Shown piece by piece: positions 1-64,000 of a DNA stretch of 64,000 bases. The number at the start of each line of letters is the position of its first letter. The first letter of the stretch is position 1. The stretch spans positions 1 through 64,000 of the forward strand of contig RWJK01001064.1 in NCBI GenBank assembly GCA_004335835.1. The letters run 5' to 3'. The notes under the pieces were generated by a model. That model was not told the origin of the DNA, searched no databases, and saw nothing but the letters and a program-made list of their open reading frames with translations. The DNA is from Scenedesmus sp. ARA3. Lineage: Eukaryota > Chlorophyta > Chlorophyceae > Sphaeropleales > Scenedesmaceae. The position numbers and the translations under genes were made by a program.

Positions 1-1227
1 GCTGCGACAGCCACTGCTGCTGCCGCTGCTGCGCTAGACGCCTGATGTCATCCTGGACGATCCGCTCAGCGTGTTCGTAGCGTGGTGTGGATAGGGTGAT
101 GGCTTATGCTTGAGGAGCAGCTGACTGGCTGTGCGCGCTGCACCATTTTGGGCTTGTCTTGCTGCAGCGTCGTGTGCAACTCAGCATGCGGTCATCTTTT
201 TGAAGACCAGGTTGCTTGCCGTTGCGCTCTTTTGGGAAGAGCGAGTCGCCGGGGACGGTCGGCATACTGCAGCTGTCAGTTCCTGATTGTAAAAGGCACG
301 GCATGTGTTGCTGTTGAACTGCACTGGCAGTTGGTGTTCAACACCACACTAGTTGTATTGGTTTTGACGTTGCTGGCAGTGTGCTGTCGGCGCTTTGAGG
401 GCTGTTTGCTGTCCACCAGACGTATCTCGGTGCCTGCGTCAAGCTCAGGGCTTGTGTCGTTGTCGGGGTGGACAATTTTAGGGCACTGCCGCATTTGCGG
501 CCAGTGCATGGCGGCCAGGCAATCATGCAGGTGTTACTCTGGGCACTGTTACTTCCATGCGCCGGCCCTTACATTTTCTGCTGTAACATGCGTAAAAACA
601 CCTTGACTGCTTAGGGCCCTGTGCTGGCGATGCGCCAACAGTCCTGGCTGGGTGGAGAATCGTGCACTGCTGACTGGCCTAGTGGGATCAGATTTCGGTT
701 ATGATCCACATGCAGGATGGCGTGTGCGCCTGTTAGCATGGAGTTGCTTGTGTTTAAGCATTTTGTACCCAAATTCAAGGCATTTGGTTTTGACACACTG
801 CGGTTATGCAGCATTGTTGCTGGATAAACTGGCCTTTCAACCCAACAGCAAGTGGGCAGACATGCTGGCCAACTTTAAAAATGCTCTAACCGGAGCCTGC
901 CGCAGCGACTACATATAATGTTTTCATTTGCTCCACAGCAAAGTTTAGGAGCACAGATGGTGTGTCAGTCATTCGCACTGGTTGGTATACGCTGCTAACG
1001 CTCCCCTGCTTGTCACGTATTCCGTGCCTCGGCTAGACTCAGCAAGGCACACCGTATCTTTCTATCTGCTGTTGAGCTTTGATCATAAAGAGAGGCGTGT
1101 AAGGCAGCTTTGATCGTGCTCGTGCGAGCGCTTCACGCCACACCTGCTGCTGACACAAAGCTTGGAGCGCGATCACAGCAGCAGATCTTGGCGGACGCTT
1201 CCTCGAAGCCTTGTTCAGGCTGTAAAC
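1..1227. other. Upstream region, probable 3' UTR of a plus-strand gene to the left
   Basis: No convincing gene. The first 36-45 bases are GCT/CTG-rich and open in two frames, ending at TAG (34-36) or TGA (43-45), so they could be the last codons of a gene lying mostly outside the window. The rest is G/T-skewed on the plus strand, like the 3' UTRs of the plus-strand genes here, with a TGTAA at 287-291. The longest open frame (106-606) has no family resemblance and is Cys-rich, as expected from non-coding TGC-rich sequence. The last few hundred bases should hold the VTE2 promoter and 5' UTR. I see no clear TATA box. Confidence 0.4.
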
Positions 1228-3008
1228 ATGAACGGACCATCCGGACTGCAGCAACATGCAGCTCAACTCCAGCTCCAAGGAACAAGGTTGTACAGGACAG
1301 CAAACGGCAAAGTAAAGCCCAGGCGCTCACTCTTCCAGCCCAACGCCAGCAGCAACCTCAGATCAGGAGCATACTCGCACCAGCAGCAACTCAGCAGCTG
1401 CAGCAGCATCCCAGCAGCACAGCCCTCAACCAACTGCCTCCCCCCTGGCAGGCACTACTGCTGTACCAGCAGCAGCTTTAGCACCACCAGCAGCGGCAGC
1501 AGCAGCCCCCAGCAGCAGCGGCGCGCTACAGCATGTGCAGCAGTAGCAGGCGACCGCAGCCAGCCGGTAGCCTCTTCCCTGGCGGACAGCATGCAGCAGC
1601 TGCTGGCTGCACTGGATGCACTGTATCGCTTCAGCCGACCCCACACAATGCTCGGCACGTTTGTCAGCATCGTGTCAGTGAGCAGTATGGCACTGGGCAG
1701 TGCAGCGTGGAGTGCTGCTGCGCTGACCGGGCTGTGCCAGGCACTGGTGGCTGCACTGCTGATGAATGTGGCCATAGTGGGCATCAACCAGGTGTACGAT
1801 GTTGAGATCGATAAGGTGAGCCCGCTGCTACGCAATGCTGCACATGCTGTACTACGTGTGTGTTTCTCCCATGTTTCTTAGTTGCTGCTGGGGCAGTGTG
1901 TACTGCATGGGGAGGGGACGAGCTCTCTAGGGTTGGTTGTGTGGGCAATGCACATGCCAGCTGTGCTGCAACAGCTAGCGCAGCTTGTATGCGTGTTCTG
2001 CAAACACACATGCTGGCACGCTACAGTGTTATAACCGACAGCAGCGCATGGTAATGCTTCCAGCGCCCTTGCTCAGCGCGTGTGAACATCCACCAGCGGG
2101 CGCGGCAGCATGCACTATGACATGGCCTTGGTACCCCGTGTCGCTGTGCCTTGGGTGCTGCTGCGCGCTCAACGCAACTGCGTCATAAGTCCGGCAACTG
2201 TACCATGTGCGCCTTGTCTGCGGCTGTTTCCTTGCACACTTTCTTGCTTGCCTAGCCAATCTCACCTCACATATCTGCCACCTGTCTCATCTACCACCGC
2301 CAGGTCAACAAGCCCTACCTGCCGCTGGCCTCAGGCGACCTCAGCATGCAGCAGGCCATCGGCATCGTGGCAGCAACAGCAGCACTGTCACTCCTGCTCG
2401 GCGTGCTGTCCGGCTCGCCTGCGCTGCTGGCCACGCTTGCACTGTCGCTGCTGCTGGGAGTGCTGTATTCCATGGAGCTGCCTTTTATGCGCTGGAAGCG
2501 CTCCCCCTGGCTTGCGGCGCTGTGCATTTTGGCGGTGCGTGCAGTGATGGTGCAGCTCGGGTTCTTCCTGCACATGCAGCACGCGCTGGGGGTCACCGGG
2601 GGTGTCACCGGCGGGAACTTCATCGTCACCCGGCCGCTGGGATTCACTATGAGCTTCATGCTGCTCTTCTCGGTTGTGATCGCACTGTTTAAGGACCTGC
2701 CAGATGTCAAAGGTGACACGCAGGCCGGCGTGCAGACCTTCAGTGTGCGACACGGGACCAAGATTGTCTTCTGGACGTGTGTGGGTCTGCTGATGGCAGC
2801 GTATGCCGGGGGTATTGTATTTGCGCTGACGTCACCGGAGCCATGGAGCAGGCTTCCGGTGGCGCTGGGGCATGCTGGGCTTGCTGCACTGCTCTGGGGG
2901 CGGTCTGCAAAGGTGAATGTGGGCCGCAAAGGGGAGCTGACGGAGCACTACATGTTTGTGTGGAAGCTGTTCTACGCAGAGTACCTGATCATCCCCTTCC
3001 TGCGGTAG
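1228..3008 (+). CDS. VTE2: Homogentisate phytyltransferase (tocopherol synthesis), 2 exons
   Basis: Exons 1228-1815 and 2304-3008, 430 aa. The enzyme prenylates homogentisate with phytyl diphosphate, the committed step of tocopherol synthesis at the plastid envelope. Residues 1 to about 125 are Gln/Ser-rich and look like a transit peptide. The UbiA-type prenyltransferase core follows with several hydrophobic helices. Motif 1, NQVYDVEIDK then NKPYLPLASG, spans the exon junction (N187-K196 end exon 1). Motif 2, KDLPDVKGD, lies near 326-334. The C-terminus FYAEYLIIPFLR is typical of VTE2. The segment RWKRSPWLAALCILAVRA and the FSVVIALFKD context favour phytyl- over solanesyltransferase (HST). 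The start is the first ATG of the open frame (earlier codons lack ATG). Function from family resemblance: strong. Exact N-terminus: moderate. Confidence 0.93.
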
Positions 3009-4926
3009 GGTGGTGTGTAGCACGGCAGTAGTGAGGGTTTCCAGCGGCGGTAGACAGGGCGCTGCAGGGTGGTGTTGGTCGGTTTCAGAGAGTGTTGCTG
3101 CATGTATGGCAGAGGCGGCTGCTGCTGCATGGTGCGCAGCTAGTGCACGCTAGATGCCCTCCACTGGCTTCTGTGTAGCATGATAGGGTACTGGTGGGCA
3201 CGCCGCTTTTTGTGTAAATATCAGCTGCTGCCGGTCATGGGTGTTGTGCGCTACAGGCTGTACAGCATTGACCACGACGGTCGCTGGGTTTGCTGGCCTG
3301 TGTTTTGTAGAATGTGCTGTTGCATGAATGTTGGAGGCAGCAGCTGCAGCAGCTTGTGCATGTAAGCTGCTGCTGCAGCTGTACAGCAGTACAGAGGATG
3401 GCCAGTTTCTGCTGCAGTTGTGGAGACAGTGCGCCGTGCAGGCACGGGGTGCACACCATACATTGCTGCTGCCCAGTGCAGTGGTGCACGTGTTTGCGCA
3501 CAGCTTGCTGTTAGCTGTGCTTACGCATAATGCAGCTGTGGCGCATGATGGTTCCTGCTGCCGACAGCTCAAGCACCGTTGGCAGCTTGGCAGCTGTTTG
3601 CAGGACTGCGTACTGGGTGCATGTGAAGCACTGTAATGGGTGGTTGGCTGGCGACCTGCATTCAGCTGTGCTGCACTGCTGGTGAAGCAGGTGCATGTAG
3701 GCAGCGCAGCAAGCGCATGTCCCTTCTACCTTACAATAGTGGGGCTAGCACATTCTTGGTGAACTTCTTTCCTGCCGTGGAGGCAGGCGTGTTGCGCTGC
3801 TGCGGTGGCAGCAGCTGCAGGGTGCTGCAGCAGCATGCAGTACGCTGCCTGTGAACTGTGCACAGGCGTGTTTCAGCTGGACCTTTTAAGTTGGTGCATG
3901 AAGTGCATTGCATGTGCTTCAAACCTTGTGCAGCTTGTGCTGCCAGTTGCAAAAGCATACTTTTGGATGGTTTGTTGTGAATTTGCTTCTGATCATCAAC
4001 CCTGTGTGCGGCCACCACGGTGTGAGCGAGATTGTCAGGACCCGCAGGCAAGGTTGCAAGGGGGGTGCATTCAGTGTGGATATTTGCAGCATAAAACAGT
4101 TGATGAAGGGACCCAGGGAGCTGGGCAAGGAGCCACCGCAGCTGGTGGTGCTGCTGTGCCGAAATGTTGCTTAAGCAGCCTTGGTGTTCTGTGCATCTCT
4201 TGGCAAGCCAAAAGCTCCTTGCAGAAGGGGTGGCTTGCCTAGCGGGGTGGGTTGGTTTGGAATGGTGCTGTTGTGCCTGACCACAAACTGGCAGCTGGTG
4301 CAGGCGCGTGCTGCCCTTGTGCACATGGGCGTGTCTGCTGCTGGCAGGCATGCGGTGTCCTGTGGTCAACTTGCTGCTAAGTTCAGCGCAAGGGTCGGCA
4401 TGCGCAGTGCGTGTTGCACCGTGTGCGCATTTGTGCTGAGGGGTTGCGCAAGCACTCGAGCGAGCCTGTTGGGCGCCACTGTACAGCCACAATATCTGAA
4501 TGGTCAATGGACTGCAGCCCTGTGGCCAGTCACCCAGCTATCAGGCACCCTTGGTGGCTAGTTGAGCAACCACATTGTTGGGTGATTGCTGACTTTGTTT
4601 TGAATGAGTTTGATTATGTGCTGCTGATAGTTGTACTTGCAGTGGTGGTCAGCACTGGCTAGATGGCTGCACAGTACACCACGGCGTTGGTTGCCATCGC
4701 AACATTTGTGACATGCAGTTGTTGGACTATTCGTGCAGTGTGCGCCAATGCGCGTACATGTGCCCACAACCCTAGTACACTAGGACTGCTGTGACACACT
4801 GGCCACGGCACATTAAGGAGGCTGCCCAGCTCTGATCGTTCCTGCTCTTCGAAACGCTGATTGCTGTACGTACTTGTTCTCCCTCAGCACTTGATCGGAA
4901 GCCAGCAGCACGCAGTTTGACGCAGG
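3009..4926. other. VTE2 3' UTR and intergenic region
   Basis: About 1.9 kb without a credible gene. It is G/T-skewed on the plus strand with scattered TGC repeats. TGTAA at 3213-3217, 205 bases past the VTE2 stop, is the likeliest poly(A) signal. A 258-codon minus-strand frame at 3731-4507 has no recognisable domain and reads as the antisense of TG-rich UTR. The promoter of the next gene should lie near 4600-4926. Confidence 0.5.
3213..3217 (+). terminator. Candidate TGTAA poly(A) signal of VTE2
   Basis: TGTAA is the standard chlorophyte polyadenylation motif. This one is about 205 bases after the VTE2 stop codon. The identification rests on motif and position only. Confidence 0.4.
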
Positions 4927-5588
4927 ATGGCCTACTTCGCAGTCTCGAGCCACAAGACGGCCGTGAAGGTCCAGAAGGGCAGCAACGCAGCGGGAAAGCA
5001 TGTGACTGTCCCAGCCGTGGTTGTGTCTCGCCGTGGCCGCTTCACTGTGGTGAGCAGTCGAGCAGAGGCCGAGAACATCTGTGGTGCCGGAGCCTGGTGC
5101 TGCTCCGCAAGCAACCTAGTGAAGGACGGCATAAGTTTGACTAAATATTTGTTTATGATTGTAGACCGAGCGTAGGGTGATCACCAACGTCGCCTCTCCC
5201 ATCAAGGAGGAGTGGCAGGTCAACCTGCACGGCCCAAGTGAGCTGCGAGAGGACTGACACGCTTGCAGTGCTGCATTGATAAGCAATCATTGCCAACGAA
5301 GCTCAAGTTTAGTGTAGAAGTCTTTGAACGGCATGGCAGTCATGCAGTCATTGCCAAATGTTGTACTTTCCTGCTGTTGCTGCTGCTGCTGTGTGTGTAT
5401 GTGACTATGGCTTGTGTGGCGGAAGGTTCGGTTTACAGTACAGCGCCACGCAGCTGTACCCACGCATATGTACTCTCACCTTAGCAGCAGCGCTGCCCAA
5501 TGTGCCCCCGCATGCATGCAGTGCGTGTACATCAGCCAGCCAGGTGCCTGCATGCTGAGCATTGCTCCCCCAGCCCTTCTAAACAACA

Positions 5589-5634
<46 letters not shown>

Positions 5635-8600
5635 CATGGTTGCAGCCCAGGAGGTGATGCGGGGTGACCTGCCCGGCCTTGTGACTGTGGAGGAGGTCAG
5701 GGCGCTGGAGGTGAGGGCCGCAGGCATACAGGCATGCAGTTGCAATGTGGATGCTGTGCAGCAGAAGGGCTGCAGGGCAATGTGGGTAGCAGCCAGCCTG
5801 TGCACCTTCTGCCAACTATTGTTACAGGGGGTAACAGCTACGCTATATGCATGCTCGTTCCTGGTCCAGTTGCCAGCAATGCGGGGCACCCGTGACGCAA
5901 CCATGCTGCTGCTGCTGTTCTTTTGCCAGGCTGAGCTGGACAGCGGGGCAGGCGTGGAGGCGCTGCGCCGCTTCAACAAGGCCCTTCGCGCCGTGCCCGC
6001 CGACAAGTGGGGTGAGCAGCAGCTGGGGTGTGGTGTGGCGGCCTGCGGCAGCCAGCTGAACTAGCGTGATGCGGCAGTGTCTGTGTGTCGGCTATCCCAG
6101 CAGGTGCAGCCGCGTGGGGGGGCAGCAGAGATGAGGGCAGTGCAACAACCACAACCCTGACTGTGTGCGCAAGCAGTGACAGGGCCTGTATGCGCAGCAG
6201 TCGTGAGTGCAGTGCAGGCTACTTGACACAGCTGTTGCCAGCAACCATTGCTGCAGCACAGCTGGTCAAGTGCCTTGCTCACCATGGCCATACTCACACA
6301 CTGCTGCTGCTGGGTTGCCTGCACCCGCAGAGGCTGTGCTGCGCCCTGTGTTCAACGAGCTGTGCTTTAACCTGGAGAGTTTCAACCCAGCCTTCGCGGC
6401 ATGCCTGCTGCAGGTGCGGCATGCACACTAGGTGGTAGCAGGACAGGTGGCAGCACAGCGCATATCATGTGACATATGCATCTGTGACATATGCATCACC
6501 TCCCGAGCAAGCTGCCAGAGCACCTCTAGTAACAGTTTGCACAGTTTGCACAGTTTGCGCACGTGCGCATGTGCGTGCTGCAGGCACCTACCCAGCGCGA
6601 CATAGAGCATTGGCTAGACACCTGTTTAACTTGTTGCTGTGGCCTCAGCAATTGACGTTGCCGCAGCAGGACACGGTTCACACTGAACTTGCGCGGTGCT
6701 GCCCATCGGCCGGAGCTGCGGCTGCTTATAAATGTCAAATGCTGCTGCTGCTGCTGCTGCTGCTACTGCTGATGCTGCTGCTCTTATGCATGCGCGCAGG
6801 TGCAGCGCACCATTGGTGTGAGCGACTACGTGCGCCGCGACATGGCGCTGAAGAACCTCATCCAGCCGCTGGCGGGCGAGTACGGCATGCACAACAACCA
6901 GCCGCAGCTCAAGACCCACAGGTGCGGCGACTACGCAAAACACAGACTTTATTCTTTGTTTCCTGCCTTCTATCTGCATGTGAGCAGGCAGTGATGCTGA
7001 CAAAGGATGCGGGTGGATGTGCGCAACTGCAGCTGCACGTCAAAAAAGATCGCCCTGCAAAGTTCTGCGGTGCCTGTTAGCTTTGCCTCCTGCTGTCCCG
7101 CACTTGATGCTCCCTCAGTGCTGCTGCAAGCAGCTGACACCTCGCTGTACTGTTGTACTGCTGTACCACCTGCTGTACTTCCCATTTGCCTGCAGGGATC
7201 TGTTCTCCTACTTCTTGATGAGGCTGTTTGGCCACCCCCTGACACCTCGCTGTACTGCTGTACTGATGTACCTGCTTCATCTGTACTGCTTTACCGCTGC
7301 AGAGAGCTGTTCTCAGACTTCTTCATGAGCCTCTTCGGCTACCCCCTGCCCCAGCTGCTGGCAGACAGCCCCGCGCCCGCCGCCGCGCAGCTGCTGTACA
7401 GCCAGATGATGCGCGACATCCTGGGAGGGGGCGGCCACGAGGACCCACTGGCACAGGTGGGCCAGGGCCCGTTTTGCTGCAAGCTGTAATGTGTTGATTG
7501 TGTTTTAGTGCGTGAGCAGTGAAGTTGTGTTGACATCCTGGGAGGGGGCGGCCACAAGGACCCACTGGCCCAGGTGGGGCGTCGCCCGTTTTGCTGCAGG
7601 CTGCGGTGTTAGTGTGTTGCTTCTTTGTGCTTAATTGCTAAAACAGTTGCGTTGGCATCTGCTGGTTGAGGTGGGGCTTGCTTGCAAGCTGTTTGGTGTG
7701 CTGTTTTGATGCGTGGCGCGGCGTCATGATGCCAGCCCTCATGCTTCAGCCTTCCGCTCACAACCACTCACCACCTTGAATATCACACCAATGCACTGCT
7801 GCTGCTGCCTCTGCAGGCCAGCTACGCGCTGGGCTACAACCTGGCCATCGAGTACCTTGCGGACTATGAGAAGACGTGGATGCTGGACTCCTTCAGGGAC
7901 CTCAACGCCCGCGTGCTGAAGAAGGACATCGACTGGATCTTCCTGGAGGTGCGTTTGCCTGATGTGTGGTTTGGTCATTTGTCTGCTGCATGTTTTGTAT
8001 TGCCCAAGTGATTGGTAGTTACATGCTGCCCCGAAACCATCGACTGGATCTTCCTGGAGGTGCGTTTGCCTGATGTGTGATTTGGTCATTCGTCTGCTGC
8101 ATGTTTTGTATTGCCCAAGTGATTGGTAGTTGAATGTATCCCCAAAGCGATTGGCTGGATCTTCCTGGAGGTGCGGCACCGCGGCAGGCCTGATGTGTTT
8201 CTGGTCATTTGCTTTGTTTGTTTGCTGCGCAAGGATTTGACTGGATGTTCCTTAAAGTGGGGGGCGGCGGTTGACCCGATGTGTGTCTGGTCGTTTGGTT
8301 GGTTGGTTGCTTGCTTGCTTGCTTGCTGCGCCAGGGGTTGGATGCTCCTGCAGGTGGGCAGTACAGTGTGCATGCATGCCGCGGTGTGAAAGGGCAGAAA
8401 CAAACCCTTGCGGCTCCTGGATTCCGACTGTGTCTTATGTGCGCGCCATGTTCTGTGTGCGTGCTGTATCGCAGGTGCATGCGGAGGGCGAGGCAGAGCA
8501 CGCAGCAATCGGCCACAACGCGGTGCTCAACATCGTGCCCACAGAGCACGCGTCCATCCTGCGGGCCGCCATGGCTGACCATGACAGGGACTTTGCTGTC

Positions 8601-8639
8601 TTCTACAACCGCATGGCAGAGCTCATGGAAGGCCACTGA
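4927..8639 (+). CDS. Heme-oxygenase-like-fold (candidate diiron) protein, 9 exons
   Basis: Exons 4927-5049, 5165-5237, 5646-5710, 5930-6011, 6331-6413, 6800-6921, 7303-7456, 7817-7948, 8475-8639; all phases agree, 332 aa. Residues 1 to about 45 are basic and Ser/Val-rich, possibly a plastid or mitochondrial presequence. The rest is predicted all-helical. Near the C-terminus H280-x3-E284-x2-H287 (VHAEGEAEHAAIGH) matches the last metal-binding helix of the Haem_oxygenas_2/TENA-like superfamily of iron-containing redox enzymes. Acidic helices such as IEYLADYEKTW could give further ligands. Substrate unknown. The gene carries four separate tandem duplications, each at an exon edge (three splice sites and the stop codon). 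The splice model is inferred. Intron 1 is short (115 bases), and the donor after residue 41 was chosen because it keeps phase. Confidence 0.72.
5590..5632 (+). repeat. (TGC)n tract before the exon 3 acceptor
   Basis: About 14 uninterrupted TGC units lie in intron 2 of the heme-oxygenase-like gene, ending 13 bases before the acceptor AG at 5644-5645. It is the clearest of several sense-strand CTG/TGC tracts near 3' splice sites in this window. Confidence 0.9.
7134..7343 (+). repeat. Tandem duplication, period 105, at an exon acceptor
   Basis: Two diverged copies, at 7134-7238 and 7239-7343. Each holds the end of intron 6, an AG acceptor and the start of exon 7. The upstream copy would encode DLFSYFLMRLFGHPL, the used copy ELFSDFFMSLFGYPL, both in the same phase. 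Reading the first copy onward enters the wrong frame, and no good donor follows it, so it is most likely a dead pseudo-exon. Confidence 0.85.
7415..7615 (+). repeat. Tandem duplication, period 117, at an exon donor
   Basis: The last 42 bases of exon 7, its donor and the start of intron 7 recur 117 bases downstream (7415 and 7532) with few changes. The copy keeps the CAG|GT junction (DPLAQ). It lies in the intron when the first donor is used. Confidence 0.88.
7928..8260 (+). repeat. Three to five decaying copies of an exon 8 end plus donor
   Basis: The exon 8 end (DWIFLE) with its GTGCG donor and following intron sequence recurs at spacings of 111 and 111 bases (anchors 7933, 8044, 8155). A weaker copy lies near 8241 and a trace near 8338. 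Divergence increases downstream. Confidence 0.85.
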
Positions 8640-8790
8640 GCATGAAAAGCAGCGCAGGCTGCTGCTGCTGCTGCTGCTGAGACCATGTGATGAGGACTGT
8701 GCCGGGTTGATTGGCCACACGGCGGAGCTCTTGGAGGGCCACTGAGCAGCAAGTACTGAGCACTGAAAAGAGTGCAGGGTGCAGCAGCCG
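8605..8790 (+). repeat. Tandem duplication across the stop codon, period 106
   Basis: The C-terminal codons and stop (AELMEGH, TGA) recur 106 bases downstream as AELLEGH, TGA (anchors 8619 and 8725), followed in both by related sequence containing GAGCA and TGAAAAG. The second copy lies in the 3' UTR. Confidence 0.8.
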
Positions 8791-10045
8791 CTGTTGCAGT
8801 GCGGCTCAATTTCTGCAGGTGCACAGGCCTGACTTGATTGCAGCATGGGGCGAAGCTGTTACGGAGAGGTTGTGGGCGTGTAGCGCTGGAGGTGCACTTC
8901 AACTTCCCCCATGGCAGCACTGCTGCAATTTGCTAGAGCACGTTGAGGTGGGCGGATCTTGCGGCAAGCGTCAGCGCAGTGCCAGCAATGCTACAGCTGT
9001 GCCATGGGCAGTAGTGTAGCATGCGTCTGTGAAGGTGCGCAGCACTCAGGGCTAGGCACAATGGCTGCCAGGTTGTGTGCTTGCTGGATGAGCGGCAAGG
9101 ACGCTGCCGGCGCCACGCATGCTGCTGCAGCAGCAGCATTCAGCTGCTGCACAGCTGTTGGGTGGTTGGTCGCTTGGGGCAGCAACTGACGCAGGCAGGA
9201 CGGGAAGAAGAAGATTGGATTGGTGGCAGGGGTGGGATGCAAGCTGCAGCTGTATGGGGCGGCCTGCGGTAGACTCTGCAACTGCAGATGGGCTCATAAG
9301 GCTGCTGTGTACATCAGTGACGGTGTTGCTCCTCATTACTGTTGGTTGCAGCACCAGCAGGTTGCAGGACAGGCCGGTTGAAACGCGCTTCTGCAGGGCA
9401 GGTTGATGAAGGCATGCATGTTTTTGATTTAAGGCCGCATGCATCCCCTTTGTATGACTTTGAAGACGAATGTAACAAGTTGTTGTACGCATCACGGCCA
9501 ACTGTTGTGCTTTTGGATCCATTGACAGCACCAGGACTGAAACTGCTGCATCCATGAGTGCTGCCAGCACTGCAGTGACTGCAACAGCAGGTGTCCTTTC
9601 CTTTGCAGCCCCGATGAACCAGTAGGTCAGCAAGCAAGGTATCCCGAGGCCTCCATGCGGCAAACAACTGGTGCTCCTTGTAGACGCGTGACAGCATTGC
9701 TCAGACGCTTTGAAGGTGCAGCAACCCTAGTGACACACTGTCACAAGTCACACGTGGCACTTCCTGCAATCCCGCGGCCTCCGCGTATCGTGCTCTCTGC
9801 TGGACATCACTGACGCCATGTTACGGAACTACTCATACTCTTTGCGACGTTCCACAGCTTCTGCTGGGTGCTTGTCTGCTTGCCTCCTGCCTGCCTGGTT
9901 CCATCGATCTACCCAAGCACCACCGGCTGCTCATTGCTGCGTGCGACATCATGTTGAACTGCAGAATGTTTCGTAGTCGAGGGCAGTGTAGAGTGCCTGC
10001 TGCGAAGGTGCCATGTCGTGCTGCTCTCAGCAGCAGTAGCAGCAG
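8640..10045. other. 3' UTR and intergenic region
   Basis: No supported gene. G/T-skewed sequence continues from the heme-oxygenase-like gene; a TGTAA lies at 9471-9475. A 71-codon plus frame at 9342-9557 looks mildly protein-like but has no partner exon. Sequence just before 10046 should hold the promoter of the next gene. Confidence 0.45.
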
Positions 10046-12087
10046 ATGTCTTCGCCTTACAATTTGCGCTGGCTCAAAGAGCAAAGCCTGTACCGTATCA
10101 GTAGACCCTCTGGAGCCCATGTAAGTGACGCTCGAAAAATTGCTGGTAGCAACAACGCTTGTCCTCCCATAACCGCTGGTGCTGCTGCTTTGTCTTGAAT
10201 GTGCACAGGCAGATACAGTGCAACGGGCCAACCTGCAGGATTCCTGTCACACTGACAGCCATAGCAGCCATAGCAGCAGCATATTGGTTTAAGCGGCAAG
10301 CGCAGGAGCCCGGCAAGAAACTGCCAGAGCCCTGGCCTGAGGTGCGCTGCCGAGCGAGCGTAACCAAAACCACCTTAGCTGCATGTGCTGTTTCAGTTGC
10401 TTGGCGTCGCTGCGTTGTCTGTGCTGGCATGCACACCTGTTTCACACCATGTTGCGCATGCTTGGCAATTTTGGCGAGGTCTGATGTTAGGAGCAGACTC
10501 AGTAACACCCTGCATGGCTGTTCTGCAAGCTGCTCAGCTGTTGCTCTGCCAGATCATGAATACACATGACGCTTCAGCTGTGGCGGCTAATACCCTAAGT
10601 GAGTCGTGAATCAAGCTCCTCAGCAAGTGAACGTAGCACCTGCAGGGCCGCCTTGATGGTGTGGTGCTGTGTGTGTTGCTGCCGCAGATGCCTAACCCCT
10701 CGACTGACCCAGTTGCGTATCAGAAGGCGCTTGCGCGCACGCGGCAGGCGCAGGACGTGCAGCGAGCAGTGGGCTTCATGAACTCAGGGGAGCGGGCACG
10801 GTGAGCAGCAGCAGCAGCAGGGCTCAAGCAGCAGCAGCAGCAGCAGCAGCAACACAGCAGCTTGAGAGAAGAAGCAGCAGCAGCAGTGGCTGCAGCAGCA
10901 GTGGCTGCAGCAGCAGCGGTGGCTGCGGCGAGTGTGGCAGGCATGCGACAGTGGCCAGTGCAGCTGCGTGTACGTGCTATGGACAGCAGCAGCAAGCTTG
11001 ATCAACACTAGCGTCATCAGGTTGTGAGGCAGTCAGCTACGCGCAGCAGGCTGCTGTGTGAACCCAGATGTTGAGCAGCAGCAGTGGTTGCCGCTGCTGC
11101 ACCTGCACTGGCGGCTCATGCAGCCAGCATCAGTGCTGCGCCTGTGTCACCGGCGCTCACTTGGTTGTTGTGCAGCACTTAGCGGCACTGGCACCGATGG
11201 CTGCAGCAATGTCATTGTTGAGTGTTAACACTGACATCAGCAGCCCTGGTAATTATCTCCGCAGCATGCTGCATGCATGTTTGTCTGACAGCGGCAGGCC
11301 GCAAGCCCCACGCCCTTCAGCATGACCAGCAAGACACGGCAACAGGCAGCCGACACTGAACCACACAATGCATGGCATACATCTCGCCACCATGTACATC
11401 TCATCAACAACCTTCCGTCATGTTAACTGCTGCTGCTGCTGCTGCTGCCGCTGCTGCTGCTGCAGGGCCATGGTGGAGCTGCACAAGGCGCTGGAGGAGA
11501 ACGCCGTCTGCCGCTCGCCGCTGCTGGACGGCCACCAGACGCGCAACGAGGTGCGCAGCTGCAAGGACTACCTTATGTTGTTGGACAGATCGGCGCGTTA
11601 CAGATGGGGAGTGGCAGGGCTGTCAGCGGTATCGTGCAGGTGCATGGTCTCCAACCTGGGGCCACTTGGGGTCCGCGGTCAACGCAGCAATTCTGGACGG
11701 GCGTAACAATGCAAGCTGTGTGTGGTTCTATGAGCGTGGCGCCACACCCCAGGTTCATAGGTGGCTGATGTACTAGCAGACGTTGCATGAATGTCATTGG
11801 TCTACGCCTGCACTCAACACACTCATGCCGACCCCCGCTGCATATGCCTGCTTGCTTCCTCGTGTCGTGCTGCCGCCGCGGCCGCCGCTGCTGCTGCTGC
11901 TTGCTTCCTCGCCCTGCCCCTGCTGCTGCAGCTGGTGGGTCTGTACAGCCTGCACATAGAGAACACGGAGGTGCCGCCCAACTTTGCGGTGCTGCTGCAG
12001 CTGCGGCAGATGCTGGGGCTGGACGCAGACACAGCGGAGCAGATAGAGGAGGACGTGCTGCGGCAGAGCCAGGCCTTCAGCATCTGA
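10046..12087 (+). CDS. Small membrane-anchored conserved-looking protein, 5 exons
   Basis: Exons 10046-10120, 10219-10341, 10688-10800, 11466-11550, 11932-12087 close into 183 aa. Residues about 33-49 (IPVTLTAIAAIAAAYWF) form one membrane helix. A soluble, charged, helical part follows (NPSTDPVAYQKALARTRQ; VELHKALEENAVCRSPLL; NFAVLLQLRQMLGLD) ending QAFSI. The strong GC third-position bias and tidy phases argue that the later exons are real. Exon 4 could run on to 11628, which also ends in phase 0 and adds KDYLMLLDRSARYRWG, a coding-like segment, so intron retention or a longer exon is possible. The first exon is the weakest part. I do not recognise the family. An organelle inner-membrane role is a guess. 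Confidence 0.6.
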
Positions 12088-12331
12088 GCACAGCAGCAGC
12101 AGCAGCAGCAGCGGCGGCGGCGGCCGCTGCAGGTGTGTGGGAGGTTCCATGAGTTCCGGTTTGCTGGGAGAGGCTGCTGTGCTGCGACACATGACTTTCA
12201 ACTCAGGTTGTGGCTATGGTTGTGATGACCGCAAGTGCTGAGTAGCGGTTGCTTGGCCAGAGCCTGCAGCCAGGTTTTTTCCTGACAATCCACTTGTTTT
12301 ATAACATATTGCATTGTGATTTGTAGCGTAT

Positions 12332-12336
12332 TGTAA
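12332..12336 (+). terminator. Candidate TGTAA poly(A) signal
   Basis: TGTAA 245 bases after the stop of the small membrane protein gene, where base composition changes. Confidence 0.4.
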
Positions 12337-12750
12337 CCAGCTGGACGCTTCAGGCAGAGTTCTTACAGACTTCCAGCTGTAGCACGGCCATTGAAAAGAG
12401 TTAACAACGTGCATGCAGGTCAGACATTACAAGCAAGCATAATCCACCATAATCTCATTGAATGACCAGTCTGCGGCACACGCCGGGAGCTGCCTACCCA
12501 GTAATAAACAGCAAACGTTGCTGCAGTTAAGCCGACAAACAGCCTGTTATAGTGACACGTACACGTACACAAATTGACGGGCAGCCAGTGCCCCGATGGT
12601 GCAGATGGCATCACTGCCAGCATGAGTTAACGCACAGAAGTTGTGCAGTGGGACAGGCATGCCACCCACCACTGCAAAGACACAGGAACTGTGCATATGT
12701 CCACGACCTGCAACTTGCAACATCAACAAAGCTGCAAAGCACTGTATTCA

Positions 12751-12755
12751 TTACA
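12751..12755 (-). terminator. Candidate TGTAA poly(A) signal of the 12847-13535 gene
   Basis: Minus-strand TGTAA about 92 bases past the TGA at 12847-12849, a typical distance for a chlorophyte poly(A) signal. It supports that exon being a genuine 3' terminal exon. Confidence 0.5.
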
Positions 12756-12846
12756 GTGACTCTGCATACTACACCTGCAGTAGACGCCGTGGTAACCAAC
12801 CAAAGAAACAGATGCAAATGGTGCAGTACTGCTAGGTGTTGGCATA

Positions 12847-13535
12847 TCAGAACCCTTTGACCATGGTCGTCACCAGGTCACGCTTGCTCAGTCCAGGCGG
12901 CATGCCGCCCATCATGCGCATGACAGCAGAGCCTGCAGGCTGCAGCTGCAGCAGCGAGACGCTCTGTATCCCATCCAACTGCCCATGATGTTATAAGGAA
13001 CACAGCGGCTTATACAGCTGGGGTCGCGTTGTTGCCGATACATGTGAAGACATCACTGGTAAACTGCTGTAGACACAGGGAAACTGTCATATTACAGGCC
13101 TGTGCCATTGCAGCCTGATGCGGGCTCAAGCGCATGCCCAGCACTGCATGCGCGCCAAGTGGTGCAGCTGGCTGCCATCAAACCAAGCAACATAAGCAGC
13201 CGTCAGATCACTCCTGCGGCTGACTTGAATTTTAAGATGTACAGGCCCAACTTGGGCACGGCGTGCTGCTTGGGGTTGTTCTCAAGATCACGTGCTGCCT
13301 GACGGATACTAAACTAGCAGCAAACTGATGGTGTGAATATGGCTGCTGTCCTGCCCAGCATCACACGTCATTGCCTGACTACCTGCGGCCTGCCTTGATA
13401 CTGATGTACAATGCAGATACGAACGCCTGCAGCCGCATCAATGCATGCATCAAGCTTGGGCCTCTGCCGCGCCGCGCTGTGCCCCGGCACCGCCCTCCCC
13501 ACGCTGCGGCGCGCCGCCACCGCCAGGTGCAGCAG
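12847..13535 (-). CDS. C-terminal 123 residues of an unassigned gene (3 exons, 5' part unresolved)
   Basis: Exons in transcript order 13535-13383, 13298-13212 and 12978-12847 are all phase 0 with AG/GT borders and give 123 residues plus stop. Segments include LLHLAVAARRSVGRA, RPKLDACIDAAAGVRICI, AARDLENNPKQHAVPKLGLY and RMMGGMPPGLSKRDL, ending TTMVKGF. The first exon has an in-frame stop just upstream, so it is internal and needs an earlier exon. That must lie within or beyond the 3' part of the BACK/discoidin gene. It may be a separate gene overlapping that region, or an alternative tail of its transcript. I do not recognise the protein. Evidence is phase coherence, GC-rich third positions and a well-placed TGTAA. 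Confidence 0.42.
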
Positions 13536-13558
13536 CTGCCGTGTTTGTGACTAGGTTG

Positions 13559-13935
13559 TAGGGAAGGCCCATGCGTTGGCATGTCTCTGTGGGTCATGAT
13601 ACGATGCGCTCAGGTACCGCCTGGCCCTCCGCCGCACCACACTGTGCCTTTGTGTCAGCCGCAGCCGCGCACTGCGACACAGCACCCTCGCCAGCTGCAG
13701 GGCCGCCTGACACACTGTTGGAAGTGCTGCCTAGCTTGCAGAAATTCCCATACACCTCCCAGTGGCTCAGAGGGAAGGCCCAAGGACTGGCATGGCTCGC
13801 ATGTTTGGGGAACAATGAGTTCAGGAAGCTGTCTGAGCCTCTGCAGCTGCCGCGCTTGTGCCCAGCTTGTAGAAATACCCATACAGCTCCCAATGGCTCA
13901 GAGGGAAGGCCCAAGGGCTGGCGTGGCTCTGCGTG
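13559..13935 (-). repeat. Stop-proximal exon tail duplicated two to three times
   Basis: The end of the last BACK/discoidin exon (PWAFPLSHWELYGYF and following codons) recurs 131 bases further downstream as PWAFPLSHWEVYGNF with a different open tail. A short remnant near 13559-13590 still reads WAFP. Plus-strand anchors are GGGAAGG at 13903, 13772 and 13561. The second copy is open to a stop at 13594-13596. Confidence 0.8.
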
Positions 13936-15404
13936 GGCCCCAGCAGCAGCAGCCGGAAGGCCCTGAAGGGCATGGAGGCAGCAGGGCCGCCAATGGGCCA
14001 GCTGCCGTACTGGCCTGGCAGGCGGATGGTGGCGTCGCTGACGTGGCGGCGCAGGTCAAGCCAGTGCTGCAGGTCGTTGGAGCCCTGCAGGTGAGCAGGG
14101 AGGTGGGGTTTAGGTTTTAGGGGGTTGGTTACAGGGTTTCTTGGAGTTGCTGACGTGGTGGCACAGGTCCAGCCAGTGCGCCAGGTCGTTGGAGCCCTGC
14201 GGGTGAGCAGGGAGGTGGGTTTTTGATTTCAGGGGTTTGGTTACAGGGTTTTTTGGAGTTGCTGACGTGGCGGCACAGGTCCAGCCAGTGCGCCAGGTCG
14301 TTGGAGCCCTGCGGGTGAGCAAAGAGGTGGGTTTCAGGTTTTAGAAATTTGGGTATTGGCATCGCTGACGTGGCGGCGCAGGTCAAGCCAGTGCGCCAGG
14401 TCCGTTGGAGCCCTGCGGGTGATTACGGAGGCGGGCGTTTGGTTGGTGATTGGTTGGTGTTGGGGTATAGGGGTTTGGCATGTGGAAGTGCAGATGAAGC
14501 AGCGTGCAGATGTGAAGACAGGAGGCCATTGCATCGGGGCGCTGCACAAGCACAGCGGCCCGACTTGAGGCCGCCAAACACCGCCACAGCAAACACAACT
14601 GTGCAAGCACCCCTGCATCAACCATCTCGCAAGCTGCGTAGCCACTGCACATCATTCATCAATCAAAACAGCGCTGCATGCCTCCCAGCTGCGCACGCAT
14701 GTCAAGCAAGCATGCCTGCAGCAGCAGCCCGCGAGCTGCGCAATTTTCGCATGCCGCTACTCCAGCAGCAGCAGCAGCCTCACCTGCAGCACCCAGCTGC
14801 GCACGAAGCCGTCCTGCGAGCCGTCGTGGCGAATGGTGTAGTAGTTGCAGAGCAGGCGGTGCTGCGGGCCCAGGTCCAGCTGCCACCAGGTGCTGGGCGT
14901 TGCGGCAGCAGCAGCAGCAGAGGCGCCTGCTGCTGCTGGCTGCTGGGGTGTCCGAATGTAGCGGGGGCCGGCAAAGGAGGTGTTCAGGAACTGGCCTGAC
15001 ACCAGCGCCTGCGTTGGCAGGAGGCAGGAGGCAAAAGCAGCCATATCAGCCAGTGCACCACAATGGCGGTGGCAGCTGATGTGTGCATTGCAAGGGGTAG
15101 GCAGTGCAGCAAGCACCACATAGCAGAGCTTGTAACGGCAAGCCATGGTGCTGCCAGTAGTGCGCAAGCCGTAGCAGGCCAGCAGGCGCCTAGCAGTGCC
15201 ACCCAGCCCTCGCATGTGCTGCCAACCACTGCCCACAACACATAACCTAATCACGCATGGCCTTCTGAGCAACACCTCCTGACCATGGGTTTGCCAGGGC
15301 AATGATAGAGCTAGCCACAACAGTGCGCCACATACACTTCGACACCATACGGAACTCGCAGCAGCGCTGAACCACTACAAAACCATTCTTTATGTTTCGA
15401 TGCA

Positions 15405-15463
<59 letters not shown>

Positions 15464-15513
15464 NNNNNNNNNNNNNNNNNNNNNNNNNNNNNNNNNNNNN
15501 NNNNNNNNNNNNN

Positions 15514-15578
<65 letters not shown>

Positions 15579-18408
15579 CACACACCTTGGGGTCGGTGTA
15601 GCGCGAGGGCGGGCTGCTGGCCTTGATGTCTAGGGCTTTAGACGCCACGGGGTTCACCCACTGCTTGCTGCCATAGTCCGTGCCGATGTAATGCACCACG
15701 CCGTTGCGGTCCCCATCACACACATACATCAGCTCCTTGCAGGAAGGCGCCAGCCGCCGCCTGAAGTGCCGCCAGCCGCCGGCCCTGCTGCCGGGTGCTG
15801 CTGCTGCTGCCGGCTGCAAGGAAGCCGCCTTCTCCCCACCAGCCGCGCATGCGGCTGCTGCTGCAGAGGCATTGGTGCTCGAAAGGCCCGGCCGCACCAG
15901 CCGCCGCTGCTCAAATGTGTAGCAGCCGCGCGGTGAGGCGGCCTCATGGGCATCACTCATGCGCTGCAGGTCCTCCTGCATGCAGCGCTGCACATAGCTG
16001 CAGCTGCAGGCAAAGGGGTGCGCCAGCACAGCCTGCACAGCAGCGCAGCAGCACACAGCAGGAGAGAGTATGGCAGCATGCGAGGCAGGTTAGTGGAAAC
16101 GTGCTGCTGGATGTCATCATGCGGCAGAACAGCACACAGATTGCACAGGGGTGGAGCTGTTGGATCCCACCAAGCGGCAGAACAGCAGCCAGCGGAGTGA
16201 ACTTGGCAGCATATGATGCTGCCACAAGCGTGCCAGCCAGCATGCGTATACCAGGCACACATAAGCTGTGCGCATACACCCAATAGTGGTGTTGCTATAC
16301 GGTATACTAGCAGATTTGTCTGCAGCCATCAGCAGGCGTGCCAGCACAGCGCCGCACCTGTCTGTCTGCCTCAGGCATGAACGCAAAGCGCACCAGCTGC
16401 AGCAGCTCCTGCACATCGCCAGGCGGCCGGCCAGCCAGTGACCCGGCAGCATCCAGCTGGCCTGCAGGGCAGATGCAAGGCGCGACATCCTCACAGTGCT
16501 GCTGCTGTTGCTGCGCTTGCTGCTGCGGCTGCTCCTCTGCTTGCTGCTGCTTCTGTGGATGCCGCTGCTGCTGCTCCTGTTGTGGCTGCTCCTCTGGCTG
16601 CTGCTGCTGCGCTGCGTCAGCTGTGGGCTGGCTGCCGTACTGGCACCAGGCTGCGACTGCCTGGAACACCTCAAGCTCAAACACGTCCTGCAGCGCAGCA
16701 GCAGCAGCAGCAGCAGCAAGAGCAGCAGCGGCAACAGCAGGTGTGAGCAGAGTCATTAGATATCCAGAGCGCACCATGTCACCACCCATCAGTACTGAAT
16801 CCCTGTAGACAGATGTGTTTGCAGGCACTCGCGCAGTGCTGCCTGCCGCCTCATCGCACTACTGCCACTTGACCACTTGCCAAACCAGCACAGCAGTACA
16901 CGCCTACGCTACAAACGCACACATGCAAACACCATCATGAATGCTGCGTTTGCACCTCAACCTCTCCACGCACCAGCAGCGGCTCATGCAGGATGTCAGC
17001 CATGACGTCAACCGACAGGCACGCCAGGTCATCCAGGTGCTGCCGCACCAGCAGCCCAAACCAGCCTCCTGCAAGCTGCACAGCAGCCTCGTACAGCTGC
17101 TGCGTGCGCGGCAGCAGCAGCTCCGACAGCTGCAGCACGTGGCACACGCCTGCAGGAGCCATGCTGCGCGCAACAGACTCCATCACCAGCTGCAGCAGGC
17201 TCGGCACAACACAGCTCTGCAGCTGTGTGGGTGCTGATTTAGCTGCTGCAGGGCTGCACTGCGCGCTGCTGTCGCCCATGCTGGCGTCACTCTGCTCAGC
17301 TTGCCGCTGCTGCTGCTGTTCCTGCAGGCGCGCTTCCTGCTGCAGCTGCAGCAGCCGCGCTTGCTCCTGCCGCTGCTGCTCCGCCAGCTGCTGCAGCTGC
17401 GCCGCAGCCAGCGGCGGCAGTAGCTGCACGTTGCGGTAGCTCACATGCTTGTCCCAGCAGCTGAGCCCGATGTGGCGTATGCCTGGGATTGGCTGCTGGG
17501 GGTCATGCCATATAAAGCTGAGGCTGCTGCCTGCTGGGCCTGTGCCTATGGCGATGCTGCCATTGCTGTAGTTGATCCAGCAGGTGGTGAAGCTGCGGGG
17601 GTCCACTGTGCATCCTGCAAGGCCCGTTGCCTGCAAGCATGGAGTGAAACGCATGATGCATGGGCAAGGACAGGCAGGGTCAGTGCACGCAACATGTTGG
17701 AGGGTTGTACCATGGCTGCGCAGATTGTGCTGCCAGATAAACGTGCATGCAGGAAGCCTATGTGTAGACGCGGCAGAACCTTTAGGCCATCTGCTTACGC
17801 TGAGCGTGTTGAAGCACTGCCATGCGGTTGCAGCACAGCCGCAGAACCCAGGCCAACAAGAACAGCTCACGCCGCTGAGCAAGCCCATCTGCTCACCGAG
17901 GCCTGCTCATCCCCATTCTTCTCTATCTTCAGCTTGCTGTTTCGGTGGCTGCCCAGGATGATGGTATAGTTCTGCTCCACTGCCAGGTGCTCGCCGCCTG
18001 CAGGACCTTGCTGCCGCTGCAGGTGCTGCCAGCGCTTAGCGCCTGGGATAGGCTTCAAAATGATGGTGACGTCATTCTCTCCTGTTCATTCACCAGACAC
18101 AAGAACAACCTACACTTAACTCTGAGCATTGAGACAGACAATAAAAGGATGAGCACTCTGGCTGTATGTGGGCATGCATGCTGCTAGGCAGGCTGACTAG
18201 GCTGACAAGACAGCAGCAGTAACAGCAATGCTTTGCTTCTTGTCCCATGGCCTGCAACTACAGCCGTTCCAGCCTCGAGTTTAAGCTGAAATATACCTTT
18301 GCATTCAAACTGAAGGCAGCAAGAACCGTCCAGCTGATAGTCGCCCAAAGACAGCCAGGCACACTCAAAAGGTGGCACGATCAAGGCGTTGCTTGCCACC
18401 CGCAGCAT
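13821..18408 (-). CDS. BACK and discoidin-like protein related to plant BTB protein At2g30600, 7 exons
   Basis: Exons in order: 18408-18297, 18081-17897, 17630-16956, 16687-16358, 16032-15586, 15008-14784, 14084-13821; 745 aa. Residues 1 to about 190 form the N-terminal beta-sandwich of At2g30600-like proteins (VPPFECAW, ENDVTIILK, ILGSHRNSKLKIE, HIGLSCWDKHVSYRNV). A Gln-rich coil comes next. Residues about 250-434 are a BACK-like helical region (LEVFQAVAAWC, LLQLVRFAFMP) with a Gln-rich insert. Residues about 475-745 are a discoidin-like domain (HYIGTDYGSKQWVNP, TSFAGPRYIR, WWQLDLGPQHRLLCNYYT, GSWPIGG). The plant relative has BTB domains; I see none here. BTB/BACK proteins usually act as Cullin-3 adaptors, so without BTB this role is doubtful. 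Starts at the first ATG. An N gap lies in intron 5. Confidence 0.82.
14025..14430 (-). repeat. Four copies of the exon 7 acceptor region, period 104-112
   Basis: Plus-strand anchors CGTTGGAGCCCTGC at 14075, 14187, 14299 and 14403. Each copy holds the intron 6 end, an AG acceptor and the start of exon 7 (GSNDLQHWLDLRRHVSD in the used copy; GSNDLAHWLDLCRHVSN in two others). The most distal copy has one extra base that breaks its frame. Confidence 0.9.
15405..15573. repeat. (CA)n microsatellite containing a 50-base assembly gap
   Basis: Perfect CA repeats flank a run of N (15464-15513). The block lies in intron 5 of the BACK/discoidin gene, directly beside the GTGTGTG donor at 15584-15585. The true repeat length is unknown. 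Reading frames across it are meaningless. Confidence 0.97.
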
Positions 18409-19484
18409 CCTGCCGTCTTAGTCATGATCGTGAACGGTGAACATCTTGGAAGTCCGACACATAGACCAAGCAAAGGTGCCCAAGAGCACTGTCAACTGAA
18501 CAGATTCCGGGGTTCGAATGGCGGTCAGGCGTCAATGGTGTTGCAACTATAGGCTTTCCAAGCTTTTGGTGAGCTGGAATCTAGGCTCACAGACCCAGGT
18601 AGGACGGACTGTCACATGGGTTGCAGGTCTTGAGTTGAACTTCCTCTTCATACCGGTGTCTGAAGATATCCTCTGGCATGGAGACGCGCCTAGCTGCGGA
18701 GCATGGCCTCCTGACGTTCTTTCAAGCTCACATCCCCAAGCGAGTGCTTCGCCAAGCAGCATCTGCCCTACAGACGCAGCAGGCAACATGTGGCCACACG
18801 GAGTGCTGGTTTGTGCAGCTGCTGGCACATGTTCAACATTTGGCCAGCATCTGTCATACTATGGACAGCATACATGGTGATGTCATGTCGCCGCTATGTA
18901 AACAGGCCTTCATGGGCAGAAACTGCAGGAGCAGTTGCTAAACACGTTCCCGTTCTCAGGCTGAGCAATGTGTTAACATATGCTTAGGCCTGCAGCTGTG
19001 GCAGCTGCAAGACGTGGTGATGCCTTCCACACCTGATAGCTTTGAACTAATCAGCCAAAGCACACTTGCAAAGCATGTGGTTGACGGCATAGACCAGCAG
19101 CAGCAGGAGCAGCAACAGCAGCTGCTGCATAATGCTCCTGGATGGCAGGCAGACCGTGCATTGACACATTTAGATGCACTCTTCCACGTACTTTCTGCGT
19201 GCATGCTGGGAGAGTTTGTTGTGCACGCTCGATTCGCCTGCTTCCCGTGACCGCCACCTGCCCTCGTTGATGATCTCGTCCAACGCGGTGAATCATACAG
19301 TGCATCCTCATTGGACTGTTGTTCGCGGATCCCACCATCTTCTACATATAAGCTTTTTCTTCTCAAGCTGCCCAACAAGTGCTACTATTGATCATCAGAC
19401 GCAGCGCAGCAAGTACGGACTTCCACTCGACATCGCCAAGCCTTCGCCAAGGTTCACAGACCGCCAGCACAAGCGACAGTAAAC
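18409..19484. other. Divergent intergenic region (bidirectional promoter zone)
   Basis: About 1.1 kb between two divergent start codons: the BACK/discoidin gene leftward and the lumen-targeted gene rightward. Short open frames on both strands show no domain or splice partners. The sequence is less repeat-rich than the UTRs. I see no certain core promoter motif. Confidence 0.5.
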
Positions 19485-21228
19485 ATGCTGACCTCAACCA
19501 ACAGTCGCGTTGTGAGCAGCAGCAGGTGCTCTGCCCGCTCAGCTGGAACCTTGGCAGTGAGGCCAGCCCGGGTGGTCCAAGCAAGGGCATCCAGCCGTGA
19601 CCAGAATGACGCACTGGCCTCAACCGCATTCGCTGCGACTGCAGCAGCACTGCTGCTGGTACGTACATGCTGCCAGCCCTGCCAGGCCTGCCTGCTCGCT
19701 GGAACAGCTTGGTGCAGGGTGCACCATGTGCTACTGTACCTGGTGCCAGTGCACATGTGCACCACTACGTATCCTTGCGCAACAGCCAGTGGGCAACCTA
19801 TGCATGCATATACATAGCTGTATGCTTTGCGAAATACGTTCACGTCCATTTGCTTGCAAGCCAGGCTGTGCTTGCCCCTCTCCAAGGTGCTGAACTTCGT
19901 GCTGCAACTTTGCAGGAAAGATACAGAATTTTCTCAACAACTGCTCCCCCGCTGCTTGCCTTACCTTGGCTGTCTGTGCTGCCTCTGCTGCCTCCCCACA
20001 GGTGTCCAGCCCCGTGTCTGCTGCTGAGCTGTCACCCAACCCGCTGTCAGTGACGGCCGACGGCAACATCTTCAGCAAGCTGTGGAACAAGGTGCCCAAG
20101 GCATCACCAGTCACAGAGGACCCCTACGGTGAGCGCTGCTGGTGCTGCTGTTGTATGCTGCCTGCGCATACTCACGTACTAGCAGCCACCCCATAGTTTG
20201 CTGTTCATGCATGTGTGCGCACGATAGGCACGCCCTGAAGCCATGCTAGCTGCATCTATCGCAGGCTGCAGGACATGATGGCTCAGCAGGCTACTGTGCG
20301 AATTTGTGGGTGTTGGTTTCATATGGCTGTGTGCGTGCATTTGGCGCTTGAGGGCGTTCGCCACGGACTGCTCAGTGTGCATGGTACCTCAGCAACTTCT
20401 GCTCTCCCCTAGTCAAACTTGCCGCCCATGAGAAGGTTGCCACGACCTGCAACACGCCGGCCACTGGCTGGCAGCTGTGTGCAGGAGTGTGGGACTTCCC
20501 CCACACACCTGCACGCAGCTGCATGGCGGTTTGCAGGTTGCTCCCATGCGTGTCAAACTATCGTGGACCATTGATGCCCCAGCTAGCTGCTTTACTTGCA
20601 CATCAACTCCTGCTGCTGCTTTTTCTCAACTGCTGCTGCTGCTCCTGCTTCTGCATGTTGCACACGCGCAGGCGCTAACGCCAAGGCGGGCAACACGCTG
20701 GCCAGCACCAAAACTAGTTGGCAGCACTGCCATGCCTATGGCACGACACGATGCGCAAACACTCCGGCAAACCGCCATTGCACTGACGCCTCCTCTCCTG
20801 CTGCTGCTGCTGCTCAGCAGTGCTGCTTTTATACACCTTGCATGCAGGCGTTGACGCCAAGGCCGGCAAGGCCCTGACCAGCACCAAGGCACAGCCCAAG
20901 CTGGCACCTGCACCTGATGAAGATGCCTTCGCTCTTACTGCTGCTGCTGCTGCTGCTGTTTCCTGCAGGCGCTGACGCCAAGGCCGGCAAGACCCTGGCC
21001 AGCACCAAGAAGGCCATGCCCATCATCACCGAGCAGGAGGCGGTGGCGCCGGAGGCCTTCCCCAACCCTGCTGCTTCCCGCATCCCTGGTGCCAAGCCCG
21101 CCGTGCTGGCTGCTGCGGAGGGTGACGAGCATCGCGGACCTAACAGGGGCCAGTTTGAGGGCCTCAACGAGGGTGACAGGCAGCGGCTGATTGACGAGAA
21201 GTCGCCAGCACAGGCCTCCAGGAAGTGA
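19485..21228 (+). CDS. Thylakoid-lumen-targeted protein of unknown function, 3 exons
   Basis: Exons 19485-19658, 20002-20128, 20969-21228; 186 aa. The first about 45 residues are Ser/Arg/Ala-rich without acidic residues (plastid transit peptide). A hydrophobic stretch follows, AFAATAAALLLVSSPVSA, with a VSA-A signal-peptidase site near residue 65, so the protein should be delivered to the thylakoid lumen. The mature part of about 120 residues is polar and probably largely disordered (NIFSKLWNKVPKAS, ADAKAGKTLAST, NRGQFEGLNEGDRQRLIDEK). No known domain. Exon 3 is preceded by two degenerate copies of its own acceptor region. The used copy was chosen because only it reads to the stop without losing frame. 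Localisation is inferred from presequence type only. Confidence 0.72.
20665..21020 (+). repeat. Three copies of the exon 3 acceptor region
   Basis: Copies whose exon part begins at 20672, 20848 and 20969 (spacing 176 and 121). Each has CTG-rich intron sequence, a CAG acceptor and codons for G-(A/V)-(D/N)-A-K-A-G and L-(A/T)-S-T-K. All three would splice in the same phase. The first two lack a plausible downstream donor, and the second reads into a stop at the third. Confidence 0.88.
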
Positions 21229-22774
21229 GGCGCTGCAGGAAAGTGGTGAGGAAAGGAAATTGTTGCAGTGCATTTTTGGGGCACAGGTTGGGTGTGAGTG
21301 GCCCGGCATGGCAAGCATCTTTGTACAATTGGTCGCCGATTTGGAGAGGCAACTGAGTTGACATAACAGTACTGAGGAGTGTTACTTGCTGTTGAATGTG
21401 GCTCTGGCGGCAGTGGCTGGCCAGGGTGCTCATTGTAGCTGATGTGCAGCAAGCTGGTTAACCAACGTTGAGATCTGGATCAAGCACATCAATGTGAAAC
21501 AAGCTGCATTCTGAGTTACTTGAGTTTGATGTCATCATGGTGTTGAGCAGTGTGTTGACAGTCGGCAGACCGTGCTGCCGTTGCCGCAAGCAGCAGGAGG
21601 CGCACTGGTGTGCGGAGCCTTGCTGCCCGCAACAAGTGAGGATGAGTTATGTGATGTGCACAGTTGCTAGGGCCTTTGCTTCAAAGTGGCAAGACAGTCG
21701 GCTCGGCCCTGTGTTTGCTTGCTTGCGTGTGAGTTGAGTGCACATGCGTGAGAGTGAAGTGCACAAGTGCTGGTACGGCGTTTCACACAAACGCATGCGT
21801 AAAGCATGCATGCTGTTGATACGAGGTGCGTACATGTGTAGCATGGCTTGCATTCACGACGGTGGTGAGCTTGTTGTGACTGTTCGGCAGGCCTGCACAC
21901 GTGTGCATACCCATGAGTCCGACTGTGGGACATGCTCTGCACGTGCGGCGCTGTAGTAAAGGACGCTTTAAAACGGCTCTTGGATTTCAAAGAAGGTTTA
22001 TGCATAGATATGCACCTTCCAGCAATGCTGGGCCAGGAGACTGTTGTGAGGCTCACAGCCGACTGTGCTGGCAAGACAACACAGCTGCCACAGTGCCACA
22101 GTGTGATCCTGCTGTTACCAGTGGAAATGCAAGTCACTTACATCAACGCCGCAGTTGAGTTTATATGCACTCATACATGACATGATGCAAACCCTCTGCA
22201 AGCAACCTGGAATGCGCAAAGCTTCGCATGCATTCAATCGAGTGCAGTGAGCACAGCGCAGCTGCAGGTGATCGCAGCCGCATCGCGGCGGCGTGCTCTG
22301 CACAGGAATGCAGAAAACCCGTGTGCGCTTCTCCAGCACATTCACTGTCCAGCATACTTGTTCACAAACGGGACTCTGGGAGACAACAGAACACGCTCTA
22401 TTGCATTCAAGGCGGCTCAACAGCAAGCTCGATGTTGTAGCTGCATGATCAAATCGATGCACCAGAAAAAATAATGGGCATTCATATCCAGCTGCCACAG
22501 GCTTGCGCTGCCAGACAGGCTTATCAAATATGCAAATGCCTTCAGCTGCACTGCTGCTGGTGTCACAATAAAATCCCAGTTCAACCACATTTTTCAAATA
22601 GTTCAATACATAGGTTGCCTCACCCACCCCACACCCCGTATATACAACAGCGCGCTATAGGATCACCTTCTGCAGCATGCACACTGCAGCCGGCAGCTCA
22701 GCGTCCCCACACAACAACATGTTCTAGCGTCACTCGCTGCAGTGCACACACTGCAATTCTTTTGACGCCGCTGC
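21229..22774. other. Convergent 3' region
   Basis: Between the stops of the convergent lumen-targeted (+) and secreted (-) genes. G/T skew on the left half changes to C/A skew on the right half, matching the two transcription directions. Open frames on both strands are short and Cys/His-rich, with no credible gene. A minus-strand TGTAA lies at 22138-22142. Confidence 0.5.
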
Positions 22775-23796
22775 TCAGCCAGTGTACACTAGGCGCTCTG
22801 CGGTGTCAAACGTGCGCTGGTCGTTCTGTGCCGCCGCCCAGCTCATAAACGATCCAGTGGCGCCAGCACGGCGTGTGGCACGGGGGTTAGCACCCGCCTC
22901 TACTGCCTCCTCAATCGCCTGAGAGGTGGCTGCCTGTGCCCGCAGGTTGTTTGTGGCCATCTGTCCCGCCCTGGTGCCGAATGACTGCTGCAGCCGCCGG
23001 CCTGCGCCACCCATCAAGCGCTGCGCTGCGCCCATTGCTGCCTGCATGTTTTGGGGGGTCATCAGGTTGCTGAGGGCGCCCGCTGCGTTGTTGTTGCCGG
23101 CAGCGGGGCGGCCAGCGTTGGGGTTGAGGGCGTTGCCGAGCATCTGCAGGGAAGGGGAGCAGCGGTAGCGGCAGTGGTGAGGTGCAGTGATGTGTGATGC
23201 ACTTGGTGCTGCAATCAGCGCTTTGCAAATGTGCCGGCTAGCCATTGGTCGGCTTGCTGCTCAGGCTCTGCCACCACGTGGCTTTGCCATAACAACACTT
23301 GTCAACGCAGTCAGCTGTGCCACGCAGCTATCACAGAGCATGTCACATCACTGTTCAAAGCATCGCCTTGTCCTTCACCACCCACCTGGCTGCCCATGGC
23401 GCCTGCTAGCCCCTGCATCAAATTCTGGCCACCAGGCAGCTGCAGCAACCTCCTGTTTGCAGCCCTGCTGCTGCTGCTGTGTGCTTGCTGCAGCTCTGCA
23501 GGTGATGGAAGAGCAGACATGACACAGCGGCAACGGCAGAAGCGGCAGGCGTCAGTCGTGTTGTGTTTGCAACGGGCTGCACAATGCTGTGACTTTTCTG
23601 TAACATAAGTGTGTTCGTGCATCAAGCACAGGAAACAAAGCCATGCCTGGCCTGCCAGGCCTGCAGTGCAGTGCAGTGCAGCGCAATGGGACACACTTGC
23701 AGCACACTTGCTGTTCTCACCAGCTGCGCTTGCGATCGCTAGCATAGCAGCAATGGCAGCCATCATAATAGCTGTTGTAGAGGTGCGAGAAGCCAT
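22775..23796 (-). CDS. Small secreted or membrane-targeted unknown protein, 3 exons
   Basis: Exons in order 23796-23721, 23495-23386, 23143-22775; 184 aa. It starts with a classic signal peptide (MASRTSTTAIMMAAIAAMLA, then an A-S-A-A region near residue 22-25). The mature chain is Gln/Asn/Ala/Gly-rich and helical, e.g. NAAGALSNLMTPQNMQ, AMGAAQRLMGGAGRRLQQ and AQAATSQAIEEAVEAGANP, ending FDTAERLVYTG. No Cys in the mature chain. No family recognised. A cell-wall, vacuolar or extracellular role is possible from the signal peptide alone. The preceding GTG codon was passed over for the adjacent ATG. Confidence 0.65.
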
Positions 23797-25282
23797 CACG
23801 TCGGATTGGTAATCAGGCTTTGACTGGCAGGTGTTCGTGTTCTCGTTGAAGGTGGCTCAAACGATGTATCTGCACGTTTTGATGGTTAAGTGAGCTGTTG
23901 GTGCATGTACACGTCGAACGGTATTATATAGGGCCGCGGGCAAGGTGGCTACTGCCTGGCAGGTGAGCCGCAGGTCGCTTGAAGGCCGGTCCCTGACCTG
24001 CCGAGCAGCTGCCGAGCAAGTACTGGCAATGGCCTGCTGCATGGAAGTCGTAGTTACGTTGACATATCTGTCATTGGATTGTAAAATCGTTTGATACTTG
24101 TTAAATTTACCGGTTTGGTGTAAGAGGCTGCCCGCTTCCATCTCACACCCAACTGCCACAACCACAACGTCAACAAGTCCACCGCACAACTTCACCCTGT
24201 GGACTTCACCCAACATTTTTGAAAGCCAAATGATGTTTCAACTGTTTATTGGAGTGCAAACACGGCCCCTTGCAAGGGTTTCTGGGCTCGCACTGCGGCG
24301 GGGGCTGACACATGACGCACAGTATCTGCAGCACACAGCACGTGTGCACGCTGCATGCATGCCGCACTTGCCGTCTGCATAGCTGCAGCACGCAAAATTA
24401 CACACTCAGTGTTGCATCCATGACATGCGACTGTGGCCAGCAAAAGCAACCGGTGCAAAAGATGTACCTCACTGACTCAGCCCTGTATTCAAGTATCACA
24501 GTACTGTACAGTATGCTGCAGCTGGCGCATCCAGCACTCACTGCTGCCAACAGCATCAACGTCTGAGACGTCGTGGCGTCGTGGCAAATTCGGGAGCATT
24601 GGCAACACACGGGGATAGGCATGACGCGCTGACAACCTCCACAGCAAACAGCATGCTTCGATCTTCAGGAAAACTCAATGTACAGCTTTGCTGCTGACCA
24701 GAGTGCAAGTGACACACCATACTGCGCTGATTCGACAACTTCTCCCACACCATTACTGGAGGTATAGCTTTGCTGCTGACCACATGTGCAAATGACACAC
24801 CATACTGCCCCTCAACCCCACAACGTCAACAGCTGCCTGCAAGTGTCGACAGCAACCCGCTTGCTGCCTGCAATAAAGCCGCGCAACTCAACATACCGCA
24901 ACACCACAAAAGATCATACACATGAGTAAGACTGCAAATGCTGCTGCAGCAGGCTGCCAACACCTCTTGCAGTGACTGCACACACTGCTGCACAGCATGC
25001 ACTAAATGCTGTTTTTTGTGCACATGCCATCCTGCCCTGGCCAAATCAACCAAGGGCTCGAAGCAAATCCCTCACACATCACAAGCAGCAGGTCAACAAG
25101 CTGCCAACCACAAGCCGAAACCTACTGGCACAACCATGCTCTCCTCAACACCTAGCCGGTGCCCCTGTCCTCTTGCAGCCCTGCCTTCCAATACTGCTCA
25201 GTAGTTGGGCCAGCAGTGTGGCACCAGCCATGGTGCCGTACACCTGACAAGGCCCATTCTGCTGCTGCTCACAGCCGCCAGC
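23797..25282. other. Promoter of the secreted-protein gene and 3' UTR of the giant gene
   Basis: About 1.5 kb between two minus-strand genes. The right part is the 3' UTR of the giant repeat-protein gene (stop at 25283-25285), the left part the upstream region of the secreted-protein gene. C/A-skewed on the plus strand. A minus-strand TGTAA is at 24398-24402. A short direct repeat lies at 24684-24821. No credible gene. Confidence 0.5.
24684..24821. repeat. Direct repeat of about 46 bases, spacing 92
   Basis: AGCTTTGCTGCTGACCA followed by related sequence ending ACACACCATACTGC occurs twice (starting 24684 and 24776) with few differences. It lies in the giant-gene 3' region, so it is a non-exonic example of the local duplication habit. 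Confidence 0.8.
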
Positions 25283-28200
25283 TCATTTGTTCTTGGTGAA
25301 TGCGCGCCTGAGCGCAGTCATCAGTTTGCCTGCAGGAGCAGCAGCAGCAACAGCAGCAGCAGAGGCAGCAGCAGCTACTGACGTGCTGGTAGTGTGCTTG
25401 CTTGACACCTGCCACACTGCAGGCCATACCTCAAACCTGCAAATTGCAAACTGAAAATCATCCGGCAACGCTGAGGCATGAGCTTGAGTGCGATTTATAA
25501 CATGCAATAACCTGTACAGAACAACAGTGAGCGACCTGCACAGAAGCCAGCTGCCGATGCAGCAGTCGTTGAAGTTGCAGCAAGGCACCAACAAGGTGCT
25601 GCAGAGGACTACACCACACAGCTGCACCACACACAGCTTCTTACATTCACATGTCGAACGCGATGTCCCTATCAACTGCTGACAGGCCACCCACCTTTGC
25701 TGCGTGGCGATCCTGCCGGTGACGTCGCGGACCTGCCCACCAGCCGTCCTCTGCCCTGCTGCTGCTGCTGCTGCTGCTGCTCGCCAGCTGTTGTCTCTGT
25801 CAGCTGCCGCTGCTTCGCCAGCCCCACCCCTGCACTCCCTGCTGCCTCTGGAGCTGGCTCGCCGGCCGGCTCAGCAGCAGCAGCTGTTGTAGCACTGCTG
25901 GCAGCAGTTGGCTGAACAGCTGCAGTGCTGCTGCTGCTGCTGCCGCCGCCAATGGCAGTCCCTGGTGACACAGCGTCACCACCCACCAACCCCAATGCAG
26001 GTGACACCCCAAACGCCGCTGCATCAGGTGTCACTGCAGGTGTAACTTGCACCTCCTCCGCCAGCTCAGCCAGCTCAGCTTCACGGTGAACTTCCTCGGC
26101 CCTGCCAGCAAGTTCAGCGTGAACTTCAGCGTGACGGGCAGCCTCCAGCTCAGACTGGGAAGCCCGAACTTCATGCTGCGCTGCAGCCACTGCAGCAGCC
26201 TGTGCGCGCTGTGCAGCAGCAAGTTCACGGTTGGCTTCACGGTCAGCCTTGCGCTGCTCGCGCTGGAGTTCACGCTCTGCAGCCGCAACTTCACACTCCG
26301 CCTTGCGCAGCTCCCGAGGTGAGGGGGCCTGCGGGCATGCACGCAGCAAGCATGGCGTCAACTTTTAACGAAATTGAAAAGGACCATTCACAGCATTGAT
26401 CCGTAGCAGGACCATTTTACCATGTAACAAAAGTGCTGCTATGCTGCAGGTATGTGCATGAGGCATTCCAACACATAGGCACTGCTAGGAAGCATGACAG
26501 GTGCTGCCAGGCAGGCAACAGCATGCAGGAAGGAAACACGCAGCACCATCATTGCACTACACCAGCCAGCCGCTTCACACACCTCAGCAGTGCTGCTGTC
26601 GTGGCCATGCTCCACCATCACACCCTCCTCCGCGCCCAAGCCAGCCTCAGCTGGCACTGCTGCTGCTGCTGCTGGCACTGTTGCTGGCACTGCTGCTGCT
26701 GCTGCTGCTGGCACTGTTGCTGGCACTGCTGCTGCTGCCTCCAGTGACCTCCTGGGGCTGCGTGCCTTGCTGGGTGAGGCCATGCCTGGCGGCAGCCCCG
26801 GGTAGCTGCCAGACTGCTTGTCAAACGCAATGGACTCCGCAGGCACACCTGCAGCAGCAGCGGCAGCAGCAGTGACAGCATGGGCAGTAGGCATTGAGCT
26901 CACGAAAGAAGTTCATGCGCCAGCAACGGGCATCCCATACAAATTGGCAGGCACTCACCGACCAGGCCAAGGCTGCTGCGCGGGTGCAACCCTGGCTAAC
27001 ACAGCAAGATATGCCAGACGTGGTCAAACAGGAAAACAAGCAGAATGCTGCCAAGCAGCGGTGGCGCCTCACCTGCAGTAACTGCTGCCGCGTAAGCCTC
27101 CCTCTCAGCATCCCTCTCTGCACGGCGCTCCGCGGCTTCCTGCAAGCAGCAGCAGCAGCAGCATATACACAGGAGGCACGCAATCAACCGTGTCATGTAG
27201 ATTTAGCAAGGCCCGGGCGTGAGATAGTGTGCTGCGCCAGCCAAGCAAGTGCTCACCAGGCAGCCACTCATCCAGCCATGTGGCCACCCGCCGCTACCAC
27301 CCGCCCACCTGCAGCACCTCCCTGGTCCATCACCCACATCAGCCATTTGTTCACACCACCCCTCATCCCAACACTCAGCCATAAGCAAAACCAGCCAGCC
27401 AGTCACCCCACCCACCTGCAATGCCTCCCTGGGGTGTGTCAGCGCCTGCATCACACTGCTCAGCAGGCCACCACCGCCACTGCTGCCAGCACCAGCGCCT
27501 GCACCCTCCTCCACACCACCAGCACCACCACCCACCCCTGCCTCAGCAGCAGCAGCAGTAGGAGATGCTAGTGCTGCTGGGTCCATCAGCAAGCCAGGGT
27601 GGATGCCTGTGGGCCTGTGCAGCGAGTCAGAGCTGCGCCTAGGGCTGCTGCAGCTGCTGTTGACGCCAGCAGCATCTGCAGTCTTGCTGCCTGGCAGCAC
27701 TGCTGGCAGCAGCTCGTTGCTGCTGCTGCTGCTGCCGGCCTCGCCACTCGCCACGGCCTCCAGCTGCTGCCACTGCTGCTGCTCCTGCCAGTCTGCTGCT
27801 GCAGCAACTGGCTCATCAATCCGGCCTGCTGCTGCTGCTGCTGCGTGCTCATGTGCCTCATGGAATGGCACCAGCACAGTAGCAGCAACATGAGCAGGGT
27901 GCTCAGGCCCTCTCAATGGACTCACAGCAGCAGTAGTTGCAGCAGAGCTTGCCGGCACTGCTGCCCGGGGGCTGCCGGCCTGTGGGCTGCCTGCTGCTGC
28001 TGCTGCTGCTGCTGGTGCTGCTGCTGGCGTTTGCGAAGGCTCAGGAGCAGCTGCAGCATCCCTCTTGGCCTGCAGCTGCTCCGCTGTCGCCTGCAGCCGC
28101 ATCGCAGCCTCTGACACCGCAACGCCTGCCTCTGCTGTCGCCTGCGCATGCTGCTCAGCCTTGGTTATCTCCCGCTGCTGCTTCTCATACTGCCGCTGCG

Positions 28201-30972
28201 CCTTGGCTCGCTGCCGCGCAGCCTCCCTCTCCGCCTTCGCTTCCTGCCGTGCTGCTTCCTCCTTGGATCGTTCTAGCTGCTCTACTGCAGCATGCAGTGC
28301 ATGGCTTCTGATCTCAGCGCTGCGCGTGCGCTGCTGCTGCTGCTGCTGCTGCTGCTGTTCACCAGAGGTCAAGCCAGCACCATGCAGTGGGTAACTCTGG
28401 ATCTCACCGCTGCGTGTGCGGCGCTGCTGCTGCTGCTGCTGTAGCAGCAGGTGCTCGCGCGTCTGCACTGCCTGGTCTGCTACCTCTGCTGCCACGGCGT
28501 TGATGTCAGACCTGCCGAAAGTGTGGCGGTCAGCTGTTAGCGAGGGAGGCCGCTCAAATGCGCCCTCAAACACATCATCATCAGCGCTGGCTTCTCCACC
28601 GTGTGCAGCATTGGATGGTGGCACTGCTGCTGCTGCTGCTGCTGCTGAGTGTGCTGGCAGAATGCCGGCAACGCTCCCACCATGCCTAGCAGGGCCAAGC
28701 TGCGCATGCAATGCTGCAGTCAGTGCTGGTGCTGGCACTGCAGCATGTTCGCCCATTGCTGCTGCTGCTGCTGCTGCTGGCTGCGCCAGGCTCGACTGCG
28801 CAGTGAGCATGTCACCGCCCGCCTCGCTGCTTGCTGCGCTGTAGTACACATCCTGTGTGTCTACCCAATCTTCGCTGCCCTCGCTGCTCTCTGCCTCAGC
28901 AGCAGCAGCCTCCGGTGCTGCTGCTGTTGGCTGCGCTGCTGCTGCGCCATGCTTGTGCATTGCAGCGGCAGCGCCATTACCAGCAACACCAGTGGCAGCA
29001 GCAGGTGCGGCAAAGTCTGCAGCAGAGAAGCCAGCATCATCGTGCATGCTGCCAAATGCCGGTGCTGCTGCACTAGCTGCTGCTGCAGCAGCATCAGCAG
29101 GCCATGCTGGCATCCCTGGAAGTACTGCAGAGGCAAGATCTGCTGAGTCAGCTGTGAGTGCTGTTGGTGCCGGCACTGCCACAGCAGTTGGCAGCACTTC
29201 CTCCCTCCACTCCGCAACAGCTGCCTCTGCTGCTGCCTGCTCTGTTGCTGCTGCATCCTCGACTGCAGCTTGCTCTACTGCAGCTGCCTCCTCAGCTTTT
29301 GCAAACTTTGCTGCAACTTGATCGGCTGCCTCCTGCTCAACTGCTGCCTTGTGTGCGGCTGCAGCTTTCTTTCCTGCAGCTGCCTCTGCTGCTGCCTTCT
29401 GTTCAGCTGCCTCCTCTGTAGCAGCACGCACTGCTGCCACAAGCAACTCCTGCTCTGCTGCTGCCTCATGTGCTGCTTCCTCACGCTTCACTGCTGCTGC
29501 CTCTGCTGCTGCCTTCTCTGCAGCCAACTCATCTGTAGCAGCATGCACTGCCGCGCCAAGCAGCTCCTGCTCTGCTGCCTCTGCTGCAATCCCCTGATCC
29601 ACTGACGCCTGCACCCCGGCCACCTGCCTGCCAACCTCAGCATCTAGTGCCCGATCTGTCGCATCCTCCTGCGCTGCAACTGCCTCTGCTGCTGCCTGAT
29701 CCAGCAGTGCAGCAGAAGCTGATGGCTGTGCGGTTGCAGCCTCATCCCCTGCTGCTGCTGCCTCACCCCCTGCAGGTGTTCCTGCAAGTGTGTGTAGGCC
29801 TACAGGGAAGCTTGCGGCCTGTGCTAGCGCCAGAAGGGTGGGTGGAGGGGTGCTTGTGGAGGGAGGGGAGGCGGCTGCTGCCAGCACGCCACTGCCGGAG
29901 CTGCTGGCATGCTCCAGGGACGGGGAGGAGGCCTGCAGCAGCAGCAGCAGCAGTAGCAAGGCATGTTTGAGTTGTTTGCCCTGAAGTTTGGCCTGCCGTG
30001 AGCAGCAGCCTTGCTGGCAGGGACTCAGCGTAGGTTAAGGCTGCTGCATACAGAACTCGACGCTGGTAGAACGCTCTGCCAAAGCAGAAGCATGGCACAA
30101 GGCGCTGCAGCCTGCAGCAGACCAAGGACTGCTAGGGCCAACACGGCACAGAGAGAGATCATGTGTTGGCTTGCCAACCTTACCCGCCACGTGCACCACC
30201 TAACCCGTCAAGAAGGCCAAACATACGGCAACACATGTGTATGCACTTCACTCACTGGAATGCAAGTAACACATACGGTGCAGCACTCACCTCTGTGGCT
30301 GTGCTGCCGCTGGCGGTCCTGCCTCCAAAGAGGCTCCTCAGCCGCGCCCCAAGGCTCAGCTTGCGGCCACTGCTGCTGATGGCTGCTGCTGCTGCTGCTG
30401 GCTGGGCCTGTGGGCTCTCATCACCACTTGCAGCCTGCTGGGCAGCAGCAGCTGTTGGGGAGCTTGGTGATGCACTGCGGCTGATGTCTGTGGTGGCTGC
30501 GGGCCCTGCATCTGCTGCTGCTGCTGCTGTTGTTGCTTCTGCGGCAACGGAAGCTGGCAGGTCTGCTGCAGCCTCAGCAGCTGGAGTGGCAGCAGGCGGC
30601 ATGGTGGTTGCTGCTGCGGTAGTGCCAGCGGCGGCATCGTCTGCTGCTGCACCTGATGCAGGCAGCGCAGCAGAGTCTGTTGCGCGGCCAGCTGCTGTTG
30701 AGCCAATAGCAACAGGCACTTCCCCAGCCTCGCGCAGCGTCACTCCACCACCCACGCCAGCTGGCAGGTCTGCTGCCTCCGCCGCTGTGGGGCCAGACGG
30801 CAGGCGCTTTGCTGCACTGGCAGCACCTGTGCTGCTGCTGCTGACACCAGACTCTGCTAGTGCTGCAGTTGCTGCAGGCACTGCCGCCAGGGTTGCAGGC
30901 ACTGCCGCCAGGGAGGGTGGCAGGTCAGATGCTGCTACTGCACCTGACCCCGCCGGCACCACCGCAGGCCTG

Positions 30973-31007
<35 letters not shown>

Positions 31008-32642
31008 GCCAGGCAGTGCGGCAGACTCAGTGGCCCTGCCAGCTGCTGATGAGCCGACTGTGACAGGAAGTTCACCTGCCTCGCGCAGCGTCACTCCACC
31101 ACCCACGCCAGCTGGCAGGTCTGCTGCCTCTGCTGCTGTGGGGCCAGACAGAGCACGGCTGCTCTGCAGTGCATCTGTGCCAGGGACAGCAGCGCTGCTG
31201 CTGGTCCTGCTGCTGATGTGTGTTGCTGGTGCCACTGAAGCTGGCAGGTCAGCTGCTGCCACTGCACCTGAGGCAGCTGGTGACACAGCTTGCAGGAAGC
31301 CACCTGCTACTGCTGCTGCTGCTGCATCAGACTCTGCTGGCAGTGCTGCAGACTCTGTTGCAGCGCCAGCTGCACTCGAGCCGAACACAACGGGCGCCGC
31401 TGCTTCACCTTTGAGCGTAGCACCTGCACCAACAGATGCTGGCAGGTCTGCTGCCTCTGCTGCTGTGGGGCCAGAGGGCAGGCGGCTGCCCTGCAGTGCT
31501 GCTGTGCCAGTAGCACTGATAGCTTCTGCGCCTCTGTTGCTGATTCTTGCTGCTGCCATTGAAGCTGGCAGGTCTGCAGCCATGCTGCCACCCCTGCCCG
31601 CTGCCACCACACCCGGCAGGAACTTCTCAGCGCCTGCTGCTGCTGTTGCGGCTGATAGGGCAGCAGACTCTGTTGCAGGGCCTGCAGCGCTGGATCCCAC
31701 CACCAGTGGTGCTGCTGCTGTGTCCTCCAGGCCTGCTGCTGCTCCCACTGATGCTGGCAGATCAGCCAGCTCTGCTGCTGTGTAGCCAGTAGGCATGTGT
31801 AAGTGTGGCGCAGCAGCAGCAGCAGCAGCAGGCTCTGCTCCGCTGCTGCTTGATGTCCTGCCCAGATTGAGTCTGGTGCCTGTCACACCCTTTGCTACTG
31901 CTAGGGAAGGCGGCAGGTCTGAGGCTGCAACAGCAGCAGAACCTGCCGATGCAACAGCTGGCACAACCTCACGCACTGCCCCTGCCTCTGATGCTGCTGC
32001 TGCTGCTGCTGCTGCTGGGCCAGGCAGTGCAGCAGACTCAGTGGCCCTGCCAGCTGCTGATGAGCCAATAGTCACAGGCAGCTCCTCAGCCTCGCGCAGC
32101 GTCACGCCGCCACCCACGCCAGCTGGCAGGTCTGCTGCCTCTGCTGCTGTGGGGCCAGACAGAGCGCCGCTGCTCTGCAGTGCTGTTGCTGCTGACTCCT
32201 CAGCCTGAGGTGCTACGGTAGCACCAGCAGCAACTGCACCAGTTCTTGCTGCTGCAAGTGAAGCTGGCAGGTCTGCAGCCATGCTGCCACCCCTGCCTGC
32301 TGCCACCACAGCCGGCAGGAACTTATCATCCTCTGCTGCTGCTGGCAGGGCAGCAGACTCTGTTGCAGGGCCAGCTGCTGATGAGCCGACTGTGAATGGC
32401 ACTGCCTCTGCTTCTCTGAAAGTGACGCCACCACCGATCCCAGCTGGCAGGTCTGCCGCCTCTGCTGCTGTGGGGCCAGACGGCAGGCGGCCGCCCTGCA
32501 GTGCTCCTGTTGTTGACCCAGCAGCAACTGTGCTAGTTCTGGCAGCTGAGCCACTCTTTGCTGCTGCCATTGAAGCTGGAAGGTCTGCAGCAATGCTGCC
32601 ACCCCTGCCTGCCGCTACAACAGCTGGCAGGAACTCCTCTGG

Positions 32643-32675
<33 letters not shown>

Positions 32676-35600
32676 CAGTGCAGCAGATGCTGTTGCGCGG
32701 CCAGCTGCCGGTGAGCTCACAGCAACAGGCACTGCCTTTGCCTCTCTGATCGTGACACCAGCACCAATGCCAGCTGGCAGGTCTGCTGCCTCTGCTGCTG
32801 TGGGGCCAGACGGCAGGCGCTTTGCTGCTGCGTCAGCAGCACCAACAGCACCTGCAATCCCGCTGCTGCTGCTGCTGCCAGCTGCTGAGCCAGTCCTTGC
32901 TGCTGTCAGGGAGGCAGGTAGGTCAGCTGCTGTGCTGCCTCCCCTGACCATTGCCATCACACTCTGCAGGAACCCACGTGACTTAGTTGCTGCTGCTGCT
33001 GCTGCTGGCAGTGAAGCAGACTCAATTGCGCGGCCAGCTGCTGTTGAGCCGACTGTAACGGGCAGTTCCCCAGCCTCGCGCAGCGTCACTCCACCACCCA
33101 CGCCAGCTGGCAGGTCTGCTGCCTCTGCCGCTGTGGGGCCAGACAGAGGGCGGCTGGCTGCTGCAGCAGCATCCCTTCTGACAGCTGCTGCACCTGCAGC
33201 TGCTGCCGGTGCTATTGGCTGTGCCGTTGAGTGCGGCAGGTCAGCTGCAGTGCTGCCTCCCCTGCCTGCTGCTGCCACAGCCGGTAGGAACTCCTCCTCT
33301 GCTGCTGCTGCTGCTGTGCCTGGCAGTGCAGCTGACTCTGTTGCAGGGCCAGCTGCTGATGAGCCGACTGTGACAGGCACTTCCTCTGCTTCTCGCAGCA
33401 CCACTCCGCCACCGATGCCAGCTGGCAGGTCTGACGCCTCTGCCGCTGTGGAGCCAGACAGAGCGCGGCTGGCTGCTGCAGTTGTGCCACCTCCTACAGC
33501 CATGCTCGCTGTTGCTGCACCTGCTGCTGCTGCACCGCTCCTTGCTGCTGCCATTGAAGCTGGCAGGTCAGCTGCCATGCTGCCACCCCTGCCTGCTGCC
33601 ACCACACCTGGCAGGAACGCCTCTGGTGCTGGCACACCTGCTGCCGCTGCTGCTGCTGTTGCGGCTGGCAGGGCAGCAGACTCTGTTGCAGGGCCTGCAG
33701 CGCTGGATCCCACCACCAGTGGTGCTGCTGCTGTGTCCTGCAGGCCTGCTGCTGCACCCACTGATGCTGGCAGGTCAGCCAGCTCTGCTGCTGTGAAGCC
33801 AGCAGGCACTTCTTCCTCCCACCCTCCACCTGCTGCTGCTGCTGCATGCCCTGCTTCTGGAACCTGCTGCAGTGCAACGCCCCTAGCTGCTGAGCCGCTT
33901 CTGGCAACCACAAGCGAAGCTGGCAGGTCAGCTGCAGTGCTGCCTCCCCTGCCTGCTGCCACCACACCCGGCAGGAACCCTGCTGAAATCGCCACACCGC
34001 CTGCAGGCGGCAGCAGCGCAGCAGACTCTATTGCGGGGCCTGCTGCACTTGAGGCTGCCACTAGGGGCGCTGGCTGGGCATCCAGCATCCCTGCTGCTGC
34101 TCCTACTGATGCTGGCAGGTCAGCAAGCTCTGAAGCAGTAAAGCCAGGAGGCACTGCCAGCCTCCAGTCATCTTGGCTTGCTGCTGCTGCTGCTGCTGCT
34201 GCTGCGGCCCCTGCTGGTGGAGTTGCCAGGGAAGGTGGCAGATCTGCTGCTGCCACTGACCGCGCACTGCTAGGCACAGCAGCAGCAGCAGCAGCGCCAG
34301 CAAGGACGGCAGCAACCCCTGCCGCCCCTGCGGCTTCCACTACAGGCGTTGCGGGCAGCAGCGCAGCAGAATTGGTGCCTCGTGCAGCTGCCGGGATGCC
34401 TACAGTTGGCGGTGCTGCTGTTGCATCTGCAAGGCCTGCTGCTGCGCCTACAGAAGGCGGCAGGTCAGCCAGCTCTGCTGCTGTGGTGAAACCAGGTGGC
34501 ACCTGCATCCTGCGCCTCTCAGCTGTCGCTGCTGCTGCTGCTGGTGCTACTGCTGCTGCTGCCATTGAAGGTGGCAGGTCGGCTGCTGCCACTGACCGCT
34601 GGCTGGTTGGCACAGCAGCAGCAGCAAGTACGCTGGCCACACCTTCTACTGCTGCAGCAGCAGCGGCCTCAGTAGGCACGCCACCAACAGGCATGCTGCC
34701 GGGCCCTGCTGCCAGATCAGCTGATTGCAGCGTCACATCAGCTGGCACAGCTGCTGCTGCTGCTGCGCTGGCTGGGGTAGCCAGAGAGGCTGGCAGGTCG
34801 GCAGCATCTGAGGCTGCTGGCGCTGCCAGTGCTGCTGTGCTGCGGTCAACGCTCCTGCTGCTGGCAGCCGGTAGTGCTGCTGGTGCTTCCACAGCAGCAG
34901 CAGCACCCAGTGGGCCTGCTGTGTCTGCTGCAGCAGCACCTGAGGGTAGCAGGTTCATCAGAGCGCCTGAAGCTGCGGGTGACGGCATGGATGCTGCGCG
35001 TGGAGACAGTGCTGCATGTGGCATGTACACTCCTTGCGCTGCCCCTGCCCGCTGCGCTGCATCTGACTGAGGCACGGCAACAGCACCAGCTGGCAGTGCT
35101 GCTGGTACTGCTGCTGGCGCTGCTGGTGTGTCAAAGGTGTCACTGCTGCTGATTGTAGTGGTGGTGGTGGTGGTGGGCTGTGTGGATGCTGCTGCTGTTG
35201 GGCTTGCAACGGGGCTCACAGAGGCAGCTGCCCTGCTGAGGGCGGATGCAGCAACCTGCAGGGCATGTAAAGTACAGCAGATGCACCCGCATCTCAGCAT
35301 CTTAGCAGAATGCCAGTTGTGAACGGCAGCACATGTTTCCACACACATCTGCTGTCTGCCCATGCACGCAGGGCGCCGCAGGCCTCCACTGGGGAGTTGT
35401 GGCATGTCATCCTCAAATAGCCCATCACGCAACAAGGCCAAAATGCAAAAATGATCACAACCCAGGCTGCAGCCTAGCCAAGTGCATCTGCGTCTTGTTT
35501 TGTGCTGCTCGTGGTGAGACCCAGTAGCGGGATTCAGCAGAGCAGCACAGCGCAAGACCGACAGGCCGCTCACGGCAATCCCTCTCTACAGATTTGCTCC

Positions 35601-36037
35601 TCCTGGGAGGCACGGAAGCGCGCAGACAACAACGTTATGCAGCAACTGGTCCAGCCACACACCAACCAGCCAGCAGCCACCCCACCCCGCCTGCAGGCCG
35701 TGCGCCTCTGCCTCTGCCAATACACAGATGTACACAGACATGCCAGCAAGGCAGCACCCCAACCCCACCTGCAGGCCGTGTGCCTCTGCCTCTGCCGATA
35801 CACAGAAGTACACAGACCTGCCAGCAAGGCCGTACTTTCAGCCTAACCCACCTGCAGGCCGTGTGCCTCCGCCTCTGCTGCTGTTGCGCGGGCCTGCTCA
35901 GCCAGCAGCAGCCCCTCAGCGCCGGCAGCGCGCCCCATCAGGGCAGCAGCCTGGCAGGACAGCCGTGCCTCGTCAGCGGCCAGGCGCGACAGCGCGGCAG
36001 CGGCAGCAGCCTCCCTGCACGCAGCACATCGTGGCAG

Positions 36038-36082
<45 letters not shown>

Positions 36083-39005
36083 GAGCAGCAGTGGTGTTGG
36101 TGAGCCAGCGGAAATTCAAATCATGCGCATATGGCAGGAATGGTGCAGATGGCAGCCGGAGCATCATGAACAACAGGCACCACCGATTCTGCATGTCGTG
36201 TGTGCCGCTTGCTGCAAGCCCCGCCACTGCAGCTGCCTCCCTAAGCACAGCACTTGCAGCTCTGGATATGCCCCATAACTGCTCAAAGTCCAACCAGCAA
36301 CGACAGGCCACAGCACTTGCATGATGCATGCTCACCACTCCGGCAGGCATTTACACAGAAGCAGACACCCACTCCCACCCAAGCACACACACGCAACCTC
36401 AGCCGCGCCATGTGCATCAGCGCCTCCATCTCCTATCCCCGGCACAAGCACGCAATGCACACCCCTGACACACCCCGCTCAACCGCACACTCACTCCTCC
36501 TGCAGCCGCGCCATGCGTGCCAGCGCCTCCTCCATCTGCCTGCTGTGCTGCTGCACCTGCAGCGTCAGCTCAGCAGTGCGGTCCTGCAGCTGCACACATC
36601 ACATGCACACACAGCACAGGTGGCGGCAGCGGCAGCAGAGGCGGCTTCAACATGATGTCACACTAAGCCACACTTGGCGGAGGCATCCCTGCAGCAAACC
36701 AGCACGGCGGCTGCTGCGCTGTGCTGGCACTGCGCAAAAAATCTCAGCATGTCTGGCAGGGCATCCATACGCACAACAGATGCCGGCGCCTGCAGCATAT
36801 GTTAGGCATAGAGCATGCACAGCGTGGCCTGTGGCATTTTACAAACATAACATTACATTAATGCATATTGTCGCACCTGCTGCTCCCGCTCCTGCAGCAC
36901 GCGCGCCTGCTGTGCCAGGCCAGGCAGGTGCTGCCGCTGAAGCTCTGCAAGCTGAGACAGTTGCGTGGCCTGGACAGCGTTGACACGCGACAGCTCGGCC
37001 GCAGCTGCAAGCACACAAAGAGAGAAAGAAGCGGATTGGCGGACAGCCGTGAGCTCAGGCGGGCATGATTGTTGCAAGCAAGGTTACAGAGTTGGGCAAT
37101 GTTCTCCTCAAGCGATACTTTTAGTGTCTGCAACAATGGGGCGCAGCACTTCAACAGGCACTTGGTCACACCACCGTGAACCCTTCCTCCTCTTGGTCTG
37201 TTCTCTTTCAAACGCAGCCCCACCTCCTGCATTCCCCATCCCCTGCTCACCTTGCTCGCGTGTCACCTCCGCTGCAGCCAGTGCCTCCCGAGCGTGCGTC
37301 TGCTGCGTCTGCAGCAGCGTCAGCCGCGCAGCAGCAGCAGCCACCTCAGCCTCGCGCTCAGCCAGCGCAGCAGCAGCAGCAGCCACGGCAGCGGCGGCCT
37401 GCTGCTGCTGCTGGCCCAGGCCTGAGGTGAGGGAGGCCAGCTCAGCAGCACGGGCCACAATGCCGTCACGCGCTGACTCAATCTCAACGCGCAGCCGCTC
37501 AGCTGCAGGAGCAGACAAGGACAGGTATTTGAACAGCAGCAGCAGGGAACAAATGTGGTTCGAAATGCCAGCAGCAGGATGTTGAGCCTGCTTAGTGCTC
37601 TTTTAGGCACTGCATTCAACAGCCAGCCCAACCTAGAGAGCGACAACCAGCAGCAGAGCATCCCTGTGTGAGACCTCTAAGCCTACGCGCCAGGAGCAGC
37701 GCCAGCATGGCCTGTTTTGACAGTGGTCTGGCCTCCAACACATGTGTAGAGCCCTCATTACAAAATGCTCAAAAGCAACAAACCTCCGTCCCTGCGCTGC
37801 GTCAGCAGCCGTCCTCCTCCTGGTTGGCACACCCCACCCTGCACACCCCACTTGAAATGTAACTTCTAACACGCTGCGCCTCACACCAAGCAGGATGCCG
37901 CCACACACACCGTGCCCAGCAATGCATTGCACAACACACATCAAAATTCTAACAAATAACACATAACAAGTGTTAAATTAACAGCCTCACCTTCCCTGCG
38001 CCTCGTCAGCAGCTGCTCCTCCTCCTGCACCACCAGCCCCAGCTGCCCCTCCAGCTCAGCAATGCTGTGAGACACGGCAGCAGCAGCAGTCTGCAGCCGC
38101 AACAGCTCAGCGGAGGCAGCCTGCAGGCAGTGCCAACACCACCAGCAGCAGCAGCAGCAGCAGCGGCGGCGTAGGTGAGCAAGCAGCAGTATGCCGGACG
38201 CCGCCTGGCTGTGTCCGATACACGCAGCATGCATCCTGCAAAGCATTGCATACGCTTGCCAGGCAGCAGCGGACGCGCAGCCTATGCCACATGTTACTTC
38301 ACATGTTGTTGCAATCCCACAACACCAGGACTGCTGCCCCACCCACCACCACCTACAGGCACCCTAATCCGCAGCCCTGCCCACCTCCTGCTGCTGCAGC
38401 AGCTGGCGCCTGTGGACACTCAGCTCCCCCCGCAGTTCCTCCTCTATGGCAGCAGCACGCGCAGCAGCACGCGCCCGCATCGCCTCAGCAGCCGCCGCAG
38501 CAGCAGCATGCGCGGCCCTCTCCTGCTCAAGCTGTGCAGCCTTCTGCAGCAGTGCCTGACGCTCAACCTCCAAGGCGTCACCAGCAGCCGCCTCACTCAT
38601 CTCACTCATCTCACGCGCTTGAAATGCGGCGTCATCGCCTGCTAGCGATGACAGCAGCGGGTGGTTGGGCGACAGCTGCCGCAGCACAGGCGCCGACACA
38701 GCCAGGCCCAGCCACGACCTTGGCACTGCTGCTGCTGCTGCTGCTGCAGGGTGCAGCGTGGTGCCAGTAGTGCTGCCATTGATGGCAGTGGTGGGCTGTG
38801 CTGCTGTGGTGGTGGTGGGCTCTGTGGGTGACACAGGAATGGCAGTGGTGACTGTGGTGTGGCGTGAAGGTGTCGGCAGGGTGCTGGCTGCGGGTGTTGC
38901 CGGCTCTAGGTCAGGGTGGGTGTGAGTGAACTCCTCTGGCAGGCCACGCCGGCCCTGCAAAACGAGGTTTGGGGTGTAACCAGCACACGGAGCAGCAACA
39001 GCAGC

Positions 39006-39040
<35 letters not shown>

Positions 39041-40193
39041 AGGGAATGGGCGTTGAGCAGGCGGGGCATGGCAGTGTGCATGTTCGTTAGCACCCTGCAA
39101 AGGCCGAGGACACATGCCAGCATGCAAGAACATTCTGTACAGGTCTATACAATGTGCTCAGAGCTGACACCATACAGCGCATCACACGCTTGACACACAA
39201 AAGACATGCAACAATCACTGTGCGAAGCAAACCAAAGGCACAACAAAAACAACAGGCGGCTGGTTGGTGGTAGACTTGCATCACTCTCCCACCCGTCAAA
39301 TCCGCACAGAAACTGCAGTGCAATGCAGTGCAATGCAGCACAGTGTGGTGCAGTGCAGTGCAGTGCAATGTGGTGCAGTGCAGTGCGCAGCAGTGTGCCC
39401 ACCTGCTTGCTGTCCTGCCTGTCCCACTGGCGCTCTTGCAGCAGCTGATGCCTGCCCTCTTGAGCATCAACATCATCGGCAGCAACAGCAGCAGTGCCCG
39501 CCTGCAGCGCAGCTGGTCGCTTCTGCTGCTGCTGCTGCTGCTGCTGCTCCCAGCCGGCAGGCGCGGCAGCTGCAGCAGCACCTGCACGCCCTACATCTGG
39601 TGCAGCATTTCCAGGGGGCATTTGCTTGCTTGGGAGGGCAGCAGTTGCTTCAAGGGTGGGGCTTTGCTCCTGGTCATATTGGTAAGGGTGTTGTCCTGTG
39701 TGCAGTGCATCTCTTTCGTGTTCTCCTTCAATCGCCTGCAACCACGCACCACACATTAACAGCAGTCGAGGCCTTATTCAGCTGTACAGCATTACTGCCT
39801 GTATGCTGTCTCAGGTGGCTGGGCGTTCATGGACACTGCAGGCGACCAGTGGATGTTTGAGCGGGCGGTGCCCTTAGCACTGTTGCAGCATGCCTGCAGC
39901 TAGGGCAATTCAAAGCAGGTGGGCAAGCGTTGATTCGATCAGATTTGTGTCTGCAGCAACCTCTTGTCTGCAGCTTTGCCGCTGGCGATCACGCATACAG
40001 CATGCTGCTGCACTGCACGTTGCAAGTGAACTGCTGCACTGCAGGCTGCAAGTGAACTGTTGGCTGTTAGCTGATAGCAGCGCGCACCTCCATGGCTGCT
40101 AAAACAGGTGAAATCTTTAGGTTTCCATCACCACGACTCTCGTCTGCAACATCACAGCCAAGCACAACAGATCCAGCAAGGCAGCAGCAGCAC

Positions 40194-40236
<43 letters not shown>

Positions 40237-40538
40237 TGGTGGTGAGGTCAGCACCACAGTACGCAGGACGGCCAACACCTGCAGTAGCATAGCAACTACA
40301 AGCCAATCAACAGCCATTGGTAGTTGATGCTCACCTCTGGCAGAAGTGCGAAAGAAAACGGTGAGGCGTGAGCGTGTGTGCACAGAATCACAAGCGAGTG
40401 CACGATCTACGCACGGTCTCGAACAACTGTTTGTTGCAGTCAAAGCGGCCAAAATGTGAGGGAGTTCTGCTTAGAAACGGACTAATTACAGCGCATCGCG
40501 GCTCCTCGTCAGCGTCTGTCAGTACCTTGGAACCGCAT
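25283..40538 (-). CDS. Giant coiled-coil and tandem-repeat protein, 16 exons, about 3,482 aa, unknown family
   Basis: Exons in order: 40538-40526, 40466-40335, 40143-40088, 39735-39403, 38954-38385, 38120-37991, 37502-37251, 37004-36877, 36583-36495, 36014-35852, 35255-30291, 29932-27416, 27139-27073, 26848-26583, 26328-25695, 25416-25283; total 10,449 bases, one open frame. Residues 1-50 are Ser/Arg-rich and may be an organelle presequence. Residues about 180-290 are Pro/Thr/Ala-rich. Residues 290-622 are coiled coil (VERQALLQKAAQLEQERAAH, LAELQRQHLPGLAQQ). Residues about 870-2150 hold 12 repeats with the core TAAEAADLPAGVGGGVTLRE and GSSAAGRATESAALP. Residues 2277-3116 are Ala-rich helix and disorder, with a further coil near 2830-2900 and an acidic EDWVDTQDVYY patch. 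Residues 3228-3330 form another coil (ELQREQRKADREANREL). The basic end is GKLMTALRRAFTKNK. No catalytic domain seen; a scaffold or structural role is inferred. The 13-base first exon is the least certain. Confidence 0.72.
30700..34520 (-). repeat. Array of twelve in-frame repeats, mean 336 bp (112 aa)
   Basis: Plus-strand GGCAGG/GGCAGA anchors (the ADLPA codons) are at 30763, 31114, 31441, 31756, 32125, 32446, 32776, 33109, 33424, 33769, 34114 and 34459. All spacings (315-369) are multiples of three. Type A units (the three most N-terminal and the ninth) read ELADLPxSVGAAAG. Type B units read PTAAEAADLPAGVGGGVTLR. Each unit also has a second half with AAGRGGS-(T/M)-AADLPAS. The whole array lies within the 4,965-base exon 11. 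Confidence 0.93.
35685..35880 (-). repeat. Three copies of the exon 10 donor region, spacing 78-83
   Basis: The end of exon 10 (AEAHGLQ) with its donor recurs twice in intron 10. Plus-strand anchors CCTGCAGGCC at 35851 (used), 35768 and 35690. Each copy retains CAG|GTGGG or similar and the segment encoding EAEAHGLQ. Confidence 0.85.
36038..36082 (-). repeat. (CTG)n sense-strand tract before the exon 10 acceptor
   Basis: About 14 CAG units on the plus strand (CTG on the transcript) lie upstream of the acceptor of giant-gene exon 10 at 36015-36016. Similar tracts lie at 40182-40236 (exon 3), 39013-39041 (exon 5) and 38134-38163 (exon 6). Confidence 0.9.
39315..39395. repeat. GTGCA-type pentanucleotide minisatellite
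   Basis: Imperfect repeats of GTGCA/ATGCA (sense strand TGCAC/TGCAT) lie in intron 4 of the giant gene, ending just outside the donor of exon 4 at 39401-39402. Probably slippage-derived. Confidence 0.85.
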
Positions 40539-42267
40539 GGAGTGGTTAGTCAGCCCATTCTGAGACGGATATCCTGCGTACTTTCTACTGTAAGTCACTA
40601 TCGTTGTCATTTTCGTGCTAGAACACGATTTTCTAGGCAAATCGCGCCTTGCCGTCAACAAGGTTGACCGCGGTCAGCCTGCTCACACAACAATGCCATC
40701 CAATTGCAGTTGGCCCATACCTCCGAAGTTTTGTGGCGTTTGTAAGCAGAGTTACAGGAAGAGCCTCTCCATATGTGGGCTGCACTGCATAGTCTTTTGA
40801 GCTCCCCAAGGAAGTCACCACATATGTATGCATCCACAGCCCATCCGGCTCACCAGTGCGCAATGGCACAGCATGCTCACTGCGCGCCATTGCGCACGCT
40901 GACGCTGAGTTGTGTCAGCTGCGCCATCACCAACAAAAAGCAGCGCACTGCCCAAGTTGAATGGCTCTGCTCGACCAGCTATCCCTGGCCGACGTGCACA
41001 TGCAGGAAGACATGGTGCATGATGCAGCTGCAATCACTGCAGTGGCACTGGCAGTTTGCTGTACAAGTACAACAGAGACACTTGGCACCAGGCACCAGCT
41101 GCAGCCTGTGCCTGAAATGCGCACATGCTCGCAACAGACCAAGCTCCACAGCTGAGCAAAAACCTTTCCTGCTGATGCACGGGCAACAGCAGTACAATGC
41201 TGCCAGCACCCTGTAGCGGGTACAGGCCCATAACCTTGAAGATCACAGGTTGTCAGGGCATGCATGACATACAGCAGCTGAAAACAACACTTGCACACCT
41301 CTGACAGGCAGGCTGCAAAATTTGAGAGCTGCTGGCCAACACTATGCGAAGGGGCAATAATCCAAGTGCTGCAGTTTCACGTAATCACAGCTTGATGGCT
41401 GCTCTGGTTCCCAGCTGCCACCACACACATCTGGTAAAGAGGTTGTTGCACCAGCAATGCAGCCTGTGTTGCACATCATGCAGCTACCTAACCTAGCTAC
41501 TTGCCGCACGAGGTGCACACTCAGCAGCATGTGGCCCCCCATTAGCAACATGCATGACGAGTCTTGCCGACCAACAATGCAGAAGGCGCATCACCAGTGA
41601 CAGACGACACAGATCACGCAAGTATTGAATAGCGCATGCATGATCACGTAACCTCCACACCATGCAACACATGGCACCAGCACATGCACAATCATGCATA
41701 TAGGCGGCACATATCTGTATGGATCACGGCCAGCCTCTCCATGCTGCCATGTGTGGTCACACCTTCAACCCAGCAGCAGACATCGACTGGCATGCTGACA
41801 AGCATGCGCAAACCGGCAGCGCTTGCCTTGCCGACCCGCCAATCATCCATCCAGCTGTACGTACACCAAACACGCTGGCCCAGTATCAAATGCTTGCGCA
41901 CCACAGGTAAGCACCAGAACTTGAATCCCCTGTGAGGGGCAGCTTGAGACATGCCAGAACCATGTGCAGTCACAGCTGCAGACATTGCTGCGCTGGCTTG
42001 GCACAGGCAAGGCGGCGCAAGTGGTGGCTGAACACCACAGCTGCAAGGCCCGCAGCTGCCACCACACATTTGAACACAATGCCCAAGACCGAACACAGCC
42101 CTTACCTAGCGGTCTGTCTGTAATAGCCGTAATAACCGAGTCTGCATGACGGCCTGTTCCCGAGTAAAGGCCTCATTACAGCACACAGCGCCATCGCGAT
42201 CAACCAGAGCACCGGCCATCCCTACTGCCCGACAGCAAGCGTCTCCGCTCCTGTCTTCGGCAGCTGC
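40539..42267. other. Promoter of the giant gene and 3' region of KCS
   Basis: About 1.7 kb without a supported gene. The right end is the KCS 3' UTR with TGTAA at 42176-42180 (minus). The left end should hold the giant-gene promoter. Short plus-strand frames with CxxC or HxxxxH spacing near 40690-40800 and 41720-42080 look loosely zinc-finger-like, but none has a full domain or splice partner. Confidence 0.5.
42176..42180 (-). terminator. Candidate TGTAA poly(A) signal of KCS
   Basis: Minus-strand TGTAA 88 bases past the KCS stop codon at 42268-42270. Confidence 0.5.
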
Positions 42268-45200
42268 TTATGCCTTTGACCTTGCACGTGCTGCGCTGCG
42301 TGTTGTGACCGTGGCCCTGGCACCAGCACCAGCATCTGCTGCTGCTGGGGCCGGTGTGGCGCCGCCCGATGCTGCTGCCTTTGCTGCAAGGTACGCCTGC
42401 TTCTCTGCTTCTGCCTCCGCAAACTCTGCGCGCATCTTGCTGATGTCAAAGCCCTCCCAGGCAGAGTGAACCACCTGCATATGAAGCACAGCAGAACATG
42501 CAGCACAGCAGTCAAATCAGCTGGCAACAAAGCAGCTGCTGCGTGATGCTAATGCTAATTGGTGCAATTCAATCAGCTTGGCAGAACAGCTCGTCAGTGG
42601 GTAACTTGCTGCTGTTCGCCAAGCGTCCAACAGCTGCCTCAATGCTGCTACCATGAGGCCTTAGCCTGAGCACCCTTCCAGCAACTGCAGCTGCCCACCT
42701 TGTTCTTCTTGTTGGCGACCCACACTGCGCTGTTGACCTTGAAGCCACTGCCAAAGCCTAGCTGCCACACGCGCTCGCCAGCGCGCACGCCCCTGAAGCT
42801 CTCAATGAACGCCAGCACGTACCTGCACACAGTTACACACAGTTGCACACAAGCAACATTATTATTGCGGCAGAGCAGATCAACACTGACTTCGCATCTC
42901 TCACAGCTGGACAAATGGTGCTAGGGCGGCACTGCCGGTGATCATGCCAGTGCTGGGGCTGATGCAGCAGTGCGCGCATGTGGCGGTACATGCTCACCAT
43001 ACAGGACAGACATCGTTCCATTTGCAGAGCTGCTGACATGGCGTGTCAAACATCAACAAGCAGCTGCTTTTGCTGATGACTTTTGCCACTCACCATATGC
43101 TGGTGCTGCTGACGTTGCCAAAGCGGTACAGCCCTGCCCTGCTGGGCTCCATCAGCTCTGTGCTGAGTGCCAGCTGCTTCTCCATGGTGTCCAGGACAGC
43201 GCGGCCACCTGCAGACGCGTCAGCAAGCCGTCAGCAAGTGTCCCACAACCACAAAGCTGCATGGTCATGATATGTCACATAAGTATACTGATTGGCGACT
43301 GCTAAAAGCGACGAGCTCTTCAGACAATTGTAAACCTGTACCGGCATACTGCCGTTGTTTCACTTGGTCACAAACACCCAACAGCTGACCACTGCTATGC
43401 TTGAGTTGATTGAATACTACTGGTCCAAGCTATGCTTGGGTTGCTTGAATACTACCTGCCGATCGCGTTGATGCTATGGCTTGATGGGTAACATGATGAG
43501 CTGACCACTGCCTCCGGGTTATACACACTCCCAGCTCTCGGCACCACCCACCTGTGTGGATGCAGATGTGGTCAAACGCCTGCCCGAAGTCCGGGACGTA
43601 CGCCTTCACCTGCTTCGGCCCCATCAGCTGCCGTGCCACCAGGTTGAAGGCGAACAGCAGCTGCTCGCTCAGCGGCAGCACCTTGGGCCCCAGTCGCGTC
43701 ATGTTGATCTTCAGCGCCGCGCCAGCCACGCTCATGAGCTCCTTGCCCAGCCTCACGCCGCGGATGCCCTTGTCATCCTCCATCTGGTACACGCAGCCGA
43801 ACGCCTCGTCGGAGGACACCGTGGTGCGCACCAGGTGCTTGAGCTCATACTTTGCGCGCCGGGAGTCCTTGCTCTTGTTGCTGAGCAGGATGGCGGCACC
43901 GTTGCTGCGGAAGATGCAGTTGGGCACCAGCATGGAGCGGTCGCAGCCCGGGTACCAATTGTTGGTCAGGTTCTCGTGGCTGACCACCAGCGCGTAGCTG
44001 TCAGGAAACAGCTGCAGGGTCTGACGCGCCAGGTCGATGGCAACAAGGCCTGCACAGACACACGCGTACGGCGCACGGCGTTGTGATTGGTGTGCATACA
44101 GCAGCAGTTTGAACAATTGTGCAGCAGCAGGCAGGTCAACGATGCCTGAACATAGAACATGGATTGCTCAGCGCAAGCAAACATGGCATGTCACCAACAG
44201 ACATTGACGTAGCGTACCTGCTGAGCAGCCCATCCCTCCCAGGTTGTAGTTGAGCGTGGTGTGGGGCATCTTGAAGTGGTGCATGATGGTTGCACTCAGG
44301 CTTGGTGTGGGGTTGAAAAGGCTGCTGTTTGTTATCACCATGCTGATTTGGCGAGGCTGCACACCTGTACACAAGCACATGAAATGGCCAGAGCATAACG
44401 GTGAGCGCAGTTCCTGCCAACGTTGGGAGCACCGTTTAGGTTTCATACCGCTGTCGCATGAGTGAAACCACCACTTCCAGCTGCTGTTACCAGGTCAGCT
44501 GCTACTGCTGCTGCTGCTCTGATGGCTCATTATGCGGAAGTAGCCTGAGGCAGCTGCCAGCATATCGAGCCGCCCAGCACGTCACGGCTGCTCACCTGTC
44601 TTGTTAAGCAGGTCCTTGATGGCTGAGAAGCAAGTAACCTCAAACTCCTTGCGAGCGTGCTCGTAATCAAAGTACTGAGGCTTGGAGTACAGCCCTGCAA
44701 TACAGAAGTGCAGAACAATGTTGCTGTGTTAGCATGCACAGTTGATGCTTATGCCAAGGCTTGTGGTGACACATCAGCGATGCTCTGTGCACCTCGGCAA
44801 TACCCTGTACATGAGTTCGAGGCACGCCTGTCATTTACAGCACGACATGACTGGTTGTGCTGCTATCGCTTGCAGGAACGATCCATAAAACATCATGTGT
44901 GACGTTGCAGGAGAGTTGAAGATGTTTTGAAGCAGGTACATGACTAGCTGTGCTACGAAGCCTTGCAGGAACGCTCCATGATACATTGACAGACACTCAA
45001 GAGGTTGCACATGTGTCTCATAGAGTCGTCGGCTAACCGCACATGAGTGCAAGGTATGCGCGCACTTGAAGCCACTGCATGACTGGCTGTGCTGCAAGCG
45101 CTTGCAGGAACGCGTCAGAACATGCTGGCAGCAACTCACAAGGCGGCACATATGTCTCATCACCAAGACCTGAGCGGTACAGGATCTTCTTCTGGAAGTC

Positions 45201-46329
45201 CAGCTCCTCGTCGGTGAACCTCTGCAGGAGCAGACAGCTTGATGCTTCATTATTGCTGGCAACAACAACAGATACTGCCTTGCAGCTCCGACACAACTCC
45301 TGCAAGCACTTGCTGCTGGTGTACATGGCCGCAATTGCACATGTTTGCAGTTGCCGCTGTTGGGTGCAACTATATGCACATATGCAGCATTGCAAAGTCA
45401 TAACCACCTCATGTTGTGCTGCTGGTGCGTTTGCGCTCGCAGGAAAGCCGCTTACCCCTGTCTGCGCTGACATGGGAATGAAGAGGTCCTTGCTGAACTT
45501 CCATTCATCAAGACCCTTGTGCACTGCAAAGTCGACCAGGTAAACTGGAGAGCTGGGCCTGCTGAACATGCACTTCAGCACTGCAGCGACGGCCACGACC
45601 GCAACCGCACTGACCAGCGCCTGCAGGATAGAGCCGAATTGTGCAGCAAAGACATGTCATGGATGATGGGTGCTTTGCCGGATAGCATGTTTTCCATCAG
45701 GCGGCATGTTTTCCATCAGGCTGAGCTGCTGCTGGTTTCACCGCAGGGCTCTATCAGTGCCATCAGCAGCAGCACAGCTGGCATGTTGTTCCAAGACAAT
45801 GGCATAGCCTACCCACCACATTCATGGGCCTGGATGTGCTGACAACAAGGTCCACATACTGAAGCAGCTCCCCAGACGTGTAAATCGCCTGCAGCTTCAC
45901 CTGCAAGGGCAATTGGTGGACGTTAACAGGCCGTCTGCTGAATACCTCAACTTGCTGCTATGCGCTTGGCTAGGGCTGAACATAGCTGCATCACAAGATT
46001 CAGCAAAACTATAAATGATTGCGGCTGGGCACTCCGCTGCAAAGGTGAAGCTTGGCTGGTGCGTTCACGCCTGGCAGTACCAGCTTGGCGCCGAGGGAGC
46101 GTATGCCCCATCACATGCCAGCATCGTATCTATCACTTGCCCTTAATGTAAGTGTGCTAATAGCTGTGCTCAGCAGCACGTCCCCAAAGACTGCAGCCTG
46201 TGCACAGGGGCTGGTGTTCGGTCAGGCGCTCACCGCTGCAACGCCGAGGAGAGGCAGTGTCACAATGCTAAGGATGTTGTTAACTATCAGCGAGTAAGCC
46301 CTCATGCTGAAGGGCTTCGGAGGAGCCAT
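42268..46329 (-). CDS. 3-ketoacyl-CoA synthase (very-long-chain fatty acid elongase), 10 exons
   Basis: Exons in order: 46329-46234, 45900-45817, 45620-45456, 45221-45140, 44694-44596, 44364-44218, 44049-43552, 43208-43094, 42822-42699, 42474-42268; 538 aa. It condenses malonyl-CoA with a long-chain acyl-CoA, the first step of the ER elongase cycle. Two N-terminal hydrophobic segments (residues about 10-35 and 60-80) anchor it to the ER. The FAE1/KCS domain follows ([25 protein letters not shown]). The triad is C222 in [11 protein letters not shown]389 in ICIHTGG and N422 in [10 protein letters not shown], almost the numbering of Arabidopsis FAE1 (223/391/424). [12 protein letters not shown] is also typical. 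The Ala-rich tail after residue 490 is not conserved. Which KCS subfamily or chain length cannot be told. Start: the first ATG before the hydrophobic segment. Confidence 0.93.
44848..45165 (-). repeat. Diverged tandem copies around the KCS exon 4 donor
   Basis: Intron 4 holds two to three diverged copies of exon 4 end plus intron start. Plus-strand CTGG/CTAG-CTGTGCT anchors are at 44851, 44944 and 45083, each followed by GCTTGCAGGAACG-like sequence. The CACATATGTCTCAT exon-end motif recurs as CACATGTGTCTCAT near 45006. Confidence 0.7.
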
Positions 46330-48512
46330 TGTTGAAGCACCGCTCGCTGCACTGCCTCCAGACACTCTGCAGCAGCCGCACCAGGCTCTTCCTACATACG
46401 CCAAAAGATTCCAAAAGACGTTTGCAGTTGAGCTGGTTCTGTGCAGCAGGACGCTTGGTTGTTGATTAGCAGTTTATGCCGCGAGGTGACAGAACAAAGG
46501 ACAGGGCGCGAAAGAAGCAGTGCAGAGGGATTCTGGATATTATCCATCAACCATTTTTTAAACTTCAGGGTTTTCATCAATGCTGTCGATGCCAGTAAAA
46601 CACAACCCTACACGCTTTCATTCGCTGGTTATCACACATCCCTGGAAGACGCTTTACCTGCAACATGCCTTTGTGACTTGGTTTACTCAATACAAAACAA
46701 TTGACGAGGCGACAGCCACTGCTGAGCCTGATCAATGCTGTGACTTGGCTTTTGTGCTGTACAGGCTGTACCAGGGAGAATGCCAGTAAGAAAGGAACGT
46801 AGGTTGGCAACTGTGTTTTGTGTAAACGATATAGTTTGTGACGCTAGTACGTTTGCTCAGGCACATGGATCACCACAGTGAAGGTTGACGGCCGATTTGC
46901 AGCGCAGAGTCCCAGGCATGCACTGCATCATGCAGCTGCCAGCTCAGGCTGCCGCCAGTGCGGGCGCATGCAAAGATGGACAGTCTAGCATGCACATGGC
47001 GGGGCGCAACAGCAGTGACGGGGGTCAAAGGTGTTTTCAGCACCAGCCATCACTGCTGGTGGGTCAGGCTTTGTACGCGGTGGTGAGCTGTGGCCACCTG
47101 TTGGACAGGCTTGGCTCAGTTAGCACGCCCCAGCTGCAGGACCACGTTTTTATCACAGACATCCATGATGGCTTCCATGCGGAAGCCGCAATTGACAAGT
47201 TACCCAGCAGCCCCAATTACAGTAAAATGTAGATGTGTGCTTTGAAGGCGAGCGCAGCTTGCAATCCATTTGATGGCAGAGCAACGACATGTCGTACAAG
47301 GTGTCACCTACGCCTGACAGTGTCCTTCCTTTGTGACTGCAGCAACTGCAGCAGCGCACGTGATCATCACCTAGTAGGAGCCCGTTCCTCGGCATTGCCG
47401 GTACTGGCGAGAAGCAAACGAGGCGGCAGGCTGGCTGGCCAGTTTGATAGCAAGCAGCTGCCCAGCGTTTGGCGCTCCAGGTGGGAGTCAGCTTGAAGAC
47501 CAGGCACCTCGTGCCCTGCCGTAAGAAGCTTCCTCGTGGTGCGAGACGATCTGTTCACCATAAGCTTTTGTGACATGTCATTATGCTCAGACCTGCTGGA
47601 TTGACGCTGAAGGCATGAGGCAGTCCCCGGCGGTTGCATCATGCTCAACACAAGGCTTCGAGCGAAGTTCAGCGTCACTGCCACTGAAGGTGTGATGGCC
47701 CCATGCCGGACCAGGGCACAACGCCTTGGCGGTGAAGCTGGAAGAGGAGTGGGATATTAGCATGGCAAGATCGAATTTCAGCCGCATCTGCAGCAGCATG
47801 CAACGTGAGCGTGCTGGCGTCAAGGATCTGCTTGATGTGCAGCCTTTTCAAAACTTGTTACAAAGGCATGCAAGCTGATTGGCAAAATGAAGCCGACAGC
47901 AGTGGCCAGCTGGCTTGAAGCCAGACTGTGCGATGCTATCTGCCGCCAATCTGCAGACCCAGCTGGTGTGTCACGTCATGCTTTCGCTGTTAATTTCCTC
48001 AACATGCAGCGACACTTGGAGATTGACAAGAGTGGACCTGCAGGTGAATCAATGCTGTTTTATGTGCGATATTCTGCGTGGTAAACTCGTGCCGGGTGCT
48101 TAGCTTGAAGGTAGCAAGCGCCAGCAGCATTGGACTGTTGAGTCAAATTCGTCAGTCAAGAACATGGAAGGTGTGAGGATACATGGCATGCGACATGTGC
48201 AGCACCGGCGGCTGTCTCACCCTTTGCCATGTAAATCCTTGCATTGTTATTGCAGCAGAGTGGGTGAAACGGTATACATGCAAGGAAAGGTGACTCCAGC
48301 CAGCTGATGACAGTGTTACAAAGATCCACTCACCGCAGCTAGATGCAGGTCTCGCAACAAAGCGCATTCAAAATATCATTGGTCATATTTATTATCTGAG
48401 CACAATTCACCTTCAGCGAGTGCCCTCTGCCACACGATCCTGTTCTACCGTGCACGCTTCTTGCCGTTCCTGTCCACAAAAGCTCACTTTGCGTTCAGTT
48501 TCATCTGTCAGC
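46330..48512. other. Divergent intergenic region between KCS and ALB3
   Basis: About 2.2 kb between divergent start codons, so two promoters and 5' UTRs are expected. Several frames of 60-115 codons (for example 46885-47232 plus, 47587-47823 minus) show no domain, no paired exons and no codon bias. Less TGC-rich than the UTRs elsewhere. I see nothing else. Confidence 0.5.
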
Positions 48513-51500
48513 ATGCAGCTCGCTTCGGAGCGACTCCATGAGAGCTCGCGTTTCGCCAAGAGCCAGGGTTTCTGCTGCAAACTGCACACCCCTCTGCCCA
48601 GGCACCTTGCTAGGAGGCAGCTGGCTAGCAGCGTGCATGCTCTGCCGCTGAACGAAATCCATACAGAGCTACACACTCATCTGTCAGCAGCATTTGACCT
48701 GGCAGATGCTGCAGCAGCTGCTGCCGCATCTACAGACAGCAGCAGCAGCAGTGGCTTCCTTGCACCGCTGACAGACACACTTGAGACGGTGCTCAAGTCA
48801 ATTCAAACAGAGCTGGACAAGCTAAAGGTGCCATACAGCTATGGCTACTCTATCCTTATCCTGACAGCTCTGGTCAAGCTGCTGACGCTGCCACTGACCA
48901 AGAAGCAGGTGGGTGTTGCATGTACATTGCAGACGGGTTCCTGCAAGTGCACTCAGTATGCGTGACATGTAATAAAAGCAGGTGGATGGATTCCCAGCAG
49001 CTGTCTGTAGCAGCAGCAAGCAATCTATGTAATTAAGTGTCAGTCACCATGTGGGTGGACCTGGCACAACTGTAGTCGCTCAGCCGGTGTGGCCACTCAA
49101 GGCCCTGGAGGCAGCACTTGTCAGGAGAAAATTTCAAGCTGTGATGTTCTCAGGCCACAACGCAGCTAGTTTCCTGCATGTTGCACCTGCTAGCAGCGGT
49201 GCAGCAATGTCCTGCAAGCATGCCTGGTGCGTGGAGCATTGCTGCTCCTGCGCTGCTGCAAGAGCTCAGCTGTGAGCTGAGACACAGCCGGCAATGTGTG
49301 CACCTCGCAGTGTATGGCATAACGAGGACACTTTGTTCTCAGATCAGGACATGCGCAGCCTGCAGAGCGTGCAATTGCTTTTTTGTATCCTGCACATGTG
49401 TGCACAGGTGGAGTCATCTATGGCTGTGCAGTCCCTGAAGCCGCGCATTGATATGATGAAGGCGCGCTATGGTGATGACCAGGCCAAGATCAAGCGCGAG
49501 ACAAACTTCCTGTACGAGCAGGCGGGCGTCAACCCACTGGCAGGTGGGGCAACTGTTGTGTGCAGCAGCTCAGTGGGACTTGCTTGCAGGAAACACTTGC
49601 AGGAAGCACCTGCTGGGACGCCTGTGTTTTATGCAGCAACAGGAGTTGAGCTAGGTGCTGGCAAGACTGGGCTACTACAAGGGCTGGTGCTACTCAGAGG
49701 CAGTTCATGGCTCGAAGACGCATGCCACCAACAGTGACAAGAAGTGCTACAGATGCTGCAGTGTTGCAGGACAGCAGGAGGCGCAGCACCACTGGCAGCC
49801 TGCCAGTTATTGAGATACTTCCTGGGATGCGTTAGGAAGCAGCCACCAAGAGGGTCCCAGAGCATGCGCAGCTGGTCAGCAGCACACACCTCATGAATGA
49901 CACCGGCCAAACTGCACAGTATGTGATGCCTCGACCTGCTGCTGACTGCTGGCCGTTGCTGCGCGCCCTGCATCTTGCAGGCTGCCTGCCGTCGATTGTG
50001 ACCATCCCCATCTTCATTGGGCTCTACCGCTCACTCACCAACGTGGCCACAGAGGGGCTACTAGACACACAGGTGCGGCTGCAGCTGCTGCCGGTGGCAG
50101 CAGTGTGTGTACCATATGCAGCACATGCGTGTTTTGTAACAGCAGCAGCAGCAGCAGCAGCAGCTGCTGCCTCGCACACAGCCCATGCCACTGTCGTTGG
50201 CTTGCTCAACGATAGCAGTGCAGTGAACAGGCGCAAAGAGGCGCAGCACCCTTCTTGAGCAAGCGAGATGCGAGGACTGAAGTGTTGATATGGGTGACAA
50301 GCTGAGTAACATACTAACATACTTCCTGTTGACCGATCGACTTTCTTTGATCTTCTGTTCCTGCAGGGCTTCTACTGGATCCCCAGCCTGGCAGGCCCCA
50401 CCTCCATCAACACACGCGGCACAGAGTGGCTCTTCCCCTTTGTAGACGGCGCTCCAGCCAGCGGCTGGGACAACGCCTTGCCCTACCTGGTGCTGCCGGT
50501 GCTGCTGGTGGCGTGCCAGTACGTCAGCAGCAGCATCATCTCGCCGCCGATCGACCCGAATGCGGAGAACGCCAACACGCAGCGCGCGCTGTACACGTTC
50601 CTGCCGATGATGATCGGCTGGTTTGCGCTGAACGTGCCGTCAGGCTTGGGGCTGTATTACCTGGCCAACACAGTGATGACAACGCTCATCCAGGTGCGCA
50701 GTGCAATGAAGTGCAGCATAAAATGGTTGACTGGCCTGTGTGTATTGAGCTGTGCCGTCAGGCCTGGGGCTGTATCACCTGGCCAACACTGTGATGACAA
50801 CGCTCATCCAGGTGCGCAATGTACAGCAGTATGATGAAGCGCTGCATTGACTGACCTACGGTGGTTTTAGCCGTGTCATACAAGTGCTGTACTACCTAGC
50901 CAACACTGTGATGACAACGCTCATCCAGGTGCGCAGTATGATGAAGTGCAGCATACAGTGATTGACTGGCCTGTGTGTGTTGAGTTGTGCCGTCAGGCCT
51001 GGGGCTGTAAGAACTGGCCAACACAGTGATGACAACGCTCATCCAGGTGCGCAATGTACAGCAGTATGATGAAGCGCTGCATTGACTGACCTACGGTGTT
51101 TCTAGCCGTGTCATGTAACTGCTGTACTACCTGGCCAATACAGTGATGACCGCGCTCATCCAGGTACGCAGTGCGATGAAGTGCAGCATACAGTGATTGA
51201 CTGGCCTGTGTGTGTTGAGCTGTGCCGTCAGGCCTCGGGCTGTACTACCTGGCCAACACAGTGATGACAACGCTCATCCAGGTACGCAGTGTGATGAAGT
51301 GCAGCATACAATGGTTGACTGGTGTGTGTGTGTGTTGAGCTGTGCCGTCATGCCTGGGGCTGTATTACCTGGCCAACACAGTGATGACCACGATCATCCA
51401 GGTGCACAGCAGGATCGATTTTGGCGACAGCTGGCCTGAGGTTGTAGCTGCAGCATGGCCTCAAACAAGTATGATGATGAGCCATCATCATTGGTGACAG

Positions 51501-51980
51501 GGCTTGCTTGTGGGATGCTAGACTTGCGCTTGCTTTGTGCTTTGCCATCGTCCGTCTTGTCACTAAGCCCTAGCAGTCCTCGCTTTGTGATGCTATGCGT
51601 GCATCCATTCATGCATCTCTGCCTGCTGTGCTGCGCTGCAACAGGTGTGGCTGCGCAAGCTTGGCGGTGCTGACGTGCAGATCAACGAGCTGGGGCCGAT
51701 TACAAAAGTCGGCACAGGCAGGCGCATGGGGCAAGCTGCATCAGATGATGACGTCTGGAAGCCCAGCGCAGCATACCAGGCCTCAATTGAAGCAGATGCA
51801 GCGGCAGCGGCAGCAGCAGCAGAGGCCGGCGCAGCCAACGCAGCAGCAGGTGCACTGCCTGGGTTAGAGCAGGCGGCAGCAGCAAGCAGCAGCAGCCAAG
51901 GCAGCTTACCCGCGGGTGCGCGCTGGGCACGGCGGAAGCGTGCAGCTGCGCGTCCGGCAGCAGCACCAAGCAGTGCGTGA
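48513..51980 (+). CDS. ALB3: ALB3/OxaA/YidC-family thylakoid membrane insertase, 5 exons
   Basis: Exons 48513-48908, 49408-49543, 49981-50072, 50367-50693, 51645-51980; 428 aa. ALB3 inserts light-harvesting and other proteins into the thylakoid membrane with cpSRP. The first about 60 residues are a basic, Ser-rich transit peptide. The YidC/Oxa1 core runs from about 85 to 320: YSYGYSILILTALVKLLTLP, a cytoplasmic-loop-like MAVQSLKPRIDMMKARYGDD, QAGVNPLAGCLPSIVTIPIF, GLYRSLTNVA, YLVLPVLLVACQYVSSSI and ALNVPSGLGLYYLANTV. The stromal tail is Ala/Ser-rich and ends in a basic stretch (ARWARRKRAAARPAAAPSSA) that could be a cpSRP43-binding-type motif. Plastid rather than mitochondrial Oxa1 is favoured by LFPFVDGAPA and the overall match to ALB3. 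The paralogue (ALB3.1 or ALB3.2) is not resolved. Intron 4 holds a large tandem array. Confidence 0.92.
50640..51415 (+). repeat. Seven-copy array of the ALB3 exon 4 end plus donor, period 117-120
   Basis: Anchors CTGGCCAA (or variant) at 50661 (used exon), 50779, 50896, 51014, 51131, 51249 and 51369; spacings 118, 117, 118, 117, 118, 120. Each copy repeats the codons for LGLYYLANTVMTTLIQ, the CAG|GT donor and about 70 bases of intron. Copies are mutually very similar, implying recent expansion or homogenisation. Confidence 0.96.
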
Positions 51981-53135
51981 GCAAGTGCTGTGGGGTGGAT
52001 GGGGTGGTGATAGCTCCGCTTTCACAGCAGCTGCTGTGCTGGGGGCGTACAGCTGCTGCGTTCCCCAGCACACAGCTGCTGTGAACGTGGAGGCAATGTT
52101 GGTGGCAGCGTGGCAGGCTCGTCAGCCGGCTGCAATGCATGTTGGTTCACAGTTTGGGTGTTAGTGGGTGTTACGAGCGTGGCTGCAACGGCGGCGAGCA
52201 GCTGCAGGGTTGGTTGGGCCAGAGCATGTCCTTGCGTGCCAATCTGCAGATCGTAACAATCGTGCAGATCGTTGTGTGCGGAGTTAAGCTGTGATGTTGG
52301 TGCGCCATCTCCAGGTGCAGGCGCTGCAGCACTGGCCAGCAGTCTGCCAGGCAACCCGAACTGTTGCTGGCAGCGGTAGCTGCTACAAGGCGACTAAGCG
52401 CTGGCATGTTGTACAGCTGCATTTTCAGGCAGGGAATCCAGCAGTGCACATGAGGGCGCTGGCCTTGAGCCCGGCTCAAGCTGCCCAGGCTGGCCAGCCA
52501 ATATTTGCCCGCTCTTCAGTTTTGTGCAGTGCGCTTTGTGCTGGTTAAGTCATGTAAGTGCAAGCTGCCCACTGTTCGCACGAAGGTGGTTTCCTGCAAG
52601 CTTCTGCATGACACTAGCCGTTGAGCAGCTGACTTGCGCGCACCAGACGCACACTTCTAGATGTGAGTACGCATTATGTTGCATTGATGCTGTCGTGATC
52701 TGCAATGTCTTTCCTGCAACTCATAATACTACCAGCCTGGGCTGTCCTGAGCCTGAGGCTACCAACTAGCAAATTCAAAAGGGTTTGGCAGAAGGTCTGG
52801 GTCGCCTGCAGACTGTGTTTTCCGTGCAATTAGGCGCATATGCAAGCTTGATAGACACAATTATGGCATACATTCATCCGCGCTCCGCCCAGCTGCTGTG
52901 TTGGCCAGGTCAGCAGTTACCTCTAAGCGAGGCAAGTAACATAAGTGCTGCCGTGCAAGTCGCTGTATGCTCACGAACAGCTACCCTCCAATACAATTGA
53001 TTTAGTGTTGCAGCCGCCGTCAATGCTATTGCTGTGATTGGGGTTCCGTGTTGCTGCTCTCGGGTATCCACTTGAGTTGGCAACTGTAGCTGCAGCATCA
53101 GTGACGTCACAAAAAAACATTCAAAGAACTACATC
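51981..53135. other. ALB3 3' UTR and intergenic region
   Basis: G/T-skewed 3' UTR, then about 0.5 kb upstream of the oxygenase gene. TGTAA at 52553-52557 is a candidate ALB3 poly(A) signal, rather distant. No credible gene. Confidence 0.5.
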
Positions 53136-53387
53136 ATGTCGCTGCTCGGGCCGGTTCTGCAGCGAAGGGTCTGCAGCAGGCCCTGCAGCAGCAGCAGCAG
53201 CACTAGCAGGACCCTGGTGACGCGTGTTTCAGCAGTGGCAGGTGCGCCACCAGGCGCAAATGCCACTGCCGGCCCGCCCACAGAGATTGTGCGCATCAAC
53301 CCACAGCTGCTGGAGGCTGGCGGGCTGGACCCTAGCAAAGAGGCGCCGCAGAACATTGTGAATTTCAGCGGTGAACACGCTCTTGCA

Positions 53388-53447
<60 letters not shown>

Positions 53448-54048
53448 CCAGGAGCAACTGCACCAACCAGTCCTGTGAGGACTCAGAAAACAACACTGTG
53501 GGCCGTGTCCTGTTGTCGCTGGATGACTGGCTCCCATTACCACCACCAGCACGCTGCAACTGCTCTACACGTCCCCACCTACCCCTGCTTGCACACTGTA
53601 CATGCGCGTACCTGATGTCACACATGCCCTTTGTTACCAACAACCTCACAACATTTTTATAACTGTTATATTTGTGTTATAACAATGCAGAGATGCTGGC
53701 CAAGGGCTTCCTGCCAGTCAACCTGAGCCTGCCAGGGCTGCGGGTGCAGAACATTGACCCTCCAGTGCTCACAGTGGAGCAGTTCCTGCCTGGCGAGGTG
53801 TGTGACGCACTGCGGCAGGCAGCACAGGCCTCAGGCAAAATGAAGGTCTCAGGTGTGGGAGGCACTGGGGACCTGAAGGAGGACATCAGGACCAGCAGCA
53901 CACTGGCCATCACTAAAGAGGTGAGTGGGGAGGCAGCTGGGGAGTTGGCAGCTTGGAGTGCACAGCAAATGACAGCAGGGTTGGTTAGCAACAGAGTGGG
54001 GCATGTATCAGGGTGAGGCAAATCATGCAGTGTCGCAGCCACCACCAC

Positions 54049-54079
<31 letters not shown>

Positions 54080-55480
54080 AGAAGAATACCGCTCGGTGTC
54101 GTTGGTCTGCTGCCACCCACACAACCAGGGAGCGAAGTGATCAATTTGGCACCTTGCATGCCCACTGCAAGCCATCACTGACTGTCATGTTGACGATGTG
54201 AATGGGCTTGCACCTGCCCTGCTGGCGTGCCCAGGTGCTAGCAGACTGCCCGGAAATCAAGCCCCTGCTGCAGCAGCTGCTGGACCGGGCAGTGCAGCTG
54301 CTGGGCGATGAGCTGGACACTGCTGCGCTGTCAGGCATGCAGTTTGTGCGGCCTACTGCAACCACGCAGCTGGCCCCTGAGCTGCCACAGATCGCTCGTT
54401 ACCTGCCAGGTACGTGAGTAGGTGAAGTAGGTGAAGTTTGTGTGGTGTGTACTACACAGTGTGTGGCATGCAGTCACAGATCCTGGCTCCTTTGCAGCAG
54501 GCATGCCCTTGAAAGCATGTATCTGTCACTTGTCTGTGGTCTGAAACGTTTGATGAAAAACCATGCCCGTCTCTAAGCAGGCAGCAAACCCATTTTCAGG
54601 CAATTTCTCTGGCTGCTGCGTGCAGTCCAGCACTTTCTGCCCCACGCCCCTGAGAGCATGCCTCTGGCACTTTTCCGTGTCCGTAACGAATCAAAACATC
54701 ATCATCATGTGCGTCTGGAAGCAAACTAACTGCAATCCTCTGGCTGCTGCGTGCACTGCAGGCCAGCACTTCTTGTCCCATGAGGACGGCTTCCCCTCAG
54801 CCATTGCCCTAGACAAGGGCTACCAGCGGCGCGCCACGCTGCTGATCTACCTGAATGACGTGCCGCAGGGCGGTCAAACACAGTTTGACCACCTAGGGTT
54901 TGGGGTGCAGCCGCAACGCGGCAAGGCGCTGCTGTTTTTTCCCTCCTTCAGTGGCGGCAAGTCTGACGCGCGGTGCATGTGTGGCGCCGCCGGCAGCCCG
55001 TGCTGTGCTAGATGATGTGCAACAATGTGTGTCACAAAACACAATGCGTGTATGGTGCGGTGTCTGTGTGACGGGTTAACAGTCAAGCCTACATGTGTGG
55101 CTGCAGGCGTGTGCAGCTGGTGTCGCCAGTGCTGCCAGGTGGACTGCAAGGCATGTGGTTGTGCTGTGCACGCATCGTATCAGCTATGTATGACGTAAAA
55201 AAAACCATGCTGTGTCTGCAGAATGTACTCGTCCCAACAGACTGTTTTGTTATGGCTGTGCATTTTACTTTCCTTGCTGGCTTGCAGGACGCTGCACACC
55301 GCCGAGGATGCAGCTGAGGGGGCAGAGAAGTGGGTGTTCCAGCTGTGGCTCTGTGCAGGCCTGCCTATTAGGCCCAAGGTGGATGCTGCTGCCATGGCAG
55401 CGCAGCAGCTGGCGGCACAAAGGAAGGGAGGAGTGAGCCCGCAGAAGCCCAAGCGGGCCAACAAGAAGAAGCAGCGGTGA
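53136..55480 (+). CDS. 2-oxoglutarate/Fe(II) oxygenase, prolyl 4-hydroxylase-like, 5 exons
   Basis: Exons 53136-53370, 53691-53920, 54235-54409, 54762-54972, 55288-55480; 347 aa. Residues 1-35 are Arg/Ser-rich and look like an organelle presequence. The P4H-type double-stranded beta-helix fold occupies about 95-310. It opens with PPVLTVEQFLPGEVCDALRQ, a DLKEDIRTSSTLAI segment typical of P4H, then the iron ligands H220-x-D222 (FLSHEDGF) and distal H287 (TLHTAED). K298 in EKWVFQLW is the expected 2-oxoglutarate-binding residue. GGQTQFDHLGFGVQPQRG and LLFFP also fit. Substrate (collagen-like, hydroxyproline-rich or other protein) unknown. The basic tail KPKRANKKKQR is unusual. Exon 4 has an upstream duplicate of its acceptor region. 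Confidence 0.88.
53387..53442 (+). repeat. (CAG)n tract in intron 1 of the oxygenase gene
   Basis: About 18 CAG units on the sense strand, 17 bases downstream of the exon 1 donor. The orientation is opposite to the CTG tracts found before acceptors. If intron 1 were retained it would add a poly-Ser run. Confidence 0.9.
54600..54800 (+). repeat. Duplicated acceptor region of oxygenase exon 4, spacing 131
   Basis: CTCTGGCTGCTGCGTGCA followed by (G)CCAGCACTT(T/C)-TG-CCC occurs at 54607 and 54738. The upstream copy retains a CAG-like acceptor but its exon part is degenerate. Confidence 0.75.
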
Positions 55481-56105
55481 CAGCGGTTCGCATGAGGAGG
55501 TTCTTGTGTTGCTAGGGTTCAGGTGCCTATGGATGTTGTAAGTTACAACTTGTAACACTCTGCCTGACACAGAGCAGCGGCGCCCTTGAATGTAAGTAGT
55601 CATCTTGACTGATGGTACTCCGCCTTTGTATGAACAAGCTGGTGCAGGAGTGCCCTGTAAAAGTTGGCCTGTCAAGTGTGCCTGCTGCTGCTCTTCACCT
55701 GCTGTTCCCGCATTGGGCCTTGCTGCATCACTGCGGTAGAAGCAAACACATCAGGTTTGTTTTACAGGTCTCGCGTGGTGTTGGTCCGCCAGCAGCTATG
55801 ATCGACCGTGTCGCACCTGTGCCCGCGTGCAGCGTCAGCATGCAACCAAGCACACATCCTGCTACACAAACAAGCTTTGGTTTTATTTGACAGAAGTATA
55901 AGCTGTGCAACGTCTTCGACGGGGTGCTGCCATTCAACCAGCAGCAGTGCAGACAGATCAGGACAGCAAGCGGCGGCCTAGTTTCCATACGCGGCCATTG
56001 ATTGAGCTTTGATGCAAAACGTGTATCCAACGACCCTACCTGCTGATCAATGCACCGCAGGTGACGTCGAACGCGCCAGGCAGACTTGCAACAGCAGCAA
56101 CAGCA
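55481..56105. other. Oxygenase 3' UTR and upstream region of the lumen-targeted gene
   Basis: About 0.6 kb. Two TGTAA motifs at 55537-55541 and 55551-55555 lie 57-75 bases after the oxygenase stop and are likely poly(A) signals. The rest should be the promoter of the gene starting at 56106. No other feature seen. Confidence 0.55.
55537..55555 (+). terminator. Paired TGTAA poly(A) signals of the oxygenase gene
   Basis: Two TGTAA motifs 14 bases apart, within 75 bases of the stop codon. Confidence 0.5.
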
Positions 56106-57899
56106 ATGCAGGCACTGCGAGGAGCACAGCAGACCAGCTGCAGCTGCAGCAAGCAGCAGCAGCGCAGCGCCACCACCAGCAGAACTGTGCGGCTGTTGGC
56201 CAAGGCCACCTCCCAGCCTAACCAGCAGCAGCAGCAGCCATCATTCGCAAGCACAGCAGCACTGACAGCTGCTGCAGCAGCTACAGTCCTGCAGCTGTGC
56301 CTACCAGCAGCTCCGGCACTGGCGCAAGTAGCAGCAGCATACAGCAGCAGCAACACCACCGCTGTATCAGCAGCAGCATGGCAGCCAGTGCTGGGTGATG
56401 TGGCAGCAGTGGCTCAGCTGCCTGCTGACCAGGAGGACTTTGCCACTGAGATCCTCACTGAAGAGCTTGCACTGCCCCCTCAGCTCATGGACTTCATGGA
56501 GCTGCTGCAAAAGGTGAGAAGCTTTGTTTGTGTTTGTTACACATGGAGGCCAGGCATTTCCAGTAGAACTGGCGTATCATACGGGCCGGACGACGAACAG
56601 CAAGAGAAGCAGCCCAAGAAGCAGCAGCAGCAGCAGCACTTGCACAGGCGCGTATGCAATGCATGCAGCGTGCTGTCCCTTGGTGTGTGCATCGGCATCT
56701 GCGTCTGTGCTGTACCCCACAGCAGCAGAGAAGGCAGCGACTCCTCATGCACCATAGCAGGGGTGATAACATCCTGGGGCCGGCCTAGGGCTGTGTTACC
56801 CCCTGCTTACAAATTTATTGCAAGCAGCCCGCTATGCTTTAAGAAAAACATATTTTACAAGCTCTCAATCATCCTTCCCCGGCTTCCACTACCCATCTAA
56901 TCTTCTGCCCTTGCCTACTCGCTTCCCACCTCGCTTCCCACCTCGCTCCCCGCAGGGCCCTGTGAAGGACCTGAACAAGCTGCAGGCGGCGCGCCGCGCG
57001 GTGGGCTTTGAGCGCTCGCCTGACGGCCGCGTGCTGCTGCTGACGGAGGACGGCGAGCCCTTCCAGGTCAAGAATGACATGGGCGTGCCGGGGCTGCTGC
57101 TGCTGCGGTGCGCATTAGGTGGCGGGCTGCGCGGCGGGCTGGACGATGCAGCAGACTTGCTGATGTTTGCCTCTACTGCCAGCTGCCGCGCTGCGCTATG
57201 CTTGTGTATGTAGCTGTGGTGTCATCATTGTATCTGCCAGTTTTGCCTGCTTTTGTCTGGTGCGTCGACATGCTGCTGCCTCAAACAGCTGTTGCTTTAA
57301 CCTTAAGGTTAGTGTAAGCTGCTCGCAAGTGATGCTGGCGGCTTCTGCTACTACCTGCCGCGTTTCGATTCTGATGCTCTTGTGCAGATTCACTCGTTCG
57401 CTGTACGCATGCTGCTGCCTCACATCGACGGCTGTTACTTGGTGGCTTGGCTGTGTTATGCTGCCTGCAGGGATGTTGGAGGCTTCTGCTACTACGTGCC
57501 GCGCTCCGACAGCGATGCACTGGTGCATTGTTTGCAGCTGCCTAACACTGTTGCTGCCTGTTTGGCTGCGTGATCGCCTGCAGGGATGCCGGTGGCTTCT
57601 GCTACTATCTGCCGCGCTCCGACAGCGATGCGCTGGTTCAGATCGACCTATCTGACGATGCAGTCGTGGCTCAGCTCTTTGCCAACCATGCTTGGGAGGA
57701 GCTGGTGGAGCCGCTCGAGGTTCTGGCAGACGACCAAACCCCAGCCGCCGGTCAAAGTAACGGTCAAGATAACGAGTACGGGCGGCTGGAGCAGCTGCGG
57801 CTGACGGAGCGGCAGTTCCGGAGCGTGGTGAGCCTGGCGGCTGGCGGGCAGGAGCTGCCTGAGGAGCCGCTGGGGCAGCTGGAGAGCCAGGAGCAGTAG
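56106..57899 (+). CDS. Thylakoid-lumen-targeted protein of unknown function, 3 exons
   Basis: Exons 56106-56513, 56956-57107, 57584-57899; 291 aa. A basic, Ser/Gln-rich transit peptide (1 to about 45) is followed by a hydrophobic stretch, AALTAAAAATVLQLCLPAAP, and an ALA-Q signal-peptidase site after residue 73: a bipartite lumen presequence. The mature part is compact and conserved-looking: LPPQLMDFMELLQKGPVKDL, SPDGRVLLLTEDGEPFQV, GVPGLLLLRDAGGFCYYLPR and LSDDAVVAQLFANHAWEELV, with a polar tail. No family recognised. Exon 3 is preceded by two copies of its own start. The nearer one also splices in phase (RDVGGFCYYVPRSDSDALV) and could be an alternative exon. The frame upstream of the ATG has no earlier ATG. 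Confidence 0.74.
57325..57645 (+). repeat. Three copies of the exon 3 acceptor region
   Basis: GGCTTCTGCTACTA anchors at 57340, 57481 and 57594 (spacing 141 and 113). The middle copy has an intact CAG acceptor and the same phase as the used copy. The first lacks a good acceptor. Confidence 0.9.
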
Positions 57900-58135
57900 C
57901 TAGTGAAGTTGCACACGAATTGCATGCATGCACTCATGCGCCGTGGTTGGAAGGCTCTAGCAGCGCAGAATCACGACCCCACAGCAAGAGAGTGCTTCCT
58001 CTGGCTAGAGTTTCAGTCACAGCAGTCGCATCAGTTGATCAGTGTGGCAGCTGGGGTGTCTGAGCTGCAACAAATGGCAGGAGCTGCCTGAGAAGCCGCT
58101 GGGGCAGCTGCAGAGCCACCAGCAGTAGCGCAGTA
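57852..58135 (+). repeat. Stop-spanning duplication, spacing about 229
   Basis: The last codons and stop (ELPEEPLGQLESQEQ, TAG) recur at 58081-58128 as ELPEKPLGQLQSHQQ, TAG in the 3' UTR. Downstream sequence (GGCTCTAGCA, TCAGTTG and similar) also repeats weakly up to about 58350. Confidence 0.8.
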
Positions 58136-60648
58136 CAGTGAAGTCGCACTGAGACATGCATTCTCACACGCATACATACCTGTTGCACGGCTCTAGCAAC
58201 ACACCATAGAGACACGCACGACTGCGCTGCAGCTGACTGTCAGTGCTCTCTGTACTTGGAAGTATCCAGGCACAGTTGCCGCATCATCAGCAGTTGCAGT
58301 GAACATCGCGGCGAGAGTGTCTGACAAAAGCTGCAGTGGCTGCAGGACAGCAGGGCACACGCACCTGCTGCCGCCTGGCAGCTGCTTGTGAACAGCTGGC
58401 ATGCCATTTCACGCCTGGTAGCAGCAATTGCGCTCAGGTGGTGCTGTGTGTTTGTGTGCGTCGACTGGCGCAGCAGTCTTGTGTTGGGAGCCAGTTGTGG
58501 TGGTAGGAACAACATGCGGCGCTGGAGCTGCATCAATGCAACGCACAACGAGCTCTTGGGTATGCATGGATGGTCCAGGGCAATGACAAGTGTTGCAGCT
58601 GTTGCCTATTACGTGCCGTTGTTGTCATGGCTGTGGCGCCAATGGCGCCTCTGGTTTTTTTCATGCAACACCCACATGCCAAGCGTTCAAAATGTTCGAG
58701 TGATACTGCAGCAGGGTGATGCATGACAAGCACAGCATGCCAGAGCAGCTGAGGTCTGTTTGACAGTGAGTGTGATGAACGCAGTATGTTGGGACAAGGC
58801 TGGTGTTGTGTTCCATCAGCTGTGCTGCACAGTGGCATGGGCGCAGCAGTCATGGTGCTGCAGCCAGTCAGGCATCTGTTTGGTGTTTGATCATTTGAAG
58901 ACTGGCTGTGCCGGAGCCCCTGTAACAACATTGGTGTACTGCCAGCTATAGCGATGTTGCCATGTCCTCTCTGTCCAAAGCTGCCCTTGTAACCTAACCT
59001 ACTGTGCGTACCAGGCTGTCGCTGCCCTTGTGTGTCACCAAAACTGCACTGCAGCCTGCAGGTTCAGACATCATCCTCGTTGCAGGGAATCTATGTGCTG
59101 GTTTTGCAGCAGTGGCAGCAGCAGCAGCAGCAGCAGCGGGTGACAGGGCTGCAGCAACATCAGCAGCACCAGCAGGAATGCAGCACAGGGGTTGCAGTTT
59201 GGCAGCGGGGCTGGATCCCATACACAGGTGAGGGCACAGAGCGTACTGGTGTGTTTGGCGTGGCATTGTGTGAAAAGGTGTGGCGCTTGCAGAATTGGTG
59301 TGCGTGTGTTAAGTTGTTGTATAATTGCTAGGTGTGCTGCCTGCTGATGCATTGGTACTGGCACCAGTATGATGTGGCTGCTACGCTATGTGGCCACAAA
59401 CTGATTCAAAAACCCTTGTACCCCTGAAGGCACATTTTTGATGTTTGATGTTCAATGTTGTCTGCTGACAGAGTGTTGCTTGAGTTGTTGACCTCAACTG
59501 TAGTACATGCAGTCTGCGCGTCTGTTTGGTGCCCTTGTCACTGAGTAGTTACATACTGTCCAAAGTTTCGCTTGTGCTTGAGTGTGAGGCCGCATTGTTC
59601 TTGCCTGCTGATGCTCTGGTACTGGCACCAGTATGATGTGGCTGCTACGCTATGCGGCCACAACTTGATTCAAAATCCCTTGTACCCCTGAAGGCAAAAC
59701 AGTGTGATCCTTTGTTGTGCTGGCTGGTGTGTTTACGGTTGGTTCTGCACTGCGTTTTGTCTTGCATTGTTTTGTCTATTCTTGTCCCGATAGTTTGAAT
59801 GATTTTGTCGCGCGTTTCAGTAGAAAGTGCTCAGGATACTTACATGCTCACATGCTATATGAAGGCTCCCTGTCAACTTTTGAGGTTTGATGCATCACTC
59901 GCCGTGTGATGTCTGGTACTGGCACCAGTATTACTGTGGCCACTACTCTATGGGCCACAGCATGATTCGAACACCCCTGGTACCCCTGACGGCAAGCACA
60001 TCAATCCGGACATGCTTTGCATTTGTGGTACAGCCGACGCGCTCGTGCATAGTGTCGCGCCTCCGCACATCATGTGTGAGCATAGTATCACGTATTACTA
60101 CTTGGCGTCAGTGCAAGCACGTGCAGTGCGTTGGAGTGGTACAATCAGTTGCGCTATATGCCAAGCGTTAGGTCTGGTGGTTGCTGCCGCTCAGCCGCTG
60201 CCGTTGTTGATTCAGGGACCGGCCAGCCGCAGGTTCTGGGCATCATTCTAGAGTGACATACGTCTGCGTTTGACGGTGCAGGAGGCACCACCATCTAGAA
60301 AGTTGCGGGTCACAACATAGAAGCAGCAGAGGACAGCAGCATTGCTTGAAGGTGCGCAGTTGTGCAATCACCTTGCCTGAAACTGCCTTCTCACAGTAGC
60401 AGTTATTGCTGAGCAGCAGTAGCAGCTGCTAGGGAGCATCAGAAGCTTGGCTATGCAGCAAGTTCGCCAGGGGCTCCGCCTTGAACTGCCACGCTTACTG
60501 CCTTCAACAGGCAGGGAGCAGCGGAGAGCAGGGACTGGGCTTAAGCAGCAGATCATGTCAAGCCCTAGCTCGGCTCCTGGCGATTCCAGCCTCTGCGGTG
60601 ATACATGCTAATGATATTTCTTTGCTTGCAATTCAACAATAAACCTCA
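57900..60648. other. Long 3' UTR/intergenic region with dispersed structured repeats
   Basis: About 2.7 kb with no supported gene. It holds the stop-spanning duplication, a TGTAA at 58921-58925 and three copies of an approximately 80-base hairpin-rich repeat (59345-59990). The last 300 bases precede the acetyltransferase start. Cys/Val-rich open frames are typical of TG-rich UTR. Confidence 0.5.
59345..59995 (+). repeat. Three-copy hairpin-rich repeat, about 80 bases each
   Basis: Copies start near 59353, 59617 and 59913 with the shared order TGGTACTGGCACCAGTAT, then GTGGC-(about 14 bases)-GGCCAC, then TTGATTC/TGATTC, then TTGTACCCCTGAAGGC-like. The third copy can pair GTGGCC with GGCCAC as a 6-bp stem. 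Spacing (264, 296) differs from the exon-edge duplications. Nature unknown. Confidence 0.75.
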
Positions 60649-61189
60649 ATGGTTTCGCAAACCTGTGAAATGCCACCAATCGCAACACCGACCCATGACC
60701 TGGCTTTCTTCACCGACGTGGAGCAGTTCCGCTCAATCGCGCTGCCCATTCTCGAGTCAGACACGACCCTCAACACCTTAGCGCTCGCTGCCCTGCTTTC
60801 TGTCTCCGAGTCCAAGCCTGGAGTGGTGCTAGGCCTGCTCACTAACAGCAGCACCAGCAGCAGACACGTCTTGGTCGGTCCTGGGTTTCAAGGGATCGGC
60901 TGCCAGCTGTACGTTGCGCCTGCACCAGCAGATGAGGATTCAGCCAAGCTGATTGCCCAGCAGCTGCCCAACTTGCCATGCACAACTGTCAGCACCACTT
61001 CAGCAGGAGCAGCTCTACTGCAGCATTACTGCAGCTGGCAGGCAAAGCATCACATGAACGTCATGCTGTACAAGCCAGAGAAAAGCAACAGTACATGTGC
61101 AGCAATGGCAGGAGTGTTGAGCTCAGCTGCGGCAGAGCCTCCACATACAGCAGCAGCAGCTGGCATAGGAAACACTGACAGGGCAACAG

Positions 61190-61224
<35 letters not shown>

Positions 61225-63357
61225 GGCCTCTCAGCACCCAGCAGCACTACACCATCTCTGCAGCTGCGTAGCTGCTCTGCAGACAGTACAGCAGATGTGC
61301 AGCTGGTGATGCAGTGGGCAGGCGAGTTCCTGCAAGAAGTCTTCCACCTGGCCAGCGTCCCCGCAGCACCCCAGCTGCAGGCAATGGTGCTGCCTAGGCT
61401 GCAGCAGGGCCTGTACTATGTGCTGTGCAATTCCGCAGCTGCAGCAGCAGCCGCTGGGCCAGCAGCGCCTGTGTGTATGGCTGGCCATGTGCCCACCAGC
61501 AGTGACAGCACGCGCATCACAATGCTGTACACACCAGCTGCACAGCGCGGCCGGGGCTATGGCAGGCATGCCAGTGAGTGCCCTTACTGCAGCAAGGGAG
61601 GGCAGGCATGCTGTCTCCTGCTGGTTTAGCTTCATATTTGTGCTTGCAGGACAGCAGCCATGCCATATAGTATAGCTGTTGCACCATGTACTCTCTCAAG
61701 CTCTGTTGCTTTGCATTGAGCCGGGGTTCTGATCGCTTGCAAGCAACACCAACCGTATTTGCAGCATTCAGCTGGTCAAGCAGGCAGGCATGCAGGCAGG
61801 CTTGCCCTTTCCTGTGGCGGCCGGCCTGCAGGAATGCACAGGCAGCGTGTATTCACTGCAGCGCTGCACGACCCGTTCCGCTTCAGGCAATGCTCGCTCA
61901 TGTTTCTGCTAGCGTGGACTGGGGAATGATGTACAGTGAGCATGAGACTCGACTGTTTGCAAGGACTGACATGAGCGTGATTGCTTCGTCCTGCCCTGCC
62001 TGCCTGCCCCGCCTACCCTGCCTGCCCTGCCTGCCCTGCCTGACTTGTCTGCCTTACCTGCCCTGCTTCTTTGTTGCTGCTGCTGCTGCTACAGTGCGCC
62101 TGTTGTGCAGCCGGCTGGCAGGGAGTGGCTACCAACGCATCTGCCTCATGGCTGACCAGGTGAGCCACACCGCCTGCTGCTGATCAGCACCGCTCTGGAA
62201 GCATACCAGGCCTGTCCTTGTCCTTCTCTAAATCACGCACGGAGGAGCATAGGCTCTGATGCGTATGACTTATCACTTGTAACGCTCTGGCCCCACAATG
62301 CGCGCGCTTGCAGTGCTCAGCATGTGCGCACCATTGAGTCGCATGGCAGAACGCACAGATTGCATTTTATTACGTAGTACAACGTTGGCGCGCTGTACAG
62401 GCACAGCAGGGCATATCAGGCTGCCGCATGGTGGCAGATTTACACCTGTCGGCGGGCTGCTGACAGCAGCTGTAGCAGCGGCAGCGCTAATGCAACATCC
62501 GCCATCCGTCCTGATCCGTGTAGTATGGCGACTTCTGCAGCTCTTGTCTGCATGCACTGGGTGTCAATGCTTGAAAAATGCGGTACCGTGTGCATGCACA
62601 CCTGCTGACAGCAGTGACATGACCTCTTGCTGGCTGCTGCGTCATGGCAGGCGGAGCCCGTGGTCAACCGCTTGTACAAGGTGAGGCCAGCAGCAGCTTG
62701 GCGCTGCACAACAGAAAAGGAATGTGCCTGCAAGGCTTGCCCCAACGCCGTAATGTTGGTGCCAGCAGGTGCCACGTGTCATCTACATTCTGCCTCAGCA
62801 GACAGCTGCTGGAGCTAGCTATAGGGATTGCAATGGTGTGCTGTTGTGATGTACAAGAAACAGTAATATCACTACTGTTGGCATGGACAGCTGCATCAAG
62901 GCAAGATGTAGACAGATCGTTTACATGGGTTTGCATTGTGCATGTAAGCAGTGGATCTAAGCTGGCGTCAACATGACGCAGGATTGATGCATTACGACAC
63001 GCGTGGGTTGAGTACCTGCGTGTGACCCAGCGTGATTGTGCAGGCATGCAGGATGCAGGACGCTCCTGCCATGCATCATCATGTTACCCATCAACGCTCC
63101 TGCCATGCATTGCAGCGCAGCCTTGTACTGCAACATGCCAGCCGCTGCTGCACCTGAGCTTCACACAAAACCTGAAACACACCAAACAACACCTGCGCTG
63201 GCAGGACTCTGCTCACTTGCCTACTGGTGAGGATGTTTATTGACCAGCAACTTGCTGCATGCTGCGTGACCTGCAGAGTGTGGGGTTTGTGGCGGTCGGA
63301 GATGCAGCGATGCTGGAGCGCCCAGAGGCGCCGGGCATGGCACCAGAGAGCAACTGA
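60649..63357 (+). CDS. GNAT-family N-acetyltransferase, 4 exons
   Basis: Exons 60649-61573, 62095-62159, 62651-62680, 63277-63357; 366 aa. The C-terminal fold has the acetyl-CoA motif Q299-RGRGY-G305 (MLYTPAAQRGRGYG), the following helix (MRLLCSRLAGSGYQRICLMA), then AEPVVNRLYKSVGFVAVGDA, the usual N-x-x-x-x-x-Y-x-x-x-G-F strand-helix of GNAT enzymes spread across the last three exons. The N-terminal about 150 residues resemble the extra domain of plant and algal FR47-like acetyltransferases. A long poly-Ala linker lies near residues 180-200. The substrate is not predictable. Exon 3 is only 30 bases. The ATG at 60649 follows an AT-rich leader; a second ATG at residue 8 is possible. Confidence 0.83.
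61985..62065 (+). repeat. CCTGC minisatellite in an acetyltransferase intron
   Basis: Imperfect CCTGC/CCCTG repeats in intron 1, followed by a short TGC tract at 62078-62091, just before the acceptor AG at 62093-62094. Confidence 0.85.
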
Positions 63358-64000
63358 TCTGCTGGGGCTGTGCCGGGGCAAGCATTGTTTGGGAGCTGGG
63401 CAGGCCGGCTAGCATGGCTGCACCAGCAGTCTGAGCTGCCAGCTGCAACGTGGCTTATGGCGGGAAGATGGTTGCCACAGTGTCCACACCTGCCAGGCTG
63501 GGCACTTGCTGGCATGCTGGCATGCTAGCAGTGCTGTGTTCTGTTCCAGTGCGAAGGACGTCTTGTGCTGTAACAACCCCAAATCTCATGTACAAGTTGC
63601 ATTGTATCTTATGGTCACCTTTTCAAGTTGTTGACTGCTGCCGTGGCCTGTCACCTACAAGTAATCTCGCCACAGAACCCTTCACATGCGCAGCAGAGAC
63701 CCTACACGTGACGCAGCAGAGACCCTACACGTGATTGGTCAAGTTGTGTGCCAGTTGTGTGCCAACATGGCGGCCACCATGGAGTGACAATGTAAAGGAT
63801 GTTATTACCCCCCCCACACACACACACACACACGCACACAAATCACGGCCCTCCGGAAGCTGTCTATGGCAGCTCAGATGTCTGCTTGATCTGCATGAAT
63901 GTTATGAGTGAGAAAATAAGGCCTCTCCACCTTTACACGAGCACTCTTGAACAAGCTCCTTGGACAAAATGCTTGTCAGTGACAGTATTGCCCCTTTCCA
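63358..64000. other. 3' UTR of the acetyltransferase gene and flanking sequence
   Basis: TGTAA motifs at 63569-63573 and 63791-63795, then a C-run and (CA)n microsatellite at 63807-63840. A short direct repeat (CAGAGACCCTACACGTGA) occurs twice near 63693-63733. No gene seen. Confidence 0.55.
63569..63573 (+). terminator. Candidate TGTAA poly(A) signal of the acetyltransferase
   Basis: TGTAA 212 bases after the stop codon at 63355-63357. A second one lies at 63791-63795. Confidence 0.4.

Follow-up and report, generated by a model that had tools for sequence, protein, structure and literature searches.

Exon-edge duplications in the window

The window analyzed in this study covers the initial 64 kb of a Scenedesmus sp. 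ARA3 contig that is 77 kb long; the assembly comprises 87.3 Mb in 1567 contigs. Among the protein hits that carried organism names, those from green algae (Haematococcus, Elliptochloris, Coccomyxa) ranked at the top. Metagenome sources also contain relatives in which the exon protein is ca. 95% identical. Short tandem duplications lie at the ends of many predicted exons in the window, including an exon of an ALB3/OXA1-type insertase gene (Table 1). The copies sit within predicted introns or past the stop codon. The first-pass annotation had listed 13 sites at which duplicated units were held to straddle an exon edge. A local direct repeat was present at all 13, as detected by the scan or by eye, and a predicted exon edge was included in the repeat at 12 of them, the exception being 44848. 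At the weak site near 54600, ca. 26 bases of the exon head were found by eye to be repeated at ca. 75%.

Table 1. Local direct duplications in the window, with the predicted exon edge concerned
Feature	Positions	Strand	Remarks
Acceptor-side duplication, two copies, 107 bp	7134..7348	+	Functional exon start 7303; TRF, diagonal scan, gene model; strong
Donor-side duplication, 117 bp	7405..7611	+	Functional exon end 7456; diagonal scan; strong
Donor-side array, 111 bp, two good and decayed copies	7916..8312	+	Functional exon end 7948; strong
Stop-side duplication, 106 bp	8606..8762	+	28 nt of coding end repeated beyond predicted stop
Stop-side duplication, 131 bp	13720..13937	-	Best view of the site noted earlier as 13559
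Acceptor-side array, 112 bp, four copies (intron tail and exon head)	14019..14455	-	Functional exon begins 14084; strong
Acceptor-side array	20667..21014	+	Copies 121 and 297 bp upstream of functional edge 20969
Donor-side array, three copies, about 78-83 bp	35656..35886	-	Exon 35852-36014
Three degenerate direct copies, spacings 93/139/232	44833..45124	-	Wholly within one predicted intron, 44695-45139; exon edge unsupported
Donor-side array, ALB3/OXA1-type insertase gene	50626..51422	+	Seven copies of exon tail and donor; period 118, higher-order 235; strong
Weak acceptor-side repeat, mostly intron tail	54600..54790	+	Script: intron-tail similarity only
Acceptor-side array, 113 and 141	57269..57708	+	Copies 113 and 254 bp upstream of functional edge 57584; strong
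Stop-side duplication, 229 bp	57869..58137	+	50 nt at 92%

Exon edges were predicted using our own hidden Markov gene finder, which was trained first on long open frames and subsequently on the models it had itself predicted. The signals obtained were CAG^GTG[A/C]G for donors and CTGCAG^G for acceptors (^ marks the junction), and the median lengths of exons and introns were 141 and 269 nt. Neighboring genes are merged by this program. Three edge regions were also compared with homologous proteins; all other edges, stop codons included, are predictions of the gene finder alone. A malic enzyme fragment aligned to solved malic enzymes across the copy-bearing acceptor without an insertion. In ALB3/OXA1-type homologs, the sequence TTLIQ^VWLRKLGG runs uninterrupted through the donor that is trailed by six extra copies. 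The SMC1 product aligned to SMC1A (PDB 7w1m) apart from extra pieces; one of these is a second VVVEDRKAGFACIDYLKAS piece, and the extra piece at query positions 795-822 contains a second RFRDM.QLS piece. At these checked ALB3, malic enzyme, and SMC1 edges, the copies thus lie outside the conserved protein. The possibility that the copies are micro-exons was considered and rejected: several copies had been called as small exons, and two of those, in SMC1, are insertions absent from SMC1A. Copies of this kind resemble small exons and misled the gene finder in SMC1, a caution for annotation generally.

Distribution of the duplications

A further 250 kb outside the window was examined, consisting of C1435:1-200000 (as twenty pieces) and one 10-kb piece from each of five other contigs. 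This sample is not random, 80% of it deriving from one contig; with the window, it amounts to 314 kb. Duplication clusters were collected with a diagonal scan that was blind to genes and from which low-complexity windows were excluded. Such windows made up 29% of exons, 14% of introns, and 9% of intergenic DNA; because they are commoner in exons, the filter should not favor edges. In the main enrichment test, predicted exons shorter than 60 nt were counted as intron because the gene finder had taken SMC1 copies for small exons.

The scan yielded 80 local duplication clusters in the 314 kb, with a smallest period of 70-160 bp in 60 and other periods in 20. Of those 60, 52 contained an exon edge, five were intron-only, three exon-only, and none intergenic-only; uniform placement of the same 60 spans gave expected values of 27.6, 13.5, 6.7, and 12.2, respectively. 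In the window alone, an edge was present in 10 of 14 clusters (5.8 expected, P 0.018). Outside the window, the count was 42 of 46 (70-160 bp; 21.6 expected, P 6e-11), and it was 31 of 35 (15.9 expected, P 6e-8) when the richest fragment, L032, was left out of the 250 kb. When pairs were scored individually, and not as whole clusters, 44 of 59 had an edge (22.9 expected). By the same single-pair scoring, 2 of 7 had an edge at periods of 40-69 (1.6 expected) and 11 of 14 at 160-299 (7.3 expected).

The first-pass annotation had named as contrary to its proposal the outcome that such duplications are just as frequent in introns and intergenic DNA; this outcome was not observed. In the 250 kb outside the window, three clusters were intron-only (10.2 expected) and none was intergenic-only (9.6 expected). 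It had also been allowed that the concentration at edges might partly reflect ease of recognition. Slower decay of exon-derived sequence does contribute; given the deficit of intron-only and intergenic-only clusters, it is not the sole cause. The edge-duplication pattern is therefore real and extends beyond the window.

Among TRF arrays with a period of 80-250 and at least 84% matches (triplet-rich rows having been removed from the list beforehand), 8 of 10 contained an exon edge. The remaining two, in L016 and L019, are truncated where the fragment stops, and translation located the matching exon in the next fragment. Thus arrays whose whole unit is at least 84% alike also occur at edges, and persistence alone may not explain the bias.

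In an edge-centered test, a copy was found in the neighboring noncoding DNA at 63 of 774 edges (8.1%), a few of which belong to predicted exons that are copies themselves. By type, copies accompanied 24 of 350 acceptors, 31 of 343 donors, 7 of 45 stops, and 1 of 36 starts. Control positions, which include some inside edge arrays and in repeat-rich proteins, had copies in 65 of 2068 cases in introns, 15 of 1216 in intergenic DNA, and 77 of 1478 inside exons. In the examined parts of the genome, many exon ends thus have one or more copies in the intron or 3' tail beside them, typically ca. 118 bases off, and spare splice sites are common.

The copies are local direct duplications and not scattered exon fragments: exon ends matched the adjacent intron directly in 40 of 583 cases, compared to 0 of 583 in inverted orientation, 0 of 583 for a random intron, and 2 of 497 for the next intron of the same gene. 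The preferred period, put earlier at 104-121 bp, held with a slightly broader spread (median 117.5 bp, quartiles 107-128, for the 60 clusters in 314 kb). Exon-seeded offsets outside the window (n=63), each being that of the best match per edge and not necessarily of the nearest, numbered 2 at 50-79, 37 at 80-150, 5 at 151-199, 12 at 200-270, and 7 at 271-359. The second hump is as two units would give.

Composition and divergence of the copies

Noncoding similarity of at least 20 nt accompanied the exon part in 33 of the 63 edge/copy pairs. In 26, the noncoding match ended 2-9 nt past the junction, the exon part being 72-98% identical (mean 0.89); four pairs were intermediate. Among 64 acceptor and donor hits, 31 had ungapped exon-seeded similarity that ended between -2 and +9 nt relative to the junction; it extended beyond this in 16 and stopped inside the exon in 17. 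The exon extent of the copies varied from 24 to 98 nt. That breakpoints lie at a set distance from the splice site, with less exon in donor units, was an impression that the exon-seeded scan did not confirm. Exon identity was the same whether the noncoding side aligned (0.897, n 32) or did not (0.892, n 26; P 0.85), an equality that simple decay would not give.

When noncoding copies were compared with one another, their exon-derived parts were 0.875 alike (a figure somewhat inflated, as copies were chosen by exon similarity) and their flanks 0.617; the baseline for unrelated intron starts was 0.50. Of 21 arrays, 19 were usable, the flank being too short in two, and the direction was the same in all 19; some arrays share a cluster, so not all are independent. 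Spacers that looked unrelated retained residual similarity in 11 of 26 cases at P <=0.05, and in 6 at 0.01.

In 15 of 17 hand-picked arrays, the flank was shared better among the true edge and inner copies than with the outermost copy. Clear flank homology (z >3) joined the true edge and inner copies only in eight arrays, both these and the outermost copy in three, and the outermost copy only in two; it was found in neither in four. Judged from these alignments, the commonest pattern is that expected of a putative old duplication with later growth of inner copies. In 6 of the 17 arrays, the flank pattern was unlike that expected. In the two clearest arrays, the L016 stop array (stop 3783) and L009 (0-based edge 3981, minus strand), the outermost copy matches the others almost perfectly in its exon part and has an unrelated flank, with an abrupt change between them; an equally good reading of these copies is that the copied segment had its end at that point originally.

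Differences between edges and copies fell on the three codon positions in the ratio 71:45:130, and 109 of 214 changed codons were nonsynonymous. This pattern is close to that of one constrained and one free copy. Second positions differed less than first (45 vs. 71), a hint of some constraint on the copies. At a few loci, among them L032 edge 358 and L014 stop 8971 (6/6 each), all differences were at third positions with no amino-acid change. Protein constraint on the copies was rejected as a general rule, given the codon figures above and the presence of stop codons in a few copies. The AG or GT was retained by the copies in 40 of 47 cases. Functional splice signals in the copies were also considered and rejected: 39 retentions were expected from the general identity of 0.82, and there was thus no excess. 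Preserved reading phase adds nothing further, because a copied exon edge carries its phase automatically.

Origin of the arrays and related systems

The earlier proposal was supported in part, namely for recurrent short tandem duplication with the extra copy in an intron or 3' UTR and for a preferred period; intron gain and a supply of alternative splice sites are hypothetical. The explanation that we favor, and hold with moderate confidence, is tandem duplication in which the extra copy, concealed by splicing or by a stop codon, is tolerated and afterwards exchanges sequence repeatedly with the functional exon. Short segments, typically of ca. 118 bp, would be duplicated head to tail, locally and directly. 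Units that reach from coding sequence into an intron or 3' UTR could persist, the extra copy being untranslated: splicing would keep using the exon-proximal site, or translation would end at the first stop. Retained arrays may grow again from within. Gene conversion or unequal exchange may keep the exon-derived part close to the functional exon as the noncoding parts drift, and exon-edge arrays would thereby outlive wholly noncoding duplications. We infer the gene conversion, the order of events, and the indifference of splicing to the copies. Exchange is favored because a single duplication followed by neutral drift should leave flanks and exon parts with almost the same similarity, and many pairs are otherwise. 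With no rule of protein constraint and no excess of AG or GT retention, old duplications whose exon parts were kept alike are likewise favored. Exon parts that are more alike than flanks in every usable array would be the mark of concerted evolution, a mark that is not specific to conversion. The narrow peak of spacings is a feature for which the favored model does not account.

Alternatively, the duplication itself may be aimed at exon edges, for example where transcription or splicing gives rise to breaks or template switches, so that the splice signal forms the limit of the copied segment. This is a tentative possibility, considerably less probable than tolerated duplication with exchange. 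It would explain both the 31 of 64 acceptor and donor cases in which similarity stops between -2 and +9 nt from the junction and the deficit of noncoding-only clusters, none of which was intergenic-only; the sharp copy ends are fitted equally well by either explanation. The two arrays of nearly identical copies in L009 and L016 start and finish with exon sequence, and the clusters are strongly concentrated by gene or region (chi2 76.9, 24 df, P 2e-7; 11 in L032, 8 in L016, and none in 11 of 25 fragments), as aimed duplication would also have it. Against it, about half of the pairs (33 of 63) include at least 20 nt of noncoding sequence, some seemingly unrelated spacers are homologous, and the exon extents are spread as random end points would give. 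Predicted stop edges, which have no splice site, are also duplicated (L016, L014, and window positions 8606, 13720, and 57869), which argues against splicing as the sole guide; a process that recognizes exon edges would be required. A specific form of the idea, which we regard as rather doubtful, is a lineage-specific mutational process that duplicates exon edges as such, directly, at ca. 118-bp spacing, ending near the splice signal, concentrated in certain genes, and perhaps coupled to transcription or splicing. If it were true, such a process would continually enrich introns in spare splice sites, from which new introns and alternative exons could be built.

It is unlikely that duplication is uniform and that the bias is one of detection only, with exon-containing copies decaying more slowly and hence being seen. 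Similarity is indeed lost faster in the noncoding parts. Uniform placement, however, predicts ca. 20 noncoding-only clusters in the 250 kb, where three were observed, and the edge bias is also present among the TRF arrays of at least 84% matches (8 of 10, the other two being cut by a fragment end). By reasoning, moreover, one free and one constrained copy should slow decay less than twofold.

That the copies are functional, as alternative or decoy splice sites or as in-frame alternative exon edges under selection, is improbable. The preservation of exon-derived parts in noncoding copies and the few loci with silent third-position differences only (e.g. in L032 and L014) would suit such a role. 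The nonsynonymous changes in half of the changed codons, the stops in a few copies, and an AG or GT retention equal to general identity speak against it, as do the many spacings that are not multiples of three (e.g. 118, 113, 121, 107) and the homologous proteins that are without the copies at the checked edges.

That introners, mobile elements that make introns, were inserted here and duplicated their targets is very improbable. An unrelated spacer between copies of the same exon edge does resemble an insertion with a long target duplication; the repeated edge, however, is of variable length (24-98 nt), and no dispersed element was found by searching the genome with the ALB3 array or by comparing spacers within the 314 kb. 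The 821-base ALB3 array, in a genome-wide search that skipped simple repeats, matched itself only. When 61 spacers were compared within the 314 kb, seven matches of 26-57 nt linked different fragments and 17 reached other sampled fragments; these are taken to be TGC-rich low complexity, and no spacer family common to many unrelated loci was present in that sample. A genome search with the L032 array returned 149 matches, the best besides itself being 104 bases at 80%, and these are taken to be mostly low complexity. Introners (PMC9860276) do not fit; near-identical sequence at many unrelated sites was found neither with the ALB3 array genome-wide nor among the 61 spacers of the 314-kb sample. 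An assembly artefact is the least credible explanation, since most copies differ by a few to 25%, occur in unrelated genes, and follow a gene structure that the assembler does not know.

The origin and lengthening of introns is an old question. Among known systems, the human interferon-induced gene 6-16 has a minisatellite that gives multiple splice donors, in one gene and with a short unit. The donor-side arrays described here likewise carry several donors in tandem; the pattern here covers many genes and has long units. The closest precedent is the potato RdRp gene, in which a tandem duplication over an intron-exon boundary produced a new intron between the copies, with RNA evidence, and in which a second, 83-bp duplication lies inside the first intron (Ma, Lan and Niu 2016, PMC4974935). 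As in that gene, our acceptor arrays consist of intron tail and exon head in tandem, with copies carrying the parental acceptor; unlike that single gene, many genes are affected here, at donors and stops too, with up to seven copies and a preferred spacing. In the general model of intron gain by tandem duplication (PMC3443670; for Drosophila, PMC2891723), an exonic AGGT is duplicated to yield an intron one unit long. Common to that model and to the present arrays are short genic tandem duplications that splicing would mask at the level of the mRNA. What is duplicated here, in contrast to an exonic AGGT that serves for both splice sites, is a pre-existing exon edge, frequently together with intron flank, and the copies lie within introns already present. 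In Chlamydomonas and Volvox, also green algae, tandem repeats are concentrated towards intron ends near the junctions, in a survey of units of 1-50 bp only (PMC3887541); the edge-bearing units of ca. 118 bp fall outside that range.

A genome-wide pattern of exon-edge duplication was described in none of the literature matches listed, among which the potato report (PMC4974935) was the sole description found of an exon edge crossed by a tandem duplication. Events of this kind are thus known, and the present finding is a variant that affects many genes. What is newly observed is that noncoding copies remain similar in their exon-derived parts and not in their flanks, and that similarity often stops just past the splice signal. 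With a copy at ca. 8% of tested edges, the rate, size preference, fate, and splicing effect of such duplications would be measurable in one organism. Copies of 97-100% identity, such as those in L009, suggest that the activity may be ongoing.

Relatives of the ALB3 exon

An exon of the ALB3 gene was found almost identical (93-95%) in three database proteins of metagenomic source, P0007, P0009 and P0011. In all three, reading continues beyond the position of the ALB3 donor into quite different sequence. This divergence past the donor suggests that introns turn over rapidly among close relatives.

Predicted genes in the window
Gene	Position
UbiA-family prenyltransferase	710-3005
ALB3/OXA1-type insertase	48513-53188
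2OG-Fe(II) oxygenase domain protein	53189-55476

Distribution of duplications

The highest density among the sequence examined, eleven duplication clusters in 10 kb, was observed in L032 (C801:40001-50000), a fragment of the same genome read outside the window; these clusters lie in the region of a gene whose product carries an M16 peptidase domain. Few of the duplications lack an exon edge; one that does is an intergenic direct repeat at window positions 59328-59709, which was detected by the diagonal scan and has a spacing of 264 bp.

Repeats within predicted genes

A unit of ~330 bp is present in ~12 tandem copies at window positions 30545-34618 (minus strand) and is coding according to the gene model, so the predicted protein would contain repeats of ~110 residues. 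In L028, another fragment from outside the window, a long stretch of coding sequence (L028:3529-4787) consists of tandem repeats of a 42-bp unit. Within a predicted gene, at window positions 15406-15585, a stretch that translates as X is flanked on both sides by CA/AC dinucleotide runs.
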